Origin: a bacterium
GTDB taxonomy: Bacteria; AUK180
NCBI GenBank assembly: GCA_023144005.1
Contig: JAGLGN010000031.1
Location: 1 to 64,000 of the forward strand
Direction: 5' to 3'
Length of the DNA stretch: 64,000 nucleotides
Shown here: positions 1 through 64,000 of the stretch, one piece after another
Numbering within the stretch: position 1 is the first letter of the stretch
Layout of the letters: each line of letters starts with the position of its first letter
Position numbers and translations under genes: made by a program
Notes under the pieces: model-generated
What the model saw: the letters and a program-made list of their open reading frames with translations, nothing else
Told to the model about the DNA's origin: nothing
Database searches by the model: none

Positions 1-171
1 TTTTAATGAGTGTATGCTTCGGTCCGAAGGAAAAAGCGAAAGGAAAAGAGAACCCCTTCCGGAACAATAATATATATATCTTTCTTTTTGAACATCATGA
101 AATGATGTGAGAAAAGCATATGTCAATAATGAAAAAATGGATCAAAACTCCATTAAATAATCTTTATTCAA

Positions 172-201
172 CTTGGAACTTTCGTGAAAGAAAGTTCCAA
201 G
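172..201. promoter_or_regulatory. Perfect 12-bp inverted repeat (CTTGGAACTTTC-GTGAAA-GAAAGTTCCAAG), possible operator or transcript hairpin upstream of nikR
   Basis: Read directly: arms 172-183 and 190-201 are exact reverse complements with a 6-nt loop; no T-tract follows on either strand. Confidence 0.6.
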
Positions 202-208
202 AAAAGAC

Positions 209-236
209 TTGACAAAAACTTAGAATGTGCTACATT
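209..236 (+). promoter_or_regulatory. Candidate sigma70-type promoter of nikR
   Basis: TTGACA (209-214), 16-nt spacer, extended TGc-TACATT (231-236), 26 nt upstream of the ATG at 263. Confidence 0.5.
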
Positions 237-253
237 AGTAATAATCGTGTTAC
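227..253 (+). promoter_or_regulatory. Candidate NikR operator 1 (GTGCTAC-N13-GTGTTAC) overlapping the nikR -10
   Basis: Two GTGYTAC half-sites separated by exactly 13 nt, the same spacing as the site at 696-722. Confidence 0.45.
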
Positions 254-262
254 GGAGTTATT

Positions 263-676
263 ATGACAGATGTTTTCAGATTCGGAGTTTCTCTCGATAA
301 AGAACTCTTAAATAAGTTCGACAAAGACATTAAAAACAAAAAATATCCCACCAGATCCAAGGCCATCGCTGATCTCATCAGGGAGAGCCTTGTCAAGGTC
401 GAATGGGAATCCGGAAAGAGCGTGGTAGGTGTAATCACCCTGGTATTCGACCACCACAAAAGAGGCCTCGTAAAATCCCTTACAGATGTACAGCATGATT
501 ATCACAGTCTTATAATCTCTTCACAGCATATACACCTTGATCACGATAATTGCCTCGAGATAGTGATCTCTAAGGGCAATTCGAGGAAGATAAAAGAACT
601 TTCCGATCGTCTGAAGACCACCAAGGGAGTTAAACACTGTTCCCTTCAAATGGCTTCTACCGGAGAAGATATTTAA
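263..676 (+). CDS. nikR: Nickel-responsive transcriptional regulator NikR (RHH + ACT-like metal domain)
   Basis: N-terminal RHH 'FRFGVSLDKELLNKFDKDI..YPTRSKAIADLIRESLV' and metal-domain 'HHKRGLVKSLTDVQHDYHSLIISSQHIHLDHDNCLEIV' (H..H.H..C pattern). Confidence 0.95.
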   Translation: MTDVFRFGVSLDKELLNKFDKDIKNKKYPTRSKAIADLIRESLVKVEWESGKSVVGVITLVFDHHKRGLVKSLTDVQHDYHSLIISSQHIHLDHDNCLEIVISKGNSRKIKELSDRLKTTKGVKHCSLQMASTGEDI

Positions 677-695
677 TATTTTTTTTGTATATACG

Positions 696-722
696 GTAGC
701 ACGAATATAGTTTTCGTACTAC
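696..722 (+). promoter_or_regulatory. Candidate NikR operator 2 (GTAGCAC-N13-GTACTAC) in front of the transporter operon
   Basis: Near-perfect dyad: 11-bp arms GGTAGCACGAA/TTCGTACTACC (695-723) with one mismatch, located between nikR and the next CDS, no T-tract. Confidence 0.6.
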
Positions 723-738
723 CCTACACGGAGGATCT

Positions 739-1506
739 ATGAAAAGATCATTATTATTTTTTGCAATTATTTTGCTGACAGCCAATTTGGCCTATGGGCA
801 TGGATCCCTGGAATTCATTGACCTGTACGGAGCAGAAGCCGGAGCGAAGGGCGAATTCTCCTTTCATGTACAATACGATTACATGGTTGAGGACAAAGCA
901 GACCCCACGCAGGATCACTGGGAATTCACCCCCGGGATCTCATGGGGTATCATCGAGGGATTGACCTTCGATATTCACACTCATTTTGCGAAATTCGGCA
1001 GCAGCCTCCTTCTGTTCCAGCATCAGGCAGCTTATGAACCGATGGGACCGTCCCCTTTCTTTGAAGCACTGGCAGTATCTCTGCAGTACACACTGCCTCT
1101 TGACCTTGCGTTTGATACGGCGTTCGTTGTCGTTTATGAATATCCCTACGGCAGAAGCCAGACGCTTTTGGGCGGCGGTGTTGTTATTGAAGGCATCCTC
1201 TCTCTCGGATATGACTTCGGAACTCATTCCAATATTACGATCAATGTAAAATACGGCGTTGATGACGGTGATTCCTTCTCTGAATGGGGCCTTGGCTTTA
1301 AAATGCCTCTCACAGCTGACGGGCACGGGATATCCGCCGGTATTGAGTTTATGGGCGATTTCGAAGATATCAATAACTCCTGGTCGGTACTCCCTGGTAT
1401 TTATCTGCCGCTCGGAGACGAATACACTATTTTCAAAACTGGCCTTCAGATGGGAAAAGACCTTGATACTATGCGGGTAAATGCAACATTGCTGTACACA
1501 TTTTAA
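739..1506 (+). CDS. Outer-membrane beta-barrel-like protein of the nickel operon
   Basis: Signal peptide 'LLFFAIILLTANLAYG', alternating aromatic/hydrophobic strands, C-terminal 'VNATLLYTF' ending in Phe; directly upstream of nikK/L/M-like genes. Confidence 0.7.
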   Translation: MKRSLLFFAIILLTANLAYGHGSLEFIDLYGAEAGAKGEFSFHVQYDYMVEDKADPTQDHWEFTPGISWGIIEGLTFDIHTHFAKFGSSLLLFQHQAAYEPMGPSPFFEALAVSLQYTLPLDLAFDTAFVVVYEYPYGRSQTLLGGGVVIEGILSLGYDFGTHSNITINVKYGVDDGDSFSEWGLGFKMPLTADGHGISAGIEFMGDFEDINNSWSVLPGIYLPLGDEYTIFKTGLQMGKDLDTMRVNATLLYTF

Positions 1507-2186
1507 TGAAAAGATCAGCCCGCCTGTACCTTACTCTCCTATTGCTCCTCTGCGCATCAGCCATATCTTCACACGATCATTGGCTGAATTGCAGCATTAA
1601 CTCTTCGGGCGAAACTCCGCTCTGCGTGATCGAGATCTGCAGCGGACATTCTTTTCCGGAAAGTGAGCTGAAGTTGAAGGGCGGGCTGATAACCTCTCAA
1701 GAGATCATTACTCCCGGCAAAGCCGTATTTACATACGATTCAGAGGAAGGCGATAAGTCGCATAAGGGATCCTTCGCACTCCCTGAGAAGGGCACATATA
1801 TTGTGACATTCGCCTTGAAAAAACCTCAGATGGAGAAGTCGCTCTTCACGGCCAAGGCTATTATTTTATTTGATCCTGAAGATTCCGATCCGGCTTGCTA
1901 CGAGCTCGGAAAAGGGCTGGAAATAGTCCCTGAACAAAGCTTATGTAAAATTGAAAAGGGGCAGAAAATAGAGTTCTCACTCAAAAACGATGGTGTGACG
2001 ATCAAGGGAACACTGACGATAGTGCATGAGGACGGAACATCAATGATCATTCGTACATCAGCAAAAAAAACGGCGGCGGTGGTCATGAAGAAGACAGGAA
2101 CTTATAAAATATCCGGGTCATCCAAAGGCAATGGAAGCACTTCTTTGACATTCAATATACCTGAATTTGCGAAAAGGGAGGACTGA
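1506..2186 (+). CDS. Periplasmic DUF4198/NikK-like nickel transport accessory protein
   Basis: Signal peptide followed by 'HDHWLNCSINSSGE...CSGHSFPESELKL', typical DUF4198-like N-terminus and GH.FP motif; operon context. Confidence 0.65.
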   Translation: MKRSARLYLTLLLLLCASAISSHDHWLNCSINSSGETPLCVIEICSGHSFPESELKLKGGLITSQEIITPGKAVFTYDSEEGDKSHKGSFALPEKGTYIVTFALKKPQMEKSLFTAKAIILFDPEDSDPACYELGKGLEIVPEQSLCKIEKGQKIEFSLKNDGVTIKGTLTIVHEDGTSMIIRTSAKKTAAVVMKKTGTYKISGSSKGNGSTSLTFNIPEFAKRED

Positions 2187-2611
2187 TGAAAAAAGTACTG
2201 ATCGTACTGCTTATTCTCCCGTTTTCATTGATCTGGTGCCATGGCGTAAACCACGAGGTCTCAAAAGGCGCTGTTTTCATAAAGATAACATACGATGACG
2301 GGACGCCGATGTCTTATAGCGAAGTAATACTCTTTTCCCCCGATAAACAGGATGTAGAGTTTCAGCAAGGCGCCACAGATAAGAACGGATGCTTCGCTTT
2401 TGTGCCTGACCGCGTCGGTCAATGGAAAGTTGTCGTAAGTGACGGAATGGGGCATGGCGTTTCAGAGATCATCGAGATAGATGAAGGGTTCATCCCCCGA
2501 ACATCCCAAAGGGGCTGGAATAAATGGCATAAACTTATAACCGGAATATCGCTGATCTTCGGGTTAACAGGCCTTGCTCTGATCTTCAGGCGGAAAAAGA
2601 AAGTGGCTTGA
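2186..2611 (+). CDS. NikL-like membrane-anchored nickel transport accessory protein
   Basis: Signal peptide, mature 'HGVNHEVSKGAVFIKITYDDGTPMSYSEVILFSPDKQ', C-terminal TM segment followed by RRKKK. Confidence 0.7.
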   Translation: MKKVLIVLLILPFSLIWCHGVNHEVSKGAVFIKITYDDGTPMSYSEVILFSPDKQDVEFQQGATDKNGCFAFVPDRVGQWKVVVSDGMGHGVSEIIEIDEGFIPRTSQRGWNKWHKLITGISLIFGLTGLALIFRRKKKVA

Positions 2612-2612
2612 G

Positions 2613-3254
2613 ATGCATATTCCCGATGGTTTTATAGACCTGCCGATAATCATCACGCTCAGTGTTGTTTCAGCCGGTACCATATTTTACGCTTCAAAGA
2701 AAACCGATAAATACATCGGTGAAAAAAGGATCCCTCTGATGGGAATAATGGCGGCATTCATATTCGCGGTCCAGATGCTGAATATACCTATTCCCGGAGG
2801 CACATCGGGACATATCACGGGAGCGTTGCTTGTTGCAATACTTCTCGGCCCTTTCACCGGTTTTCTCGTTATGTCTACTGTTCTCATCCTTCAATGCCTT
2901 ATCTTTCAAGAGGGCGGATTGACCGCTTTGGGCGTAAATATCTTCAATATGGGATTCATCGGTGCTCTGGGCGGCTATCTCATATATCGAACGCTGAAAA
3001 AGATATTCCGCAGTGGTAAAGGCAAGATCTCACCGCCTGCGGTATTCATCGCTGCCCTGCTCTCTACCGTGCTGGCTGCCCTGGCGTGCTCCATAGAGCT
3101 TTCCATTTCAGGGATCTTCCCATTCGAAGCGTCCGCGATATCAATGACTTTGGCCCACTCAATTATCGGCAGTATAGAAGGCGTGATAACGGTCATCGTC
3201 CTGGGATTTCTTAAAAAGGTCAGACCGGACCTGATGGAGATCGAAAAGGTATGA
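2613..3254 (+). CDS. cbiM: ECF-type nickel/cobalt transporter substrate-binding membrane protein CbiM/NikM
   Basis: N-terminal 'MHIPDGFIDLP' and 'NIPIPGGTSGHITGALLVAILLGPFTG' signature. Confidence 0.93.
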   Translation: MHIPDGFIDLPIIITLSVVSAGTIFYASKKTDKYIGEKRIPLMGIMAAFIFAVQMLNIPIPGGTSGHITGALLVAILLGPFTGFLVMSTVLILQCLIFQEGGLTALGVNIFNMGFIGALGGYLIYRTLKKIFRSGKGKISPPAVFIAALLSTVLAALACSIELSISGIFPFEASAISMTLAHSIIGSIEGVITVIVLGFLKKVRPDLMEIEKV

Positions 3255-4015
3255 TGATAGACAGCATACTCAGAAATGATAAAGGCAAGAGCTCATTTCT
3301 GGGAAAGATCGACCCGCGGATCAAGATCATCGTCTTTTTTCTGATGGTCATTCTTATAGTTTCATCACCCGGTGATAATTGGATCCTATACGCCGGCTTT
3401 CTTTCCATTCTTCTGATACTCGCGATCCTGGGGAAATTAAGTATCGCATATATTTTCAAGCGATCTCTTGTAATGATCCCCTTCGTCCTTATAATGGCGC
3501 TCTTTCTGCCCTTTCAGGCCCGCACAGGAGAGTTTTATACCTTCCTGGGGATGAATATCTCACGATCCGGACTGATCATGTTCTACAATGTGCTCATCAA
3601 GGCATGGCTTGCCATTTCTTCAATGATCATCCTCTCTTCCACCACACCGTTCCCCGCATTGATCAGCGGCATGGAGAAGTTTAAATTACCGGGGATCATG
3701 ATCGATCTTATGTCATTCATGTACAGATATATCTTTGTTCTTCTTGATGAAGCTCACAGGATCGAGAATGCGAGAAGATCAAGGTTCTTCGGAGGCAGGT
3801 TCTTCAGCGAGGTCAGGGTATTCGGCAATATCATCGGCGTACTGTTCGTCAGAAGTTTTGAAAGAGGCGAAAGGGTTTACAAAAGCATGGTCTCAAGGGG
3901 ATATAGCGGGCAGACCATTCTTCTGAACCCTCATACCATTACCACCACGGACATAGTTTTTCTGATATCTTCCCTATTGGTGCTCGCGCTTGTAAAATTA
4001 TGGAGCTTATTATGA
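3251..4015 (+). CDS. cbiQ: ECF transporter T component CbiQ
   Basis: 'LGKIDPRIKIIVFFLMV', 'RYIFVLLDEAHRIENARRSR', 'RSFERGERVYKSMVSRGYSG' T-component motifs. Confidence 0.9.
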   Translation: MMIDSILRNDKGKSSFLGKIDPRIKIIVFFLMVILIVSSPGDNWILYAGFLSILLILAILGKLSIAYIFKRSLVMIPFVLIMALFLPFQARTGEFYTFLGMNISRSGLIMFYNVLIKAWLAISSMIILSSTTPFPALISGMEKFKLPGIMIDLMSFMYRYIFVLLDEAHRIENARRSRFFGGRFFSEVRVFGNIIGVLFVRSFERGERVYKSMVSRGYSGQTILLNPHTITTTDIVFLISSLLVLALVKLWSLL

Positions 4016-4740
4016 GAAATGTTATTGAGATAAAGGGCCTTAACTACAAATATCCGAATGGTGCTCAGGCATTGAGAGATCTGAATCTTTCGGTCAGGGA
4101 AGGGAGTAAGATCGGGCTCATCGGCCCCAACGGAGCGGGTAAAACGACCTTTCTGCTTCATCTGAACGGAATAATCTCTCTGGATCCAGCATTGACAATA
4201 CTCGGAATGCCGATGAATAAAAAAAATGTCAATAGCATCAGAAGGCAGCTTGGAATAGTATTTCAGGACCCTGACGATCAATTGTTCTCAACAACGGTAT
4301 TTGATGATATCGCATATGGCCCCTTGAACATGGGACTTGCGAAGGAAGAAGTGATAGAGAGAACGAATAAAGCACTGAGTCAGGTTGAAATGCTGAAATT
4401 CAGCGGCCACTCTCCGCATCATCTGAGTTTCGGTGAAAAGAAAAGGGCGGCGATCGCCACCATACTTTCGATGGAACCCGAGATAATGGTACTGGATGAA
4501 CCCTCCTCAAATCTTGACCCGAAACACAGAAGACAGCTCATCGACATATTGAGATCCATAGATAAAACAATGATAATCGCCAGTCATGACCTTGAAATGA
4601 TATATGAGCTCTGTGATGACACGGTACTGCTGAACGGCGGAAGGATCGTGACATCCGGAAAGACCGCAGACATTCTGAGCAATGAAGAACTCATGCTCCA
4701 GAATTGTCTTGAAGTCCCCCTTACTCTTAAATACCAGTGA
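4012..4740 (+). CDS. cbiO: ECF transporter ATPase CbiO (start at 4012 preferred over 4000, ATGA overlap with cbiQ)
   Basis: Walker A 'GPNGAGKTT', 'LSFGEKKRAAIA' signature, Walker B 'IMVLDEPSSNLD'. Confidence 0.93.
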   Translation: MRNVIEIKGLNYKYPNGAQALRDLNLSVREGSKIGLIGPNGAGKTTFLLHLNGIISLDPALTILGMPMNKKNVNSIRRQLGIVFQDPDDQLFSTTVFDDIAYGPLNMGLAKEEVIERTNKALSQVEMLKFSGHSPHHLSFGEKKRAAIATILSMEPEIMVLDEPSSNLDPKHRRQLIDILRSIDKTMIIASHDLEMIYELCDDTVLLNGGRIVTSGKTADILSNEELMLQNCLEVPLTLKYQ

Positions 4741-5110
4741 CAAGTGCACAAGGGACAAGAGCACAAGTGCACAGGGTGATAGGGTGATAAGGTGATAGGT
4801 GCGGATGGGAGAATGAAGAATATTCGTAGGGACAGGGCTTGACCTGTCCGCTGTCATCTTGAGTGAAACGAAAGATCCATCTTTCTCAACCTTGAACTTT
4901 TGAGTTTTTGAACCTTCTGACTAATTGTCCATTGTCAATTGTCCATTGTGTTTTGTGCCTTGTCCCCTCCCCCCTGTTCCACTGGGTCCACTTGTACCTG
5001 GGTCCACTGCTAAGCGTGTCCCTTGTGCACTGCGTGCATAACCTCTAACCTCTAACCTCCAGCCTCAAACCTCTATCTGTAATTGTTCATTGGTTTAAAC
5101 CACCGTCCCC
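4741..5110. repeat. Patchwork of short interspersed/low-complexity repeats in an intergenic region
   Basis: AGTGCACAAGGGACA (4743-4757) is an exact inverted match to TGTCCCTTGTGCACT (5017-5031); GGTGATA repeats; GGACAGGgcttgaCCTGTCC hairpin (4830-4849); TGTCATCTTGAGTGAAACGAAAGATCC; AATTGTCCATTGTCAATTGTCCATTG; AACCTCTAACCTCTAACCTCC; ends in CACCGTCCCC (5101-5110). Confidence 0.85.
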
Positions 5111-5167
5111 TATTACAGTTGACAAATAGTGAATATAAGATTAGAATTTACCGGAAGGGGTAAATAT

Positions 5168-6493
5168 ATGCCTGTAAGAAATGTAAGAGAGATGATCATT
5201 CTCCTGATACTTCTACTGAGCCTTCCTGCGGTCGTATTTGGTTTGTTCGACGAAACCAACGGTTCCGCTGCAGATAGTCTGTCATACGATCTGAGCGGAT
5301 ATTTCAGATCTTCGATATTCGGTTGGGAGGCTCCGGAAAACAACATTATTCAACTACAAAGTGCGTTCTGTGAAGTATCCCTGAAGCTGAAAATAAAGAA
5401 GATGCCCTTCGGTGACGGTTTCTGTGAGCTCCGCGCCAATATGACGGCAGATAACGGCGAGTACTCTACAGAAATAAACCTTAGGGAAGGTTATATCAAC
5501 CTGTATCCGGGGAAATTCTCATTCCGTTTCGGTCATCAGATAGTTGTCTGGGGACGTGCCGACGGCTTCAATCCAACGGATAATATCACACCGAGAGATA
5601 TGTTAAGATTTTCTGCGGATGAGGACGATGTGCGGCTCGGGAACCTTCTTTTAAGGTCCTTCTATAGCGCTCAACCCTTCCGGATGGAGGCTGTCTGGAT
5701 ACCACTTTACTGCTCTTCTACGCTACCCACTGATATCATCTCATTCCCTCCGGGAGTGACCTTTCAGGACCCTGAATATCCTCCTGGCGAACTGAAAAAC
5801 AGCGGATACGCCCTTAAGGTGAATCTCCTGACCTCAGCCGCAGACGGTTCCGTCTCATATTTTAATGGATTCAATCCTTCGCCGGGGATAGATATAATCG
5901 AGGAAACAACCACGGGGATCATCGTGTCACCAAAGGCCTATCGAACGCATGTCATCGGCGTTGATCTTTCAACAGTGATCGGCAGACTCTTCGGTTTTCG
6001 GGGAGAGTTCGCGTATAAAAATGCGTATGAACCCTTTGAAACGAATATTCATATTCCTAATCCGGAGCTAAATTATGTATTCGGGGTCGATAAAGAATAT
6101 TTCGGAGTTTTCTCGATCGTTTTTCAGTATATGGGGAAATATGTCCTGGAATATACCGAACCTGTCCCGCCTGTGCTGCCCCAGGAAATGGCAGCGTATC
6201 AGATCCACTTGAAAAACCGTATGATCTCCATGCAGCAGCATGAGTACATGAATGCGGCATTCCTGAGGATCGGACTGAACCTTCTGTATGAAACACTGAA
6301 ACTGGAGTACATGGGAATGTACCGTCTTACCACAGAGGAGTTCTTTTATCTGATGAGGATGTCCTATGCCATCGCTGACGCTCTTGTCTGTACGCTGGGG
6401 GTCAAAGTGTACTCAGGACCCGAAGATTCGCTGTACGGGACAATTGGTGATCATTTGAGTGCTCTGTATTTTGATATAAAAATATCATTTTAG
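5168..6493 (+). CDS. Outer-membrane beta-barrel protein (DUF1302-like) of an RND export cassette; start at M14 of the supplied ORF
   Basis: RBS-like GGAAGGGG before ATG 5168; signal peptide; 'FRFGHQIVVWGRADGFNPTDNITPRDM'; C-terminal 'LYFDIKISF'. Confidence 0.7.
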   Translation: MPVRNVREMIILLILLLSLPAVVFGLFDETNGSAADSLSYDLSGYFRSSIFGWEAPENNIIQLQSAFCEVSLKLKIKKMPFGDGFCELRANMTADNGEYSTEINLREGYINLYPGKFSFRFGHQIVVWGRADGFNPTDNITPRDMLRFSADEDDVRLGNLLLRSFYSAQPFRMEAVWIPLYCSSTLPTDIISFPPGVTFQDPEYPPGELKNSGYALKVNLLTSAADGSVSYFNGFNPSPGIDIIEETTTGIIVSPKAYRTHVIGVDLSTVIGRLFGFRGEFAYKNAYEPFETNIHIPNPELNYVFGVDKEYFGVFSIVFQYMGKYVLEYTEPVPPVLPQEMAAYQIHLKNRMISMQQHEYMNAAFLRIGLNLLYETLKLEYMGMYRLTTEEFFYLMRMSYAIADALVCTLGVKVYSGPEDSLYGTIGDHLSALYFDIKISF

Positions 6494-6524
6494 GCATATT
6501 TGATGCAATGAAAGAGATAAATAA

Positions 6525-8810
6525 ATGAAAATACCAGATCTCATAATTAAATTCCGTCTTCTGATAATTATCGTATTTGTCATATCCGCCCTGGTCCTCG
6601 GCGGCAATATCAGAAATGCCCAGATAGATCCGGACATTATCAACCAGATACCCGAGGATATGCCCTCAAGGATCCAGACCGATAAGATCGAAGAGATCTT
6701 CGGAGGGATCGATATGTCGATGATACTTGTGAGCGCTGATGATGTGCTTGACGAAGACACTCTGAGATGGTTGAAGACTGTTTCAAAAAAGGTGAACCGC
6801 ATCAAAGGGGTCGATAAAGTGCTTTCTCTGTTCGATCTTAAGAGCATAACCGGTGAAAACGGAGCAATGGTGGTAGAACCCGCCGTAATGAGAATCCCGA
6901 AAAAACGGGAGCGCCGGGAGGAGCTCAGAAAGGAATTGATCGAAAATGACATGGTTTTCGGTAGCGTAGTCTCCAAAGATTTCAAAACAACATGCATAAT
7001 CGCACTTTTAAAAAATAACGCTTCCGATGAACTGATAGTATCTGAAATTCAGAAGATCATAGCCGAACATCCGTTCAAGGGCCGGATCGTACTGGGTGGC
7101 CTGCCGAATACCAGGATGCAGGTAAGTAAGACGATCCAGCGTGATCTCCGGGTGCTGATGCCCATAGGTCTTTTTATCATGCTCCTATTTTTGTATGCGT
7201 GTTTCAGACAGTTGCGAGGTGTCGTACTGCCTTTTCTTGTGGTGATCATGTCGATCATGGTCGCGCTTGGACTGATCCCGCTGCTGGGTTGGAAGATACA
7301 GGTCATCACGATCCTGCTGCCGATCATTTTAATAGCGATCGCTAATGATTACGGAATACATATGATCGCGAAATATCAGGAACTGAACTTCAAAGGGAAT
7401 ACACTTAGCAAGGAACAACTGGCAAAAGACACTTTCAGTTCCCTGACCGTTCCTGTGCTTTTCACGGGCCTTACCACAGTAGGAGGGATGCTCTGTCTGC
7501 TGTGGCATATTGTCATTCCCGCGAAGAGACTGGGCATACTGGCCGCGGTCGGGATCACTTTCGCGCTCACAGCCAGCCTGTTCTTCATCCCTGCGGTTTT
7601 ATCCTATCTTCCCAAAACAAAGCAGATAGTAGATAATGAAACGAAAAGCGGTAAAGTGCCCATCCTTGAACGACTGCTCCTTCATTTCAGTAATTTCGTA
7701 TCGAGTAGACCAAAGACCGTGATCGGTATCTCGGTGATATTATTTATTGCGGCTTCGATCGGGATCTTCTTTATTAAAATCGATACGGATCCCATGGACT
7801 TCTATCCTGAAAATTCCGAAGTGGTCAAGGCCGCTGAGATCATCAACAAAGAATTCGGTGGCATACACAATATCTCGGTTATGTACAAAGGGGATATCAA
7901 GGATCCGGCATTAATGAAAAAAATGGATGCTCTGGAAAAGAAGATGCAGGAAATTCCTGAGGTGGGCATCACCCAGTCGCTCGCCAAGGTCATCCGTACA
8001 ATGAGTCGGGCTCTGAACAACGAAGGGGATAAGGATTATGATTCCATTCCGGATTCGAGAAATGCGATCGCACAATACCTTGAGCTGTATTCAATGAGCG
8101 GAGACCCTGAGGACTTTGAGAAAATAGTGGATTTTCCGTATGAACATGCCCTGGTCACCGCCCGGATAAAAACGACAAGTACGCCCAAGATAAGCAGGAT
8201 ACAGCGGGATATTGAGGAATTTGTCAAAGGTGATGAACATGTGGAGCTTATAGGCGGCTTCGGGACTATCCTGGCATCTCTGGCCAGGCAGATAGTGAAC
8301 GGTCAGCTGATCTCACTCGGTATCGCGATCCTTCTGATCGGACTGCTGATAATGCTCCTTTTCAGATCGGTCATTGCAGGCCTGCTGTCGTCCATTCCCC
8401 TGGCGATCTCCGTTGTGCTTCTGTTCGGTCTAATGGGAATTTTCGGGATAACGCTGAATATGGCTACCGTAATGATCTCTTCAATAATGATAGGTGTCGG
8501 AGTTGACTACACCATCCATTTCCTCTGGAGGTACAGAAAGGAAAGAAGAAGCGGCATGACCCCTGAAGACGCTGTCCGGAAAACGCTGACGACAACCGGG
8601 AGGGGAATAATCTTCAATGCGTTTTCAGTCATAGTAGGTTTTGTGGTGCTTTTTATTTCGGGTTTCCTTCCGGTGAAATTTTTTGGTTTCCTGGTCACTG
8701 TCTCGATCTTTTCGTGCCTTTTGGGCGCTCTGATACTTATCCCGTCACTCTGTCTTTTACTGAGACCGCGTTTTTTAGAACCTTTAACAGGAGAAAATCA
8801 TGAAACATAA
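6525..8810 (+). CDS. RND superfamily (MMPL/SSD-type) exporter
   Basis: Duplicated TM organisation, 'AIANDYGIHMIAKYQE' and 'MIGVGVDYTIHFLWRYRKER' motifs. Confidence 0.9.
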   Translation: MKIPDLIIKFRLLIIIVFVISALVLGGNIRNAQIDPDIINQIPEDMPSRIQTDKIEEIFGGIDMSMILVSADDVLDEDTLRWLKTVSKKVNRIKGVDKVLSLFDLKSITGENGAMVVEPAVMRIPKKRERREELRKELIENDMVFGSVVSKDFKTTCIIALLKNNASDELIVSEIQKIIAEHPFKGRIVLGGLPNTRMQVSKTIQRDLRVLMPIGLFIMLLFLYACFRQLRGVVLPFLVVIMSIMVALGLIPLLGWKIQVITILLPIILIAIANDYGIHMIAKYQELNFKGNTLSKEQLAKDTFSSLTVPVLFTGLTTVGGMLCLLWHIVIPAKRLGILAAVGITFALTASLFFIPAVLSYLPKTKQIVDNETKSGKVPILERLLLHFSNFVSSRPKTVIGISVILFIAASIGIFFIKIDTDPMDFYPENSEVVKAAEIINKEFGGIHNISVMYKGDIKDPALMKKMDALEKKMQEIPEVGITQSLAKVIRTMSRALNNEGDKDYDSIPDSRNAIAQYLELYSMSGDPEDFEKIVDFPYEHALVTARIKTTSTPKISRIQRDIEEFVKGDEHVELIGGFGTILASLARQIVNGQLISLGIAILLIGLLIMLLFRSVIAGLLSSIPLAISVVLLFGLMGIFGITLNMATVMISSIMIGVGVDYTIHFLWRYRKERRSGMTPEDAVRKTLTTTGRGIIFNAFSVIVGFVVLFISGFLPVKFFGFLVTVSIFSCLLGALILIPSLCLLLRPRFLEPLTGENHET

Positions 8811-9594
8811 GAAGGTAATCGCAGGCATCCTTTTAATAACACTGATCCCTTTGCTTTCTGCTGAGAATGCATTGAGCGCAAGACAGATCGTAGAGCAGGC
8901 TTATGAAGTTATAAAACTCAGCGGGATCGAAGCGGTATCCGAAATGATCATCATTGACAAAAAGGGAAATAAGAGGGTTCGCGAGGTGGCTCAAGTGTCG
9001 AAACTGTGTGACGGAGGCAATACCGAGAAGCGGCTTATAAGATTTCTATCACCGGCAGATGTAAAGGGAACCAGCTTATTAACCTTCGATTATGAGGACA
9101 AACCGGATGATATTTGGCTTTTTATGCCGGCCTTACGGAAAACAAGAAGAATAGTCAGCAGTGAAAAGTCAAAAAGATTCATGGGATCGGAATTCTCTTA
9201 CGCGGATATGTCCCCTCCTCCCCTGGATGATTTTAAGTTCACCTTACTCGGGGAAGAGAATGTGGGGGAAATTCCCTGCTGGAAGATCGAGATCGTTCCG
9301 GTGACCGAGGATATCGAGTATGAGAACGGCTTTTCAAAAAAGATCTCGTATTTCGGAAAAGAAGATCTTGTTATCCGAAAGTCGGTCTATTACGATACGG
9401 ATGAGGAGCTTGAAAAAACACTGATTGTTAAGAAGGTTCAGGAAGTAGACACAGTGAACCACAAATACAGACCTGTCCATATGGTAATGGTAAATATACA
9501 AAACGGCCGCAGTTCCATTCTGATGATCAAGCAGATCAAATTCAATCCTGAAGTGAAGGATGAATATTTTTCAATAGAATATCTTGAAAGGTGA
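8800..9594 (+). CDS. LolA-like outer-membrane lipoprotein-sorting family protein
   Basis: 'FLSPADVKGTSLLTFDYEDKPDDIWLFMPALRKTRRIVSSEKSKRFMGSEFSYADM' signature; follows the RND gene. Confidence 0.85.
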   Translation: MKHKKVIAGILLITLIPLLSAENALSARQIVEQAYEVIKLSGIEAVSEMIIIDKKGNKRVREVAQVSKLCDGGNTEKRLIRFLSPADVKGTSLLTFDYEDKPDDIWLFMPALRKTRRIVSSEKSKRFMGSEFSYADMSPPPLDDFKFTLLGEENVGEIPCWKIEIVPVTEDIEYENGFSKKISYFGKEDLVIRKSVYYDTDEELEKTLIVKKVQEVDTVNHKYRPVHMVMVNIQNGRSSILMIKQIKFNPEVKDEYFSIEYLER

Positions 9595-9793
9595 TCACCA
9601 CCGACAAAGGTACCCGGTCTTCACTTTTTACTTTTCTCAATATTCCTCCGAATGCGGGGTTATAGCATAACTGATACCGGAGTCCAAATGAATGAGAATT
9701 TGAGCGGATAGAGGCTCTTAGATTTGATTATTTTCCAGAAAGGAGCGTCATGCTCCATTTAGTGAAAGAAGTGAAACACCGTCCACATTTCTA

Positions 9794-10657
9794 CTATTTA
9801 TTTTTTAATTTCCCGGAAATGCCCTGCGTAGCTTTGATCAGAAGGTCTTGTACTTCCTGGTCATATTGGTCAAGCGGTTCAAATTTCGCGGCTTCATAAT
9901 GCTTCAAGATATATTCTTCCGGAAAAGTTCCATACCCCTGATCTCCCCATTCCTCTCCCCATGAATTTCGGAATGTGAAAGTTTTTGCCTTTTCATTATA
10001 TCCGACAAGAAGTATGACATGACCCATTGCAGCATTCACCTCTTCATCGGTCAGCATCCTTATCGCTCCGGTTTTATTGTCTACCGCATCAGGACTCCAG
10101 AGGATATTGAATACAACAGGTTTTGCCTCTCGGAGAATGAAATCTTTTACATCTTCTTTTTCAATGTAGATGGGCTCTATTACAAAGGGAATCGTATTTG
10201 CGTTTATAGGAGGCGTTCCGGTAAAGTTCTCCATCACGGGTTTTCCTTCTATATACCTGTATCGCGTGTCCCCTTTCACCTCCCAACTCTCGATCTCATA
10301 CGGCCACTCTGATTCTTCCATACAACCGTATTTATAACCCTCTACGGCAAGATATCCCGCTAGGCCGTCGATTCCGGTGTAAGTATCTCTGATGTACCCT
10401 TCTGTCAAAGCATATTTCTTTGCGCACCAGTAATTATAATTTTCTGAAAGGTCAAGTTCTTTCCCTGTTTCCATTTTGATAAGGTATTCCATCAATGCTG
10501 TGGCGGCAAGTACGCTACATGTATTGCGCCTGCCTTGATGCTTGACCTTTGACAGCTGCGACTTCAGATCTTCAGCCTTTTCCTTTTTCCCACAGCCAAC
10601 CCAGCCGACAAGCACGACAAGAACCATAATAATTGTGAAATGAATATATTTTTTCAT
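9794..10657 (-). CDS. Papain-like (C1-type) cysteine peptidase lipoprotein
   Basis: Lipobox 'LVGWVGC'; 'QGRRNTCSVLAATALMEYL' (Q..C) and 'GHVILLVGYNEKAKTFTFRNSWGEEWGDQGYGTFP' (H..N). Start at the internal Met rather than 10675. Confidence 0.85.
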   Translation of the reverse strand: MKKYIHFTIIMVLVVLVGWVGCGKKEKAEDLKSQLSKVKHQGRRNTCSVLAATALMEYLIKMETGKELDLSENYNYWCAKKYALTEGYIRDTYTGIDGLAGYLAVEGYKYGCMEESEWPYEIESWEVKGDTRYRYIEGKPVMENFTGTPPINANTIPFVIEPIYIEKEDVKDFILREAKPVVFNILWSPDAVDNKTGAIRMLTDEEVNAAMGHVILLVGYNEKAKTFTFRNSWGEEWGDQGYGTFPEEYILKHYEAAKFEPLDQYDQEVQDLLIKATQGISGKLKNK

Positions 10658-10690
10658 AATATTGTTACCTACCATTTTTAATCAACTCAA

Positions 10691-10718
10691 TTTTGCAACA
10701 AATGCAACAACCGTCCCC
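10691..10718 (-). repeat. Solitary REP-like element identical in form to the RAYT element right end
   Basis: TTTTGCAACAAATGCAACAACCGTCCCC; matches 42033-42060 and 45913-45940. Confidence 0.85.
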
Positions 10719-10741
10719 GACATTTCTGCACTCTGCCATTT

Positions 10742-12265
10742 CTAGGTGTAGACCACCTCAACCGTTTCGATCATTTCCGTTTTTCCCTTGAGCTTTAACT
10801 CACCCACCTCTCGCCACTTGATCTTATCACGGACGGCACGTAACGTTTCGGGACCAAGCAAGATTTGGCCAGGTTTGGCTTGACTTTCCAAGCGGGCTGC
10901 CGTATTGATTGTATCGCCAAGAACTGTGTAGTCCATCCGGCGATCATTGCCCAAACAGCCAGCAGCAACCTCTCCTGTATTTATACCGATGCCCATGTGG
11001 ACTGGGGCGGTCTCCTCATTTCTCCGATTGATTTCTACAATTTTTGTTTGGATATCTATAGCACATTGAACCGCCCGCAGTTCATGATCTTTTTGTGTGA
11101 CAGGCGCGCCAAATACAACCATGATAGAGTCACCAATGAATTTGTCGATCGTCCCTTCGTAACGGAAAATGATGTCGATCATTTCACCAAAATATTCGTT
11201 GAGTAATCGAAAAATCTCAGTAGGTGAGCTTTTCTCAGAACGTGTCGTAAAACCGCGAATATCAGCGAAAACACAAGTCACCCTCCGACGTTCGCCATTG
11301 ACAATTCTTTCGAAATCCTTCTGCGAAATAACTTGTTCAGCTACTTGATGAGTCACGAACCGGCTAAACATTCGCTGAATTTGGGTTGAACGCTGCTGTT
11401 CCCTTTCTAATAGATGGTGGACACGGAGGAGAGGATTCTGAAAAACCTCCTGTTTGTAAGTGTTGATCCCGACCTTGCCTTGTCTAACCATTTTACGGGC
11501 GGAATGTTGTATCGGTATATATTTTGATGTCGGGAATTTGGGTAGGAGATTTTTTTCTAAGAACCCTTTCACCATTAGTCGAGTTTCGTCATCGATGAGC
11601 AAGACTTCATGGATGGGCAATCTTCCCTGTGTCCCTTGATGATTGCATTTCTCGCAGCCAACTTCACGCCAGAGTTTTTTGGGTGTATCGGTTTCCGGAT
11701 AGACAAGACGAGCATCCTCGACATCGACTATGACCTTTTCAGCACAATCTTGACAAAGCCGTGGTAATAAAATTTGTGACACAATACCGGAGAACCCGAC
11801 AAGGATCTCCTGATTTGTCAGACCCAATGCCCGGAGATTGTAGGTGACATCAATTCCTACAAAAGGCGTATCGATGCAGACAAAAACCCACCTGCCTCTA
11901 TTAATCGCTTCAATTGCCGATCTAATATTATATATGTGAAGCTCAGTCAAAACAATCACACTACTTTGATCATTAAAAGCAGCATCAATTGCATGAGCCC
12001 AAGCACTCTCCGTATTACCAGCGTAATAAATGTTCCATCCTTTTGGCAGTTCTAAATCCGATTCGAGATCTTTTTCTCCGGTAACGATGGGAACAGACTG
12101 TCCCATAGTTGACACCTCCAGTACCAGGCTAAGCAGAGACGTCGTTTTTCCGGTTGCGGTCTGACCTGTAACAGCGATCAAACCTGATGTTTCTTTTCTG
12201 ACTAGCTCAATAAGTCCTTGCACCGAAGACCGAATACCTAATTCGTCTACATCACGAATTCGCAT
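10742..12265 (-). CDS. Fusion protein: N-terminally truncated GspE/PilB-type secretion ATPase domain + class III adenylate/guanylate cyclase domain
   Basis: Walker A 'GQTATGKTTS', 'ILLPRLCQDCAEK...GCEKCNHQGTQGRLPIHEVLLID' (tetra-Cys as in GspE), then 'VTCVFADIRGFT...DKFIGDSIMVVFGAP...MDYTVLGDTINTAARLES'; RBS AAAGGAGGAAG upstream. Confidence 0.9.
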   Translation of the reverse strand: MRIRDVDELGIRSSVQGLIELVRKETSGLIAVTGQTATGKTTSLLSLVLEVSTMGQSVPIVTGEKDLESDLELPKGWNIYYAGNTESAWAHAIDAAFNDQSSVIVLTELHIYNIRSAIEAINRGRWVFVCIDTPFVGIDVTYNLRALGLTNQEILVGFSGIVSQILLPRLCQDCAEKVIVDVEDARLVYPETDTPKKLWREVGCEKCNHQGTQGRLPIHEVLLIDDETRLMVKGFLEKNLLPKFPTSKYIPIQHSARKMVRQGKVGINTYKQEVFQNPLLRVHHLLEREQQRSTQIQRMFSRFVTHQVAEQVISQKDFERIVNGERRRVTCVFADIRGFTTRSEKSSPTEIFRLLNEYFGEMIDIIFRYEGTIDKFIGDSIMVVFGAPVTQKDHELRAVQCAIDIQTKIVEINRRNEETAPVHMGIGINTGEVAAGCLGNDRRMDYTVLGDTINTAARLESQAKPGQILLGPETLRAVRDKIKWREVGELKLKGKTEMIETVEVVYT

Positions 12266-12283
12266 TTCACTTCCTCCTTTTAT

Positions 12284-12300
12284 CTACAACAACCGTCCCC
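12284..12300 (-). repeat. Partial REP-like end (CTACAACAACCGTCCCC)
   Basis: Shares CAACAACCGTCCCC with the 28-bp RAYT ends; sits 5 bp from the stop codon of the 2897-aa ORF. Confidence 0.7.
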
Positions 12301-12305
12301 GAATT

Positions 12306-15300
12306 TTATTCAACTCCCCAGATCGCGGAAGCGATCGGTTGTGTAGATATCTCATCTGAATGTGGGCTTTCATTCCCATTGCTATCTACAGCAGTGATCT
12401 GATAAGAATATGTTCTGCCATTTGTCAAACCGATATCATAATATTGATGAGGAACAGAACCCAGGTGTACGATTAAGTTTCTGTTAATCGCTCTTGGATC
12501 GTTATCTCTATAGATATTATATCCCGCAATATCAGTCTCGATGGGGTTTCCATCCCACGTTATAGAGATCTTAGTATCATGGCCAACTACAACCAAACCT
12601 GAAGGTACTCCAGGGATATCATCTCTGGTAAGTGTTATCGAGAGCGACTTTTCACTTGGTACACCGTCTAAAGTGGAGATCGCGGTTATTACAAAATCCG
12701 ACCCCTCCGAAATCGCAAGAAGCGTATACTCCCAGTCACCATTAGCATCTACGCCGATGCCTGCGGCTACGGATGTGTCACCCCTAAATAATTCAATAGT
12801 AGCCCCGGGGTCAGCAGTTCCCTTAATTGTCTGAGGTGACCCGTTCACTATAAAAGGGTCTGCGTTTACAGAATAAGTAGTAGGATAGGTAATAATCGGC
12901 GGGAACACACCTATATTCACATAAGTCCCACTTCCGGAATAATCGCTTTCGTTTCCGGCATCATCGACCGCATTCAACCAGTAGTAGTAATCCCCTGCCG
13001 CACTCACATAATCAAAGTATTCATCGCCTTGAATCCCATCGGCAATTTCAACGGCACTGCTCAACTGATCAGTTACTCCCCGTTTCAATCTATACACTAG
13101 ATTTTCTCCAGCCGGTTCGGTCCAGTATAATCTGATCTTTCCCCCCTGAATGTGCTCCGCATTAAGAGTAGGAGCTGCGGGGTCCGTTAGATCAACTTCA
13201 AAATCCCTACCGGAAAGTATTGAAGTACTGTCACTGGTTTTATCTGCAAAATCAGTAGCAGCGAAAGAGAAATATCCTGCACCTTGTGCAACTGAAGTGG
13301 TATCAAGAACTCCAGTCCATAGATTTCCCGAACCCGTCAATATGATGTCCTGTGTGCCGCTGCCGTCGAAATGCGCTGTTAAAGTCGGAGTACCCTGGAT
13401 ATTTTCATTGGTTTTCAGATTAATATTAATGCTGCCAAGTCCAAATGGGGATGAAGGATTCGTAGTTATCCAGCAAACCGGTTTTGATATCTCCACAAGG
13501 TGATTTTTTCCTGAGAGTATTTCGTTACCGATATTTCCAACAAGATCATACCCTGTGGCTTCAAAATGGGACAATCCGTCATACTCATTTCCAGTGATTG
13601 AAAGAACAAATGAATACTCATTATCCGATACTTGAGAAATACCGGAAACTGTTACCTTATCAGAATACTCTGGTTTCCACTTGATCACCGGCATAGATTG
13701 CAGGTTCTCGGAACTGAATACAGAAAATGTATAGTCTCCTGGTGAGACAATCGGAAATGGCAGACATGAAATTGTAAAGTACGGTGGTGTTCCGTCTGTC
13801 GTAAGAGTTACAGGACTGGAATATTCACCTGTATTTCCAACATAATCGATAGCCCTCACACTGAAAGAATAATTTCCATCATCTGGGGTATGCAGGTATA
13901 TCTCTTTCTTGTTCATGTAGTATATTTCAGAAAACTCCTCGCCTTCCACCAGTATTTCAAATTCAGCAATATCCGTATCTGCGCACAGCCATCTAAGCTG
14001 GACCATGCGATTGGGAAATGCTTTTGCTAAAATTATTACCGGAGATGAAGGCGGATAACTGTCAACGGAGAATTCTTTTCCTGAAGTGATAACAGTTCCG
14101 GTGTTTCCATATTTATCATTTCCTTCGAATTGGAATTCGGCGGGGCCGGAAGAGGCACCTGCTGGAATCCATACGGAGCCGTTAAAGACGGTTAACTCAT
14201 CATTGCCACTTTGAAGCGTAATTTCCTGCTTTTCTCTGTCATAATACTGGACATTGATTTTAGGAACTTCAGTAAGCGGTTCATTACTCGTCAAGGTAAA
14301 TCCATAATGCAAATTGCTACCTACGATCAGAGGAAACCCTTCTATAAAGGCGGTGGGAGGAGAGGTTTCTATTATGAAATCCGTTCCTTCAGTGATCTCT
14401 TTCCCTATATTATCGGAAAAATCGACCGCATAAAAGTCAAAATATCCGGGGCCGTCCGATGTTGTCTCATTGAGATAGATACTTCCGGACCAGCTCTTTT
14501 CGCTCCCTTGAAGATTAATCATAAAATAATCGCCGTTATATGTCACCATCTGAAGTATGGGTTCGTTCTTAACGATTTCAGAAAGTTCTAAAGAAATCAG
14601 GAGCTTCCCGACTGTTAAAGGAGATTCTTGTGAAAGAACGATTATCGCTGTGGGTGAAATACTGTCACATCCCACTTCGGCAGGACCGGCTATGTCGCCC
14701 TCATTTCCGGCTTCATCGACAGCCGAGACGCTGTAATAATATATTGCATCTAAATCGGGAACATCTATATACTCACAATTGATTATTGAGACATCGAGCT
14801 TCTGACCGGCTTGATCCGGATCATCGCTTCTATACAAGAAATATTCGGAGGGAAGTTCACCTTGAGGTGGGCTCCAGGTTATCTTTATCTCTCCATTTCC
14901 CAGGGGTTGCGCATACAAATACTGAGGGATTCCGGGAGGAGTTGTGTCTATGATAAATGTTTTGCCTGAAGTGATCTGATCGCCTACTTTTCCTGAAAGA
15001 TCACTTCCCGAAAATTCAAATACCGCTTCACCGTCTCCCGATGTGGAGTCAACTGTATAACTTGCAGTAAAAACCGTATCTTCATCATTAGCGGGAGTAA
15101 GTATAAGGTTTTGCACAGCAGCCATTCCTGCAGTTTTTATCGAAAGTGAGTACGATTTTGATGTATCCAATGGTTCAGAAACTTGAAGCGCTATAGCCAA
15201 ATCCCCGGCTTTTACCGGAGATCCAGGAATAATAGATATCTGAGCGGTCGGGGGGTAGATATCCCATTGAATGCTGGCTCTATCTGAAACCTCGCTTTCA

Positions 15301-18300
15301 TTTCCGGCTTCGTCAACTGCGGTAACTGCATAGAAATACTCAGCATCAAGATCAAGGGTTGAATCCTGATATGAAGTCGCTGTAATGAGCACATCATTTA
15401 CTTTCGCAGCATTATCGGGTAAAGTAAATTCTGCAGTCTTTTTATAAATATTGTATCCTACGCAATCCTCCGCAACGGCTACCCAACTTGCCAAAACTGC
15501 ATTATTATCAATCACAGCGGTAAATCCGGATGGAGAGCTCGGAAGAGATGCATCCGCTATCACAACAACTTCGGCTGAATATGCCCCTTCATTGGTGGCC
15601 CGATCAATCGCTCTGACTTTGAATGTAACGGATTCCTCATCGAGAAACTTTCCAGAGTAAAAAGTCCTATCTTCGACTGATGTCATAATATCGGGATTGT
15701 CCGGACGAACAATATTCACATAGTAATATGATATTGAATCGTCATCGAGAGCGGGCCAGGTAAATTTGATTTCACCTTCAGGTTTCTTTTCAGCAACAGG
15801 TAGAGCCGGCGCAGCAGGAAACACAGTATCAATATTGAAAAATCTGTCTGTGGAAGTATTGTACTCACCTATATTAGCCCCTGTTTTACTATGGAGATCA
15901 TCAGCGCTGAAGAAAAATTCGGCTTGACCCTCTCCCGTGAAGCCATTTAAATTGATCTCACCAGTATAATTAAGCGGATTCCCAGGATCTATGGAGAGGG
16001 TGATATCATATCTTAAGTTATTGTAAAAATAGTAAAATTCAATAGTACTGGAATCAATCTCCTCTGAGAACTCTACTGAGACTGGAAAAATATCCTCATT
16101 CAGATATTGCTCCCCGTTGATAGAACCAGTAATCTCAATATCAGTGATATACGGGGCATGTATATTCGCTTCAAAAGTAACGGGAGTGCCTATGTTGATC
16201 CCTGTGTTTCCCGCAAGATCAATACCTGAGAATTCAAACTCTCCGGTTCCATCTCCGACATCAAGCAGAAATGTTCCCGTCCAGGTATAAGTACCGCCAT
16301 TTTCAGACACAAATGAAAGAGGGATCTCCTTTTCCCAGTCATTCAAGGACGGAATTTCTGCCTTGAATACGGGATCCTCCCGCAATTCCTCACTTATGTC
16401 AACCGTTACAGATACGATCTCATTGTCAATAATTCCTGAAGGATTAAGTGTAATCGATGTCACTTCAGGCGGAATCATGTCAACAAGAATACTAACTTCA
16501 TTTGAAAAGTTGTCGAGTACATTTCCGTATTGATCCGCTACCTGTGCCTTGTAAAAGTATGTTGATCCGTCGTCTTTATCCCCGGCATCATTAAAAATTG
16601 CACTATCGGTTTCTCCGATCTCACTGTAAGTTCCACTGCTAATTTTTCTATGTATCAAAAAGCTCGGATTCTCCTCACCTGAGCGATCTTTAAGAGCTAC
16701 TGCCACACCGTCAGCCGTTTGACTTAATGACTCTATGAGAGGCGTTGTAGAAGGCGGAGTGGAATCAAATACGATCGTAACGACTTCCGTCTCTTCAGTG
16801 TTGTCCATATCATCTATTGCATAGAATTCAACCGTATGCTCTATCGTGGTATCCGCTATCTGAAACGGACTGCCGCTATAAGTATTCCAGGGTTCGGTAC
16901 TGCTGTATGTGGTGATCCTGTAATGTATGATACTGGTATCAGAATAGTGGCTGGAAAAATTACAGGTATCATAAGTCGCTCCTACGGTATAGACATTTCC
17001 CGAAACAGTATACTTCCCTGTGGGCACAAGGAATGTCATCGGAGGAATGGTATCGATATCGAGAATTCTTCTTTTTTCGTTTTCCTGATTTCCATAATTG
17101 TCAATACCGTAATAATACAGGGAATGATTTCCCGACATTCCTTCTGGAATTGCGATAACATCACCGTGATTAGCGGTATGGTAAGGTTCAAAATCCCACT
17201 TGTAATAAATATCTGCGAGACCCGCAATATCAATATCGTCAGACTCGACAGTGATCAGAGTATTTTTTGATACTTTCGTGTATTCCAAAAAGTGATGAAA
17301 TGGGACTCCGAAAGCAAGTGTAGATTCCGGAGGAGAATGATCGACATCTATTATCTGAGAAATACCGGTTGAAAGGATACTTTCATTACCGGCTAAATCC
17401 ACAGCAGATATCTTATATTCATATGCCCCGTCATTGTACATCACTTCCGTAAAAGACAAATCAGTGGATTGCCCGATCTCAGTGTCATCCCTGTATATCA
17501 CATATCTAATGACATCCGATTCAGGCGAAGCTGACCAGTTCACTATGATGGAATTTTGATCTACGGAAGTGGTTGGCTGGTCAGGCAGGGCCGGAGCATC
17601 AAAATCCGTCACAACATTCAGAATATCCTCAGAAAAAGGATTTGCTTCATCATAAACCCTCAGGGCTATTATCAGATCAGTCCCGGATGTAATCCCAATA
17701 GGGAGAGTGATAGTGAACAACAATCCTTCCTGGACCTGTTCTGCGCCTGTTAGAATTTCAGTCCAAGCAGACCCGTTGTCGGCGGAGTATCTTAGTGTGA
17801 AGTGATCGAATGAATCATCAGTAGCAGAACCTCTTATCTCAAATGTTCTCCCGACCGATTCGCCCTCACCGGGAGTTGTTATCAGAGCATAAGGGAGCTC
17901 CCTGTCAACTTTTATCTCGATCTTCTTGTTTGATTCACTCCCACTCTGTACTGCTGCGATTTCCGCATAATAATATCCGTCTATGGCAGTTTCAAGATCC
18001 AGATCAGAACCGTCCCATTCACATATATGAACTCCCGTTGTTTTGGACTCTTCAGAAAGAAGTGTTTTTACCAGTGAATCATCCGATTTTTTCTTTATCA
18101 ACAGTGTGATCGTACTGTCACTTGCTATCGTATAAGAAAAAACAGCGGAATCTTTATTCCCGTCGCTATTCGGAGAAATACTTGTATTGTCAACGGTGAA
18201 GTCTGTTATGAAACCCGTTTGAACATCATACGATAAGTGGCAAGTATTTTTCACTTCTCCACCGATAAATGCGCTCACCCGCACATTGTATATCCCGTAG

Positions 18301-20960
18301 AGTCCGCCTGTATCCCAGGTACCGAGAACATTGCCGTTGACATTGTCTACGGATGAATTTATTGGAGTCCAGACACCCGGATTTGCGGCATCCTCATAAT
18401 CAAGGACAAAATACTCCATATCCGCAAGGATTGTGCTTCCGTCTGCGCTGATATTGTCGCTTGCAATACCTATGATATCAACATCCGCAGTGGTAATGAT
18501 TGTATCTTTTACCGGAGAATATATATATGCAATGGGTTTATACATTTCACTCGAATTATCCATGATCCACACATTATCCTTTGCCTCGGCTCCGCGTGAG
18601 GAAATGAAACCGATATTGCTTCCGCCTGAATAATAATTTGCATCAATATCCTTCCCGCCGTAGATAGTGTATAACCGAGTATCAGACCCGTCGGAAGATA
18701 TCGACATTATATCATTGTTTTCAACTCCCGATTTTGACTGGAACATGATCCGGTCACCGTCGGCGCTCCAAGAAGGATTGTCGACAACTAAAGAAGAAGT
18801 AAGATTCTTGAAATCCAATCCATCAGTTGAAATCGTGCAAATAGAGTGTTTATCTGTATTAAGAACGGATCTCCTGAAAGTAATTCTGGTTCCATCAGGT
18901 GATATTTTCGGACCACGATATACAACCGAAGAAGACCTGTCGGGATTATATATATGTGTAAGGGAAGTGGGATTGCTAACAGAAACTTTTACAATGCCTG
19001 AAGCACTTGCAGAAGTATCACCGCCTCTTATGAAAATTATCTCGGAACCGTCAGGTGTCCAAGATGGAGTGAAGGCATAATTCCAGAAATCTGAAATCGG
19101 ACAGGAATAAACCTGTTGTGCATTCCCGAAAGGATCGGGAATATTGTCACTCTCCGAATCAATTTGTTTCATACGAATACCATGTGATTCCACATAGCAT
19201 ACCCAATTCCCGTCAGGGCTTATCTGGGGACTGTCATGATCAATGTTGCCGGAAGTGAGAACAATACTGTTCTGCGATGACAATGAATACAAAACGACTT
19301 GATTGTAACCTGAAGCATCCTCCTGATTGCAGACAGCCCAATTCCCGTCAGGCGTGACACCACCGAGATTGCTTTTACTCGTATCGTCAAAGGTGATCTG
19401 GCGGGTTCCGGCAATATTGATCGTAACCATATCAATAGAAGACAGATTGGAATCCGAATCAGTAACAACCAATTTCAAAGTATAGATTCCCTCATGAGCC
19501 CCGATGCGGGTATCCCATATGCTGAGAATACTATCGTCAACATAGTGACTATTTGAACATAATTGTGTCCAACTGGAAGGGGTCTTTCCCTCACCGTATG
19601 AAAGCTGATACGAACTAAAACTAGAAAGAATACTTCCATCAACACTTCGTCGGCTTCTTGCATTTCCTGTAATATTAATGATGCCGACCTTGTCAGTCAA
19701 ATCCGGTGGAGAAGTAATTTGGGAAACAGGATAGTGAATGGTGTAGGGGTTATCCATGATCCAAATATTGTTAATCAAGTCGGGGGCACGGTCTGAAATA
19801 AAGCATATCTTGTTGCTGCTTGAATAATAATTGGCATTAACATTTTTCACACCCTGCACTGTATATATCCGATTGTCGGAACCGTCAGAAGATATCGTCA
19901 TTATATCATAATTCTCAGTTCCTGTTTTCAAATGGAATATGATTCGCTCACCATTAGGACTCCAAGAGGGATTGCCAGCAACTAAATTTGGAGTGAGGAT
20001 CTTATAATTCGTTCCATCTAATGAAACCGTACAAATATAGTGTTTATCATATTTCGGAAAAGTACGCCTAAAAACAACCTTATTACCGTCTGAAGATACC
20101 TTGGGGCCGCGATAAGTAACCGAAGAGGATCTATCGGCGTTATATATGTGTGTAATAGAACCTGGATCACTGACGGAGACTCTCACGATACCCGAAGCAC
20201 TCGCGGAAGTATCACCACCCCTGATAAATACTATCTCGGAACCGTCAGGTGTCCAAGATGGAGTGAAGGCATAATTCCAGAAATCGGTATCTGGACAGAA
20301 GTATACTTGACGGACATTTCCGGAAGTGTCTGGAACGCCATCACCATCTGAATCTATCTGTTTCATATAAATCCCAAATGATTCCACATAGCATACCCAA
20401 TTCCCGTCAGGGCTAATTTGAGGACTGTCATGATCAATGTTGCCGGAAGTGAGCACAATACTGTTCTGCGATGACAGTGAATACAAAACGACTTGATTAT
20501 AACCTGAAGCATCCTCCTGATTGCAGACAGCCCAATTCCCGTCAGGCGTGACACCTCCAAGATTGCTCTTATTCACATCAGTATTATCAGAAATACAAAT
20601 AGAATTTGCCTCTGATACTGTAACTGAATACTCGTCTGATGTCGCTGTATTCGCTGTATCCCACGCTCTGACTTTATCTATCTCTAGTTTAATATTAAAA
20701 ACCGCAGAATATTTTCCGGTGGAAATAAGTGTGCCGAAAGTTAGAAGATTCCACGAACCTCCATCATCCGTAGAATACTGGAATTCAATCCCTCCCGAAG
20801 CATCGGAATCCGTACAGGAAATTTTATACTCGGCACCCAGGATAAGCTGCTGGCTTTCCAGTCCCCTCATATCGTATATCTTCACATCTGAAGGCGCGGT
20901 AGCGCAGATAAGAGTACTTAAAGAAAAAACAAATACAAGAAGTATTATAAGCTTTCTCAT
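12306..20960 (-). CDS. Giant secreted/surface protein with TolB-like WD40, FlgD-Ig, fibronectin type III and Ig-like repeats (start at internal Met, 20960)
   Basis: Signal peptide 'MRKLIILLVFVFSLSTLICA'; two TolB-like blocks ('SPDGNWVCYVES', 'PSWTPDGSEI'); 'ISPNSDGNKDSAVFSYTI'; many FN3 units ('Y.V.AVDEAGNES'); starts 2 bp from the TPR ORF stop. Confidence 0.85.
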   Translation of the reverse strand: MRKLIILLVFVFSLSTLICATAPSDVKIYDMRGLESQQLILGAEYKISCTDSDASGGIEFQYSTDDGGSWNLLTFGTLISTGKYSAVFNIKLEIDKVRAWDTANTATSDEYSVTVSEANSICISDNTDVNKSNLGGVTPDGNWAVCNQEDASGYNQVVLYSLSSQNSIVLTSGNIDHDSPQISPDGNWVCYVESFGIYMKQIDSDGDGVPDTSGNVRQVYFCPDTDFWNYAFTPSWTPDGSEIVFIRGGDTSASASGIVRVSVSDPGSITHIYNADRSSSVTYRGPKVSSDGNKVVFRRTFPKYDKHYICTVSLDGTNYKILTPNLVAGNPSWSPNGERIIFHLKTGTENYDIMTISSDGSDNRIYTVQGVKNVNANYYSSSNKICFISDRAPDLINNIWIMDNPYTIHYPVSQITSPPDLTDKVGIINITGNARSRRSVDGSILSSFSSYQLSYGEGKTPSSWTQLCSNSHYVDDSILSIWDTRIGAHEGIYTLKLVVTDSDSNLSSIDMVTINIAGTRQITFDDTSKSNLGGVTPDGNWAVCNQEDASGYNQVVLYSLSSQNSIVLTSGNIDHDSPQISPDGNWVCYVESHGIRMKQIDSESDNIPDPFGNAQQVYSCPISDFWNYAFTPSWTPDGSEIIFIRGGDTSASASGIVKVSVSNPTSLTHIYNPDRSSSVVYRGPKISPDGTRITFRRSVLNTDKHSICTISTDGLDFKNLTSSLVVDNPSWSADGDRIMFQSKSGVENNDIMSISSDGSDTRLYTIYGGKDIDANYYSGGSNIGFISSRGAEAKDNVWIMDNSSEMYKPIAYIYSPVKDTIITTADVDIIGIASDNISADGSTILADMEYFVLDYEDAANPGVWTPINSSVDNVNGNVLGTWDTGGLYGIYNVRVSAFIGGEVKNTCHLSYDVQTGFITDFTVDNTSISPNSDGNKDSAVFSYTIASDSTITLLIKKKSDDSLVKTLLSEESKTTGVHICEWDGSDLDLETAIDGYYYAEIAAVQSGSESNKKIEIKVDRELPYALITTPGEGESVGRTFEIRGSATDDSFDHFTLRYSADNGSAWTEILTGAEQVQEGLLFTITLPIGITSGTDLIIALRVYDEANPFSEDILNVVTDFDAPALPDQPTTSVDQNSIIVNWSASPESDVIRYVIYRDDTEIGQSTDLSFTEVMYNDGAYEYKISAVDLAGNESILSTGISQIIDVDHSPPESTLAFGVPFHHFLEYTKVSKNTLITVESDDIDIAGLADIYYKWDFEPYHTANHGDVIAIPEGMSGNHSLYYYGIDNYGNQENEKRRILDIDTIPPMTFLVPTGKYTVSGNVYTVGATYDTCNFSSHYSDTSIIHYRITTYSSTEPWNTYSGSPFQIADTTIEHTVEFYAIDDMDNTEETEVVTIVFDSTPPSTTPLIESLSQTADGVAVALKDRSGEENPSFLIHRKISSGTYSEIGETDSAIFNDAGDKDDGSTYFYKAQVADQYGNVLDNFSNEVSILVDMIPPEVTSITLNPSGIIDNEIVSVTVDISEELREDPVFKAEIPSLNDWEKEIPLSFVSENGGTYTWTGTFLLDVGDGTGEFEFSGIDLAGNTGINIGTPVTFEANIHAPYITDIEITGSINGEQYLNEDIFPVSVEFSEEIDSSTIEFYYFYNNLRYDITLSIDPGNPLNYTGEINLNGFTGEGQAEFFFSADDLHSKTGANIGEYNTSTDRFFNIDTVFPAAPALPVAEKKPEGEIKFTWPALDDDSISYYYVNIVRPDNPDIMTSVEDRTFYSGKFLDEESVTFKVRAIDRATNEGAYSAEVVVIADASLPSSPSGFTAVIDNNAVLASWVAVAEDCVGYNIYKKTAEFTLPDNAAKVNDVLITATSYQDSTLDLDAEYFYAVTAVDEAGNESEVSDRASIQWDIYPPTAQISIIPGSPVKAGDLAIALQVSEPLDTSKSYSLSIKTAGMAAVQNLILTPANDEDTVFTASYTVDSTSGDGEAVFEFSGSDLSGKVGDQITSGKTFIIDTTPPGIPQYLYAQPLGNGEIKITWSPPQGELPSEYFLYRSDDPDQAGQKLDVSIINCEYIDVPDLDAIYYYSVSAVDEAGNEGDIAGPAEVGCDSISPTAIIVLSQESPLTVGKLLISLELSEIVKNEPILQMVTYNGDYFMINLQGSEKSWSGSIYLNETTSDGPGYFDFYAVDFSDNIGKEITEGTDFIIETSPPTAFIEGFPLIVGSNLHYGFTLTSNEPLTEVPKINVQYYDREKQEITLQSGNDELTVFNGSVWIPAGASSGPAEFQFEGNDKYGNTGTVITSGKEFSVDSYPPSSPVIILAKAFPNRMVQLRWLCADTDIAEFEILVEGEEFSEIYYMNKKEIYLHTPDDGNYSFSVRAIDYVGNTGEYSSPVTLTTDGTPPYFTISCLPFPIVSPGDYTFSVFSSENLQSMPVIKWKPEYSDKVTVSGISQVSDNEYSFVLSITGNEYDGLSHFEATGYDLVGNIGNEILSGKNHLVEISKPVCWITTNPSSPFGLGSININLKTNENIQGTPTLTAHFDGSGTQDIILTGSGNLWTGVLDTTSVAQGAGYFSFAATDFADKTSDSTSILSGRDFEVDLTDPAAPTLNAEHIQGGKIRLYWTEPAGENLVYRLKRGVTDQLSSAVEIADGIQGDEYFDYVSAAGDYYYWLNAVDDAGNESDYSGSGTYVNIGVFPPIITYPTTYSVNADPFIVNGSPQTIKGTADPGATIELFRGDTSVAAGIGVDANGDWEYTLLAISEGSDFVITAISTLDGVPSEKSLSITLTRDDIPGVPSGLVVVGHDTKISITWDGNPIETDIAGYNIYRDNDPRAINRNLIVHLGSVPHQYYDIGLTNGRTYSYQITAVDSNGNESPHSDEISTQPIASAIWGVE
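18200..20590 (-). repeat. In-frame tandem duplication of a 1194-bp TolB-like module inside the 2897-aa gene (outer limits approximate)
   Basis: TTGCAGACAGCCCAATTCCCGTCAGGCGTGACAC at 20521 and 19327, CTCGGAACCGTCAGGTGTCCAAGATGGAGTGAAGGCATAATTCCAGAAATC at 20235 and 19041; both offsets are 1194 bp (398 codons). Confidence 0.9.
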
Positions 20961-20962
20961 GA

Positions 20963-21550
20963 TCACCTCTTCTCTACTATTGAGATCAAACGCATACAAT
21001 CAAACCTTACCGTTTTAATATACTGGAAATCCGGGTAATCAGAAATGATTTCCTCGTAAACACCTATCGCCCTTTCGTAGTCGTTTAGCTTTTCATACGC
21101 TTTGCCTTTTCGGTATTTAACACTGACCAAATACTTACTGTCTGGATGAAGAGCTTCAAATTCACTGTATTGCAGTGCGGCTTGTTCATATCGCATGGCA
21201 AAAAAGTAGCAATCGCCAATCCATTTAAATGCGATGGCTGAAGTCTCGCTACCCCCTTGGGCGGCGCTTTCCCGGAAGGCGGAAATTGCCATTTCTATCG
21301 GATATATCCTATTTTCCACCTTGAGGGCGTTCTCTTTATCCCACAAGTAGTAAAGGGCAATTCCCTTTTCAAAAAGCACCTCTGAAGCGAAGTCACCAGC
21401 GGCAGGCATCAATAAATCGCATTTCTCTACCGCTGCTTCGAATTTTCCTTTCTTTATCAGATTCCTGATCTCCACAAGCCCGGATTCTGCGAATACTGAA
21501 ACACATATCATCATAACAACGATCAATGTACTAATCTTGTTAATTTTCAT
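20963..21550 (-). CDS. Secreted tetratricopeptide-repeat protein
   Basis: Signal peptide 'STLIVVMMICVSVFA'; 'AFKWIGDCYFFAMRYEQAALQYSEFEALHPDSKYLVSVKYRKGKAYEKLNDYERAIGVYEEIISDYPD'. Confidence 0.85.
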   Translation of the reverse strand: MKINKISTLIVVMMICVSVFAESGLVEIRNLIKKGKFEAAVEKCDLLMPAAGDFASEVLFEKGIALYYLWDKENALKVENRIYPIEMAISAFRESAAQGGSETSAIAFKWIGDCYFFAMRYEQAALQYSEFEALHPDSKYLVSVKYRKGKAYEKLNDYERAIGVYEEIISDYPDFQYIKTVRFDCMRLISIVEKR

Positions 21551-24500
21551 TATTCCACCTCCCTGTAAAGGGATTCATAGTATAGAAGCAGTTTATCCAT
21601 CTGCAAAAGGCACTCTTTGGTGTCTACATCAATTACTTGCCTTACGTTTCCGATGGACTTAAGGATATCCGAAACTGCCTTGTCAAGCTCATCGATCGTA
21701 CCCGGATATTCTGCGATACGCTCAAATATTTTGATTGCATTACCGATCTTATTGCTGTACTGTGTAATTGCTGTAATCTCCGCAAGTTTCTCCATGATGC
21801 TCTCTTTTAATCCGGCAACTGTTGACGCAACCGTTACATTTCTTTGAACGGTCTCGGAATTAAACCAGATATTATCCACCTTATACAATGTGTTCGTATT
21901 AAAATCCAGATCTCCCGAATAATCGGGGATCCTGATCAAGTACCTGGCGCTGAATTCACTTTCGCTCGAGGCAAAGTCAAATGTGATCGTATTTTCATCT
22001 ATCACTCCGCTGTCATAAGCTTTCAATATCTCAACATTTTGAGGTACCGTTTCAATGATTCTGATATCGGTCGAAATATCCGCTATTACATTGATCGTTA
22101 CAACCGCAACCATGCCGGGAAGGTATTCCCCTGTACTTGCGGGAGCAAAATAATCAATATTTCGGGAGATTATCTCTTCCATTGAAATGTTACCGGCATT
22201 ATTCAGGAGATCAAAACCGTAATAAGAGGCCTTTCCGTCACCAAACGAATTTAAACTGATCACCGGAGCAGGGATGTTGCCAGAGATAGTAATAGTTCCC
22301 GGAATCTCCTGCGACACCACCGTAGCATCATACACTTCCAGCCGTTGTATCCATCCCTCAACGGGAATTGTACCTGCATTGCTTATGATTGAATCGGAAA
22401 TATCAACAATGTAGTCGTTTTCGGGATATTCTCCCGTATATTTCAGATTGAACAGTTCAGGAGAACCACCTTCGGAAATCATTTGGATATACCCAGAGGA
22501 AAGAAGGCCCTTACCGGAGAAAACATGCTCTTTAAGCTCTTCTGATGTACTTCCCGGCAGATTTTCATCTTTTTCGTTAATCCAGTATACATTGTACATT
22601 CCTGTTCTCATTTCATCAACGAAGTCAACGATATTGTCAACTATCAATAAATCCGGCAATCCACTCAGGAACTCAAGGGTTTCCGGCTCTTCAAATCCTT
22701 CGCCGTTCAATAGTAGCACCCTTTCAAATTCAGAAGCAGCTACAATCGTCTCGGTTGCCGGCACAAGGATCACTTCGATCGTAAACTCCTCTGTTGTATT
22801 GTCGACATTATCCGAGGCTTTATATGAAATGGTATATTTTCCCGGAATACTGAAAGGTAACACGAACTGATCAACATAGTTCATCCATCCGGTATCATTC
22901 TGGCCTGAAGCACTTGCGACCCTGTATTGGATATTCTTGACACCGCTCAAGGCATCCTGTGTTATCAGAGAAAACAATGTCCCTTTGAAAACGAGAGTGT
23001 TGACCCCTGAAATCTTAAACGGGTGATAGTCAAGAGCGATCTCGGGCGGGGTGCCGTCCACGGTGAAAGAGGCAGAGCTGCTGATTTCCGTATTGCACGC
23101 ATTGTCCTTCCCGTAATAACTCATTTCGTGGAGACCTTCCGCAAGGCCTGAGAAATAAACAGGCATGAGGTATTGCTGGAGTTCACTTTCATCAATTGAG
23201 AACATCACATTTTCAACACCTGAAGAATACAACCCTCCGTCCACAGAAGATATTTCCAGATTACTCATATCCGAGACAAAGGTAGTACCGGCAATCTGAT
23301 AAATACTTCCGTTAAAATTGACTGATGAGACAGGTGAAATAAGATCAATGAAGACACTTTCGTAATAAACATTGCTCTCAAGGCCCTCAACATCAACTGC
23401 AGTTAACTCAAATGCATACAACTCGTCGGTATATGCCATTCCATCCGAAGAAAGCCCGTTCCAGATAAATGTATTTTCTTCATTCGGCAGCACATATCTG
23501 TGATCCTCAAAGAGTACATTACCTCCTCTATCGAAAACCCTTAAATCCGCTCTGGCAAATTTATCCATTGTAAAACGAAGTTCGCAGATATCCAGACAAT
23601 TATCACCGTTGGGACTGAAATACAAAGGAATTACTGTAGAACTGATAAATTCGGGCCGGGTTTCATCACCGTAATAGCCGGAAAGAATAAACAATCCCGA
23701 AATGGAATCAACCATGACCGTTAAGCTGTTTCCTGCGGTATCGCGCAAAATCTGAATGTCATCGGTTTGAGCGATATGCCACATCCCGGATTCGTCATTA
23801 TATGTCCAGACCTGAAGACGGGTCTCATCAAGTCCCTCTACCTCTTCATCGGTATAGGTGAAGGTAAGCTCAATGGAATTATTGAATTCCGTCTGGCCTG
23901 AAAGCAATTTGATATCGTAAACCTCAGATATAATCGGTTCGATATTCTCAAGGTTCGTATTTTCACCGGGAATACTGTTGACCGGAAGCGAAGATATCAT
24001 CAGCGTATCCACCGGAGAAAGCAGGTCACTCGGATCCACGGTCGCGATAACATCACATTCCAGATTGGCAACGCTGCCGGGAACATTCCACTGACCCTGT
24101 TCACATTCGGGATGTTCCGTAAGACCAAGTATACTGATATTGCCGCTGTTTCCCGAATTGTACTCCGAATAAACTATCTTTGTGCCATCCCGTGAAATCG
24201 CCGGATACGCGATCGCATAACCGAATGACATCGCGGCGATTTCCATATTGTTAGCTATGATAGTATCATTTCTGCCGAGGAAATCGACCTTCCCTATTGA
24301 ATATTCCAGAATATCGGGCTTGCCGGGTAAAATTGTATAATTAACTTGCTCACCGAATGGATCGGGAGAGGCAGAGAATTTCGGAACCACCAGACAGTCC
24401 TCACCGGGGATCATATTGTCGGCAAGAGCGTAGTATACATATTTACTGTCGGAAGACCAACCGATCATATCGACGGCATAGGATGTAGTCATATCGAAAT

Positions 24501-27500
24501 CAGCGATCTCAACAGCCGGAGCACCGTTATAATCCTGCAAATTACCGGCCTCATCCAAAAATACCACTTTTATACTGTAAATGTTTCCAGCGACCCATGA
24601 GAAATAGGCGAGCTTTCTATTATCAGGAGATATCAAAGGTTGCCAGCACCATTCATCATTTTCGCTTATCTTCTGGTATACAGGAACACTCCCTGCCAGA
24701 TTTACGGTGTAAACAGGATTAGGATTCCCCTGTTCGTTCGAATCAGGAGTTCCGTTCACGGCAAGGAATTGCCCGTTATTGCTCCAGTCTATACCGTATG
24801 AGAAAGCATAGAGTTCCCTTACTGTGCTTATCCCGGACTCATTGTATATCTTCAATGTTGTTCCGCCGTTAGTTCTTGAAATGAACGCCAGATCATTTGC
24901 CTGCTTATTCCATACATGATCCCATTCAAGCACCGATTCGTCAATAATATCGGTTGTATTGTTTATGAGATCCAGGATCTCGATCTTATACCCCCTGAAA
25001 TATGCCAGATAATTATCATCAAAGGAGAGTTTCGGAACATCAGTCGGCGGCGGATACCAGGTCTGCCACCATGGCCAACCGGCCGGCTTGAACGCCTCGG
25101 GCACATTATTGACAATTAGCGTGCCGTCTATATTACCGCTCCAGATCCCAGCGTTTCGGGAAATATTGTACGGGAGAGTTATGCCGGGCTGGATAAAACA
25201 GTTGTTACACCTACATTCATCCTCTGAAAGCATATATGTCACTATTTCACCGCTGCTGTTGAAGATCGGCTGGCCTGTGAAATATCCGGTCGGGAATTCA
25301 ATCGTATTGTCCAAAGCGATCGTCGTTATCTTTCGGGTGGTATCGAGATCCACACTGACCGAATCGATGTCCTGATTACCGTTGGGATCTTCGGCGGTAA
25401 GGGTACAGGTATATGTTCCCTCGGGTGCTGACAGTCCTGATGCATCATTTCCATCCCATGTAAAGATATAATTTGTCGTTTCAGCTGCTCCCGCAATGGA
25501 GTAAATCGCCTGGCCTGTGATCATACTTGTGATATCTAAGGTCCAGTATTCAATGCCTCTGTCATCACTTACATTCAAGGTAAATATTACCTGGTCTTCA
25601 CATTCATCTCCATCAGGAGAAAATTTCGTAAGATCAGAGGTTAATGTCACTACCGGAGAAAGATCCGTCACAGAAAGTGAAAGGCTTGATTCACCGCTGA
25701 TATTCAAAACATTATCGACCGCGCAAAGCGTATATTCAGCGTCATATCCTTCGGGAAGAACCTCATCAAGGTAAGTTGCGGCTCCGAATGCTATGTCGGC
25801 GATCTTTTTGTTGTTTCTACTCAGTATGTACGAGTTCACGCCGGAATGAGCGTCAGTTAATCCGGAATGATCGTCGGTTGATCCGGTAAAACTCACCAAA
25901 ACACCGTCAAATGTGAGAACCGCGGTTGTAAGCAGTGGAACTGTCGGAGGAATTGAATCGAGAATGACCGTTTTGTCAACTGTAGTGGAAATATTACCCA
26001 GATTATCCGAAACATATGCGGATATGGTATGACTGCCGTCGAGCAGAGTCATATTGAAATCCTGTGTATACTCGATATCTGTTCCGCCGTCAATTGAGTA
26101 ATAGCGTTTTTCCAGACCGGAGCCGGAATCCGTACCTGATATTCCGAAATAGGTTTCAGTTGAAACATAGAGATCACTGGAAGCATCTAAGTAAGCGGGC
26201 CCTGAAACCACTGAGATCAAAGCCACCGGAACTTCTCCATCCAGGAAGATGTCATAAGTGATTTCTTCGGTCTCATTCCCGAGCAAGTCGGCGGATTTGA
26301 CGGTCAGAATATGACTCCCCTGGCCAATTATCTGCAAGGCAGTAGAATACAGTATATAAGCTCCGTCATCCACTTTATAATAACATTGCGCTAAATCCTC
26401 ACCACAGCCCGCATCTGTAAATTCCAGTGTGATATCAGTCGTTGAAAGGACATAAAGCGGATCTTCACCGTAACTGTTGGTTGCGGTCAGGGTTATTTCA
26501 GGTGGCGTATTGTCCATGGTAAAATCTTCAGTATTCTCAGTTTCGGTGTTGAATACATTATCTTCCGAATAATACGATACGGTCAACGGACCATCTTCAG
26601 AAGTGATTGTAAACGGGACATCATAAATCGAATAACCATCGGTACCGTATTTGAAGTAACTGTTCCTGACTCCTGAAGTTGAGTATGAGGAGTGCTCGGA
26701 AACCGAGATTGTGAACAATGTTTCGTGATTCACATAAGTACCAGAAGAAGGGCCTGATGTCGCCAGCGTGGAATCAGGCGGAAGATCATCTATGTCCACG
26801 ATCAATTCGCCGACAGGCCCGTATGTACCATCACCGGTATTCACCGCCTTATAGAAGATCGAATATGTCGCCTGAGCCGACGGATACAAAGGAATCGAAT
26901 ATGTCAGATAAGTTCCCTCGACGCTGTCATTATTGTACTCTATCAGGTCAAATGCGGACCCCGGACATCTGTTTTCAAGTGTAAAGACATAATCCAAAGA
27001 CGCAAAAAGCTGAGTATCCGTTTCATGAAGAGGCTTATCCGAGATGGCCAATACACAGTTGATCTCATCGGTAACTTTGATGGTAAATTCATAATCTCCA
27101 GTGGAATTGCCTAAATTGTCCACGGCGCTGTAAGTGATAGTGTATAGGCCGGTCGCAGCAAGTATAAACTCCACTTCATCACTGTCAGTGATGATAGAAG
27201 ACCCTCCGTTTATCGAATATGTAATATTGTCGATCCCGGAACCAGTGTCGGCTGCGCTTATTGTATAGGAGTAACCTGTAATGGTCTCGGCATAATTTCC
27301 CTCTCTGTTTATATAGAAGCCGTTAATCGTGAAATCCAGGGAAGGAGCGCTTTCATCAAGTATCGAATTCACAGAGACGATTTCGCTGAAGTTACCTACA
27401 TTGTCCACTCCTCTGAAATAAAGAGGAGTTCCCGCTTCGGAATACCCGCCGGGATACTGAACGGAGTTTACCCAGAAAATGCCGTCCGTTGAATACTGGG

Positions 27501-30500
27501 TTGATTTCACGCCCGAACCCGTATCGGTGGCGCTCAGATCGAATGTTGTGGAATCTTTGACATAGATCGGACCATCGTCAGGAGAGTAGTTATCCCCTAC
27601 GACCGCATAATTTATTTCGGGATCGCCGATATCTACATTAAAGGAGAAGTCTTCAGTCGCGCTTGTGTTCCCTACTTTATCAATACCGTAATAGGAGAGC
27701 AGATAGTCACCCTCCTGCGCAATACTAAGAGGTGCGCAATAATCACCGAACTCCCCTGCAGCGCCCATTCTGTACTTTATCACATCCGGGAATATATCCG
27801 TTGCCGACAAAGAAATGCGGGCGGTTCCGCTGATCCAGTTATAGCCCGTGCCTGCATCATTATATACATACGGGATTACCGAGTGTGTTACAGCAGGAGC
27901 ATCGTTGTCTATGTAAAGCGGGAATATCCTCTCATCTTCCATATTTGACAGGTTATCAATACTATGATATCCGATCTCGTGAAGTCCGCTTGAAAGCGAA
28001 GCCAGATCGATCACGGAATCCTGCACATAGTCAATCCAGGCAGCATCATCAAAACGATATTGCGTCAAATCTACTCCGGTCGTAATTGTACCCGGATCAG
28101 AAGATATGAAGCTGAAGCCGTTGCTTCCCGAAGTTACCCTTAGCCCTTGCGGGGTGGCAGCGACAATTCCCGTAAAACTGATATATGTCAGAGGCGGAAT
28201 CCCGTCAACGGAATAGGTTTCATTATAACTCTCTTCATTTCCCACATTGTCAACGATCGTATAATCTATTTCCTCGATTCCCGAAAGAATATACGGATGG
28301 AATCCCGCAGTATAGACAACATAGTTACCCTTGTTGATACTGTACTGGATTTCCTTTACTCCGCTGTTTTTCACATCAGCCGTATCCGTACCGGTCAGAG
28401 TGATATCCGTAACGGATGAAGCGTATTGCACTGTCTCTATAATGTAATCAGGATCAAATGCTATACTGCCGGACGGCGGAGTATTATCAACATATACCGG
28501 CCATGTCTTCTGATAGATGAGCGTCGAGGTAGCGTCCCAGGCCTTTACTTCAATAGTGTGTGCTCCGGCGGATATCAGCTGAAATTCCGCATCTTCTACA
28601 TAAGGCGTAAACCCGGAAGCGTCAATCTGATATTCGACAAATCCTATTGAAGCATCGGTCCAGTTCAATTTGAATATATTGTCAAGCGATGAAAATACAT
28701 CGTCCGTAGTGATATGCAGGGGTTTACTGCAAGTGAGGGTTACAAGAGGTATCTGCAAGTCACAGATTACGCTGACCTCTTTCTCCACTTCGACATTTCC
28801 AAGAATATCGGTCGATCTGAATGCGAAAGTGTAAGTTTCCTCAGTATCGAACAATACTCCGGCAGATTCGTCATAAACGATCTCATCACCGATGTCAATG
28901 CGGTATTTCGTATATGCGGTCAGGCTTTCATCGGATACACTGAGAAATACCGAAGTACCCGGAGTGACATAATAATTCACACCGTCCGTATGGATGTCAT
29001 CATATTTAGCGATAGAGGTAACGGGAGAATTATCATCTACATAAATGACCGTTGACTTGACGGTTTCCAGATTCCCCACATTGTCCAGTGATCTGTATTC
29101 GAGGAATGTTTCCTCAGAACCTATCAAGGGCACGTTCCCGTCTGTCCACTCCATGTTATTGATGCGCCATTCTGTATTCGCGATTCCTGAAGTCATATCG
29201 GTCGCGCTTATCGAAAGAACCGTTGAGGAAGTGATGTACAGGTACCCGCTGCCGGGATCATAGGATGCTCCGCTGACACTAATGCTTGAGACCGGAATGT
29301 CGCTGTCCACGGAAATCGTTCTCTCATACTGGGATTCGTTATTCAGAAGGTCAATACCCTTGTATCCGATACGGAAACCGTCTTCGGCAGGAGAAGGTAT
29401 CTGCATTCCATCACTGTAATCGGAGCCGCCGATTGGGTATCCGTCTATTGTATAGGTGATTTTATCTATACCGGATACATCAGTACCGGAAATGTAAAAT
29501 GAATTATCTGGAGAAGAATAGTCATAACCGTCTTTTTCGTAAATACCCATAGAGCTGCTTAGATATAGCTGCGGTCCCTGATTATCGGCGATTATCTGTC
29601 TTTCAGATATTCCCGTACTGTTTCCCACATTGTCATCCGCGAAATAGTAAATCCTTGTATTCTCGGTAAAATCTGCGAAGTTGGCCGAAAAGATATTCCA
29701 CGCGCTGCCATCTTCTGGCAGATCATACAGGTAATAAATGTTTCTGACACCGGAGCCGGTATCGGAAGATGTAAAGCCGAGCTCGAATAAACCCGATACA
29801 TACACCTTACCCGAAGCATTGTCAAACAAATAATTTCCGGAAACGCCAGATAATTCCACTATAGGCGGCAGGCGGTCTATATCAAGTGTTATCGATTTTA
29901 TAGGAGATTCGATGTTTGCGGTATTGTCTTCACTATAGTAGTGATATGTAACGGACTCCTCGGAAGGCCCCGTCAGAAGCGGGATCGTATAGGGTTGATA
30001 CTGATCTGAAGTCCCTTTTGCATAGAGGATCTCTTTCACACCGGAAGCTTCATCGAGCCCTTGATCAACAGATGTGAATATCACTCCGGTCGAGCCCGAT
30101 ATGTAATTATTGAAATGTTCGCCCGTGAATGCCACCGTTGTGACTGGCGACAAGTCGTCGACATAGATCGTATAAGTTCTTTCATCTTCGAGCGAGGCGG
30201 CGGCTAAATTGTCATACGAATAAAACGATATTTTCTGCATACCCGGATTCGGCAGTGTGAACGGACTGCTTGAACCATCGAAGAAAGTGTAATCTGTGGT
30301 GGGATGTATCCGGTACATAACCCCAGTTGCGGGAGGATCCCACGTAAACCCGATCAGCGCGTCTTTGACAAATATTCTGCCGAGTGCGTCGATGTACGGC
30401 GCGGGATCTATGGTTATCGCGGAATACGGAATGGAATCCGTGATCTCGAATGCGGTCTCGAAAATACGGGTGACATTTCCCACATTATCGGTCGCCCTGT

Positions 30501-33500
30501 ATGAAATAACATGCGAGTCCAAAGTAAACGGCCCGATCGCGCCGGTGTATTCATTCCAGGAAACATCGGCATCAAGCTTGTATTCTACTATTTTTACACC
30601 GGAAGCGCCGTCCTCGGAAGACATTTCACAAATGACATCATCGCCCGTAAAGAATTTCGTGATCCCGTCAAAATACTCGGTGGCATATCCGGAAAAAGTG
30701 ATATTCAACGCTTCAGGAGGATCGGGATCCAACAGTATGACCTGTTGCTGAACCGTTTCATTATTGATAAGGTTGTCGCCCGCATAGAATCTGATTAATC
30801 TGTTTCCCCTGCCGGTAACAACTACGGGCGTATCATAAGTCAGATCTCCGCTTGACCCAATGCTGTATCTGATGTATTTCACCCCGCAGCCGGTATCGGT
30901 AGCGTTAAGGGTGAAATTCGCGCCGTCAGCAAAAAAGAGATTTGAGTCGTCAAAATAAGTTTTTCCGGATTCGGAAGTAAATAGGGTCACCGGAGCGATA
31001 TTGTCCCCAATGAGCGGTTCTCCGTATACCGAAGTATAATTTCCGGCATCATCAATGGCCTTGTACTGGAAATTGAAACTATTCGCGGGAACATCGAATT
31101 TAAATTGACTTGCACCGGACTCGATCCATTCTGAAGCCGGATCGGTACGGTAATAAATATGCTGAAGTTGTGCGAGAGAATTGCCCGCATAACTTCTGTT
31201 TATCTTGAATACAGTATTATTATTTACGAATACACCGTAATTTCCACTGAGTGCAAGAGAAAGTGTCGGGGCCTCTTTCTGAACTGTGACCTTCACAGTT
31301 TTTCTGATCTCTTCTCCTGTTTCTTCGCTTCTTGCTGTGATCACAAACGAATATATCCCTGAAGGTACTATTCCGGCGGGATCGGCATCATTGTAACCGT
31401 GCCAGGCAAGTCTGTAACTCCCGCTCTGGTATTTGGCGTTTTCAAAAGAAGGAAATACGGTATTACCCGCGGCGTCCAGAATGTCAACGGTTATCCAGAC
31501 TCCGTCTATCGAAATGGTAAAATACAGCTCGGTAATATCCTTTATACCGTCGTCATTCGGTGAGAACACCGCAGGTTCCACATAGAGGTTCTCAAGATCG
31601 AACATCGAAAGTACCCAGATATTCCATTCCCCGCTTCTTGAAGACTGGAAATAAATATTCTTTCCGTCGGGAGAAGAAGCTGCGCGGCAGTCATCTGTAT
31701 TTGATGTGTTCTCAAGTATCCTGTATTTTATCATGTTTTCAAGGTCAGATGTCCACAGCCGGTAAAATCCGCCCTCTTTCCGTGAATACAAAAGACCCGA
31801 ATCACCGGGAAGCCAGGAGGGATGAAAATCAAGCGGGCCTGTGGTAACCTTCTCCAATGATTTATTATCGACATTGAATATTCTGATGGTGTCGTCATAT
31901 ATGGATTTACGAAGCGCAATTCTGTCCAGCTCATTTGAAACGCTTGGCTCTCTAAGGTCTCCGTAAGATTCATAATGCAGGATTTCAGGTACTCCACCAG
32001 TGAGCTTCTGCTTCCACAGCTCACCGTCTTTCTCAAATACAATAGTATCATTTGACAGCCATGTCGGCTCCGAAAGGTCAAGTGTTGAATTTGTAAGGCG
32101 TATTATTTCCAGAGGTTCTGCCAATCTGACAGTATATACTTCCCTGATCCCGGCGGCATCTGATGTAAAAGCTATCCTTGTCCCGTCCGGTGACCACGAG
32201 GGCTGCCCTTCACTTGAGAGCAGAGCCGGGTCACTTTCTCTGGCCATGCTTCCCGTCAGGGATACGGCGGTATTTTCCAGCTCCTCGATATCATTTGATT
32301 CGATCAGCCAGATATCATCGTTTCCACCTCTCAGGGATACAAATGCGATCTTGCCGCCGGCAGGACTGACCGCTGGTTCGCGGCCTTCCCTCACGGTCAG
32401 TAGTTTGAGAGAGCCGCCTGTACTGGAACTGTAATCCACTCTCCATTCCCAGATGGTCGGGTTTTGAAGGAGGTTTCCCGCCCGGTCAGATGCAGATGTA
32501 AGAGAAATACGCACATATTCGCCGTTAGTAACAATGAAATCCTTTGTTTTGAGCAGATTCACGGTCAAAAGTCCTGAAAGACCGTCATATTCAATGCCCG
32601 GATCGTCAATACCTCTCGCAGCAGCTTCGCTGTTCAGATATACGGATATCGTAGAAGGATCGACACCAAATCCATTACCGTCCGTAATATGGATAGTGCC
32701 GATCGCGCCCCCATCCGTTACCGGAGCCGGATCGTAGGCATAAGGTCCCTGTCTGTCAACCCGTACCCGATAAGGATATACACATGATCTGTTGCCTGCT
32801 GGATCAATTGCTGCAAGGTTCAGATAATAAAACAGTTCATTGCCGATCAACTGATCTGAATACCCTTCAAATGATGTATTCGCATTCATCAGGGAGAAAT
32901 CCGGTTCCAGCCCCCTGATCGTCGAGAATACCGAAGCATACTTCAGGCCGTCCTCGTCCCCCGTCCAGAATATCTTTATATCTGCGGCATCCCCGATGCT
33001 GAGAGGATCAGCGGATTCCATTATAAAATTGTCTATGTCGAAATAGGATCCGGTTTGATTCTGACTCTTGTAGATGAAGAAATTGTCGCATATCCAGTCA
33101 CCGAGATATACTTTTTTTATCGTATAATTATTATCCAATATCTCATCTGCCGGAGCTGTTCCTGCATTTTCAATTACATACTTATGCAAAAGCGAGTAGA
33201 TATCAAATTCATAGTTATGCCAATAATTGTCAATTATCAATTGTCCATTGTCAAATGTCTTTAGGCTATACATCATCTCGTCGCCGGTTTCGTCTCCAGT
33301 AAGTGGTATGAAGTACAATTTTGAGCCGATCTCAAGGTATAAGTTAAACGAAACTCCCTGCTCCGTCCTGTAATCAAAGCTCCAGATCGGGTATTCTCCG
33401 CAATCAACAGCGGCTTCCGAAATGATATAAGAATAATCGCTTCCTTCCTCGCCCTTTACAAATCTGAGGAAATTGTCGCTTGATCCCTCATCCGAGATAT

Positions 33501-36500
33501 TCAATATTACATCTCCATCATCCGGGGTCCTCGAATACCAGCCCATATTCGAGCCGGTGAAGTGGTATTGCGCAAATGACGGATGAGTTGTAGAATAGAT
33601 ATCCTTGATCTTCGGAGGACTTGAATCGATATATGCGATATCGGAATACACAGCGGGATCGCTGAGGAGCGCGACAGTGATCTTTTCCCCATGAGGCCCG
33701 GCATAGATAGTGTTTCTGCCCTTCAGGGAATCTGCGATCAATTGAGAGATGTCTTTAACAGTAATACTGCCCCGGTAATCCCCTGAGTCCACCGCGGTCT
33801 CTTCAAGTCTTACTATAATTCCATCCGGATCAGTTGTCTCGCTGCTTACCCTGACTTCTATGGTATCGATCTCTGCGATATTCTGCTGGTCATTGATCGC
33901 TTCAATATAGAATTTTTCTCCAGATGAGATCGAGATTATCGGTTGTGCAAAGGTCTCTTCGAAGATCTCAATATTATTTATCGAATTGGATATGTCGGGA
34001 ACATTGATATACATCGGATTCGATTCATCCGACTGCCAGCCGAATTCGTCGGTAAGGGTCGCGTAAATGTGGTTTCCGCCGGGGAACAATTCAACATTAC
34101 TGAAAAAGAACCAGCCGAGTTTTCTGATGTTCTGATTGGTATAATGCTTTTCTTCATCCGTATCTTCACTCACTACCCTCAATGCGACCGTACCCTTTCT
34201 TTCGGCCCAACCGAAGATGTGCGTGCTGTGGTAGTTGTAATCTTCTTTGTGTTCATAGAGATATGGACTGTCGGGCCGCTCCTTGGGAGCCATTACGGTG
34301 AAGTATGCGGAATACGGAGGGAGATCTCTAAGATATCCGGTTACATTCAAATCACCGGTATCCGGATCGCCTGTTATCACCGTATCTTGACTTCTAACCG
34401 GATGCCATTCTCTGAGGATGGTATCGAATAGACATATTTTTGCATGGTTAAGAGGTGTCTCCTCGTAGATTATGCCTTCTTCGAACTCGAAATAATCATA
34501 ATATTCAGTGTCGTCAATAACTTCCTCGGCAATATCAAATGTGGATGCCGGAAGCGTTATCGAGAAAACTCCGGTATCATGGAATATTTCTCCCGGAGGA
34601 CGCAGTTCAAAGATATTCCCGCAGACATAGTCATCGGATGGAGTTACAGCGACTTCTTCAGGTGCATATTCCACAATGGACATTAAGAGATAGGAGTGGT
34701 CCAGAGCGGCAAAAGGCAGCGAGAAACTCGCTTTTTTTGATTCTGATATCGTCATACACTCATTGAACGAGCTCATTTTCCTGCCGACGGTGATGATCTT
34801 TTCGTCGGAAGTGGAATTGCCCGATCTGTCCCAGACTTCAAGTTTCAAGGTATATTCACCGTTAAGGCCGTCATCAAGCACTTCCTCGCCCCACCAGAGA
34901 TCGCCGCCTACATTCCACTGACCGAGATTGCCGAAGACCGTTGTAACATTATCCCTCATGGCAAGTCCTGATATCATATGTTCCTGCGATGAATCCACTA
35001 TTTCCGTCCAGGATGTGGGATTATTCCCTTTGCCGTATGAAATAACATAACGCGCAAAATCCCTCGCCGAAGCAATGCCGGCAATCGGTATACTGGCCCT
35101 TATCAGGCTGTTTTCAGCGGGAACCGTTATTTCGGCATCAAGATTGTTAACAAAAACCACCTTTGAATCATAAAGCGTGGAATCAGACGCATCCTTTAGA
35201 TTCAATGTGTAGAACCCGTTATCTACAAATGCATCAGCATCGTCTTTTCCGTCCCAAATGATGGTTGAGATATAAGTATCACACAGATCCACACTTAGGC
35301 TTCTTATCACAGTGCCGTCTAATTCTATCTCTGCTACAAGATCGGTCAAGGGATTATTTTTAAAGTAGGTAAAAGTGAAAGTAGTATTGTTGTCAGGTAC
35401 ATCACTTTCCGGGATCGGATAGATATCGGGAAGAGAATCGTTTATCTCTGTGCTCAGGCAGGTCTTGTCCCAAACCACATCGCCGCCATGATGGCCGAAA
35501 AGGATACCTTTCACCTTTTTGTTTACAAGGCCGACTGCGGAGGTCGGTATCTTTAATCTGACCCATTGATTAACCGGAATTTCAGTAAAGATACCACCGA
35601 GTCTCATAAGAGACGGTGTATTGTTCACTCCACCAGTGGGGATCAGGTCTGCGCCGAAGTAGCAGCGGTGTTCACCGTTTCCATTATCGGTGTAAAACTG
35701 CATCATTATCTCATGCGGCAGGGATTTCAGATAGATGTATTGAACAATGTATTTTTCAACGCCGTATCCGTCCTGCTCGATAAGGACTCCATCGCTGGGA
35801 GCGAGGTAATAGTGAGAGTGCCAGGCTGAAGTTGTGTTGTTCTGGTGGGCTGAGCCTCCCGAAAACACAGGATCCGTGATCCATGAAAAGCTTCCAGTTA
35901 ATGTAGATGATGCAGGAAAATCATCTTCGACAATATAACCTGGAATATCAGGAATAGGTATATATTCTCCGGTAATGAGCTGATCCGAGTGCGATAAATA
36001 ATCCCCTGCATCATGATACTCTGCCAGATTGTCAACGCTTCTGAACCTGCTTTCAGCTTCCCATTCTACGCCTGCAATGCTGCCGTATTGCGCAGAAGTG
36101 CCTCCGTTTAATACAACAGTTGTCTCTGTGGAAATATAGTTACCGGCATAATCATATGCACTGATTCGCAAGACATATTCTCCGGGTGGATAGTTTTTTC
36201 CGTCCAGTTCACCGAGCAGGCCATCCTTGGACATATAATCCATGTTAATAAAATCATATGATCCTCCGGTTATGTCGGATATCTCGTAATACTTCAAATA
36301 TTTGTCATTTATGTTTCCATAAATACCATAGAATCCGGGCTTATCTTCGATTGGCTTGACTTCCAATGTATCTATTGTGGGAAGTGTTTTGTCAACAATT
36401 ACTCTTCCCTCTTTGCATATTTCTTCGTCGGTTTCTGAGGAATATTTCATTACAAATGTGTATTCTCCATCAGAAACATAATATCCGTAATTATCTCTGC

Positions 36501-39312
36501 CGTTCCATTCCGCCTTGTTTATTCCGGGGATAATCGGCTCTTTGTCCCAGATGCTCTTTTGTTCATCTCCAAGGGAGTCATATATATGAAAATCCGCAGT
36601 CCCCTGATCCGAGAATTCCGAAAATAATTCGATGATATCATAAACCCCGGGAGAACTGACCGGAGAAAAAGAGTATTTCGCAATAGTCGGTAACTGCTCT
36701 GAATATGCGGCATCATTAAAAGAAAGGCCTGAAGGACCGATATTATTGATATAATATTCTTCGTATTTTTCATATAAATAATTTTCTGCTTCATATGGTT
36801 GGAGGCCCGACCAGTCCAATTCATAATCCAACAACTTTATTTTTTCAGGTGAAATATCCGTAATAAGGATCTTCTTTGATTGTTGCACGAAGGTAGGATC
36901 GGGTGTCACAATTGTGTGAATCTCATGGCAATCTTTCGGAATTGCCTTTATCACTCTTCTTGCCTTCGCACTTTTTTTGTCTGAACTTGTCGCTTCAACG
37001 ATAACCAGTCCCAGAATCGTTGTGCCTTCAATAACTACTTCTTTCCCGTAGGGCTTCTTGGGAGAGGTTTCACTTTTAATTGGACATTCATAACTTTCTA
37101 TGCTGCCTACATCAACGGTAATTGTAACCTCGATCTTGGCAGGAGTTTTTAATGTACATTCAGGAGTAAGGATAATGGGAGTTGAATTGATGACTATTTC
37201 AGGAACTCCCTTCTCGTATGACAATGATACAGGTTGATCAACTGTCTTTTGGCAAGCATCACCTGCTTCTCTGATCCTAATTATTGTTGAAGCGGTAATT
37301 TCATCACCCGCAACCAGAACACTTGCGGAAAACTTGGTTTCCCCATCTGCATCGATCTCAAAACTAATGGATTTTCCAATTTTATCGCCCTCACCATATT
37401 GAACATTACTTACTTCCTCGTTATCATCATCGCTCCATCCGATATTGATAGGATTATTAAGGTCTTCTATGAACAATTCAATATGTAGCTTTTGGGTGCC
37501 TTCATTTCTTAAATAATATGTTTCTTCAACTGTAATTACACCACTTGGTGGTCGGTTAACGAAATTTGATTCACAACCGGTAGCAATCGGCAGTTCCACA
37601 TCCTTTAGAGTGAACTCTTCCTTTTTATCATCTCCTGTTTCATAATTCCAGCTGCCATCATCTTTTCTGTCCGGTTTGTCGTCTCTCTTGGGATTGATCT
37701 GATTTCCCGCAAGGTCCTTTGTATCCTTTGAGATGATTACCTTATACTCCTCGCAAGGTATCACCAAATACGCTGGAAGCGTACCATGCCATGTATCATC
37801 CTCAAATTCGGTCTCATCCCATCCTTTTGTTTCAGTATGGGCAGTTGAGATATCAAGTATCCATTCTTCATCAGGAACATCATCATCGCTGTTTTTGATC
37901 GTAACGGTGAGTTTGGCGTCTTGATTGTCCATGCTTTCATTGAACTGGATACTGAAATCAAGAGGTTCGGTGGGATCGACATTTAGGAATTGATCTTCAT
38001 CGGAATATATCTCGCTGCCGTACTGACTGATTGTTATGTTGTGAACTATCGGGACGGTATTGTCAACAGATACCTGAATAAATCCATCTTTCTTATGCCC
38101 TAATACACCTGGAGTTGGATAACCGGGGAATAGCATTGATGTAGGCATCTGTAAATCCGATACCTCAAATTGCAATTCGTAGAATCCATCAGGATAATTT
38201 CCGCTCAGGGTATCCCACACGCCATCATTAATGTTTGATTGATGTATCCCATTAATGTAACCGGCATCTTTGTACAATTCAAACCAGTTCTTTTTTTCCC
38301 TTAGTGAGACAAAGGGTGGTGTAGCTCTATATATTTTATCCCAAGCCCAATCCGAGACAGGGGAATCAGTACCATCTCTAGGTGATGAATTGAATTGCAT
38401 CCAATAATATAACTCATTGTATCGATGTTCTTTATCCTTATTCACATAGAACTTTAAGTCATATGGTGCTGCGGTTTTTTTCTCGTCTCCGAATTGATCA
38501 TAAGCATTTATTAAAAATTTTATTTTCCCATTAACGCTAATCCAAGGATCATCGTCAATGTTGCCGGTTACAGTGGGCATAAATATTATCGCTGCTTTTA
38601 ATCCCGATTCTGTAGCTGTAAGGGTACTTGCGCCCTCTACAACTGCAGGCATTTGGGAATGATATTTGATATTTGATGATTTGTCTTCACTCAATATCCC
38701 TACATACTTTATAATGGGTTCTTCAACATCAACTGGACGATTTAGGAAAAAGAGTGGATTCTCAAACTCATCTGACGAATTCCTTACACCGAAATGCAAA
38801 TGATCAGCTCTAATTGTCTTTTCTTTATTACTATAATATATGCCAACTTCGCACATCTCCGTGTTCCACGGAATCTTAAGATAATCAATATTAGGACCAG
38901 GAAGGACTTGAACATGAGTTACTTCTGTAACCTCATCGGTAAATATATCGCCCACTTTTATTTGCCGTATTTTGGGGATGCCAGTGTCAGGATCAATATA
39001 TGTAATCTCTTTCGGATTTTGTATATGCACATACATTATTTCGCGCCCTGAATCATTTTGAATTATAATATATTTGCTGTATTCAGATGTTAAAATAATT
39101 CCCTCAATTATGCCTGATTCAGCTACATACACTTTGTCTTCTTCAGTTGCTCGTATATCAATACCAGAATGAATATGCGTCGGCCTATACTCGCCGAATG
39201 TACCTGTAATTATTTTTGGACTATCATTTGTATCCAATGGCCATCTTGTGGCTATTAACAACATTTGTAAACAAAATATTATTAATAGTACAAGGAGTTT
39301 TCTACTCTTCAT
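21550..39312 (-). CDS. 5920-aa giant exported protein: N-terminal M23-type metallopeptidase domain, FlgD-Ig domains, TolB-like propeller segments, long array of OmpL47/Ig-like repeats, C-terminal helical region
   Basis: Single uninterrupted 17.8-kb ORF; signal peptide; M23 motifs 'HIHSGIDIRA' (HxxxD) and 'DHLHFGV' (HxH); 'FSPNDDGIKD', 'FSPDGDECED', 'FSPNGDNCLD'; dozens of 'DNVGN/DNLGN' repeat endings. Confidence 0.9.
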   Translation of the reverse strand: MKSRKLLVLLIIFCLQMLLIATRWPLDTNDSPKIITGTFGEYRPTHIHSGIDIRATEEDKVYVAESGIIEGIILTSEYSKYIIIQNDSGREIMYVHIQNPKEITYIDPDTGIPKIRQIKVGDIFTDEVTEVTHVQVLPGPNIDYLKIPWNTEMCEVGIYYSNKEKTIRADHLHFGVRNSSDEFENPLFFLNRPVDVEEPIIKYVGILSEDKSSNIKYHSQMPAVVEGASTLTATESGLKAAIIFMPTVTGNIDDDPWISVNGKIKFLINAYDQFGDEKKTAAPYDLKFYVNKDKEHRYNELYYWMQFNSSPRDGTDSPVSDWAWDKIYRATPPFVSLREKKNWFELYKDAGYINGIHQSNINDGVWDTLSGNYPDGFYELQFEVSDLQMPTSMLFPGYPTPGVLGHKKDGFIQVSVDNTVPIVHNITISQYGSEIYSDEDQFLNVDPTEPLDFSIQFNESMDNQDAKLTVTIKNSDDDVPDEEWILDISTAHTETKGWDETEFEDDTWHGTLPAYLVIPCEEYKVIISKDTKDLAGNQINPKRDDKPDRKDDGSWNYETGDDKKEEFTLKDVELPIATGCESNFVNRPPSGVITVEETYYLRNEGTQKLHIELFIEDLNNPINIGWSDDDNEEVSNVQYGEGDKIGKSISFEIDADGETKFSASVLVAGDEITASTIIRIREAGDACQKTVDQPVSLSYEKGVPEIVINSTPIILTPECTLKTPAKIEVTITVDVGSIESYECPIKSETSPKKPYGKEVVIEGTTILGLVIVEATSSDKKSAKARRVIKAIPKDCHEIHTIVTPDPTFVQQSKKILITDISPEKIKLLDYELDWSGLQPYEAENYLYEKYEEYYINNIGPSGLSFNDAAYSEQLPTIAKYSFSPVSSPGVYDIIELFSEFSDQGTADFHIYDSLGDEQKSIWDKEPIIPGINKAEWNGRDNYGYYVSDGEYTFVMKYSSETDEEICKEGRVIVDKTLPTIDTLEVKPIEDKPGFYGIYGNINDKYLKYYEISDITGGSYDFINMDYMSKDGLLGELDGKNYPPGEYVLRISAYDYAGNYISTETTVVLNGGTSAQYGSIAGVEWEAESRFRSVDNLAEYHDAGDYLSHSDQLITGEYIPIPDIPGYIVEDDFPASSTLTGSFSWITDPVFSGGSAHQNNTTSAWHSHYYLAPSDGVLIEQDGYGVEKYIVQYIYLKSLPHEIMMQFYTDNGNGEHRCYFGADLIPTGGVNNTPSLMRLGGIFTEIPVNQWVRLKIPTSAVGLVNKKVKGILFGHHGGDVVWDKTCLSTEINDSLPDIYPIPESDVPDNNTTFTFTYFKNNPLTDLVAEIELDGTVIRSLSVDLCDTYISTIIWDGKDDADAFVDNGFYTLNLKDASDSTLYDSKVVFVNNLDAEITVPAENSLIRASIPIAGIASARDFARYVISYGKGNNPTSWTEIVDSSQEHMISGLAMRDNVTTVFGNLGQWNVGGDLWWGEEVLDDGLNGEYTLKLEVWDRSGNSTSDEKIITVGRKMSSFNECMTISESKKASFSLPFAALDHSYLLMSIVEYAPEEVAVTPSDDYVCGNIFELRPPGEIFHDTGVFSITLPASTFDIAEEVIDDTEYYDYFEFEEGIIYEETPLNHAKICLFDTILREWHPVRSQDTVITGDPDTGDLNVTGYLRDLPPYSAYFTVMAPKERPDSPYLYEHKEDYNYHSTHIFGWAERKGTVALRVVSEDTDEEKHYTNQNIRKLGWFFFSNVELFPGGNHIYATLTDEFGWQSDESNPMYINVPDISNSINNIEIFEETFAQPIISISSGEKFYIEAINDQQNIAEIDTIEVRVSSETTDPDGIIVRLEETAVDSGDYRGSITVKDISQLIADSLKGRNTIYAGPHGEKITVALLSDPAVYSDIAYIDSSPPKIKDIYSTTHPSFAQYHFTGSNMGWYSRTPDDGDVILNISDEGSSDNFLRFVKGEEGSDYSYIISEAAVDCGEYPIWSFDYRTEQGVSFNLYLEIGSKLYFIPLTGDETGDEMMYSLKTFDNGQLIIDNYWHNYEFDIYSLLHKYVIENAGTAPADEILDNNYTIKKVYLGDWICDNFFIYKSQNQTGSYFDIDNFIMESADPLSIGDAADIKIFWTGDEDGLKYASVFSTIRGLEPDFSLMNANTSFEGYSDQLIGNELFYYLNLAAIDPAGNRSCVYPYRVRVDRQGPYAYDPAPVTDGGAIGTIHITDGNGFGVDPSTISVYLNSEAAARGIDDPGIEYDGLSGLLTVNLLKTKDFIVTNGEYVRISLTSASDRAGNLLQNPTIWEWRVDYSSSTGGSLKLLTVREGREPAVSPAGGKIAFVSLRGGNDDIWLIESNDIEELENTAVSLTGSMARESDPALLSSEGQPSWSPDGTRIAFTSDAAGIREVYTVRLAEPLEIIRLTNSTLDLSEPTWLSNDTIVFEKDGELWKQKLTGGVPEILHYESYGDLREPSVSNELDRIALRKSIYDDTIRIFNVDNKSLEKVTTGPLDFHPSWLPGDSGLLYSRKEGGFYRLWTSDLENMIKYRILENTSNTDDCRAASSPDGKNIYFQSSRSGEWNIWVLSMFDLENLYVEPAVFSPNDDGIKDITELYFTISIDGVWITVDILDAAGNTVFPSFENAKYQSGSYRLAWHGYNDADPAGIVPSGIYSFVITARSEETGEEIRKTVKVTVQKEAPTLSLALSGNYGVFVNNNTVFKINRSYAGNSLAQLQHIYYRTDPASEWIESGASQFKFDVPANSFNFQYKAIDDAGNYTSVYGEPLIGDNIAPVTLFTSESGKTYFDDSNLFFADGANFTLNATDTGCGVKYIRYSIGSSGDLTYDTPVVVTGRGNRLIRFYAGDNLINNETVQQQVILLDPDPPEALNITFSGYATEYFDGITKFFTGDDVICEMSSEDGASGVKIVEYKLDADVSWNEYTGAIGPFTLDSHVISYRATDNVGNVTRIFETAFEITDSIPYSAITIDPAPYIDALGRIFVKDALIGFTWDPPATGVMYRIHPTTDYTFFDGSSSPFTLPNPGMQKISFYSYDNLAAASLEDERTYTIYVDDLSPVTTVAFTGEHFNNYISGSTGVIFTSVDQGLDEASGVKEILYAKGTSDQYQPYTIPLLTGPSEESVTYHYYSEDNTANIESPIKSITLDIDRLPPIVELSGVSGNYLFDNASGKVYVSGLFELGFTSSDTGSGVRNIYYLYDLPEDGSAWNIFSANFADFTENTRIYYFADDNVGNSTGISERQIIADNQGPQLYLSSSMGIYEKDGYDYSSPDNSFYISGTDVSGIDKITYTIDGYPIGGSDYSDGMQIPSPAEDGFRIGYKGIDLLNNESQYERTISVDSDIPVSSISVSGASYDPGSGYLYITSSTVLSISATDMTSGIANTEWRINNMEWTDGNVPLIGSEETFLEYRSLDNVGNLETVKSTVIYVDDNSPVTSIAKYDDIHTDGVNYYVTPGTSVFLSVSDESLTAYTKYRIDIGDEIVYDESAGVLFDTEETYTFAFRSTDILGNVEVEKEVSVICDLQIPLVTLTCSKPLHITTDDVFSSLDNIFKLNWTDASIGFVEYQIDASGFTPYVEDAEFQLISAGAHTIEVKAWDATSTLIYQKTWPVYVDNTPPSGSIAFDPDYIIETVQYASSVTDITLTGTDTADVKNSGVKEIQYSINKGNYVVYTAGFHPYILSGIEEIDYTIVDNVGNEESYNETYSVDGIPPLTYISFTGIVAATPQGLRVTSGSNGFSFISSDPGTITTGVDLTQYRFDDAAWIDYVQDSVIDLASLSSGLHEIGYHSIDNLSNMEDERIFPLYIDNDAPAVTHSVIPYVYNDAGTGYNWISGTARISLSATDIFPDVIKYRMGAAGEFGDYCAPLSIAQEGDYLLSYYGIDKVGNTSATEDFSFNVDIGDPEINYAVVGDNYSPDDGPIYVKDSTTFDLSATDTGSGVKSTQYSTDGIFWVNSVQYPGGYSEAGTPLYFRGVDNVGNFSEIVSVNSILDESAPSLDFTINGFYINREGNYAETITGYSYTISAADTGSGIDNITYSINGGSSIITDSDEVEFILAATGLYTITYSAVDNLGNSTGDYEFTIKVTDEINCVLAISDKPLHETDTQLFASLDYVFTLENRCPGSAFDLIEYNNDSVEGTYLTYSIPLYPSAQATYSIFYKAVNTGDGTYGPVGELIVDIDDLPPDSTLATSGPSSGTYVNHETLFTISVSEHSSYSTSGVRNSYFKYGTDGYSIYDVPFTITSEDGPLTVSYYSEDNVFNTETENTEDFTMDNTPPEITLTATNSYGEDPLYVLSTTDITLEFTDAGCGEDLAQCYYKVDDGAYILYSTALQIIGQGSHILTVKSADLLGNETEEITYDIFLDGEVPVALISVVSGPAYLDASSDLYVSTETYFGISGTDSGSGLEKRYYSIDGGTDIEYTQDFNMTLLDGSHTISAYVSDNLGNISTTVDKTVILDSIPPTVPLLTTAVLTFDGVLVSFTGSTDDHSGLTDAHSGVNSYILSRNNKKIADIAFGAATYLDEVLPEGYDAEYTLCAVDNVLNISGESSLSLSVTDLSPVVTLTSDLTKFSPDGDECEDQVIFTLNVSDDRGIEYWTLDITSMITGQAIYSIAGAAETTNYIFTWDGNDASGLSAPEGTYTCTLTAEDPNGNQDIDSVSVDLDTTRKITTIALDNTIEFPTGYFTGQPIFNSSGEIVTYMLSEDECRCNNCFIQPGITLPYNISRNAGIWSGNIDGTLIVNNVPEAFKPAGWPWWQTWYPPPTDVPKLSFDDNYLAYFRGYKIEILDLINNTTDIIDESVLEWDHVWNKQANDLAFISRTNGGTTLKIYNESGISTVRELYAFSYGIDWSNNGQFLAVNGTPDSNEQGNPNPVYTVNLAGSVPVYQKISENDEWCWQPLISPDNRKLAYFSWVAGNIYSIKVVFLDEAGNLQDYNGAPAVEIADFDMTTSYAVDMIGWSSDSKYVYYALADNMIPGEDCLVVPKFSASPDPFGEQVNYTILPGKPDILEYSIGKVDFLGRNDTIIANNMEIAAMSFGYAIAYPAISRDGTKIVYSEYNSGNSGNISILGLTEHPECEQGQWNVPGSVANLECDVIATVDPSDLLSPVDTLMISSLPVNSIPGENTNLENIEPIISEVYDIKLLSGQTEFNNSIELTFTYTDEEVEGLDETRLQVWTYNDESGMWHIAQTDDIQILRDTAGNSLTVMVDSISGLFILSGYYGDETRPEFISSTVIPLYFSPNGDNCLDICELRFTMDKFARADLRVFDRGGNVLFEDHRYVLPNEENTFIWNGLSSDGMAYTDELYAFELTAVDVEGLESNVYYESVFIDLISPVSSVNFNGSIYQIAGTTFVSDMSNLEISSVDGGLYSSGVENVMFSIDESELQQYLMPVYFSGLAEGLHEMSYYGKDNACNTEISSSASFTVDGTPPEIALDYHPFKISGVNTLVFKGTLFSLITQDALSGVKNIQYRVASASGQNDTGWMNYVDQFVLPFSIPGKYTISYKASDNVDNTTEEFTIEVILVPATETIVAASEFERVLLLNGEGFEEPETLEFLSGLPDLLIVDNIVDFVDEMRTGMYNVYWINEKDENLPGSTSEELKEHVFSGKGLLSSGYIQMISEGGSPELFNLKYTGEYPENDYIVDISDSIISNAGTIPVEGWIQRLEVYDATVVSQEIPGTITISGNIPAPVISLNSFGDGKASYYGFDLLNNAGNISMEEIISRNIDYFAPASTGEYLPGMVAVVTINVIADISTDIRIIETVPQNVEILKAYDSGVIDENTITFDFASSESEFSARYLIRIPDYSGDLDFNTNTLYKVDNIWFNSETVQRNVTVASTVAGLKESIMEKLAEITAITQYSNKIGNAIKIFERIAEYPGTIDELDKAVSDILKSIGNVRQVIDVDTKECLLQMDKLLLYYESLYREVE
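25950..31270 (-). repeat. Protein-level array of OmpL47/Ig-like repeats within the 5920-aa ORF (limits approximate)
   Basis: Recurring pattern '..(V/I)..S.DTGSGV..I.Y.ID......Y......F.......I.Y...DNVGN.E......(V/I)D..PP' at roughly 80-100 aa spacing. Confidence 0.8.
33221..33256. repeat. Copy of the ATTGTCAATT/TTGTCCATTG repeat embedded in coding sequence of the giant ORF
   Basis: CAATAATTGTCAATTATCAATTGTCCATTGTCAAAT; shares the 16-mer AATTGTCCATTGTCAA with intergenic 4923-4938; encodes 'FDNGQLIIDNYW'. Confidence 0.8.
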
Positions 39313-40831
39313 TCTCCGCCCTTTCTATCATTTTGTTCATTCTTTCCTTTAGTGATTTTGAGGATCTTCGGATTATTATCTTCTGTTTGTTTTCACCAAT
39401 TTGTGCAATTTCGGAATATAAATTTTTAGAGTAATTAATCTTATTCGCATAATAACTCGCAAGCTTTTCGTTAAAATTCTGGCGAACATGGTCGCCTTTC
39501 TTATTTATCATTGGAATCATATCTTGAAAGACAAAAAAAATATTGCCATCATTCAATACTTTAACATCTCCCATTCCAAAGAATTTATTGAGATTGTTCC
39601 AGGTTTTACTTTCCATGTTTATTAGATATCCCATTGAACTGGTAGGGGAAGGTTTCATTAGCAGATATTTACTATTTTCGCTAATATAGTAAATGCTACT
39701 TATTGAGGGTACATCCAATATTTCTTCACCATCTATTGTATAAATGTTTGTATAGCCTCTGTAAATTACAGGCTTATGGATAGATAATGCGAATTTATCC
39801 TCATCAGGAAATACATAAAAACTTGGATTACCTGATCGGGCAATGCCATCTTCTCGTATTTTCGCTACAATGCTTCCATTATAATTCAACACATAAAACT
39901 CAACATAATTTTTTTTAATATCCTTTTCATGTGTATTATCATAGATCATTACAAAAGCATACTTCTCGCCTAAGTATGCGGTACCAACCTTTTCCGAAGG
40001 CATTTCATCATATTCAGGATCTGGTGTACCATAATATTCTATTAGGTTGCCCTTGATATCATATAACTCTATCAATCCCTTTTCTCCACTGAAACCAAGA
40101 AAGTATTTTCCGGCAGGGCTTACAGCATTTCTCCAGCCAACATATTCCTTGTTTAAAATTAAATTCAATTTTTCATCATATATCCTTACGCCATTATGCA
40201 CTCTATCACTTCTATCTTTCCATATTCCATAAGTCAATACCGTATATTTTTTACATGAAGAAATACTTAGATGATCATTTCCTTCTCGTTCAACTTTCTT
40301 AACATATATTATCTCACCTTTTCCATTAAATTCAATTACCTTAAGATAATGCTTATATCTCTTCTCCTTTACCTTAGTTTTTACAAATATTCTTTCCGGG
40401 TACTCGAAATCGTCTGTTTCCTTCCACCTTATATTTATTATCTCTCCATCTATTTCTGCACTTTCCCAGACCTTCTCCATTTTGAAATCCGGCATTGCTT
40501 TATATGTGATCCTGTTTCTTCCTTTTTCTACCTTCTCTACGATCCATCCGTTCTTGTCTATCATCGTTCCGTCTTTCAACACTTTGATATGCTCTTTTTC
40601 TAAGAATTCCTTGTTCGCATCGAAATTATCTAAGTGTACTTCCTTCTTGATACCGGACTGCTTGACAGCTTGCTGCTTCTCAGTATTCACTTCTGCTATT
40701 GAAGTTTTGACTTCTTTGTTGGCAACCTTTTTTCCACTAAATAAATTATTATCTCCCCTCACAAAGATGATCACAGCAACGAAAATCACAACCGCCGCAC
40801 CGAACAATGACAGGAAAAGCTTCTTTTTCAT
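39302..40831 (-). CDS. Membrane-anchored beta-propeller-like protein, upstream partner of the 5920-aa protein
   Basis: N-terminal TM segment; repeated 'D..G...' propeller-like strands ('FNGKGEIIYVKKV', 'YDIKGNLIEYY', 'LNYNGSIVAKI', 'YTIDGEEILDV'); overlaps the giant ORF by 11 bp. Confidence 0.65.
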   Translation of the reverse strand: MKKKLFLSLFGAAVVIFVAVIIFVRGDNNLFSGKKVANKEVKTSIAEVNTEKQQAVKQSGIKKEVHLDNFDANKEFLEKEHIKVLKDGTMIDKNGWIVEKVEKGRNRITYKAMPDFKMEKVWESAEIDGEIINIRWKETDDFEYPERIFVKTKVKEKRYKHYLKVIEFNGKGEIIYVKKVEREGNDHLSISSCKKYTVLTYGIWKDRSDRVHNGVRIYDEKLNLILNKEYVGWRNAVSPAGKYFLGFSGEKGLIELYDIKGNLIEYYGTPDPEYDEMPSEKVGTAYLGEKYAFVMIYDNTHEKDIKKNYVEFYVLNYNGSIVAKIREDGIARSGNPSFYVFPDEDKFALSIHKPVIYRGYTNIYTIDGEEILDVPSISSIYYISENSKYLLMKPSPTSSMGYLINMESKTWNNLNKFFGMGDVKVLNDGNIFFVFQDMIPMINKKGDHVRQNFNEKLASYYANKINYSKNLYSEIAQIGENKQKIIIRRSSKSLKERMNKMIERAENEE

Positions 40832-40843
40832 ATATATCTCCCT

Positions 40844-41640
40844 TTTATAAATTAACCATTTACTGAAAACAACTCTTTAATAATTTCCCTTTGTGTTTTT
40901 GTTTCGTGAAAAGTAATGACATCCCTTTCACTTATCTCTCGCATGTAATATTGTATCATTTAAGCATTGATATTCAAAGAATATCTATCAATTATTCCAT
41001 TGGTTTCTATAACAACCCTTGTGTTGGGAAATGCATTTTTCTATATTTCGCAATATCTCTATTTTACCCTATTTCCCCTTCTTCTATTCTGATTTCCCGC
41101 ACTACCGCGAGTCAATATTGTTGAGCAACCATATTGGGGACGGTTGTTGCATCTGTTGCATAACTATTCCTCACTCTTCAATATCCTCCCCACTGTCGAC
41201 CGGTTTACTTCCATCAGACGAGCAATGCCTGCTCTCGAAATTCCCTCCTTCAACAGTAGGAGAAAAGCATTTCGCAATGTCTTTCTATTTTCACCAAAAT
41301 TCTTCATACTTTTAAGTACTTTCAAATCGTAGCCATTCTCCTTAAAAAGAATATTACATTTCTCTTGGGTCTTTTCAATCTCCCTCCGCTTCTCAATGTA
41401 CTTCCCTTTCTCTCTCCCTTCTTGTCTCTTGTCGAAATTGATATACGCTATCTCATTCCCGATCGAATCCTTGAAGGTGGGAAATTCATCAGGCCCGGCC
41501 TCCATGAATTCTAGATAATCCTCCGTTGATCTGAAAACTGGCAAGTTCCTGAGTCCAGAAATATTCTCTTCCTTGTTGCTTTCATAATATGAAGCGCTTG
41601 AATATTCGTACTCAGAAGGTTCATCACATATTTTTGCCTT
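40844..41640. repeat. Segmental duplication copy A (spacer + RAYT left end + 3' half of RAYT gene)
   Basis: Near-identical to about 44719-45520; high identity drops near 41632. Confidence 0.85.
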
Positions 41641-42060
41641 CACAGGATTCATATGTATATACTTGATCAGGTGCATCAAATAAGCTTCATCCAGAACTAT
41701 CATGGATTTATACCTGTCCTGGAAAACATGTCCAGTGAGGTCGTAATGATGATTGAAATACATTGCATATCGTATATTTAAACGCTTCATAAAACTATGT
41801 AGAAGCATCTTGTTTCTCTTCACAAGAAGATGAACATGATTTGTCATCAGGCAATACGCATAAATATCTAAATCATGTTCTTCAAAGATCTCATTGAAAA
41901 TCTCGAAATACTTCTGTCTGTCTTCGGGTGAAAAATACAGAGGGTTCTTCCTTTGTCCACGACAGGTTATGTGGTAATAAAAGCCTTCGACATCAAGTCG
42001 AGCAGTTCTTGGCATATTTGGTTATACTACATTTATGCAACAAATGCAACAACCGTCCCC
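41136..42060 (-). mobile_element. RAYT (Y1/REP-associated tyrosine transposase) element A with 28-bp imperfect inverted ends
   Basis: Ends 41136-41163 (GGGGACGGTTGTTGCATCTGTTGCATAA) and 42033-42060 (reverse complement with one mismatch) flank a Y1 transposase ORF. Confidence 0.85.
41164..42015 (-). CDS. REP-associated tyrosine (Y1/HUH, IS200-like) transposase with C-terminal HTH, copy A
   Basis: 'MPRTARLDVEGFYYHITCRGQRK', HUH 'YCLMTNHVHLLV', 'GHVFQDRYKSMIV..AYLMHLIKYIHMNPVKAKI', C-terminal 'ISRAGIARLMEVNRSTVGRILK'. Confidence 0.93.
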   Translation of the reverse strand: MPRTARLDVEGFYYHITCRGQRKNPLYFSPEDRQKYFEIFNEIFEEHDLDIYAYCLMTNHVHLLVKRNKMLLHSFMKRLNIRYAMYFNHHYDLTGHVFQDRYKSMIVLDEAYLMHLIKYIHMNPVKAKICDEPSEYEYSSASYYESNKEENISGLRNLPVFRSTEDYLEFMEAGPDEFPTFKDSIGNEIAYINFDKRQEGREKGKYIEKRREIEKTQEKCNILFKENGYDLKVLKSMKNFGENRKTLRNAFLLLLKEGISRAGIARLMEVNRSTVGRILKSEE

Positions 42061-42067
42061 GATATTC

Positions 42068-43378
42068 CTATTGTACATTGAATACAAGATTTTCATTTAT
42101 TTCGGATATTATTTTAGGAATTATCTCCTGAATTGTTCCTGCTATTTTATCAGTATAGGTGTTGATTTCTTCACTAAACTGAATTTCGAAATAGAGTTTG
42201 TTTACTTGAGGATCAACACTGATTAATGATTCAGTAGCATCGGGAAATATTTCAAAATCATAAATTCCTTCTTGAACTCCCACTTCAACTGAAGAGACGC
42301 AAGGTAGTGTGTTATCAATTACTATTGGAAATGCTTCCTTTGCTACATTCATATTATAATCATATGCATATACTTCAAAGTGATAGAAACCATCATCATA
42401 TTCCCTAGAATTAAAACTTTCTGGCTTATCTTTTGAATCTAGATATTGATCATCATTTGTGTTTGTAATAATATATACCATATAGTGCTGACTTGAAATA
42501 TCCCAATAGATAGTGTGAAGGTATTTGTCTTCTATCCCAGTAGTAAGTTTGGGCGAAAATATTGTCTTTGATATTATATTTTTCTCTTTGTCTAATACTG
42601 CATATCCATATCTAAATACTCCAGGCTTGCTTTTATTCGTCGACACGGAACTTTGGTTAATAATGTCATAAATTCCAAAATAACCGTCTACGTTATGCCG
42701 TACTATTGTCTCGCTAAGATTATTTTCACTATAGCCTTCTTCAAAGGGGAGAGAAGTGAAGAAGTGCTCGGGGTCATAGTAACATCGATAAAAATACTTA
42801 GCATGTTCCTTCATAATAACCGGAGGATCCTCATCAGAGATAGGCCTACCTATATTGTCGAAATATTCATTTGGATCATGCGCCCGAAATTGGGATTTTA
42901 GTATCGTTTTACCCGTATCTTGATCGGTTTCAGGTACAAATATTAATTTTTTATAAACAAAATGAACATGGTAGAATGAATCATCTCGAGGAAATAACTT
43001 TTCCGCAATTACATCACCTGTTTCTACTAGAACACCATCAATTTCGGAATCCCCAGGTTTTCCTTCTAAATATGTAATATCAACATGACCGTAACTAAAT
43101 GTCTTAGTCCCATCATTAACATAGATATAGTCATAATATGATCCCCCGGTTGAGTCAACTGTGAATGCAAGTCCAGAAGACACACTTATTACATCCTCAA
43201 TATAAATTGGAGAATGGAAATCCATTGCTTTATGAAATACATTTGTTCTGATATCTCCGTATATTCCTGATATTAGATCATCATTCTCTATTGGTCGATT
43301 TCCACTATATTCTCCGAATGCGTTATAACCGAGAAATATACATAATAATAACCCAATAAATAATCTATAACGGATCAT
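42068..43378 (-). CDS. Exported M23-type metallopeptidase paralog (short version of the N-terminus of the 5920-aa protein)
   Basis: Signal peptide; 'VFHKAMDFHSPI' (HxxxD) and 'FYHVHFVYK' (HxH); downstream 'GFYHFEVYAYDYNMNVAKEAFPIVIDNTLPCVSSVEV' parallels 'GFYELQFEVSD...VSVDNTVPIVHNITI' of the giant ORF. Confidence 0.75.
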   Translation of the reverse strand: MIRYRLFIGLLLCIFLGYNAFGEYSGNRPIENDDLISGIYGDIRTNVFHKAMDFHSPIYIEDVISVSSGLAFTVDSTGGSYYDYIYVNDGTKTFSYGHVDITYLEGKPGDSEIDGVLVETGDVIAEKLFPRDDSFYHVHFVYKKLIFVPETDQDTGKTILKSQFRAHDPNEYFDNIGRPISDEDPPVIMKEHAKYFYRCYYDPEHFFTSLPFEEGYSENNLSETIVRHNVDGYFGIYDIINQSSVSTNKSKPGVFRYGYAVLDKEKNIISKTIFSPKLTTGIEDKYLHTIYWDISSQHYMVYIITNTNDDQYLDSKDKPESFNSREYDDGFYHFEVYAYDYNMNVAKEAFPIVIDNTLPCVSSVEVGVQEGIYDFEIFPDATESLISVDPQVNKLYFEIQFSEEINTYTDKIAGTIQEIIPKIISEINENLVFNVQ

Positions 43379-44712
43379 TCTTGTTTCCTAGAATATTTCC
43401 AAATCTCATTTTCACTTTTTATTATATAGATTTCGTTATTAGATTTTCTGAAAAACGGATACTTCTTATCTAAGATATCGATATTAACTATCTCCTCAAA
43501 TACCGTTTCAAACATTTCATTCAATATTTTGAATTTTTCTATTGTTCTATTATTACTAAGAAATATATACGTTTCTCTATTCTCCTCACTGAATATTACA
43601 TCATGTATAGATAATTCTCCTTCATTAATCTTCACATTAGAAATAATATTTCCATCCTCAGTATCTATGAGAAATATCTCATCTCCGATGCCTAAGATTA
43701 CTCTTCCATTTTCCATTGTTTCGTATCTCTTTTTTCCTTCTTTTGGCAATTTTAATACTTCCTCTCCTGATAAATCTAAAATGTAGAAGTTATGTTGTGT
43801 TTTCAGGAGAATCCTGTTATTGAAAAATAGAAAAGGATAGTAATCCTTAAAACCATAATAGATACCGTGACCAGGAATTATTTTTGACCATAATAAATTC
43901 CCTTTTGCATCAAATAGATAGGTATACAATTTACAATCTTCTCTTTTTTGCGTAGGAGAATCGCTTTCACCAAACACAAAAACATACAAGTCATCACTAA
44001 TAAAATTCGCTACCATCCTATCAAAGCTTATATTTATCTTGTTAAGTAAATCAATCCTTTGCTTTCCATTTGTACTAACAATCTCTATACTTTCCTTAAA
44101 ATATGGGTTGTGTTCTCCCGCCCAGGAAATGAAATATTTATTGTTTTTAGAAATTTCATAATTTGCCAATGTTAATTTAGTTGATCTCGTTTCTCCATAA
44201 CTGTCATAAATAGTAACATAGTTGGTTTCAAAATCTCTTTCAATATATAAATCCAAATTGAATAGGGGTGAATAGAAGCATGTTTTTCTGGGACTCTTCA
44301 CTTTAACAACATTATCTTTCGCGAAATTAGTAAAAACGTAATTATGAGAAAACACTATATTGTTACCAGAAGAGATTATTGAAAGAGGTTTTGATTTGTC
44401 TAAAGATGAGTATTGCTTCATCTTTTTAGCGTAAATTCTGTCCTTATAAACTATATCAATTGACTTAATTCTCTCGTTGATCTCATCTGTAAACTTATTA
44501 ACTCCTAAATTTTCCTTACTGGCTCCATCATTTCCCTCGTGGAATATGGATTCTCCCTTTTCTTCAGCTTCTATCTTACTAGTTTGTTTAGTCCCAGCTG
44601 TTTCCTTTTCAGTAATTATCTTCTCGTTTTTCTTCTTCCCACAAGAAACCAGTCCGACAAGCAACAATAAAACTATAAGCAGTGCAACAAAAAATCCCTT
44701 CTTCATATACAT
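43375..44712 (-). CDS. Beta-propeller-like lipoprotein (paralogous position to 39302-40831)
   Basis: Lipobox 'LLVGLVSC'; propeller-like repeats 'LFDAKGNLLWSKI', 'YILDLSGEEVLKL', 'LIDTEDGNIISNV'; 4-bp overlap with the M23 paralog. Confidence 0.7.
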   Translation of the reverse strand: MYMKKGFFVALLIVLLLLVGLVSCGKKKNEKIITEKETAGTKQTSKIEAEEKGESIFHEGNDGASKENLGVNKFTDEINERIKSIDIVYKDRIYAKKMKQYSSLDKSKPLSIISSGNNIVFSHNYVFTNFAKDNVVKVKSPRKTCFYSPLFNLDLYIERDFETNYVTIYDSYGETRSTKLTLANYEISKNNKYFISWAGEHNPYFKESIEIVSTNGKQRIDLLNKINISFDRMVANFISDDLYVFVFGESDSPTQKREDCKLYTYLFDAKGNLLWSKIIPGHGIYYGFKDYYPFLFFNNRILLKTQHNFYILDLSGEEVLKLPKEGKKRYETMENGRVILGIGDEIFLIDTEDGNIISNVKINEGELSIHDVIFSEENRETYIFLSNNRTIEKFKILNEMFETVFEEIVNIDILDKKYPFFRKSNNEIYIIKSENEIWKYSRKQE

Positions 44713-44718
44713 CTCCCA

Positions 44719-45520
44719 TTTATAAATTAACCATTTACTGAAAATAACTCTTTAATAATTTCCCTTTTTGTTTTTTGTTCGTGAAAAGTAATGACATCCC
44801 TTTCACTTATCTCTCGCATGCAATATTGTATCATTTAAGCATTGATATTCAAAGAATATCTATATATTATTCCATTGGTTTCTATAACAACCCTTGTGTT
44901 GGGAAATGTATTTTTCTTTCTTTCGCAATATCTCTATTTTACCCTATTTTCCCTTCTTCTATTCTGATTTCCCGCACTACCGCGAGTCAATATTGAACTT
45001 CGGGGACGGAACTTCGGGGACGGTTGTTGCATCTGTTGCATAACTATTCCTCACTCTTCAATATCCTCCCCACTGTCGACCGGTTTACTTCCATCAGACG
45101 AGCAATGCCTGCTCTCGAAATTCCCTCCTTCAACAGCAGGAGAAAAGCATTTCGCAATGTCTTTCTATTTTCACCAAAATTCTTCATACTTTTAAGCACT
45201 TTCAAATCGTAGCCATTCTCCTTAAAAAGAATATTACATTTCTCTTGGGTCTTTTCAATCTCCCTCCGCTTCTCAATGTACTTCCCTTTCTCTCTCCCTT
45301 CTTGTCTCTTGTCGAAATTGATATACGCTATCTCATTACCGATCGAATCCTTGAAGGTGGGAAATTCATCAGGCCCGGCAGCCATGAATTCTAGATAATC
45401 CTCCGTTGATCTGAAAACCGGCAAGCTCCTGAGTCCAGAAATATTCTCTTCCTTGTTGCTTTCATAATATGAAGCGCTTGAATATTCGTACTCAGAAGGT
45501 TCATCACATATCTTTGCCTT
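44719..45520. repeat. Segmental duplication copy B
   Basis: See copy A (40844-41640); offset 3875-3880 bp. Confidence 0.85.
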
Positions 45521-45940
45521 CACCGGATTCATATGTATGTATTTCACCAAATGCATAAGGTATGATTCATCCAGAACTATCATCGATTTATATCTGTTCT
45601 GAAAGACATGACCTGCAACATTATATTTGTGATTAAAATACATTGCGTATCTGGTATTCAGACGCTTCATGAAATTGTGTAGATGTATCTTGTTCCTCCT
45701 TACGAGCAAATGAACATGATTTGTCATCAGGCAATACACATGGACAGCAAGATCATGCTCTTCTAGGATCTCGTTGAACATTTCAAAATACTTCTGTCTG
45801 TCTTTAGATGAAAAGAATAAAGGATTCTTCCTCTGTCCCCGGCAGATTAGGTGATAGTAAGATCCTTCAATATCAAGTCTTGCTGATCTTGGCATATGAC
45901 ACTATATTATAATTTTGCAACAAATGCAACGACCGTCCCC
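45016..45940 (-). mobile_element. RAYT element B with 28-bp imperfect inverted ends
   Basis: Ends 45016-45043 and 45913-45940; extra upstream 14-bp tandem copy GAACTTCGGGGACG (44995-45008, 45009-45022). Confidence 0.85.
45044..45895 (-). CDS. REP-associated tyrosine (Y1/HUH) transposase with C-terminal HTH, copy B
   Basis: 'YCLMTNHVHLLVRRNK', 'YIHMNPVKAKI', C-terminal half essentially identical to copy A, N-terminal half diverged. Confidence 0.93.
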   Translation of the reverse strand: MPRSARLDIEGSYYHLICRGQRKNPLFFSSKDRQKYFEMFNEILEEHDLAVHVYCLMTNHVHLLVRRNKIHLHNFMKRLNTRYAMYFNHKYNVAGHVFQNRYKSMIVLDESYLMHLVKYIHMNPVKAKICDEPSEYEYSSASYYESNKEENISGLRSLPVFRSTEDYLEFMAAGPDEFPTFKDSIGNEIAYINFDKRQEGREKGKYIEKRREIEKTQEKCNILFKENGYDLKVLKSMKNFGENRKTLRNAFLLLLKEGISRAGIARLMEVNRSTVGRILKSEE

Positions 45941-45946
45941 ATTCTT

Positions 45947-47731
45947 TTATTCTTCTACCTTACGCGGCTTTTTGAATTTTAAGATACCATAGCAGGTGAG
46001 ATCATAGAGAGAAACCGATAGCATTACAGTCCCTAAGCCGGCTGTAACATCCCTACCGATCGCATAGTATTTTGCATTGTCTTTGTCTCTTTGAAGGCCG
46101 CTTATCTGCCAGTCGGAATCGTAGTCATTGCTGATTTTGTTGAAGTACAGCGATGTTCCGGTATAAATTGCCGTCCAAAGAAGGTTTTTGCCAGCGGAAA
46201 ACAGATGCTTCTTTGCATCGTTATGGCGGAAATCCTTCCAATTGAATTCCGGCTTTTTCCCGTCTTCTGGTCTTTCGAGCTTGACGAAGTCCCTGATGAT
46301 CGTCGGCCTGATATAGAACACCAGCTCGCTGGAATCATCGGTCTTTGATCTATTTGAGAACAGGTTTCCTATAATAGGTATGCTGCCCAATATAGGGATC
46401 TTATCCCCGGCCTGTGATTCAGTCCTTTTTGTAAGCCCGCCGATGATAACGGTCTCACCGTCTTTCACCCTGAGCGTTGTATTAGCGTTCTTCTGGCTGG
46501 TAGCGGCTGTACCGGAGCCGGAAGTAGTAACAAAATCACTGACCTCGGGATTCAGTTCCAGGATGATCTCATCTTCCGCAGTTACCCAGGCGGTCATCTT
46601 CAGTATCACGCCTGTTTTGATCTTCTGTAGAGAGGTCAGAGGAGTTTCGACATTACCCGTTGTTACTTCATAATATTCATCCTGACCCACGGATAATTCG
46701 GCGGGATACCCGGACAGCGACGAAATTCGCGGATTGGCAACTATCTTCGCCTTATTCTCACTGATCAAATATCTGAGGTTAGCAACGAACTCGCCTGTAT
46801 TCCAGCTTCCTTCTGAGAACTTGGCAGAAAAGAAACCGCCCTGCTGTGAAGAGGTGGAGCCGGGCTGCATTGTGACATCATTGAACTGCCCGAAAGCGCC
46901 AGTCAGGGAAAAATCCCTCGTATCTTTATAGCCCTTTTTATACTCTACCACAAGGACATCGATCGCGATCACAGGTGATTTGATATCAATATTTGAGATA
47001 TACTCTTTGACCTTGAATATCTCCTTTTGAGATCCCATTACTATTATGCCGTTGTCTTCCTTGATGACCTTTACATTGACATTCGGGGAAAAGGATTTTA
47101 CGATATCAGGAATATCATCCGCCTTCAAGTATTTCATCCTTATCAATTCGCTCGATGCAAGCATCGGAGCGGCGGGAGATTGCGTAGATGGGTCACCGAC
47201 CAGATATATGCCTTCTTTCGTCCGCTTCATGGTGTATTTGGTGCCGCCGAGCAGATAGTTAAGGCCATCCTCAAACGGCACAGCGGTCAATGTAGCGTCA
47301 ACCGTGCCTACAAGATTTCCATAGACGACAATGTCTATCTTTGACTGGTCCGCGACTTCTTTGAATACATCTTTGATATCCGCATTTTTAAGATCACAGG
47401 TAAATGTTTTTCCGTCAGTGATCAATTGAAGGCGGCCGCCTTCTCTTCTGGGTATCGAGATCAGATAAACGCTTCCTCTTTTTTTGTAAATGTATCCATT
47501 CGGCTCCAGAATGTTTTTCAGGGCCTCTTCCAGGGTTAGATCTTTTATATTCACATCGATATTGCCTTTGACCGAAGCATCGGGGATGATGTTAACCCCG
47601 CTTTGCTGGGAGATCAATCTCAGAATATCCCGGACATCGGTATTCTTGGCGGAAACCGATACTCCGAAAACAGTAATAGTGAAAACGAATAAGAGAATAA
47701 TTATGAAAAATATCTTTAATTGCCTTGCCAT
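45947..47731 (-). CDS. Type IV pilus / type II secretion secretin (PilQ/GspD family) with C-terminal extension
   Basis: STN-like N-terminus 'VRDILRLISQQSGVNIIPDASVKGNIDVNIKDLTLEEALKNIL'; 'VIIGGLTKRTESQAGDKIPILGSIPIIGNLFSNRSKTDDSSELVFYIRPTII'. Confidence 0.92.
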   Translation of the reverse strand: MARQLKIFFIIILLFVFTITVFGVSVSAKNTDVRDILRLISQQSGVNIIPDASVKGNIDVNIKDLTLEEALKNILEPNGYIYKKRGSVYLISIPRREGGRLQLITDGKTFTCDLKNADIKDVFKEVADQSKIDIVVYGNLVGTVDATLTAVPFEDGLNYLLGGTKYTMKRTKEGIYLVGDPSTQSPAAPMLASSELIRMKYLKADDIPDIVKSFSPNVNVKVIKEDNGIIVMGSQKEIFKVKEYISNIDIKSPVIAIDVLVVEYKKGYKDTRDFSLTGAFGQFNDVTMQPGSTSSQQGGFFSAKFSEGSWNTGEFVANLRYLISENKAKIVANPRISSLSGYPAELSVGQDEYYEVTTGNVETPLTSLQKIKTGVILKMTAWVTAEDEIILELNPEVSDFVTTSGSGTAATSQKNANTTLRVKDGETVIIGGLTKRTESQAGDKIPILGSIPIIGNLFSNRSKTDDSSELVFYIRPTIIRDFVKLERPEDGKKPEFNWKDFRHNDAKKHLFSAGKNLLWTAIYTGTSLYFNKISNDYDSDWQISGLQRDKDNAKYYAIGRDVTAGLGTVMLSVSLYDLTCYGILKFKKPRKVEE

Positions 47732-48105
47732 GGATCTCTCCTTTTTAACAGTTCTATTTTAATGTTATATTTTTTAATGTCAATCTCATACAGATCATAT
47801 CGATCTTTTCTTTCCTTCGGAATAAGGGAAACTCCGCTGAAGATAACCTTATCACCATAGTAAAAAGCATCGCTTTTAAAGGATAGCGGCTTTCCTCTGA
47901 GTGAAAAAGAATTCTCCTTCTCTTCGTATTCCGCCTGTGTGAGCAGAGTCAGCATCCGGGAGATCTCAAGGTTTCTCTGTGCGTTGACCTGAATCTTCTC
48001 AACGGTCTTTCTCATGGAAACGGTGGTAGTCCAGAAGACCGCACCGAGAAGGAGCGACAAAGAGACCGCGACCATTAATTCAATCAAGGTAAGAGCTTTT
48101 TTCAA
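47716..48105 (-). CDS. Type IV prepilin/pseudopilin-like protein (TTG start proposed)
   Basis: 'LKKALTLIELMVAVSLSLLLGAVFW'; GGAGGGAG RBS immediately upstream of TTG at 48105. Confidence 0.75.
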   Translation of the reverse strand: MKKALTLIELMVAVSLSLLLGAVFWTTTVSMRKTVEKIQVNAQRNLEISRMLTLLTQAEYEEKENSFSLRGKPLSFKSDAFYYGDKVIFSGVSLIPKERKDRYDLYEIDIKKYNIKIELLKRRDPWQGN

Positions 48106-48469
48106 ATATCTCCCTCCGCAAATTATACCTTGTTCTTCCACCTTTGATCCCGCCCTCTATGATAACAGTTCTAATTCCCCTTTCCGTCTTGAGGGTTTCT
48201 ATGAAAAACTGCATTTCGATCTTTCCTGATATTCTCTCGAACTCCTCGTCCATTTTCTCGCCGAGGGCGTACTTCTCCATCAGAACTTCCGTCTGGTGAA
48301 CAAGGACCAGTCTTTCAAGATCATTATCCAAAGCCGTTCTCTTGACACCGAGATAGTTAATAAATCCGATAAAGAGTATTTCCAGAATAAGCAGGGAAAT
48401 TACAATTTCGACAAGGGAAAAGCCGTGCCTTTTAGTGTTCGGATTCGTAATTAAAACATTAGAAGACAT
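48080..48469 (-). CDS. Type IV prepilin/pseudopilin-like protein
   Basis: 'KRHGFSLVEIVISLLILEILFIGFINYLG' class III signal peptide. Confidence 0.85.
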   Translation of the reverse strand: MSSNVLITNPNTKRHGFSLVEIVISLLILEILFIGFINYLGVKRTALDNDLERLVLVHQTEVLMEKYALGEKMDEEFERISGKIEMQFFIETLKTERGIRTVIIEGGIKGGRTRYNLRREIFEKSSYLD

Positions 48470-49652
48470 CAATGACTCCTTCTGCAATACCGAGCATAAA
48501 GAAATCATCCGGCTCAATCGACCGGCATACGGTCACTCCGGATAAGGTTTGCTCAACCCCCATTGATTCAAAATCACGGGAGTATATCGAACCTTTCATA
48601 TTTCCCTTTATCTGAGAGACTCCGAGATTGACTACTTTTCCTGAAAATGCAGCATCCTTGTACTTTTTGAAATGCAGAAGGCCGGGAGAATCAAAACTCT
48701 TAATTGTTTCAGGGAGTAATAATATATTTCCCATGAAAGAGGCGTTGTCTCTTAGAGTTATACTGCATGAGCCGAATTTATTCTTATGCTTCCGGGATAT
48801 CCCAAGTATATTGGTCCTTGTTAGATGAGATTCATCCGATGCCTCGAATTGCTCAAAGCAGACGATCTCGGTGTTCACAGCGCGGCTCTGCTTGAGAAAA
48901 AATATCCGCGGCGCTACAATGCAGGAATCACGGACCAATGTATTTTCAGAAAAGTATATATCCTTGTCCGAGATGATCAATGCATTTGAGATCTCATTAT
49001 TTTTTGAAAAACGCGCACCCTCACAATAATACTCCTCGCCCGAAATGATGATACTTTCTTTTTCACTTGAATATGTTTTCGCTACCGTATGCAGGATTAC
49101 ATCTTTACTTTCCCTCTTTCCGTGGAATAATGAAAGGAGCATTTCTATGAACCTCTCATCAACACCTTCAAAAAGATCGTCCGCTGTCCACCTGTGACAC
49201 GAATCTACATCAGCATCGGACTTTCCCTCATATACCGACAACGGAGAAGCTACACCACCGGAAATATGCGTATCATTGCCAATATTCAGGGGTTTGACAT
49301 CATTTCCCGATACTATCGCATATTGAAATGGATACCTGCTGAATACAAGATGTCTATCTCCCTTGTCATTAATAATATGAAGATTTCCGCCGGGAAGGAA
49401 ATTGAGATCATCTATTTTCTCACCTTCATAGAATTTTTTCAGCATCCGGCTTATGGAGGAATGAGCCTTGTTTTTATCTTCTATGATCTTAATATTTTTC
49501 CGCATGACCGCTCTTTTGGTATTTGTGATATTATTGATCAGGATGAAAGACAGTGAGAAGAACACCAGAGCGAGAAGGATGAAAATATAGCTGAATCCGC
49601 TTCTACCAGACACTGAGCTTCTTCCTGAATCCTTCTTTTTCCAGAATAACAT
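48459..49652 (-). CDS. Large pilus-assembly-associated protein with N-terminal TM/prepilin-like segment (PilX/GspK-like position)
   Basis: 'SGRSGFSYIFILLALVFFSLSFILINN' N-terminus; located between the pseudopilins and PilP/O/N-like genes; bactofilin-like short hydrophobic repeats in the C-terminal half. Confidence 0.5.
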   Translation of the reverse strand: MLFWKKKDSGRSSVSGRSGFSYIFILLALVFFSLSFILINNITNTKRAVMRKNIKIIEDKNKAHSSISRMLKKFYEGEKIDDLNFLPGGNLHIINDKGDRHLVFSRYPFQYAIVSGNDVKPLNIGNDTHISGGVASPLSVYEGKSDADVDSCHRWTADDLFEGVDERFIEMLLSLFHGKRESKDVILHTVAKTYSSEKESIIISGEEYYCEGARFSKNNEISNALIISDKDIYFSENTLVRDSCIVAPRIFFLKQSRAVNTEIVCFEQFEASDESHLTRTNILGISRKHKNKFGSCSITLRDNASFMGNILLLPETIKSFDSPGLLHFKKYKDAAFSGKVVNLGVSQIKGNMKGSIYSRDFESMGVEQTLSGVTVCRSIEPDDFFMLGIAEGVIDVF

Positions 49653-50037
49653 GGTCTTGGCCGATATGTATGATCAGCCAGTCCGTGAGAGTATCTCCTT
49701 CTGAAACCGAAATAGTCAATCCGGTCTTATTCTGTTTGAACATCGCGTTCATCTTGCCGTTGACCTTGGAGATAGCGGACAAGGCATAATCAAATAGCGG
49801 CATTTCACTATCTGCTGAACCTTTGTACTTGGCAGGCAATAAAAATGGATTTCTATTCATATTGAGCCGGATGGGAATGCTCGGTTTCATTTCTGTAATA
49901 TCTACAACCGAGGGATGATGGAATTGCGCGGAAGGATTATTTTCGCGGGTCAAAACGGCAAAGCAGAAAAAGGTCTCGACCAGCATAAATACCACGATGG
50001 ATAGAAATAAGGCCGTGAAGAAGATCTTTGTTCTCAT
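49603..50037 (-). CDS. Small membrane-anchored protein of the pilus/secretion cluster (PilP-like position)
   Basis: N-terminal TM, C-terminal 'SEGDTLTDWLIIHIGQDHVILEKEGFRKKLSV' resembling PilP/GspC HR-type segment. Confidence 0.5.
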   Translation of the reverse strand: MRTKIFFTALFLSIVVFMLVETFFCFAVLTRENNPSAQFHHPSVVDITEMKPSIPIRLNMNRNPFLLPAKYKGSADSEMPLFDYALSAISKVNGKMNAMFKQNKTGLTISVSEGDTLTDWLIIHIGQDHVILEKEGFRKKLSVW

Positions 50038-50513
50038 TCCAGATCAACCTCCAGTACAAAGACAGTATTCAATCTGCCCTTGCGCATTTTCATTGTCAGA
50101 TCTTTGATCCTGAGGGTCTTTTTACAATTCGCGATGGCTTCGAGACATTCAGCGGTTTTACTGAAGCTCTCTTCCAATTGTACGGTGATCATTCCGCTCT
50201 GCTTGTCTTTCAGCTGAGACATGCCCTTCGGCACTATATTATTACTTCCCAGCAGATTTGAGATGGCCGTCATCGCGTCAACGATGGACCCGAAGGTCCT
50301 CTTTTCAATGTACTCCGAAATGGCGGTGTTCAGCTTCTTCTCGTCTTTCTCTATTTCTTGCGTCTGCTTCAGGGCGTAAGACATGCGGGATAATGTATCC
50401 GTATTAGCATAAAAATCATCCTTATAACTTCTATATAGATTGGCCGCCAGCAGAAGAAGAACGAACAGCGCAATATTTATTGCAGTAAGGATACTAACCG
50501 TTTTTCTATTCAT
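50034..50513 (-). CDS. PilO-like inner-membrane protein
   Basis: N-terminal TM, coiled-coil, ferredoxin-like C-terminal pattern; adjacent to PilN-like ORF. Confidence 0.55.
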   Translation of the reverse strand: MNRKTVSILTAINIALFVLLLLAANLYRSYKDDFYANTDTLSRMSYALKQTQEIEKDEKKLNTAISEYIEKRTFGSIVDAMTAISNLLGSNNIVPKGMSQLKDKQSGMITVQLEESFSKTAECLEAIANCKKTLRIKDLTMKMRKGRLNTVFVLEVDLE

Positions 50514-51057
50514 CTTGTGCTAATTTGAGCGATAACGAGAAGTTTATCCCGTCATCGGTCTTCTCGATGCTGCCGGGTTCAAGTTCTTTGAACTGCTTAT
50601 ATTCTTTCAATCCCGAAAGAAATGTTGTCAGATTTGGCATCTGCGTGCATAGGCCGTATATTACGAGGATATGCTCATCTCTTATCCGGGACACTTCCAG
50701 CGATTGAAAAAATATCTTTTTGTCCGTTATATTGATAACGGCTTCAATCGCCTTTAATACTTTTTTTGATTCTCCATCGATCATAGTTTCTTCCGATAGT
50801 TTCTGATTGAGATCCTTAATGGAATCCACCGATATTAAATAATTCTCATATCGAGGGGTTTTTGCGGCGATCTGCTTATTTGATTCTGACAATTTGATCT
50901 TTGCGGAAATACAAAATCCTGAGATCACAGCAAAGAGTATCAACTGAACAATGGCCAGGATGGAAAGCAATTTGCCGAATTTCTCTGAATATAACTCAAG
51001 TAAGGTACGACGCTGCGCCCCTTGGGGAACAAAGTTAATAGCAAATTTCATCATCAA
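50506..51057 (-). CDS. PilN-like inner-membrane protein
   Basis: 'INFVPQGAQRRTLLEL...' cytoplasmic N-terminus, TM, coiled coil, 'IFFQSLEVSRIRDEHILVIYGLC'. Confidence 0.65.
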   Translation of the reverse strand: MMMKFAINFVPQGAQRRTLLELYSEKFGKLLSILAIVQLILFAVISGFCISAKIKLSESNKQIAAKTPRYENYLISVDSIKDLNQKLSEETMIDGESKKVLKAIEAVINITDKKIFFQSLEVSRIRDEHILVIYGLCTQMPNLTTFLSGLKEYKQFKELEPGSIEKTDDGINFSLSLKLAQDE

Positions 51058-51120
51058 ATACCATCAGTTTTGTCATATTGCATATTAAAATCATTTTCAA
51101 CTTAACGATTTAAATGAACT

Positions 51121-51684
51121 TCAAGCTTCCGGTGCCTCAAAACAATTGCGGCAACGGGCCTCATATAGCTCATTCGCCCCGACAAGTATCTGGGCATCGT
51201 TCTTTACTATTCTCTGTGTCTTTGTCGCGGGATTGCCGCATCTCATGCAGATGGCCTGTGTTTTCAACACATCGTCGGCGATCGCGGTCAGCTCCGGCAT
51301 AGGCCCGAACGGTTTCCCTTTATAATCCTGATCGAGGCCGGCGATAATTACACAAATACCTCTGCTTGCCAATTCTCCGACCACATCTACGATCCCCCTG
51401 TCAAAAAATTGCGCCTCGTCAATGCCTACCACTTCTGTGGTATCTTTAATATATCTTGCTATTTCATTAGAATTTCTTATATTTATGGCTTCGATCTTCT
51501 GGGCGGAATGCGAGACAACATACGCCTCGTCATAACGGTCATCTATCTCGGGTTTAAAGACGACAAGTTCCTTTTTTGCTATCACTACCCTGCGCAGTCT
51601 TCTTATGAGCTCTTCCGATTTGCCTGAGAACATGCAGCCGGTGATAACATCTATCCAGCCCATTCCTTTTGGAATATATTTCAT
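51121..51684 (-). CDS. tdk: Thymidine kinase
   Basis: '[24 protein letters not shown]', '[11 protein letters not shown]', '[24 protein letters not shown]', C..C zinc motifs. Confidence 0.96.
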
Positions 51685-53045
51685 AATTCCTCCTCATTTA
51701 TTTCGTATAATTTGATCTTCTTCAATAATGTCGGACGGGAAATCCCGAGAACTCTAGCTACTTTCGTATGATTCTTCTTGTATTCGATTAAATTGGCTAT
51801 GATCGCCATTTTCTCTATTTCCTTCAATTCTACCGAATGCGGCAGGGCGGAACGGGTAATATCCGGTGCGGCATTGCCGGTTTTAATATTCTCCGGGAGA
51901 TGCGAACATGTAATCGATTCGGAGGAGTTGAAGATAACGATATTCTCAATGATATTCTTTAATTCCCTCACATTTCCCAGCCAATTGTAATTTTCTAATT
52001 TTTCGATCGCTTCGGATGAGAAATTCATCAATGCCTTGCCGTATTTTCTGCAATACTCGATCATAAAATGATTTGCCAAGGGGAAAATATCCTCTCTTCT
52101 CTCTCTCAAAGGAGGAATGTGAAGGTTCACTACCTTGATACGGTAATAAAAATCTTCCCTGAACTTCTTATTTTCGATGGCCGCCTTCAGGTCGGTATTC
52201 GTCGCGAATACCAGCCGGGTATCGACCTTGCTCACATGTGTCCCGCCAATGGGCATGATCTCTTTTGTCTCGAGAAAACGCAGCAGTTTGACCTGGGTAA
52301 ACAATGACAGCTCACCGATCTCATCAAGAAATAATGTGCCGCCTTCAGCCATTTCAAATTTGCCCTTTTTATCGGCGGAGGCATCCGTAAACGCCCCTTT
52401 CTTGAATCCGAAGAGCTCACTCTCCAATAATGTATCGGGAAGCGCCGAACAGTTGATCGGCATGAGCGGGCCGTCCCTTCTCAATGAATTGTAATGGATT
52501 GCGCGGGCGATCAGTTCTTTTCCGACTCCCGATTCACCCGTAATAAGAACACTTGCGTCGGTAGGAGCGATCTGCTTTATCTTCTGGAAAATACTTTCCA
52601 TAACGGATGAGACCGCAATGATATTATTAAAATTGTACTTGTCGATCAATTTTTCGCGAAGTGAGCTTACTTCCTTCTCCAGGCCAAGTTTTTCATAGGC
52701 CTTTTCGATGAAGAGCTCCAATTCCTCAAGCTTAAACGGCTTCATCAGGTATTGGAACGCCCCTGCGCGCACGGCTTCGATCGCGATATCAATGGATGAC
52801 ATACCGGTGACAACGATTATCTCGATATTCTTTTTGCTTGATTTCACGATCTTTATAAGTTCGATCCCCGAGCTCTCCTCCAGTTTCAGATCGGTAATAA
52901 CTATGTCGAAACGATCCTTTTTCAAGAGGTCCAATGCGCCTTTGACACTGGTGGAGCCCTTAACGAAATCCCCTTTCATCTTGAAGTAATCCATTACCGT
53001 TTCCCTCAGGGAGGAATTATCTTCGACGATTAAGAGTCGCCTCAC
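51681..53045 (-). CDS. NtrC-family sigma54-dependent response regulator (GAFTDA variant of the GAFTGA loop)
   Basis: Receiver '[12 protein letters not shown]...[13 protein letters not shown]'; AAA+ '[17 protein letters not shown]', '[11 protein letters not shown]', '[11 protein letters not shown]'; Fis-type HTH '[21 protein letters not shown]'. Confidence 0.93.
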
Positions 53046-53701
53046 TTCAAGCTCCCCGGAAATGTCAGAATGAAATATGTCCTTGTATCACTTGAATTCA
53101 CCTTGACACTGCCTTGAATATTTTTCGCGAAACGATTGACGATGGCAAGACCCAGGCCGGTTCCTGTTTTTTTCGTGGTGAACATCGGCTCAAATATCTT
53201 TTTTATTAATTCCTCGGGGATGATCGGCCCGTTGTTCTCAACGATGACCGATACCGCTCCGCCCGCGACCGAAGTGGACAATTTGATCGTACCTGATCTC
53301 TTTGATGCCTCGATGGAGTTTTTGAGCAGGTTTACAATAATGGTCCTGACCTTGAATTCATCCTGAATGACATTTCGTATCGTAAGGTCGTATTCCGTCT
53401 GTATATTGGTGTTTCCGGAAGTCAGAAACGGTTTATATTCGTCAATGATATCATTGATCAAGGCATGCAGGTCAAAGGTCAGAGGGAAATTTTCTTCTCT
53501 GAAGTAAAGCCCCGCATCTCTCACTTGATCGTATAGCGCCTCTGCCTGATCGCCGAGCCGGGATACCAATTTAAGTACCGACTCTTTGGGGAATTCATCC
53601 CTAGTCATCATTTTTTTCATTATACCGGCGCTGAGGACGATCGACTGCGAGGAATTCTTTATTTCGTGGATAAGATAGTCAAATATCTCTTTTTCTTTCA
53701 T
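53042..53701 (-). CDS. Soluble sensor histidine kinase without a recognisable input domain
   Basis: 'IHEIKNSSQSIVLSAG' H-box, 'NLLKNSIEA' N-box, 'TGTGLGLAIVNRFA' G-box; 219 aa only. Confidence 0.88.
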   Translation of the reverse strand: MKEKEIFDYLIHEIKNSSQSIVLSAGIMKKMMTRDEFPKESVLKLVSRLGDQAEALYDQVRDAGLYFREENFPLTFDLHALINDIIDEYKPFLTSGNTNIQTEYDLTIRNVIQDEFKVRTIIVNLLKNSIEASKRSGTIKLSTSVAGGAVSVIVENNGPIIPEELIKKIFEPMFTTKKTGTGLGLAIVNRFAKNIQGSVKVNSSDTRTYFILTFPGSLK

Positions 53702-53721
53702 ATGAAAAGTATTATACCGTT

Positions 53722-54864
53722 TTAAGCTTCTTTTTCAACCGCATCAGCTCCATATCCCGCAGACAGTCCCAGCATCACTCCCAGAAACATAGATACCTCC
53801 GCATCAAAAATATTATACTCAAATATGCCGATAAGCAGGGCGGCAACGCAAAAGCAAAGCAATCCCGCGGACAGGTCGTCACCATTGCGCAAATATCCCT
53901 TTATCGGGAAATACAGCATGAACAGCAGATAAATGAGAAAGAAAATGCCCCCCAGAACTCCCATTGTCGTGAGTAGATGAACTGGAACACTGTGCAGGTG
54001 GACCATATCCCTTCTTGCCTGCGTTGACAGTCCGGCAGGCTGAGAATTTCTCAAGGTCTTCACCATATTCGGCCCGATGCCGGTTATCGGATTTTCCTTG
54101 AAATGCTTCATCCCCCATTTCCACATTTCCACCCTTCGGCTCCCTGTTTTACCGCCGCCTGAGAATATGGACAATCCCCTGTCGCGTATCCCGGAAGGCA
54201 GAAGCAGAAATACGATGATACCGATAACCGCGAGGGGGAGCAGAAGCTTCCGGGAGCGCAATAAAAGAAAGAGAAATATGCCGGCTCCGGCACCGATCCA
54301 GCCGCTTCGTGTAAATGAAAGCGCAAGGGCGAGCAAGCATATAAGCAAGGGTATAATGAACCACCGCTGTTTCAGGCAAAGCCCCAGACTGAGAATTACG
54401 CCGGCGGCGCCGAGTGTTCCGAATGTCATATACCCGCCGGGAACGGTCAATCTATGCTTCAGGTCAAATTGGAATCCGCTCTTGATCAAATGCATCACGA
54501 GGGTATAGGAGATGATTATCAGTAAACCATAGACGAAATACTCTGCCAGCTTCTTTGTGTATCCTCTTGCGGACAAGGTAAATGCGGGTATAAAGGTCAT
54601 GAATATGAACATCTCTTCAGATTTTCTGAAAGAAAGGCCGGGATCAAGTGATGCTATCGTTGTGATCCCTCTTATAATGATCCCGGAGATCATGAATATC
54701 CAGAATACCCCTGGAAGGTGAAGAATTTCTTTTTTATAATAATAAAGCGCCAGCACTACCGCGGCAAAGGCATATATCTGAGCGGAGAGAACAACCGATG
54801 CCGACAGTAGATACAGGGAAAGCAGTATATATATCTGCTTATCGCGTTTAATCTTCCTGAGCAT
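53722..54864 (-). CDS. O-antigen ligase/Wzy_C-like multi-TM protein
   Basis: Many TM segments; 'ALSFTRSGWIGAGAGIFLFL', 'WKWGMKHFKENPITGIGPNMV', 'HLHSVPVHLLTTMGVLGGIFFL'. Confidence 0.85.
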   Translation of the reverse strand: MLRKIKRDKQIYILLSLYLLSASVVLSAQIYAFAAVVLALYYYKKEILHLPGVFWIFMISGIIIRGITTIASLDPGLSFRKSEEMFIFMTFIPAFTLSARGYTKKLAEYFVYGLLIIISYTLVMHLIKSGFQFDLKHRLTVPGGYMTFGTLGAAGVILSLGLCLKQRWFIIPLLICLLALALSFTRSGWIGAGAGIFLFLLLRSRKLLLPLAVIGIIVFLLLPSGIRDRGLSIFSGGGKTGSRRVEMWKWGMKHFKENPITGIGPNMVKTLRNSQPAGLSTQARRDMVHLHSVPVHLLTTMGVLGGIFFLIYLLFMLYFPIKGYLRNGDDLSAGLLCFCVAALLIGIFEYNIFDAEVSMFLGVMLGLSAGYGADAVEKEA

Positions 54865-55846
54865 CTTCCAATAGCGTCCTCAGGTACTCCAGATCAGGGT
54901 CGGTAGCCATCGATTCAAAATATTTATCCGTGAAGACCTTCTCCGCGGCTCTATACCACAATAAGAGATCGGCCTCTTCCTCATTTACCGAATATATGCA
55001 CATAATATTATAATGCGCCGAAGGATCTGTCGGGTCATATTTAAGGACTTTCTTATACGCCGCCAGAGCCTTATCATATTCCCCTAATTGATGATGCATG
55101 ACGCCGATATTATTCAAGAAGCTCGTTTCCTGAGGTGATTTCTTCAGGCCGTCAAGAAGTATCTTGATCGCCTCTTTGAATTCCTTTGCCTGTGCTTTTG
55201 CGAGGGCTTTCTGATTGATCTTGTTCTTTTCTTCAGTTGTCAGAAGATCTTTCTTCTTTTCTTTCTTGATCTCTGTTGGAACCGGAAGCTCTTCCACGAC
55301 AAGCTCCATCTCTTCGACCGGCTGCGCGACACCACCTTCAGGTGTTCCTGGAACGGCGATCGAACCCGAAGTTTCATCAAGGTCAACGGTGGCACCCTTC
55401 TTATGGTCCTTTCCGTGTAATTTGACCTCTCCATCGGTTATTTCAAGGAGCTTGTGCCCGTTATTCGCAAAAAATATGAATCCGCATATGGAGGAAAGGT
55501 CATGAAATTCTTCTCCCGCTTCAAAACCGAGATTAAAATTCACGAGATATATTCTTCCCTTTTTTAAAAGGATGCCTTCATTCTTTATACATAACTCGGA
55601 AGTTGAAAAGACCTCGAAGTATGCTTCTTCCGTACCGATTATGGCGCTTCCGCTGTCGCCGGTATCTATTATGTCACCGGGATATACGAAAAGTCCGTAG
55701 GATTGCTCTCCGAGGACGATAGCAGACTGAGTATCTTCAGATGTCCTCAGGAAGATCTCTTCTCCGATCTCCATGATACGCAGAGAATTTGAAGATGCCG
55801 CAGTTAAAACCAGAAACAGTGTAACGATCAAGATCCCTCTTTTCAT
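54848..55846 (-). CDS. Exported FecR-like + TPR protein
   Basis: Signal peptide; FecR-like 'YPGDIIDTGDSGSAIIGTEEAYFEVFSTSELCI'; TPR 'FLNNIGVMHHQLGEYDKALAAYKKVLKYDPTDPSAHYNI'. Confidence 0.75.
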   Translation of the reverse strand: MKRGILIVTLFLVLTAASSNSLRIMEIGEEIFLRTSEDTQSAIVLGEQSYGLFVYPGDIIDTGDSGSAIIGTEEAYFEVFSTSELCIKNEGILLKKGRIYLVNFNLGFEAGEEFHDLSSICGFIFFANNGHKLLEITDGEVKLHGKDHKKGATVDLDETSGSIAVPGTPEGGVAQPVEEMELVVEELPVPTEIKKEKKKDLLTTEEKNKINQKALAKAQAKEFKEAIKILLDGLKKSPQETSFLNNIGVMHHQLGEYDKALAAYKKVLKYDPTDPSAHYNIMCIYSVNEEEADLLLWYRAAEKVFTDKYFESMATDPDLEYLRTLLEDAQED

Positions 55847-55850
55847 TTCT

Positions 55851-56576
55851 TTACCTCACTTTGAAATAGAATATTATCTTAGCTTCAATATTTGTGCCAT
55901 CGGGTGCTTCTTCCCATTGGAATTCCCCGAGCATATTAATGGCGATGTCCAGATTCGCGCCTGATATTATTGTTTCAGGAACGATATTTTCCACATTACC
56001 ATTGGGTTTGACAATAAATTTCAATATGATCTTTTCATTCTTTGAGAAGACCAGCCCCGATGGAGCGGTACCGGTTCTGATGAGCTTCCGTCCCTTCAGG
56101 TCTTCCGATATGATCTGATAATCCCGATCTGCCTGTACCTTTTTTTCTTCTTTGTACTCTTTCTCTATCCTTGAGAACTCCTCCTCGACAGAAGGGGGAA
56201 TGATATCCATGCCCTGAGGAAGCAGAATACTCACCTTCTTCTTATGGTATTGCTCTTTGTAACTTGATATAGGTACGGAGAATTCTTCTAAAGGTGTCAA
56301 CGGGTTGTCATCGGATGTAAATCCGGTCCCGATAATGTCTGAATCGAATATCGGATCATCGTACTGCATCAGATTCTCCCTGTTCAGAAAACTATTGTCA
56401 GGCGAGCCCTTTGTTGAAGTATCAGGGAACGCGATATCACTCATGGTAAGGAGTTCAATTTCAACAGGTACGGGTTTGTCGAAATGTGAATTTTTCAGCG
56501 CGCCGTAAAGGCAGAGAAATAGGATGATATGAAAAATAGTCGAAATGATAAGGAATCTGCCGAATCTATCTTGCAT
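55851..56576 (-). CDS. TonB-like energy transducer
   Basis: N-terminal TM followed by acidic/proline-poor spacer; C-terminal 'LKFIVKPNGNVENIVPETIISGANLDIAINMLGEFQWEEAPDGTNIEAKIIFYFKV' TonB-like fold; downstream of ExbD. Confidence 0.75.
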   Translation of the reverse strand: MQDRFGRFLIISTIFHIILFLCLYGALKNSHFDKPVPVEIELLTMSDIAFPDTSTKGSPDNSFLNRENLMQYDDPIFDSDIIGTGFTSDDNPLTPLEEFSVPISSYKEQYHKKKVSILLPQGMDIIPPSVEEEFSRIEKEYKEEKKVQADRDYQIISEDLKGRKLIRTGTAPSGLVFSKNEKIILKFIVKPNGNVENIVPETIISGANLDIAINMLGEFQWEEAPDGTNIEAKIIFYFKVR

Positions 56577-56982
56577 ATTCTGTTTTTGTCGCTATCAGCA
56601 CCCTCTTTAGGCCGGTTCTTTTTACGGTATCAATTACTTTGACGATATTCTCATACTTCGAATCCTTGTCTCCCCGGATTAGTACTACCCTTTCCGGGTC
56701 CCTTTCAAATTCTCTCCGCAATGAGGAGAAAAGCTCATCGGTTGATTCAACTCTCTTTTCAAAGAGAAATATGTCGCCGCTGCGGTCAATGGAGATGGAG
56801 ATGTAATTCCTGTTTACATTCACCGGCTGTGAAGAACCCGGAAGGTTGATGGTGATAGAGGGCTGATAAACGAATGTAGTGGTAACCATGAAAAATATTA
56901 TCAGAAGGAATACAACATCTACAAGAGGCGTCAGGTCAAATCTGACAAAATCATCCTCTTGATCGGCAGGTGTAAATCTCAT
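56566..56982 (-). CDS. exbD: ExbD/TolR biopolymer transport protein
   Basis: 'FDLTPLVDVVFLLIIFFMVTTTFV'. Confidence 0.93.
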   Translation of the reverse strand: MRFTPADQEDDFVRFDLTPLVDVVFLLIIFFMVTTTFVYQPSITINLPGSSQPVNVNRNYISISIDRSGDIFLFEKRVESTDELFSSLRREFERDPERVVLIRGDKDSKYENIVKVIDTVKRTGLKRVLIATKTEYAR

Positions 56983-57620
56983 TAAATATCCTCCGCTCTC
57001 ATTCCTTTCAGGTATTTCATTATCTGGCCCATCTTCTCTTCCATATCTATCGTCAGCAGCCGGTTCTTGCCTGCAAGGATACTGTAGAAGATAATAACGG
57101 GAATGGCGACCGTAAGTCCGGCGGCTGTCGTGAAGAGAGCTTCGGATATTCCGCCCGCTAAGGCCTCAGGATTGCCCATGGTGTTCGCAATTACCATAAA
57201 GGCGCGTATCATACCGGTTACCGTGCCCAAGAGCCCCAGAAGCGGTGCGACCGTTCCGATCGTGGAAAGCGCTGTCAGCCGTCTTTTCATATAATACGAT
57301 TGCCTGAATCCTTCGTCTTTGATGATCTCTTTCAGCTCATCCATATCCACATACGGCGCCTGCTCGATACCCGCCTTGAGGATAGTGGCCAAAGGCAATT
57401 TCCCATATGACTTGATCAATGCAAGAACCTTATCGTAATCCTTTGCCGCGAGTGCCAGCTTGATCTCTTTAAATGCCTTGTCCATAAGGATCTTGACCCT
57501 TCGGTAATAGAAGAACCGCTCGAGGATCACCGCAATTGCGATGATCGATAGAATTCCGATAAATATTACTATTATACCGCCAAGTGAAAATAGTTCAAAT
57601 GAGCCCGAGATATTGTTCAT
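56982..57620 (-). CDS. exbB: MotA/TolQ/ExbB proton channel family protein
   Basis: 'LTALSTIGTVAPLLGLLGTVTGMIRAFMVIA', 'GISEALFTTAAGLTVAIPVIIFY'. Confidence 0.94.
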   Translation of the reverse strand: MNNISGSFELFSLGGIIVIFIGILSIIAIAVILERFFYYRRVKILMDKAFKEIKLALAAKDYDKVLALIKSYGKLPLATILKAGIEQAPYVDMDELKEIIKDEGFRQSYYMKRRLTALSTIGTVAPLLGLLGTVTGMIRAFMVIANTMGNPEALAGGISEALFTTAAGLTVAIPVIIFYSILAGKNRLLTIDMEEKMGQIMKYLKGMRAEDI

Positions 57621-59488
57621 AGAACCTCCCTAATATATTTTTCCAGTGTTTCATAATTTATCTGATAATTGTCAAAAAGTTCGTCTATTGTCCCCGCGGT
57701 GGGAAAGATATCCTGCCAGCCGAACATTCTGACGGGAACGCCGAGATCATTTCTTGAAAATAAGGACGCTACCGCTTCGCCGAATCCACCGGGTATGGCG
57801 TTATCCTCCGCAGTTATCACCATCTTAGCGTTTTTTGCTAGCTCCAGCAGAGCAGATTCATCAAAGGGCTTGACCCATAAAATATCAAATAGCGAAATAT
57901 CGCTCCCTTTATTGCGCATCTTCTCCACCCAGGGCATGAAAAGCGATGTCATCCTGCCGACGGATATCACAGCGGCCTTGGCGTTTTCATCACCCAGGAT
58001 AAATCTGCCCTTTCCCTCTTCCAAGGAAGTAAGGCCCTCGAACTTCATTAATTCACCTGCAAGAGAACCCCTGGGATAACGCACGGCGATCGGCCCTGAA
58101 TTTTCCTCATAGGCTGAGATAACTGCACGCTGCATCGTAGTATTATCCGAAGGGGCGATTATCTTCATGCGGGGGATCGAGCGCAGATAGGAAAGATCGA
58201 AAACGCCGTGATGTGTTTCCCCGTCATCACCTACTATTCCTCCGCGGTCCAGAAAGAACCTCACCGGGAGGCTCTGAATCGCCACATCATGCGAGATCAT
58301 ATCATAGGCCCTTTGGAGAAATGTCGAATATATAGCTACAAAGGGCTTTATCCCCTTTACTGATGCGCCTGCGGCGAAGGTGACGGCATGTTCTTCCTCT
58401 ATACCGACATCGTAGAAATTTTTCGGAAATCTTTTACAATAATCCGCCAGTCCCGTACCATAGCCCATGGCGGCGGTGATCGCGATTATGCTCTTATCCT
58501 TTTCTGTGAGCGAGGAGATCGTATCTCCAAAAACAGAAGAACAGCTCTTGCTTTTTTTCACGGATAGAGATTTTCCGCTTTCAATATTAAAAGGCGATAC
58601 GCCGTGATATGCTACGGGATTATCGAATGCAGGAAAGTACCCCAGGCCCTTTTTTGTGACCACATTCAGTATCTTCGCGCCCTTCAATCCTTTTATTCTC
58701 CGAATCATATTCTCCGTAGTACAAATATCATGCCCGTCAACCGGGCCGAAATATCTGATACCGAGACTCTCGAATAATTTACCCGGCACCATCATCAGTT
58801 TCAGTATAGCTGCCGAACGCAAAAGGAATTTCACAACGGTACCGCCCTTTGATCTATATTCCAAAAGCTTGTCGATCAATGAATGGACCGTCTTATTATA
58901 GGTCGGATTGGTGATCAATTTAGAAAGATGTGTCGAGATCGCTCCTGTATTCTTTGATATGGACATCTCATTGGTGTTCAGGATGATCAATATGTCCTCA
59001 TTGTCATGCCCGATATTGTTCAAGGCCTCCAGCGCGATACCCGAGGGCAATGCCCCGTCGCCTATTATGGCGACCACAGCGCCCTTTTCCCCTTTCATAC
59101 GCTTGGCGATCCTTACCCCATGCGCGGCCGAGAGCGAAGTTGAGGAATGCCCGGCTCCGAAAATATCATATGGGGATTCTTCCCTCTTCAGATAGCCGGA
59201 GATACCGCCGAATGTTCTTAATGTATGAAAATCCTTGTACCTGCCCGTTAAAAGCTTAAATGAATATGCCTGATGCCCGACATCCCATATCACCTCATCC
59301 TCCGGCATGTCCAATCCTCTCATCAGGGCAACCGTCAATTCAACGGTTCCAAGATTTGAAGCGAGATGGCCGCCGTTCTCTGAAGTGGTCTTTATTATCT
59401 TCCAGCGCAATTCCCCGCAGAGCCTTTTCAATTGGCCCGGATCCAATGCCTTCACATCTTCAGGGCCTTTAATATTATCAAGTAACAT
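57617..59488 (-). CDS. dxs: 1-deoxy-D-xylulose-5-phosphate synthase (start at internal Met)
   Basis: 'HLASNLGTVELTVALM', 'IWDVGHQAYSFKLLTGR', 'AVVAIIGDGALPSG', 'RFFLDRGGIVGDDGETHHGVFDLSYLRSIP'. Confidence 0.95.
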   Translation of the reverse strand: MLLDNIKGPEDVKALDPGQLKRLCGELRWKIIKTTSENGGHLASNLGTVELTVALMRGLDMPEDEVIWDVGHQAYSFKLLTGRYKDFHTLRTFGGISGYLKREESPYDIFGAGHSSTSLSAAHGVRIAKRMKGEKGAVVAIIGDGALPSGIALEALNNIGHDNEDILIILNTNEMSISKNTGAISTHLSKLITNPTYNKTVHSLIDKLLEYRSKGGTVVKFLLRSAAILKLMMVPGKLFESLGIRYFGPVDGHDICTTENMIRRIKGLKGAKILNVVTKKGLGYFPAFDNPVAYHGVSPFNIESGKSLSVKKSKSCSSVFGDTISSLTEKDKSIIAITAAMGYGTGLADYCKRFPKNFYDVGIEEEHAVTFAAGASVKGIKPFVAIYSTFLQRAYDMISHDVAIQSLPVRFFLDRGGIVGDDGETHHGVFDLSYLRSIPRMKIIAPSDNTTMQRAVISAYEENSGPIAVRYPRGSLAGELMKFEGLTSLEEGKGRFILGDENAKAAVISVGRMTSLFMPWVEKMRNKGSDISLFDILWVKPFDESALLELAKNAKMVITAEDNAIPGGFGEAVASLFSRNDLGVPVRMFGWQDIFPTAGTIDELFDNYQINYETLEKYIREVL

Positions 59489-60287
59489 TCTTTGTTTCCT
59501 CCAAAGCCGACCAGATCTCCTTGAAACATCCCCGGGCGTTTTGATTATGAATAAGCTCAAATATCCCTTGAGCTTTCTTTATGTATTTCTCGTATTCCCC
59601 GGATGCTTCTTCTCGATTCAATATCTTCAGTATTCCCTTGTCCCCGTCCTTGGACTTCAGGTCATTGTGTATTTGAAATGCTATGCCGAAGGCCTTGGCG
59701 GATTGCGTGGCCAGCTCGACCTCACTCTCCAATTCGGCAATTATATAGGGTATTGAAAAGGCGATCTCAAAGAGCTTACCGGTCTTGAGGCCGTACATCT
59801 CATAAAGGTCTTTCAGCTCGGTGAAGCTTCTTTCCATATCGAGATATTGGCCCATCAATAATCCCTTGAATCCCGCGGCATTATTTACAAGCCCCATTAT
59901 CCGCCCCGAATACGGAAGGAGCGCAAAAAGGGACATGGCCTCCGTTATCAGCACATCCGAAGCCAGTATCGCCTTGTACTCACCGAATTGCTTGTGTACG
60001 GAGGGTCTTCCGCGTCTATATTGATCATCATCAAAAGCAGGCAGGTCATCCTGTATCAATGAATAATTATGTATGAATTCAATCGCGAGAGCACCGGGAA
60101 AAAGAAGCTGCTCATCAATACCCAGGTCCTCTCCCAGAACGGCCATCATCACGGGGCGCAATCGTTTTCCTCCGGACATCAAGGCATATTCAATGATCTC
60201 GCCCATTTCTCCGCTATAACGGGAATGAATGAAATCAATCATCTTCTTTTCGAAGGATTTTCCGTACTTATCAAGATATAGCGTCAT
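59478..60287 (-). CDS. ispA: Polyprenyl (farnesyl/geranylgeranyl) diphosphate synthase
   Basis: 'GGKRLRPVM', 'SLIQDDLPAFDDDQYRRGRPSVHKQFGE', 'FQIHNDLKSKDGD'. Confidence 0.93.
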   Translation of the reverse strand: MTLYLDKYGKSFEKKMIDFIHSRYSGEMGEIIEYALMSGGKRLRPVMMAVLGEDLGIDEQLLFPGALAIEFIHNYSLIQDDLPAFDDDQYRRGRPSVHKQFGEYKAILASDVLITEAMSLFALLPYSGRIMGLVNNAAGFKGLLMGQYLDMERSFTELKDLYEMYGLKTGKLFEIAFSIPYIIAELESEVELATQSAKAFGIAFQIHNDLKSKDGDKGILKILNREEASGEYEKYIKKAQGIFELIHNQNARGCFKEIWSALEETKNVT

Positions 60288-60541
60288 TCATCGTCCTCTT
60301 GCTGAAAATTCTCCTCGGAATATTCACTTGCCAGGCCCTTCTTTATTAATTTGATCCTGTTCTCGATCCCAGACAGTTTTTCCCTGGCTATCTTGTTCAG
60401 CTCCGCTCCACTGGAGAAGAGTTCGACAGCTTCTTCCAGAGGGAGTTCCTCATCCTCAAGTTTATTGAGTATCTGATTGAGCTTTTCAATAAGTTCTTCC
60501 AGGGACAGTACATTTACATCATTATCTTCTTTCTTTGGCAT
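60284..60541 (-). CDS. xseB: Exodeoxyribonuclease VII small subunit
   Basis: 'SLEELIEKLNQILNKLEDEELPLEEAVELFSSGAEL'. Confidence 0.92.
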   Translation of the reverse strand: MPKKEDNDVNVLSLEELIEKLNQILNKLEDEELPLEEAVELFSSGAELNKIAREKLSGIENRIKLIKKGLASEYSEENFQQEDDE

Positions 60542-61937
60542 CTTTTACCTCCAGAGTAAGTTCTCCGCTATGGAGAATTGCCTTTAATATTTGCGACCGC
60601 TTTACCTGTGAGCTGTTCTTGACAGGTTTTCCGTCAAGATACAAGATCGAGTATCCCCTTTCCAGAATGGATAGCGGGGACAGCGCGGAAAGACGCTCCC
60701 CCAAACGTTCAACAGTTATCAGCTTTCGTCTGAATTGTTCATTCGACTTATTTATCAGTTCCGCCTCTGCTGGAAGCTCTCCCTTGCGCATGTCAAAGAT
60801 CCGTTGCGCGCTATGCGCCATTCCCTGCATCACCCTTTTCAATTCAGCGCGGTTCTCACCGGTCTTTCTAAGCGACAGGGCTTCGCGGAATCTGTTCAGA
60901 ACATGTGTAAATTCGCTTTGCTTCAGATAATTCATACGATCGGCAAGGCCTTCTATCCTGGCGGAAAGCTCCCCTACTCTTGTGGAGGCATTCCCCGATC
61001 TTATTCTAAGGCCTGAGGCCGCAGCCGTGAAGCTATTGGCCTTCATCCTGCTATTGGCCAATCGCCTGGTCAATATCGAATAATTGCTGATAAGGCGCCT
61101 TTGTATCTCTTCCCAGAGCTGTTTATTATCTGTTGAAAATAGTTCTGCCGCCGCTGTGGGCGTGGCAGCGCGAAGATCCGCGGTAAGATCGCTTATACTG
61201 AAATCCCTCTCATGTCCTACGGCGGAAACCACAGGCAGCCCGGATGAGAATATCTTTCTCGCCAATTTCTCATTATTGAACACCCAGAGGTCCTCCAGAG
61301 ATCCGCCGCCTCGAGTGATAACTATCATATCCAGCCCGCCGGAATACTCATTATTGAAGAAATCTATACCGCCCATCAATGTCTCCACCGCACGATCTCC
61401 CTGCACCTGTGAGGGATATACGATAATCTCCACCTGGGAACGGTTCTTTCTGACAACGGATGTCATATCCTTGATGGCGGCGCCCGTAGGTGAAGTTATC
61501 ACTCCAACCCTTTTTATTATCCTGGGAATATCTTTTTTGTGCTCCTGGTCAAAAAGCCCCTCTCTTGAAAGCCGGCCCTTGATCTCTTCGTAAAGAAGCT
61601 TCCATTTACCGCTGCCTTCGAGAGGAATGACCTTTTTAACGACAAGCTGAAAACTTGAGGAATAAGAGTATATATTCAAACTGCCGAATAAGATCACGCG
61701 TGCGCCTTCCTTGAGCTCATTTATCTCCGTGGAACCCTCGCCGATCCATTTGAAGGCAACGGCTCTGAGAAGATTCCGTGATTCATCCTTTATCGAAATG
61801 TAAACATGGCCTTCCTTTGAACGCCTGATCTCGGATATCTCACCCTCCACATAGATACGCTCGTAATTTGTCTTAAAAAAGTGGTTAACTTCCCTGATGA
61901 GTTCGCCAACCTGGAATACCCGCGTATCTTTCTGCAT
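60522..61937 (-). CDS. xseA: Exodeoxyribonuclease VII large subunit
   Basis: OB-fold 'YVEGEISEIRRSKEGHVYISIKDE', 'IGVITSPTGAAIKDM', 'VITRGGGSLEDLWVFNNEKLARKIFSSGLPVVSAVGHERDFSISDLTADLRAATPTAAAE'. Confidence 0.95.
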   Translation of the reverse strand: MQKDTRVFQVGELIREVNHFFKTNYERIYVEGEISEIRRSKEGHVYISIKDESRNLLRAVAFKWIGEGSTEINELKEGARVILFGSLNIYSYSSSFQLVVKKVIPLEGSGKWKLLYEEIKGRLSREGLFDQEHKKDIPRIIKRVGVITSPTGAAIKDMTSVVRKNRSQVEIIVYPSQVQGDRAVETLMGGIDFFNNEYSGGLDMIVITRGGGSLEDLWVFNNEKLARKIFSSGLPVVSAVGHERDFSISDLTADLRAATPTAAAELFSTDNKQLWEEIQRRLISNYSILTRRLANSRMKANSFTAAASGLRIRSGNASTRVGELSARIEGLADRMNYLKQSEFTHVLNRFREALSLRKTGENRAELKRVMQGMAHSAQRIFDMRKGELPAEAELINKSNEQFRRKLITVERLGERLSALSPLSILERGYSILYLDGKPVKNSSQVKRSQILKAILHSGELTLEVKDAKERR

Positions 61938-61947
61938 TTACACTCCT

Positions 61948-63429
61948 CTATTGAATGTGAATCATATTTTCACGATCAGCACTGTCTTTAAAACGAAATG
62001 CGATCTTGCGCTTGCTCAAGCCGAAGATATAGAAATATTCGGAATTATAGTCCAGAAAAAGAGGAACTTCCGTGGAGAATTGTATACCGTCCACCGTCAA
62101 AAACCCCCTGCGGTAATTATCAAAGCTCATTTCGCCGAGATCTTCGAGAACTATGTCCACGGATTTAAAATTGCCTTTTTCCAGAAGATAATTCACATTC
62201 AGGCGGGCAAAGCCGCCCTCTTTCCCTGAAACGCTGAGCTTATAAACAGCGACCGGCAGAGAACTTCTCTGATAGAACATGAAATAAGTGCCGTCACCAA
62301 GCCCGAAAATACGCTTCTGCCTGCCGTCATCGTAGATATATATGACAGAAGAATCCTTCGCCGAATATCTTATCAGATCCTTGTCTTTCTCATACTCCAA
62401 TTTAAAGAGCTCATTGGTGTCTTTATTCAGCATTATATACTCAGAGTACTCCATAGAATTCGGAAGCGTAACGGAACTCAGAGCACTTTTTGCCTGAATG
62501 GGATTCTCGGAAGTAATGTACTTATAATCGGTATCCGCGGCAATGCCGGTGACCTTATAGCCCAAGGTCTCTTTCTTCTCCTTCCCGTCTTTGCCTGATT
62601 TGAGAAAAATGTCAAGAAATTGATTTTTGCGGTAACTTGTCTCATCCTCACCGGTGACGAACTCCATTCCCCCGTCCCCACCCTTATCAAAGTAGTGCAC
62701 GACACTTTTAGGCTGTGTTTGCTCATTGTAAATAGGGATATGATCGGTAGTTACATTTAGAAATATCTTTTGCGGCTCCCAGAGTATCCATCCGTGTTCG
62801 GGATGCTGGACAGAGACCAGTGAATGAAAGTAATCACCCGAGATCCCTTCCGTCTCGCCCTTATCAAAGAGATATGAAAATACGGATTGCGCGGGGATGC
62901 CGCTTAAGCGCAGAAGGTAAACGGTGAGGACGGTATAGCCGTAGCAATCACCCGATCTGCCGGCAAAAACGAATTCAGGGTCCTCTCCCTCATTGCCGGG
63001 AACTATCTTGTACTTCACATTTGTATTAAGCCAATCGAAGATCTTGAATACCCTTTCCAGATATGTGTCCTTGTCCGAAAAGATGTTTCGGCTGAAATAG
63101 TCATCTATCTTGGAATAACTTACAGGGTTCCGGGCAAATCTCCTGGTTTCCTTTGTGATCAATGATTTCCAATCCTTGGAATCTTTGATCGGCTTATATG
63201 AAGATATTACATTTACCGCCAATTTGCTGTGATCGATCCTTGAAAATACGGCTCTGTAATTGTAATACTCCAATGTCTCGGGCAGAAGGTCGAAATTTCC
63301 TTCAATAGTAATAACCGCATTTTCGCTTCCGCTTCTTATCTCTCCGGCAGCGGCGGCATCATTTCCCGAAAAGAAGATCGTAGATCCTAATAAAAGAATC
63401 AAGATCAAATTCTTCAGGTCTTTTTTCAC
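61948..63429 (-). CDS. Exported transglutaminase-like domain protein (GTG start)
   Basis: Signal peptide; 'FAGRSGDCYGYTVLTVYLLRLSGIPAQSVFSY', 'DYFHSLVSVQHPEHGWILWEP'. Confidence 0.85.
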   Translation of the reverse strand: MKKDLKNLILILLLGSTIFFSGNDAAAAGEIRSGSENAVITIEGNFDLLPETLEYYNYRAVFSRIDHSKLAVNVISSYKPIKDSKDWKSLITKETRRFARNPVSYSKIDDYFSRNIFSDKDTYLERVFKIFDWLNTNVKYKIVPGNEGEDPEFVFAGRSGDCYGYTVLTVYLLRLSGIPAQSVFSYLFDKGETEGISGDYFHSLVSVQHPEHGWILWEPQKIFLNVTTDHIPIYNEQTQPKSVVHYFDKGGDGGMEFVTGEDETSYRKNQFLDIFLKSGKDGKEKKETLGYKVTGIAADTDYKYITSENPIQAKSALSSVTLPNSMEYSEYIMLNKDTNELFKLEYEKDKDLIRYSAKDSSVIYIYDDGRQKRIFGLGDGTYFMFYQRSSLPVAVYKLSVSGKEGGFARLNVNYLLEKGNFKSVDIVLEDLGEMSFDNYRRGFLTVDGIQFSTEVPLFLDYNSEYFYIFGLSKRKIAFRFKDSADRENMIHIQ

Positions 63430-64000
63430 AATTTATTTCCTCTTTTTTCAACTTTGCAATTATATCACTTTTGGGTATATTATTAAAATACAGCGCTAAA
63501 CCGTTATACAGTTTTTTCCTTCTCTGACTGAAGAGCGCTTTGATAAATCTGTGGAAATTGTCGTCGACCTCATGCTTGATATCATTTCTGAACGAGACAA
63601 AGCAAGAATCAACTTTCGGAATGGGAGTGAAGACCGTCTTCGGAACCTTCTGAAATCCGGTAACGGTGAAATTATTCTGGAAAAATACGGATAATGAACC
63701 ATATACACGGCTACCCGGGGGGGATTTCAGCCGGCTGCCGTATTCATATTGCAGCATCATATGGTATTGCTCGAATTTATCGGAATCGCAGATCAGTTTT
63801 TCTATGATAGGCGTGCTGATATAATATGGTACATTCGCGATAAACAAGTATTTGTCATCTGAGGGTTCTGGTATACTGAATTTCAGAAAATCCCGGCAAT
63901 GCAAATGAAAGTTCTCATTGTCGGAAAAACGGGAATTCAAGCGAGCACAGAGCTCTTTATCCAATTCAATGGAGATGAGATTTCTGCAGTCCTCCAGAAG
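63359..64000 (-). CDS. rsmA: 16S rRNA (adenine(1518)-N(6)/adenine(1519)-N(6))-dimethyltransferase, N-terminus beyond window
   Basis: 'IANVPYYISTPIIEKL' (NxPY motif), 'PIPKVDSCFVSF', 'FSQRRKKLYNGL'; frame stays open to position 64000 ('LLEDCRNLISIELDKEL'). Confidence 0.92.
   Translation of the reverse strand, partial: LLEDCRNLISIELDKELCARLNSRFSDNENFHLHCRDFLKFSIPEPSDDKYLFIANVPYYISTPIIEKLICDSDKFEQYHMMLQYEYGSRLKSPPGSRVYGSLSVFFQNNFTVTGFQKVPKTVFTPIPKVDSCFVSFRNDIKHEVDDNFHRFIKALFSQRRKKLYNGLALYFNNIPKSDIIAKLKKEEINCEKRPEEFDLDSFIRIYDLLFGK

Follow-up and report, generated by a model that had tools for sequence, protein, structure and literature searches.

Gene and domain layout

The window analysed here is a 64,000-nucleotide stretch of a contig from an uncultured bacterium (JAGLGN010000031.1, assembly GCA_023144005.1, positions 1 to 64,000). 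It contains, at 10742-12265 on the minus strand, a gene with a single intact ORF of 507 aa and an ATG start, which joins a secretion-ATPase domain to a nucleotide cyclase. All features of this gene given below lie on the minus strand. Two domains are found, both above the curated cut-offs of Pfam. The first is a T2SSE (GspE/PilB) C-terminal domain in residues 5-268 (11462-12253), recognised by Pfam, alignment and AlphaFold2/Foldseek, the Pfam match covering profile positions 120-366 of 370 (E 1e-25, 90 bits). The second is a class III nucleotide cyclase domain in residues 326-499 (10769-11290; Pfam Guanylate_cyc, E 3.5e-33), recognised also by its PDB relatives and by alignment. Linker helices in residues ~278-322 (11300-11434), placed by alignment and a low-confidence model, occupy the position of a signalling helix between the two.

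The T2SSE match begins at profile position 120, and the fusion protein lacks both N1 and N2, as had been claimed from the letters of the sequence before any search. The same sequence-only reading placed the N-terminus about 30 aa before the Walker A motif; the count is 33 residues. A Shine-Dalgarno sequence AGGAGG (12273-12278) precedes the ATG by 7 nt, and just 6 further codons are open upstream of it, so the N-terminal truncation is genuine and does not stem from a mis-called start. Composition (GC 0.45) and codon use (1.45 sd below the window mean) do not clearly mark the gene as foreign.

The ATPase-like half

The motif states of the N-terminal half were read from alignments with GspE/PilB proteins, taken from the own genome, from other genomes and from the PDB. 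The Walker A motif GQTATGKT (residues 34-41, 12143-12166) is intact. The Asp box is degenerate (GEKDLE, residues 63-68, 12062-12079), the invariant E-D-P-x-E appearing as E64-K65-D66-L67-E68, with E64 and E68 kept. The Walker B region is likewise degenerate (VIVLTELH, residues 103-110, 11936-11959), the usual G-E-x-R-D being replaced by T107-E108-L109-H110-I111; here the alignment agrees with the sequence-only reading and adds to it that Glu108 is retained, with the Gly, Arg and Asp gone. The His box is replaced by VCIDTPF (residues 129-135, 11861-11881), again as proposed, so that T-x-H-T reads C130-I131-D132-T133, and the second invariant His is R125. E64, E68, E108 and T133 are the sole retained residues of these three boxes, and alignment to GspE/PilB yields no canonical Walker B or His box, the presence of which had been named in advance as counting against the idea.

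The zinc subdomain is better preserved. Both halves of the tetra-cysteine motif, CQDC (residues 171-174, 11744-11755) and CEKC (residues 204-207, 11645-11656), had been noticed by eye; C171, C174, C204 and C207 are all present in the alignment with the exact spacing CX2CX29CX2C, the spacing described for EpsE (PMC5061722).

Searched against NCBIfam, the N-terminal half gives GspE (TIGR02533) as top match, at 84 bits against the curated cut-off of 630 bits for true GspE; PilB/PilF score below GspE. An AlphaFold2 model of residues 1-290, computed with 18 relatives, reaches pLDDT 83 and pTM 0.80, and in a Foldseek search of the PDB it retrieves GspE/EpsE first (TM 0.78 over the query, E 1e-21), followed by PilF and PilB. 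In this model the half is still GspE-like in fold, with a degenerate active site. The full-length model is good for the cyclase, weaker for the N-terminal half and poor in residues 263-323 (pLDDT <50), so that it lends no structural support to a coupling of the halves. A helix formed by residues 278-303 runs into the cyclase in this model. Sensors are commonly linked to cyclases via a signalling helix (PMC1592074), and the position of helix 278-303 matches that of the helix described there.

Identity of the N-terminal half to all relatives compared ranges from 20 to 28%, the PilB copies of the own genome falling at 20-22%. The resident PilB proteins are thus no closer than foreign GspE, and the half is not a fresh copy of one of them.

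The cyclase half

All catalytic residues of a class III cyclase are present in the alignment. FADIRGFT (11246-11269) carries the metal Asp335, DKFIGD (11129-11146) the purine Lys375 and the metal Asp379, and DYTVLGDTINTAARLES (10883-10933) the purine Thr447 together with the transition-state residues Asn454 and Arg458. The sequence-only reading had recognised the two metal Asp motifs and a further signature, and the alignment identifies the remaining residues (K375, T447, N454, R458). A purine pocket with Lys and Thr is the class IIIb adenylate pattern, and K375 and T447 occupy these places by position. In sAC-like enzymes, a threonine has been taken as predictive of a response to bicarbonate (PMC3383692). 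The best PDB relatives of this half are bacterial adenylate cyclases (2w01, 6fht and CyaB 3r5g), and cAMP is its predicted product. On this evidence the protein combines a degenerate GspE-type domain, devoid of N1 and N2, with a class III cyclase that has its full set of catalytic residues.

The cyclase domain is up to 46% identical to its relatives. Where this protein has its GspE domain, the nearest cyclases in other genomes have PAS, GAF, FHA, HAMP or receiver domains. A cyclase tree places the fusion cyclase outside the resident paralogues, without strong support. Besides dozens of further class III cyclase matches, the genome encodes five cNMP-binding proteins, and a cAMP signal would therefore find readers in it. 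In this genome (G000), 43 class III cyclase or T2SSE sequences match the query, most of them cyclases, which is very many for 2.67 Mb; many of the cyclases have two tandem cyclase domains in proteins of ~1300 aa.

Repeats and neighbouring genes

Sequence comparison reveals REP-like repeats on both sides of the fusion gene: a full copy TTTTGCAACAAATGCAACAACCGTCCCCGA on its left (10691-10720) and a 16-nt copy CAACAACCGTCCCCGA on its right (12287-12302), in the same orientation. Direct copies of CAACAACCGTCCCCGA at 10705 and 12287 thereby bracket the gene. The 16-nt sequence also ends two Y1-transposase elements in the window (~41136-42060 and 45016-45940) and is dispersed across the genome. REP sequences belong with Y1-type transposases (PMC6006769), and the repeat of the window resembles them in both respects, ending elements and occurring dispersed. 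The Y1 (IS200-like) transposase genes (41136-42060 and 45016-45940) have an extra HTH and inverted copies of TTGCAACAAATGCAACAACCGTCCCC at both bounds. Solo copies of TTGCAACAAATGCAACAACCGTCCCC are dispersed in the genome, some of them followed by tandem GTCCCCGAATTT units.

The direct neighbours of the fusion gene are unrelated to pili or secretion. Two giant same-strand ORFs are present in the window, one of 2897 aa (12306-20999) with PD40, fn3 and Ig-like repeats and one of 5920 aa (21550-39312). The nearest secretin/pilin-like cluster lies 34 kb off on the same contig (45947-51057). A secretin gene and one for a pilin-like protein are accompanied there by small genes that match no Pfam family, and the cluster may serve the assembly of a type IV pilus or a type II secretion system. 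The genome encodes four complete assembly ATPases and several PilT-like ones.

In a sister species of the same genus (G001), the flanks of the gene are 97, 93 and 89% identical. The homology ends at the two repeat copies (positions 10720 and 12289), and at the thresholds used this genome has no such fusion. The two flanks lie there on different contigs, each continuing into other sequence, so that the sister species offers no clean empty site. From this comparison, the fusion gene was likely gained recently in a region rich in REP sequences and Y1 transposases; loss in the sister species, or a rearrangement, is a possible alternative. A transposase-like gene of 368 aa in the sister species (G001 L104, 3689-4795) adjoins a further REP copy, itself next to the papain-like protease gene.

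Distribution of the fusion

The architecture had been proposed to be non-standard, and domain-architecture searches of genomes and literature bear this out. No second T2SSE-cyclase fusion was found in ~630 distinct genomes, comprising relatives, broad families, the own phylum and the phyla of the best cyclase matches; in part of this survey, scoring was limited to the few top candidates of each genome. A peptide scan of the genome contigs of 85,000 species, less sensitive and able to detect close relatives only, gave none either; it yielded three ordinary GspE/PilB genes. Searches of plasmids and phages gave none, nor did viral contigs in a scripted test for both domains in one frame. No description of a T2SSE domain joined to a cyclase was found in the papers searched. 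The fusion is rare and so far a singleton, one gene in one genome.

One candidate for a second fusion (L036, match to residue 230) was rejected: its N-terminal half is membrane/periplasmic by sequence and contains no ATPase. A different T2SSE fusion occurs in a genome of the same class (G005, locus L061), where a single frame of 868 aa encodes a GspE-type core and, after it, a receiver sequence resembling that of response regulators. Among IMG/VR viral contigs (L113-L192), class III cyclases are common, with at least 575 cyclase-encoding contigs among the 600 pattern matches listed.

Interpretation and alternatives

We regard the protein, with a probability of roughly 0.5, as a soluble, cAMP-producing cyclase whose sensor is the repurposed, hydrolysis-impaired C-terminal domain of a GspE-type secretion ATPase. 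The usual N-terminal sensor of a class III adenylate cyclase would have been replaced by this domain. The four-cysteine site would bind zinc and hold the P-loop domain together. With its Walker A motif intact, this domain has probably retained the ability to bind ATP or ADP. In the hexamer of assembly ATPases, N2 normally rests on the C-terminal domain of the adjacent subunit (PMC11656802); with this neighbour-clamping domain gone and the Asp and His boxes ruined, the P-loop domain is hardly a motor. Two chains may pair via the joining helix so that their cyclase halves form a two-site homodimer; whether the P-loop domains have nucleotide or a partner bound would then set the helix and with it the cAMP output. 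The sensor reading fits the place of the GspE domain in the slot of PAS, GAF, FHA and HAMP domains as well as the retained GspE fold. Against it stand the single known copy and the lack of any neighbour gene hinting at a pilus or secretion partner.

A narrower form, in which a dead GspE domain within a one-chain device reads ATP/ADP, or else the state of a platform for pili or secretion, and reports it directly as cAMP, is speculative and would surprise us; the pilus or secretion link of the protein is one that we infer. The sequence-only reading had proposed that a non-motor ATPase sensor regulates the cyclase. Position in the sensor slot and the GspE fold speak for this part of it, whereas the singleton status and the recent insertion may also reflect an accidental fusion.

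According to the latter explanation, a GspE fragment and a cyclase gene were joined recently and by chance at a REP-rich spot; the cyclase may work, and the N-terminal half would be a decaying passenger. Such an origin agrees with the singleton status of the gene, with its absence from the sister species, where the similarity of the flanks breaks off at the REP copies on either side, and with the loss of invariant ATPase residues, which could mean decay instead of specialisation. An intact ORF with a strong ribosome site is less expected from it, and the exact zinc spacing and confidently predicted fold would be hard to retain under decay. The low identity of the N-terminal half to its relatives, moreover, indicates an old lineage rather than a recent duplicate of a resident PilB. 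We consider accidental fusion unlikely, yet a serious contender.

The truncated GspE domain may also sense nothing and serve as a docking module that brings the cyclase to the platform of a type IV pilus or of type II secretion, or mixes into a motor ring, for local production of cAMP. An assembly-ATPase fold kept together with its zinc subdomain while the catalytic boxes were lost is what such a module might look like, and potential docking sites exist in the complete assembly ATPases and PilT-like proteins of the genome and in the secretin/pilin-like cluster on the same contig. Against it, N1, which likely faces the stator in assembly ATPases (PMC11656802), and the ring-forming N2 are both absent, and genetic linkage is no closer than the 34 kb mentioned. 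Docking in place of sensing appears improbable.

That the N-terminal half is still an active ATPase, whose hydrolysis drives or times the cyclase, would agree with the intact Walker A motif and Walker B Glu and is very unlikely given the loss of the Asp box, the His box and the Walker B Arg and Asp and the absence of N2. An assembly or binning artefact of the metagenome-derived genome, suggested by the single occurrence, is scarcely credible, for the junction lies within a single open frame, and the contig around it, 91 kb long, matches a same-genus genome at 89-97% identity in the flanks.

Relation to known systems

The sensor reading places the protein within a known kind of enzyme, the sensor-cyclase. 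With class III adenylate cyclases that have PAS, GAF, FHA or HAMP sensors it shares the common layout of sensor, helix and cyclase, and what appears new is the C-terminal domain of a GspE in the sensor slot, for which no precedent was found. GspE/EpsE (PDB 4pht, 1p9r, 4ksr; TIGR02533) shares with it the C-terminal fold, the Walker A motif and the CX2CX29CX2C spacing at ~24-25% identity over the aligned fold; the fusion protein differs in being without N1, N2, Asp box, His box and Walker B Arg/Asp and in carrying a cyclase. Fold and zinc subdomain are also common to the type IV pilus assembly ATPases PilB/PilF, from which the fusion is more distant by score and shows the same losses. If the sensor reading is true, a hexameric motor domain has been stripped of its motor parts and reused as a signalling input.

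To our knowledge, the known links between pili or secretion and cAMP are multi-protein relays. The Pil-Chp/CyaB pathway of Pseudomonas couples type IV pili to cAMP (PMC11656802) through several separate proteins, whereas ATPase domain and cyclase form one chain here, with a putative link to the pilus. A single chain of motor domain and cyclase would, if this holds, be a simple and testable sensor, and one possibly assembled in a hotspot of REP sequences and Y1 transposases.

Follow-up and report, generated by a model that had tools for sequence, protein, structure and literature searches.

Two neighbouring gene pairs at this locus each encode a propeller-like protein followed by a protein with a predicted M23 peptidase head and Ig-like domains, which raises the question of why a bacterium should carry such a pair once in giant and once in miniature form. 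The window (the whole stretch of DNA that was analysed, 64,000 nucleotides) comes from a draft assembly of 38 contigs, here called G000, and it was compared with G001, the only other genome of the genus in the comparison, and with more distant genomes. A sequence-only reading had taken the two pairs for a repeated two-gene unit within a modular envelope system, with the smaller pair as a paralogous accessory cassette, and all the open reading frames that it named were found where it had placed them.

Organisation of the locus

On the minus strand of the window the genes run in the order secretin, R1, propS, M23S, R2, propL, M23L, TPR and FN3/TolB, among the following features (TIR, terminal inverted repeat):

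45947-47731, minus: secretin (GspD-like), the final gene of a T2SS/pilus-type operon (Pfam Secretin, 7e-43)
45913-45940, plus: TIR of 28 bp, 6 bp past the secretin stop
45044-45895, minus: R1, 283-aa Y1 (HUH) transposase of RAYT/TIRYT type (Y1_Tnp, 2.6e-15)
45016-45043, minus: TIR, inverted partner of 45913-45940 (repeat match)
44713-45015, minus: common leader of about 300 bp, sharing about 95% identity with 40832-41135 and containing the promoter-like TTGAAT-16-TACAAT (44852-44825)
43375-44712, minus: propS, 445 aa, lipobox LVSC, all-beta, probable propeller (from sequence and model)
42068-43378, minus: M23S, 436 aa, signal peptide, HxxxD and HxH, Ig-like region with an abrupt end
42033-42060, plus: TIR, 7 bp past the M23S stop (repeat match)
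41164-42015, minus: R2, 283-aa transposase, 90% identical to R1, the C-terminal halves nearly identical
41136-41163, minus: TIR, inverted partner of 42033-42060 (repeat match)
40832-41135, minus: common leader, promoter-like TTGAAT-16-TACAAT at 40977-40950
39302-40831, minus: propL, 509 aa, N-terminal membrane anchor, predicted beta-propeller, hypervariable at about 110-370
21550-39312, minus: M23L, 5920 aa, with M23 (about 40-180), Ig/FlgD_ig/Big_13, PD40 propellers and CHU_C
20963-21550, minus: TPR protein, 195 aa, signal peptide
12306-20999, minus: FN3/TolB-propeller protein, 2897 aa, with hypervariable propeller regions
10742-12265, minus: T2SSE-type ATPase fused to a class III nucleotide cyclase, within the TIR-bounded block
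10691-10718, plus: TIR, left bound of the block, beyond which the gene order is unlike that of G001

The secretin is the right border of the unit and lies outside it. Both tandem pairs have the claimed order and overlapping ends, by 11 nt for propL and M23L (39302-39312) and by 4 nt for propS and M23S (43375-43378). M23L overlaps the TPR gene by 1 nt (21550), and the giant unit does continue, as had been proposed, into the TPR protein and then the 2897-aa FN3/TolB protein. The latter has two near-identical TolB-propeller segments (residues of about 140-420 and 545-830, by eye), the second of which is strongly diverged in G001. The T2SSE-cyclase fusion gene (10742-12265, minus strand) was not found beside the FN3 gene of G001, where the contig ends 336 bp downstream.

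Homology of the two pairs

PropS and propL share 23.6% identity over 165 aa (E 4e-4), and their alignment scores above those of shuffled sequences (z 3.5-4.6; none of 300 shuffles as high). For the propL model (pLDDT 47) the best 50 PDB fold matches are all of propeller type, with E values of about 1e-6 to 4e-5 and TM below 0.45, so that the propeller identity claimed for both proteins is supported for propL with low to moderate confidence, and is suggestive for propS, the model of which is poor (pLDDT 34) but beta-rich with propeller-type fold matches. A search for solved relatives of propL returned none, and a search of genome contigs for a propL-type propeller gave a record of the congener only, five further genomes of the same class being without a match.

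The similarity of M23S to M23L is stronger (E 2.5e-6; shuffle z 9.6, with 0 of 300 shuffles as high). M23L carries H48 and D52, H96 and H171-x-H173, M23S carries HKAMD and HVH, and HxxxD and HxH are kept in all four heads compared. The probable M23 assignment of these heads rests on the motifs and on a profile match to PDB M23 relatives (E 1.9e-7), the PF01551 cut-off aside; against that profile M23L scored just below the cut-off (27.2 against 28.7 bits), M23S gave no match and a giant of G076, a genome of another family, scored above it (31.4 bits). The similar domain starts that had been noted are therefore real in that the pairs are homologous above shuffles, but the likeness is weak, at about 24% identity. 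M23S is slightly nearer to the G076 head (shuffle z 12.1) than to M23L (9.6), with M23L and G076 at 8.5, and this speaks against a recent duplication as the source of the mini unit. M23S ends inside an Ig-like domain that goes on in M23L, with its stop 7 bp before a TIR, and so looks truncated.

A profile of the M23 head matched 221 of the 383 genomes searched, in most of them within a much shorter protein (best matches of about 600-800 aa). Among the matches listed from the 383, M23-headed giants belonged to this genus and to G076 only. Viral contigs held no relative of the M23 head, and a prophage or viral origin was rejected.

A transposon-like element and common leader before each pair

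The upstream DNA had been called near-identical. The two copies (40823-42065 and 44698-45940) align over 1243 columns at 89.7% identity, rising to about 95% in the last 300 bp before the propeller start codons, but most of this repeat is a transposase gene with inverted repeats, and thus the repeated block spans three genes and is not a two-gene unit. Each block consists of a gene for a 283-aa IS200-like Y1 transposase between inverted 28-33-nt repeats, followed by about 300 bp with the promoter-like TTGAAT-16-TACAAT. Identity between the blocks is a mosaic, of about 70-82% over the first 400 nt, 96-100% over the second half of the transposase and 92-98% in the leader except for a short indel beside the inner repeat, which implies recombination or conversion after duplication. 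A known RNA element was sought in the shared leader, with no Rfam match in the window.

Both transposases match Pfam Y1_Tnp above its cut-off (E 2e-16 and 3e-15), and R1 and R2 both carry the HUH motif NHVH and the catalytic-tyrosine motif YIHMNP. R1 has a C-terminal HTH_23 match below the Pfam cut-off (E 1.7e-4; 21.8 against 24.6 bits), and the two transposases reach 74.6 and 71.6 bits on the NCBIfam REP transposase profile, whose cut-off is 80. Inverted TIRs with arms of 28-33 nt flank both copies, and the TIR starts GGGGACGG, agreeing at 7 of 8 positions, with one mismatch, with GGGGWSAS, the published TIR consensus of TIRYT elements (PMC3733652). The TIR also belongs to a dispersed family (23 copies in G000 and 26 in G001; none for a reversed control pattern), while R1 and R2 are the only TIR-flanked members of the five Y1_Tnp genes in G000. 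By these features the element is of TIRYT/RAYT type and transposon-like, with transposition putative. An integron was rejected as an alternative, since neither G000 nor G001 had an IntI (TIGR02249) match that passed the cut-off (the best reached 88 of 265 bits).

The same 28-bp TIR clusters among defence genes elsewhere in these genomes (contigs C9, C16, C37 and C34 of G000 and C95 and C154 of G001). Most copies at a given locus point the same way, and many lie a short distance past stop codons. The defence genes at these clusters include GajA (6e-217), GajB (3e-134), AbiD, AbiLi/Lii, a type IIG R-M, HEC-05, caspase-like and TIR-domain genes. One TIR site with equal flanks holds about 2.3 kb of cargo in G000 against about 24.5 kb in G001, and several TIR copies terminate repeats of 250-340 bp. 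With the transposase flanks excluded, TIR orientation agreed with the GC-skew strand in 33 cases and disagreed in 2, the copies being clustered and non-independent; such a strand bias is as expected from lagging-strand single-strand insertion (PMC6006769).

Conservation in the congener and in a distant genome

G001 retains the propL-M23L pair, the head of which is 77% identical, together with the stalk and the genes for the TPR and FN3/TolB proteins. The G001 contig starts at propL residue 69, so that the comparison covers residue 69 onward, and it ends after 982 aa of the giant, with the remainder on other contigs. G076 encodes a subtilase lipoprotein of 1128 aa that ends in a propeller-like domain and whose gene overlaps by 4 nt that of a 6219-aa M23-Ig-kelch-NHL giant, and the alignment of G001 propL with this partner gave a shuffle z of 5.3. 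The search for such pairs in other genomes was thus positive twice, and the recurrence of a homologous overlapping pair in G076 argues that the propeller/M23-Ig pair is a real unit. The literature was searched for a propeller/M23-Ig giant pair and nothing fitting was found.

PropS and M23S were not found in six relatives (G001 and the five further genomes of the same class). With the mini pair in 0 of 6 relatives and M23S looking truncated, the idea of an accessory cassette of a working system fits the pair less well than that of a spare 5' module. A modular envelope system is partly supported by export signals, wall and surface domains and homologous recurring pairs, but the giant lies in different genomic positions in G000 and G001. 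Next to its secretin G001 has, in place of the unit, a carboxyethylornithine-synthase-like gene (named by sequence reading); where G000 has the giant locus, a papain-type gene in G001 adjoins an IS110/RHS-like region (by eye), and the change beside the papain-type gene falls at a TIR in both genomes. Gene order switches between the genomes at or beside the TIRs at 10691 and 45913. On G001 contig C71 (7189-18994), next to the papain gene, an IS110-like transposase gene precedes a series of RHS-repeat-like genes interspersed with small ones (by eye). A TIR on G000 contig C13 (252824-252851) lies about 80 bp from the contig end, beside the synthase-like gene that adjoins the secretin in G001, which suggests rearrangement at TIRs.

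These changes of gene order on either side of the block, in a draft assembly with 300-nt stretches repeated at 95-99% identity, are also what would be seen if two unrelated loci had been wrongly joined at a near-identical element. We consider this highly improbable: the element copies differ by 10% across their whole length, and their first 400 nt by about 22%, which could let reads tell them apart, and chance mis-joining would not yield two units alike in order and promoter and with homologous genes.

Patchy divergence of the head

G000 was compared with G001 for synonymous and non-synonymous divergence, the genus being represented by these two genomes. Against a background dS of about 0.03-0.5 (0.04-0.13 for an MMPL gene and 0.18-0.51 for the secretin), propL windows 129-368 had a dN of 0.10-0.79 and a dS from about 0.8 to saturation, while residues 399-509 had a dS of 0-0.41. 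The M23 domain was similarly diverged, with a dS of 1.9 and 25 of 50 residues identical at M23L 51-100, and yet H48, D52, H96, H171 and H173 are all kept in G001. Further peaks were found at M23L 301-350 (0.95), 1976-2076 (1.28) and 4676-4776 (0.92), in the N-terminal half of the TPR protein (1.39) and in the TolB propeller of the FN3/TolB protein (608-808; 1.2-2.7), whereas most of the rest of the 5920 aa of M23L had a dS of 0.03-0.38.

High dS together with high dN beside near-identical flanks points to divergent alleles having been swapped in, rather than to amino-acid selection alone, and so to replacement of the propL core and the M23 domain by allelic exchange in either direction, as judged from these two genomes. 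The mini unit was rejected as a direct donor of the giant's head, as only the element and leader are repeated between the units at the DNA level, and homologous exchange between the two units is thus unsupported.

The locus might instead have arisen by tandem duplication of the transposase-promoter-propeller-M23 block followed by fast divergence, with a truncated, decaying spare copy and no head exchange. Gene order, promoter and overlapping ends alike in both units would fit this, as would a mini pair that is absent from six relatives and an M23S without a stalk. We nevertheless regard it as a possible but rather doubtful explanation, because propS and M23S both form long, uninterrupted frames in DNA that is AT-rich, and the catalytic motif of M23 is retained in M23S; the pairs, at about 24% identity, diverged much earlier than the leader and the 3' half of the transposase, which are 95-99% identical, and a single recent event misfits; and the giant pair's own head appears to have been replaced between congeners.

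A proposed role for the pairs

The best explanation of the whole, which we would give about an even chance of being right, is a coupled propeller and M23-headed giant with a recombining head, for which the mini pair is a spare module. A membrane-anchored propeller would be translationally coupled to a giant that is exported and bears its M23 (LytM-type) head on an Ig/propeller stalk; the pair is followed by the TPR protein, predicted to be exported as well, and by another stalk protein. Export to the surface is predicted from signal peptides and the lipobox (by inspection), and the giant may be a fibre or adhesin there. Its M23 head would cut or bind peptidoglycan cross-links, either in the cell's own wall during assembly or in that of a cell it touches. 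The propeller would be produced in step with the giant and could dock on or control the head. The head would be the variable, specificity-type part, swapped between alleles by recombination, and each copy of it lies behind a TIRYT-type transposon-like element and a common promoter. The mini pair would then represent a divergent second head lineage, its 3' end cut where the next element begins, and could be a spare or orphan 5' module left by recombination or insertion at the elements, rather than a second complete system.

A toxin-immunity role is very unlikely in our judgement, in which the M23 head would attack the peptidoglycan of neighbours, the propeller would be its cognate immunity protein or inhibitor and the mini pair would be an orphan effector-immunity module. 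The propeller core and M23 domain are both hypervariable with most of the stalk conserved, and an orphan pair adjoins the main pair, as orphan modules do in other polymorphic effector loci. However, polymorphic toxins generally have the variable toxin at the C-terminus and the immunity gene downstream, and this layout was rejected here, the variable part being N-terminal and the partner gene upstream; in addition, the M23 head occurs mostly in short proteins (best matches of about 600-800 aa), a setting closer to that of an envelope enzyme or one with a housekeeping role.

Returning to the coupled pair with a recombining head, a bolder form of it, which is unlikely to be correct as it stands, has the propeller and M23 head as a co-diversifying recognition pair, with spare heads kept in tandem behind near-identical TIR-transposase-promoter blocks that act as a recombination handle. 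As part of this unlikely form, the locus would correspond to the orphan-tip polymorphic surface systems, but with the swapping at the 5' end, N-terminal in the protein.

If the best explanation above, of a coupled pair with a recombining head, is right, the diversification of a giant envelope protein would be linked to a family of single-strand transposases that is as a rule found with solo repeats alone. The giant's peptidase head and its coupled propeller would then change in concert, against a stalk of 5400 aa that is for the most part nearly constant. The propeller and M23 head would offer a testable partner pair in a class of giants of mostly unknown function, with G076 as a distant second example.

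Comparison with known systems

The locus resembles the polymorphic effector loci (Rhs, CDI), which have a conserved long stalk, a variable end and orphan modules, in having such a stalk and variable end with an adjoining orphan copy of that end, but here the variable end is N-terminal, the partner gene is upstream and an immunity role is hypothetical. Short M23/LytM peptidases (with a "TFGEYR..HxGID" head, the best matches about 600-800 aa) are alike in head sequence, in motif layout and, in those read, in an Ig-like region after the peptidase, while M23L differs in its stalk of about 5400 aa and its coupled propeller gene. TIRtron/TIRYT elements (TnpA-REP subclass 2.1, RAYT group 1) share the Y1 HUH transposase, with a putative HTH_23-like C-terminal region, and the GGGG-starting inverted TIRs, which also form a dispersed family (PMC3733652, PMC6006769), but in this case two copies lie in tandem and the promoter that they have in common runs into a pair of cargo genes. 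The huge surface proteins of bacteria (PMC11573180, PMC12863079) are likewise giant, exported and multi-domain, and the giant described here is set apart from them by its N-terminal M23 peptidase, its coupled propeller partner and a head that appears to recombine.
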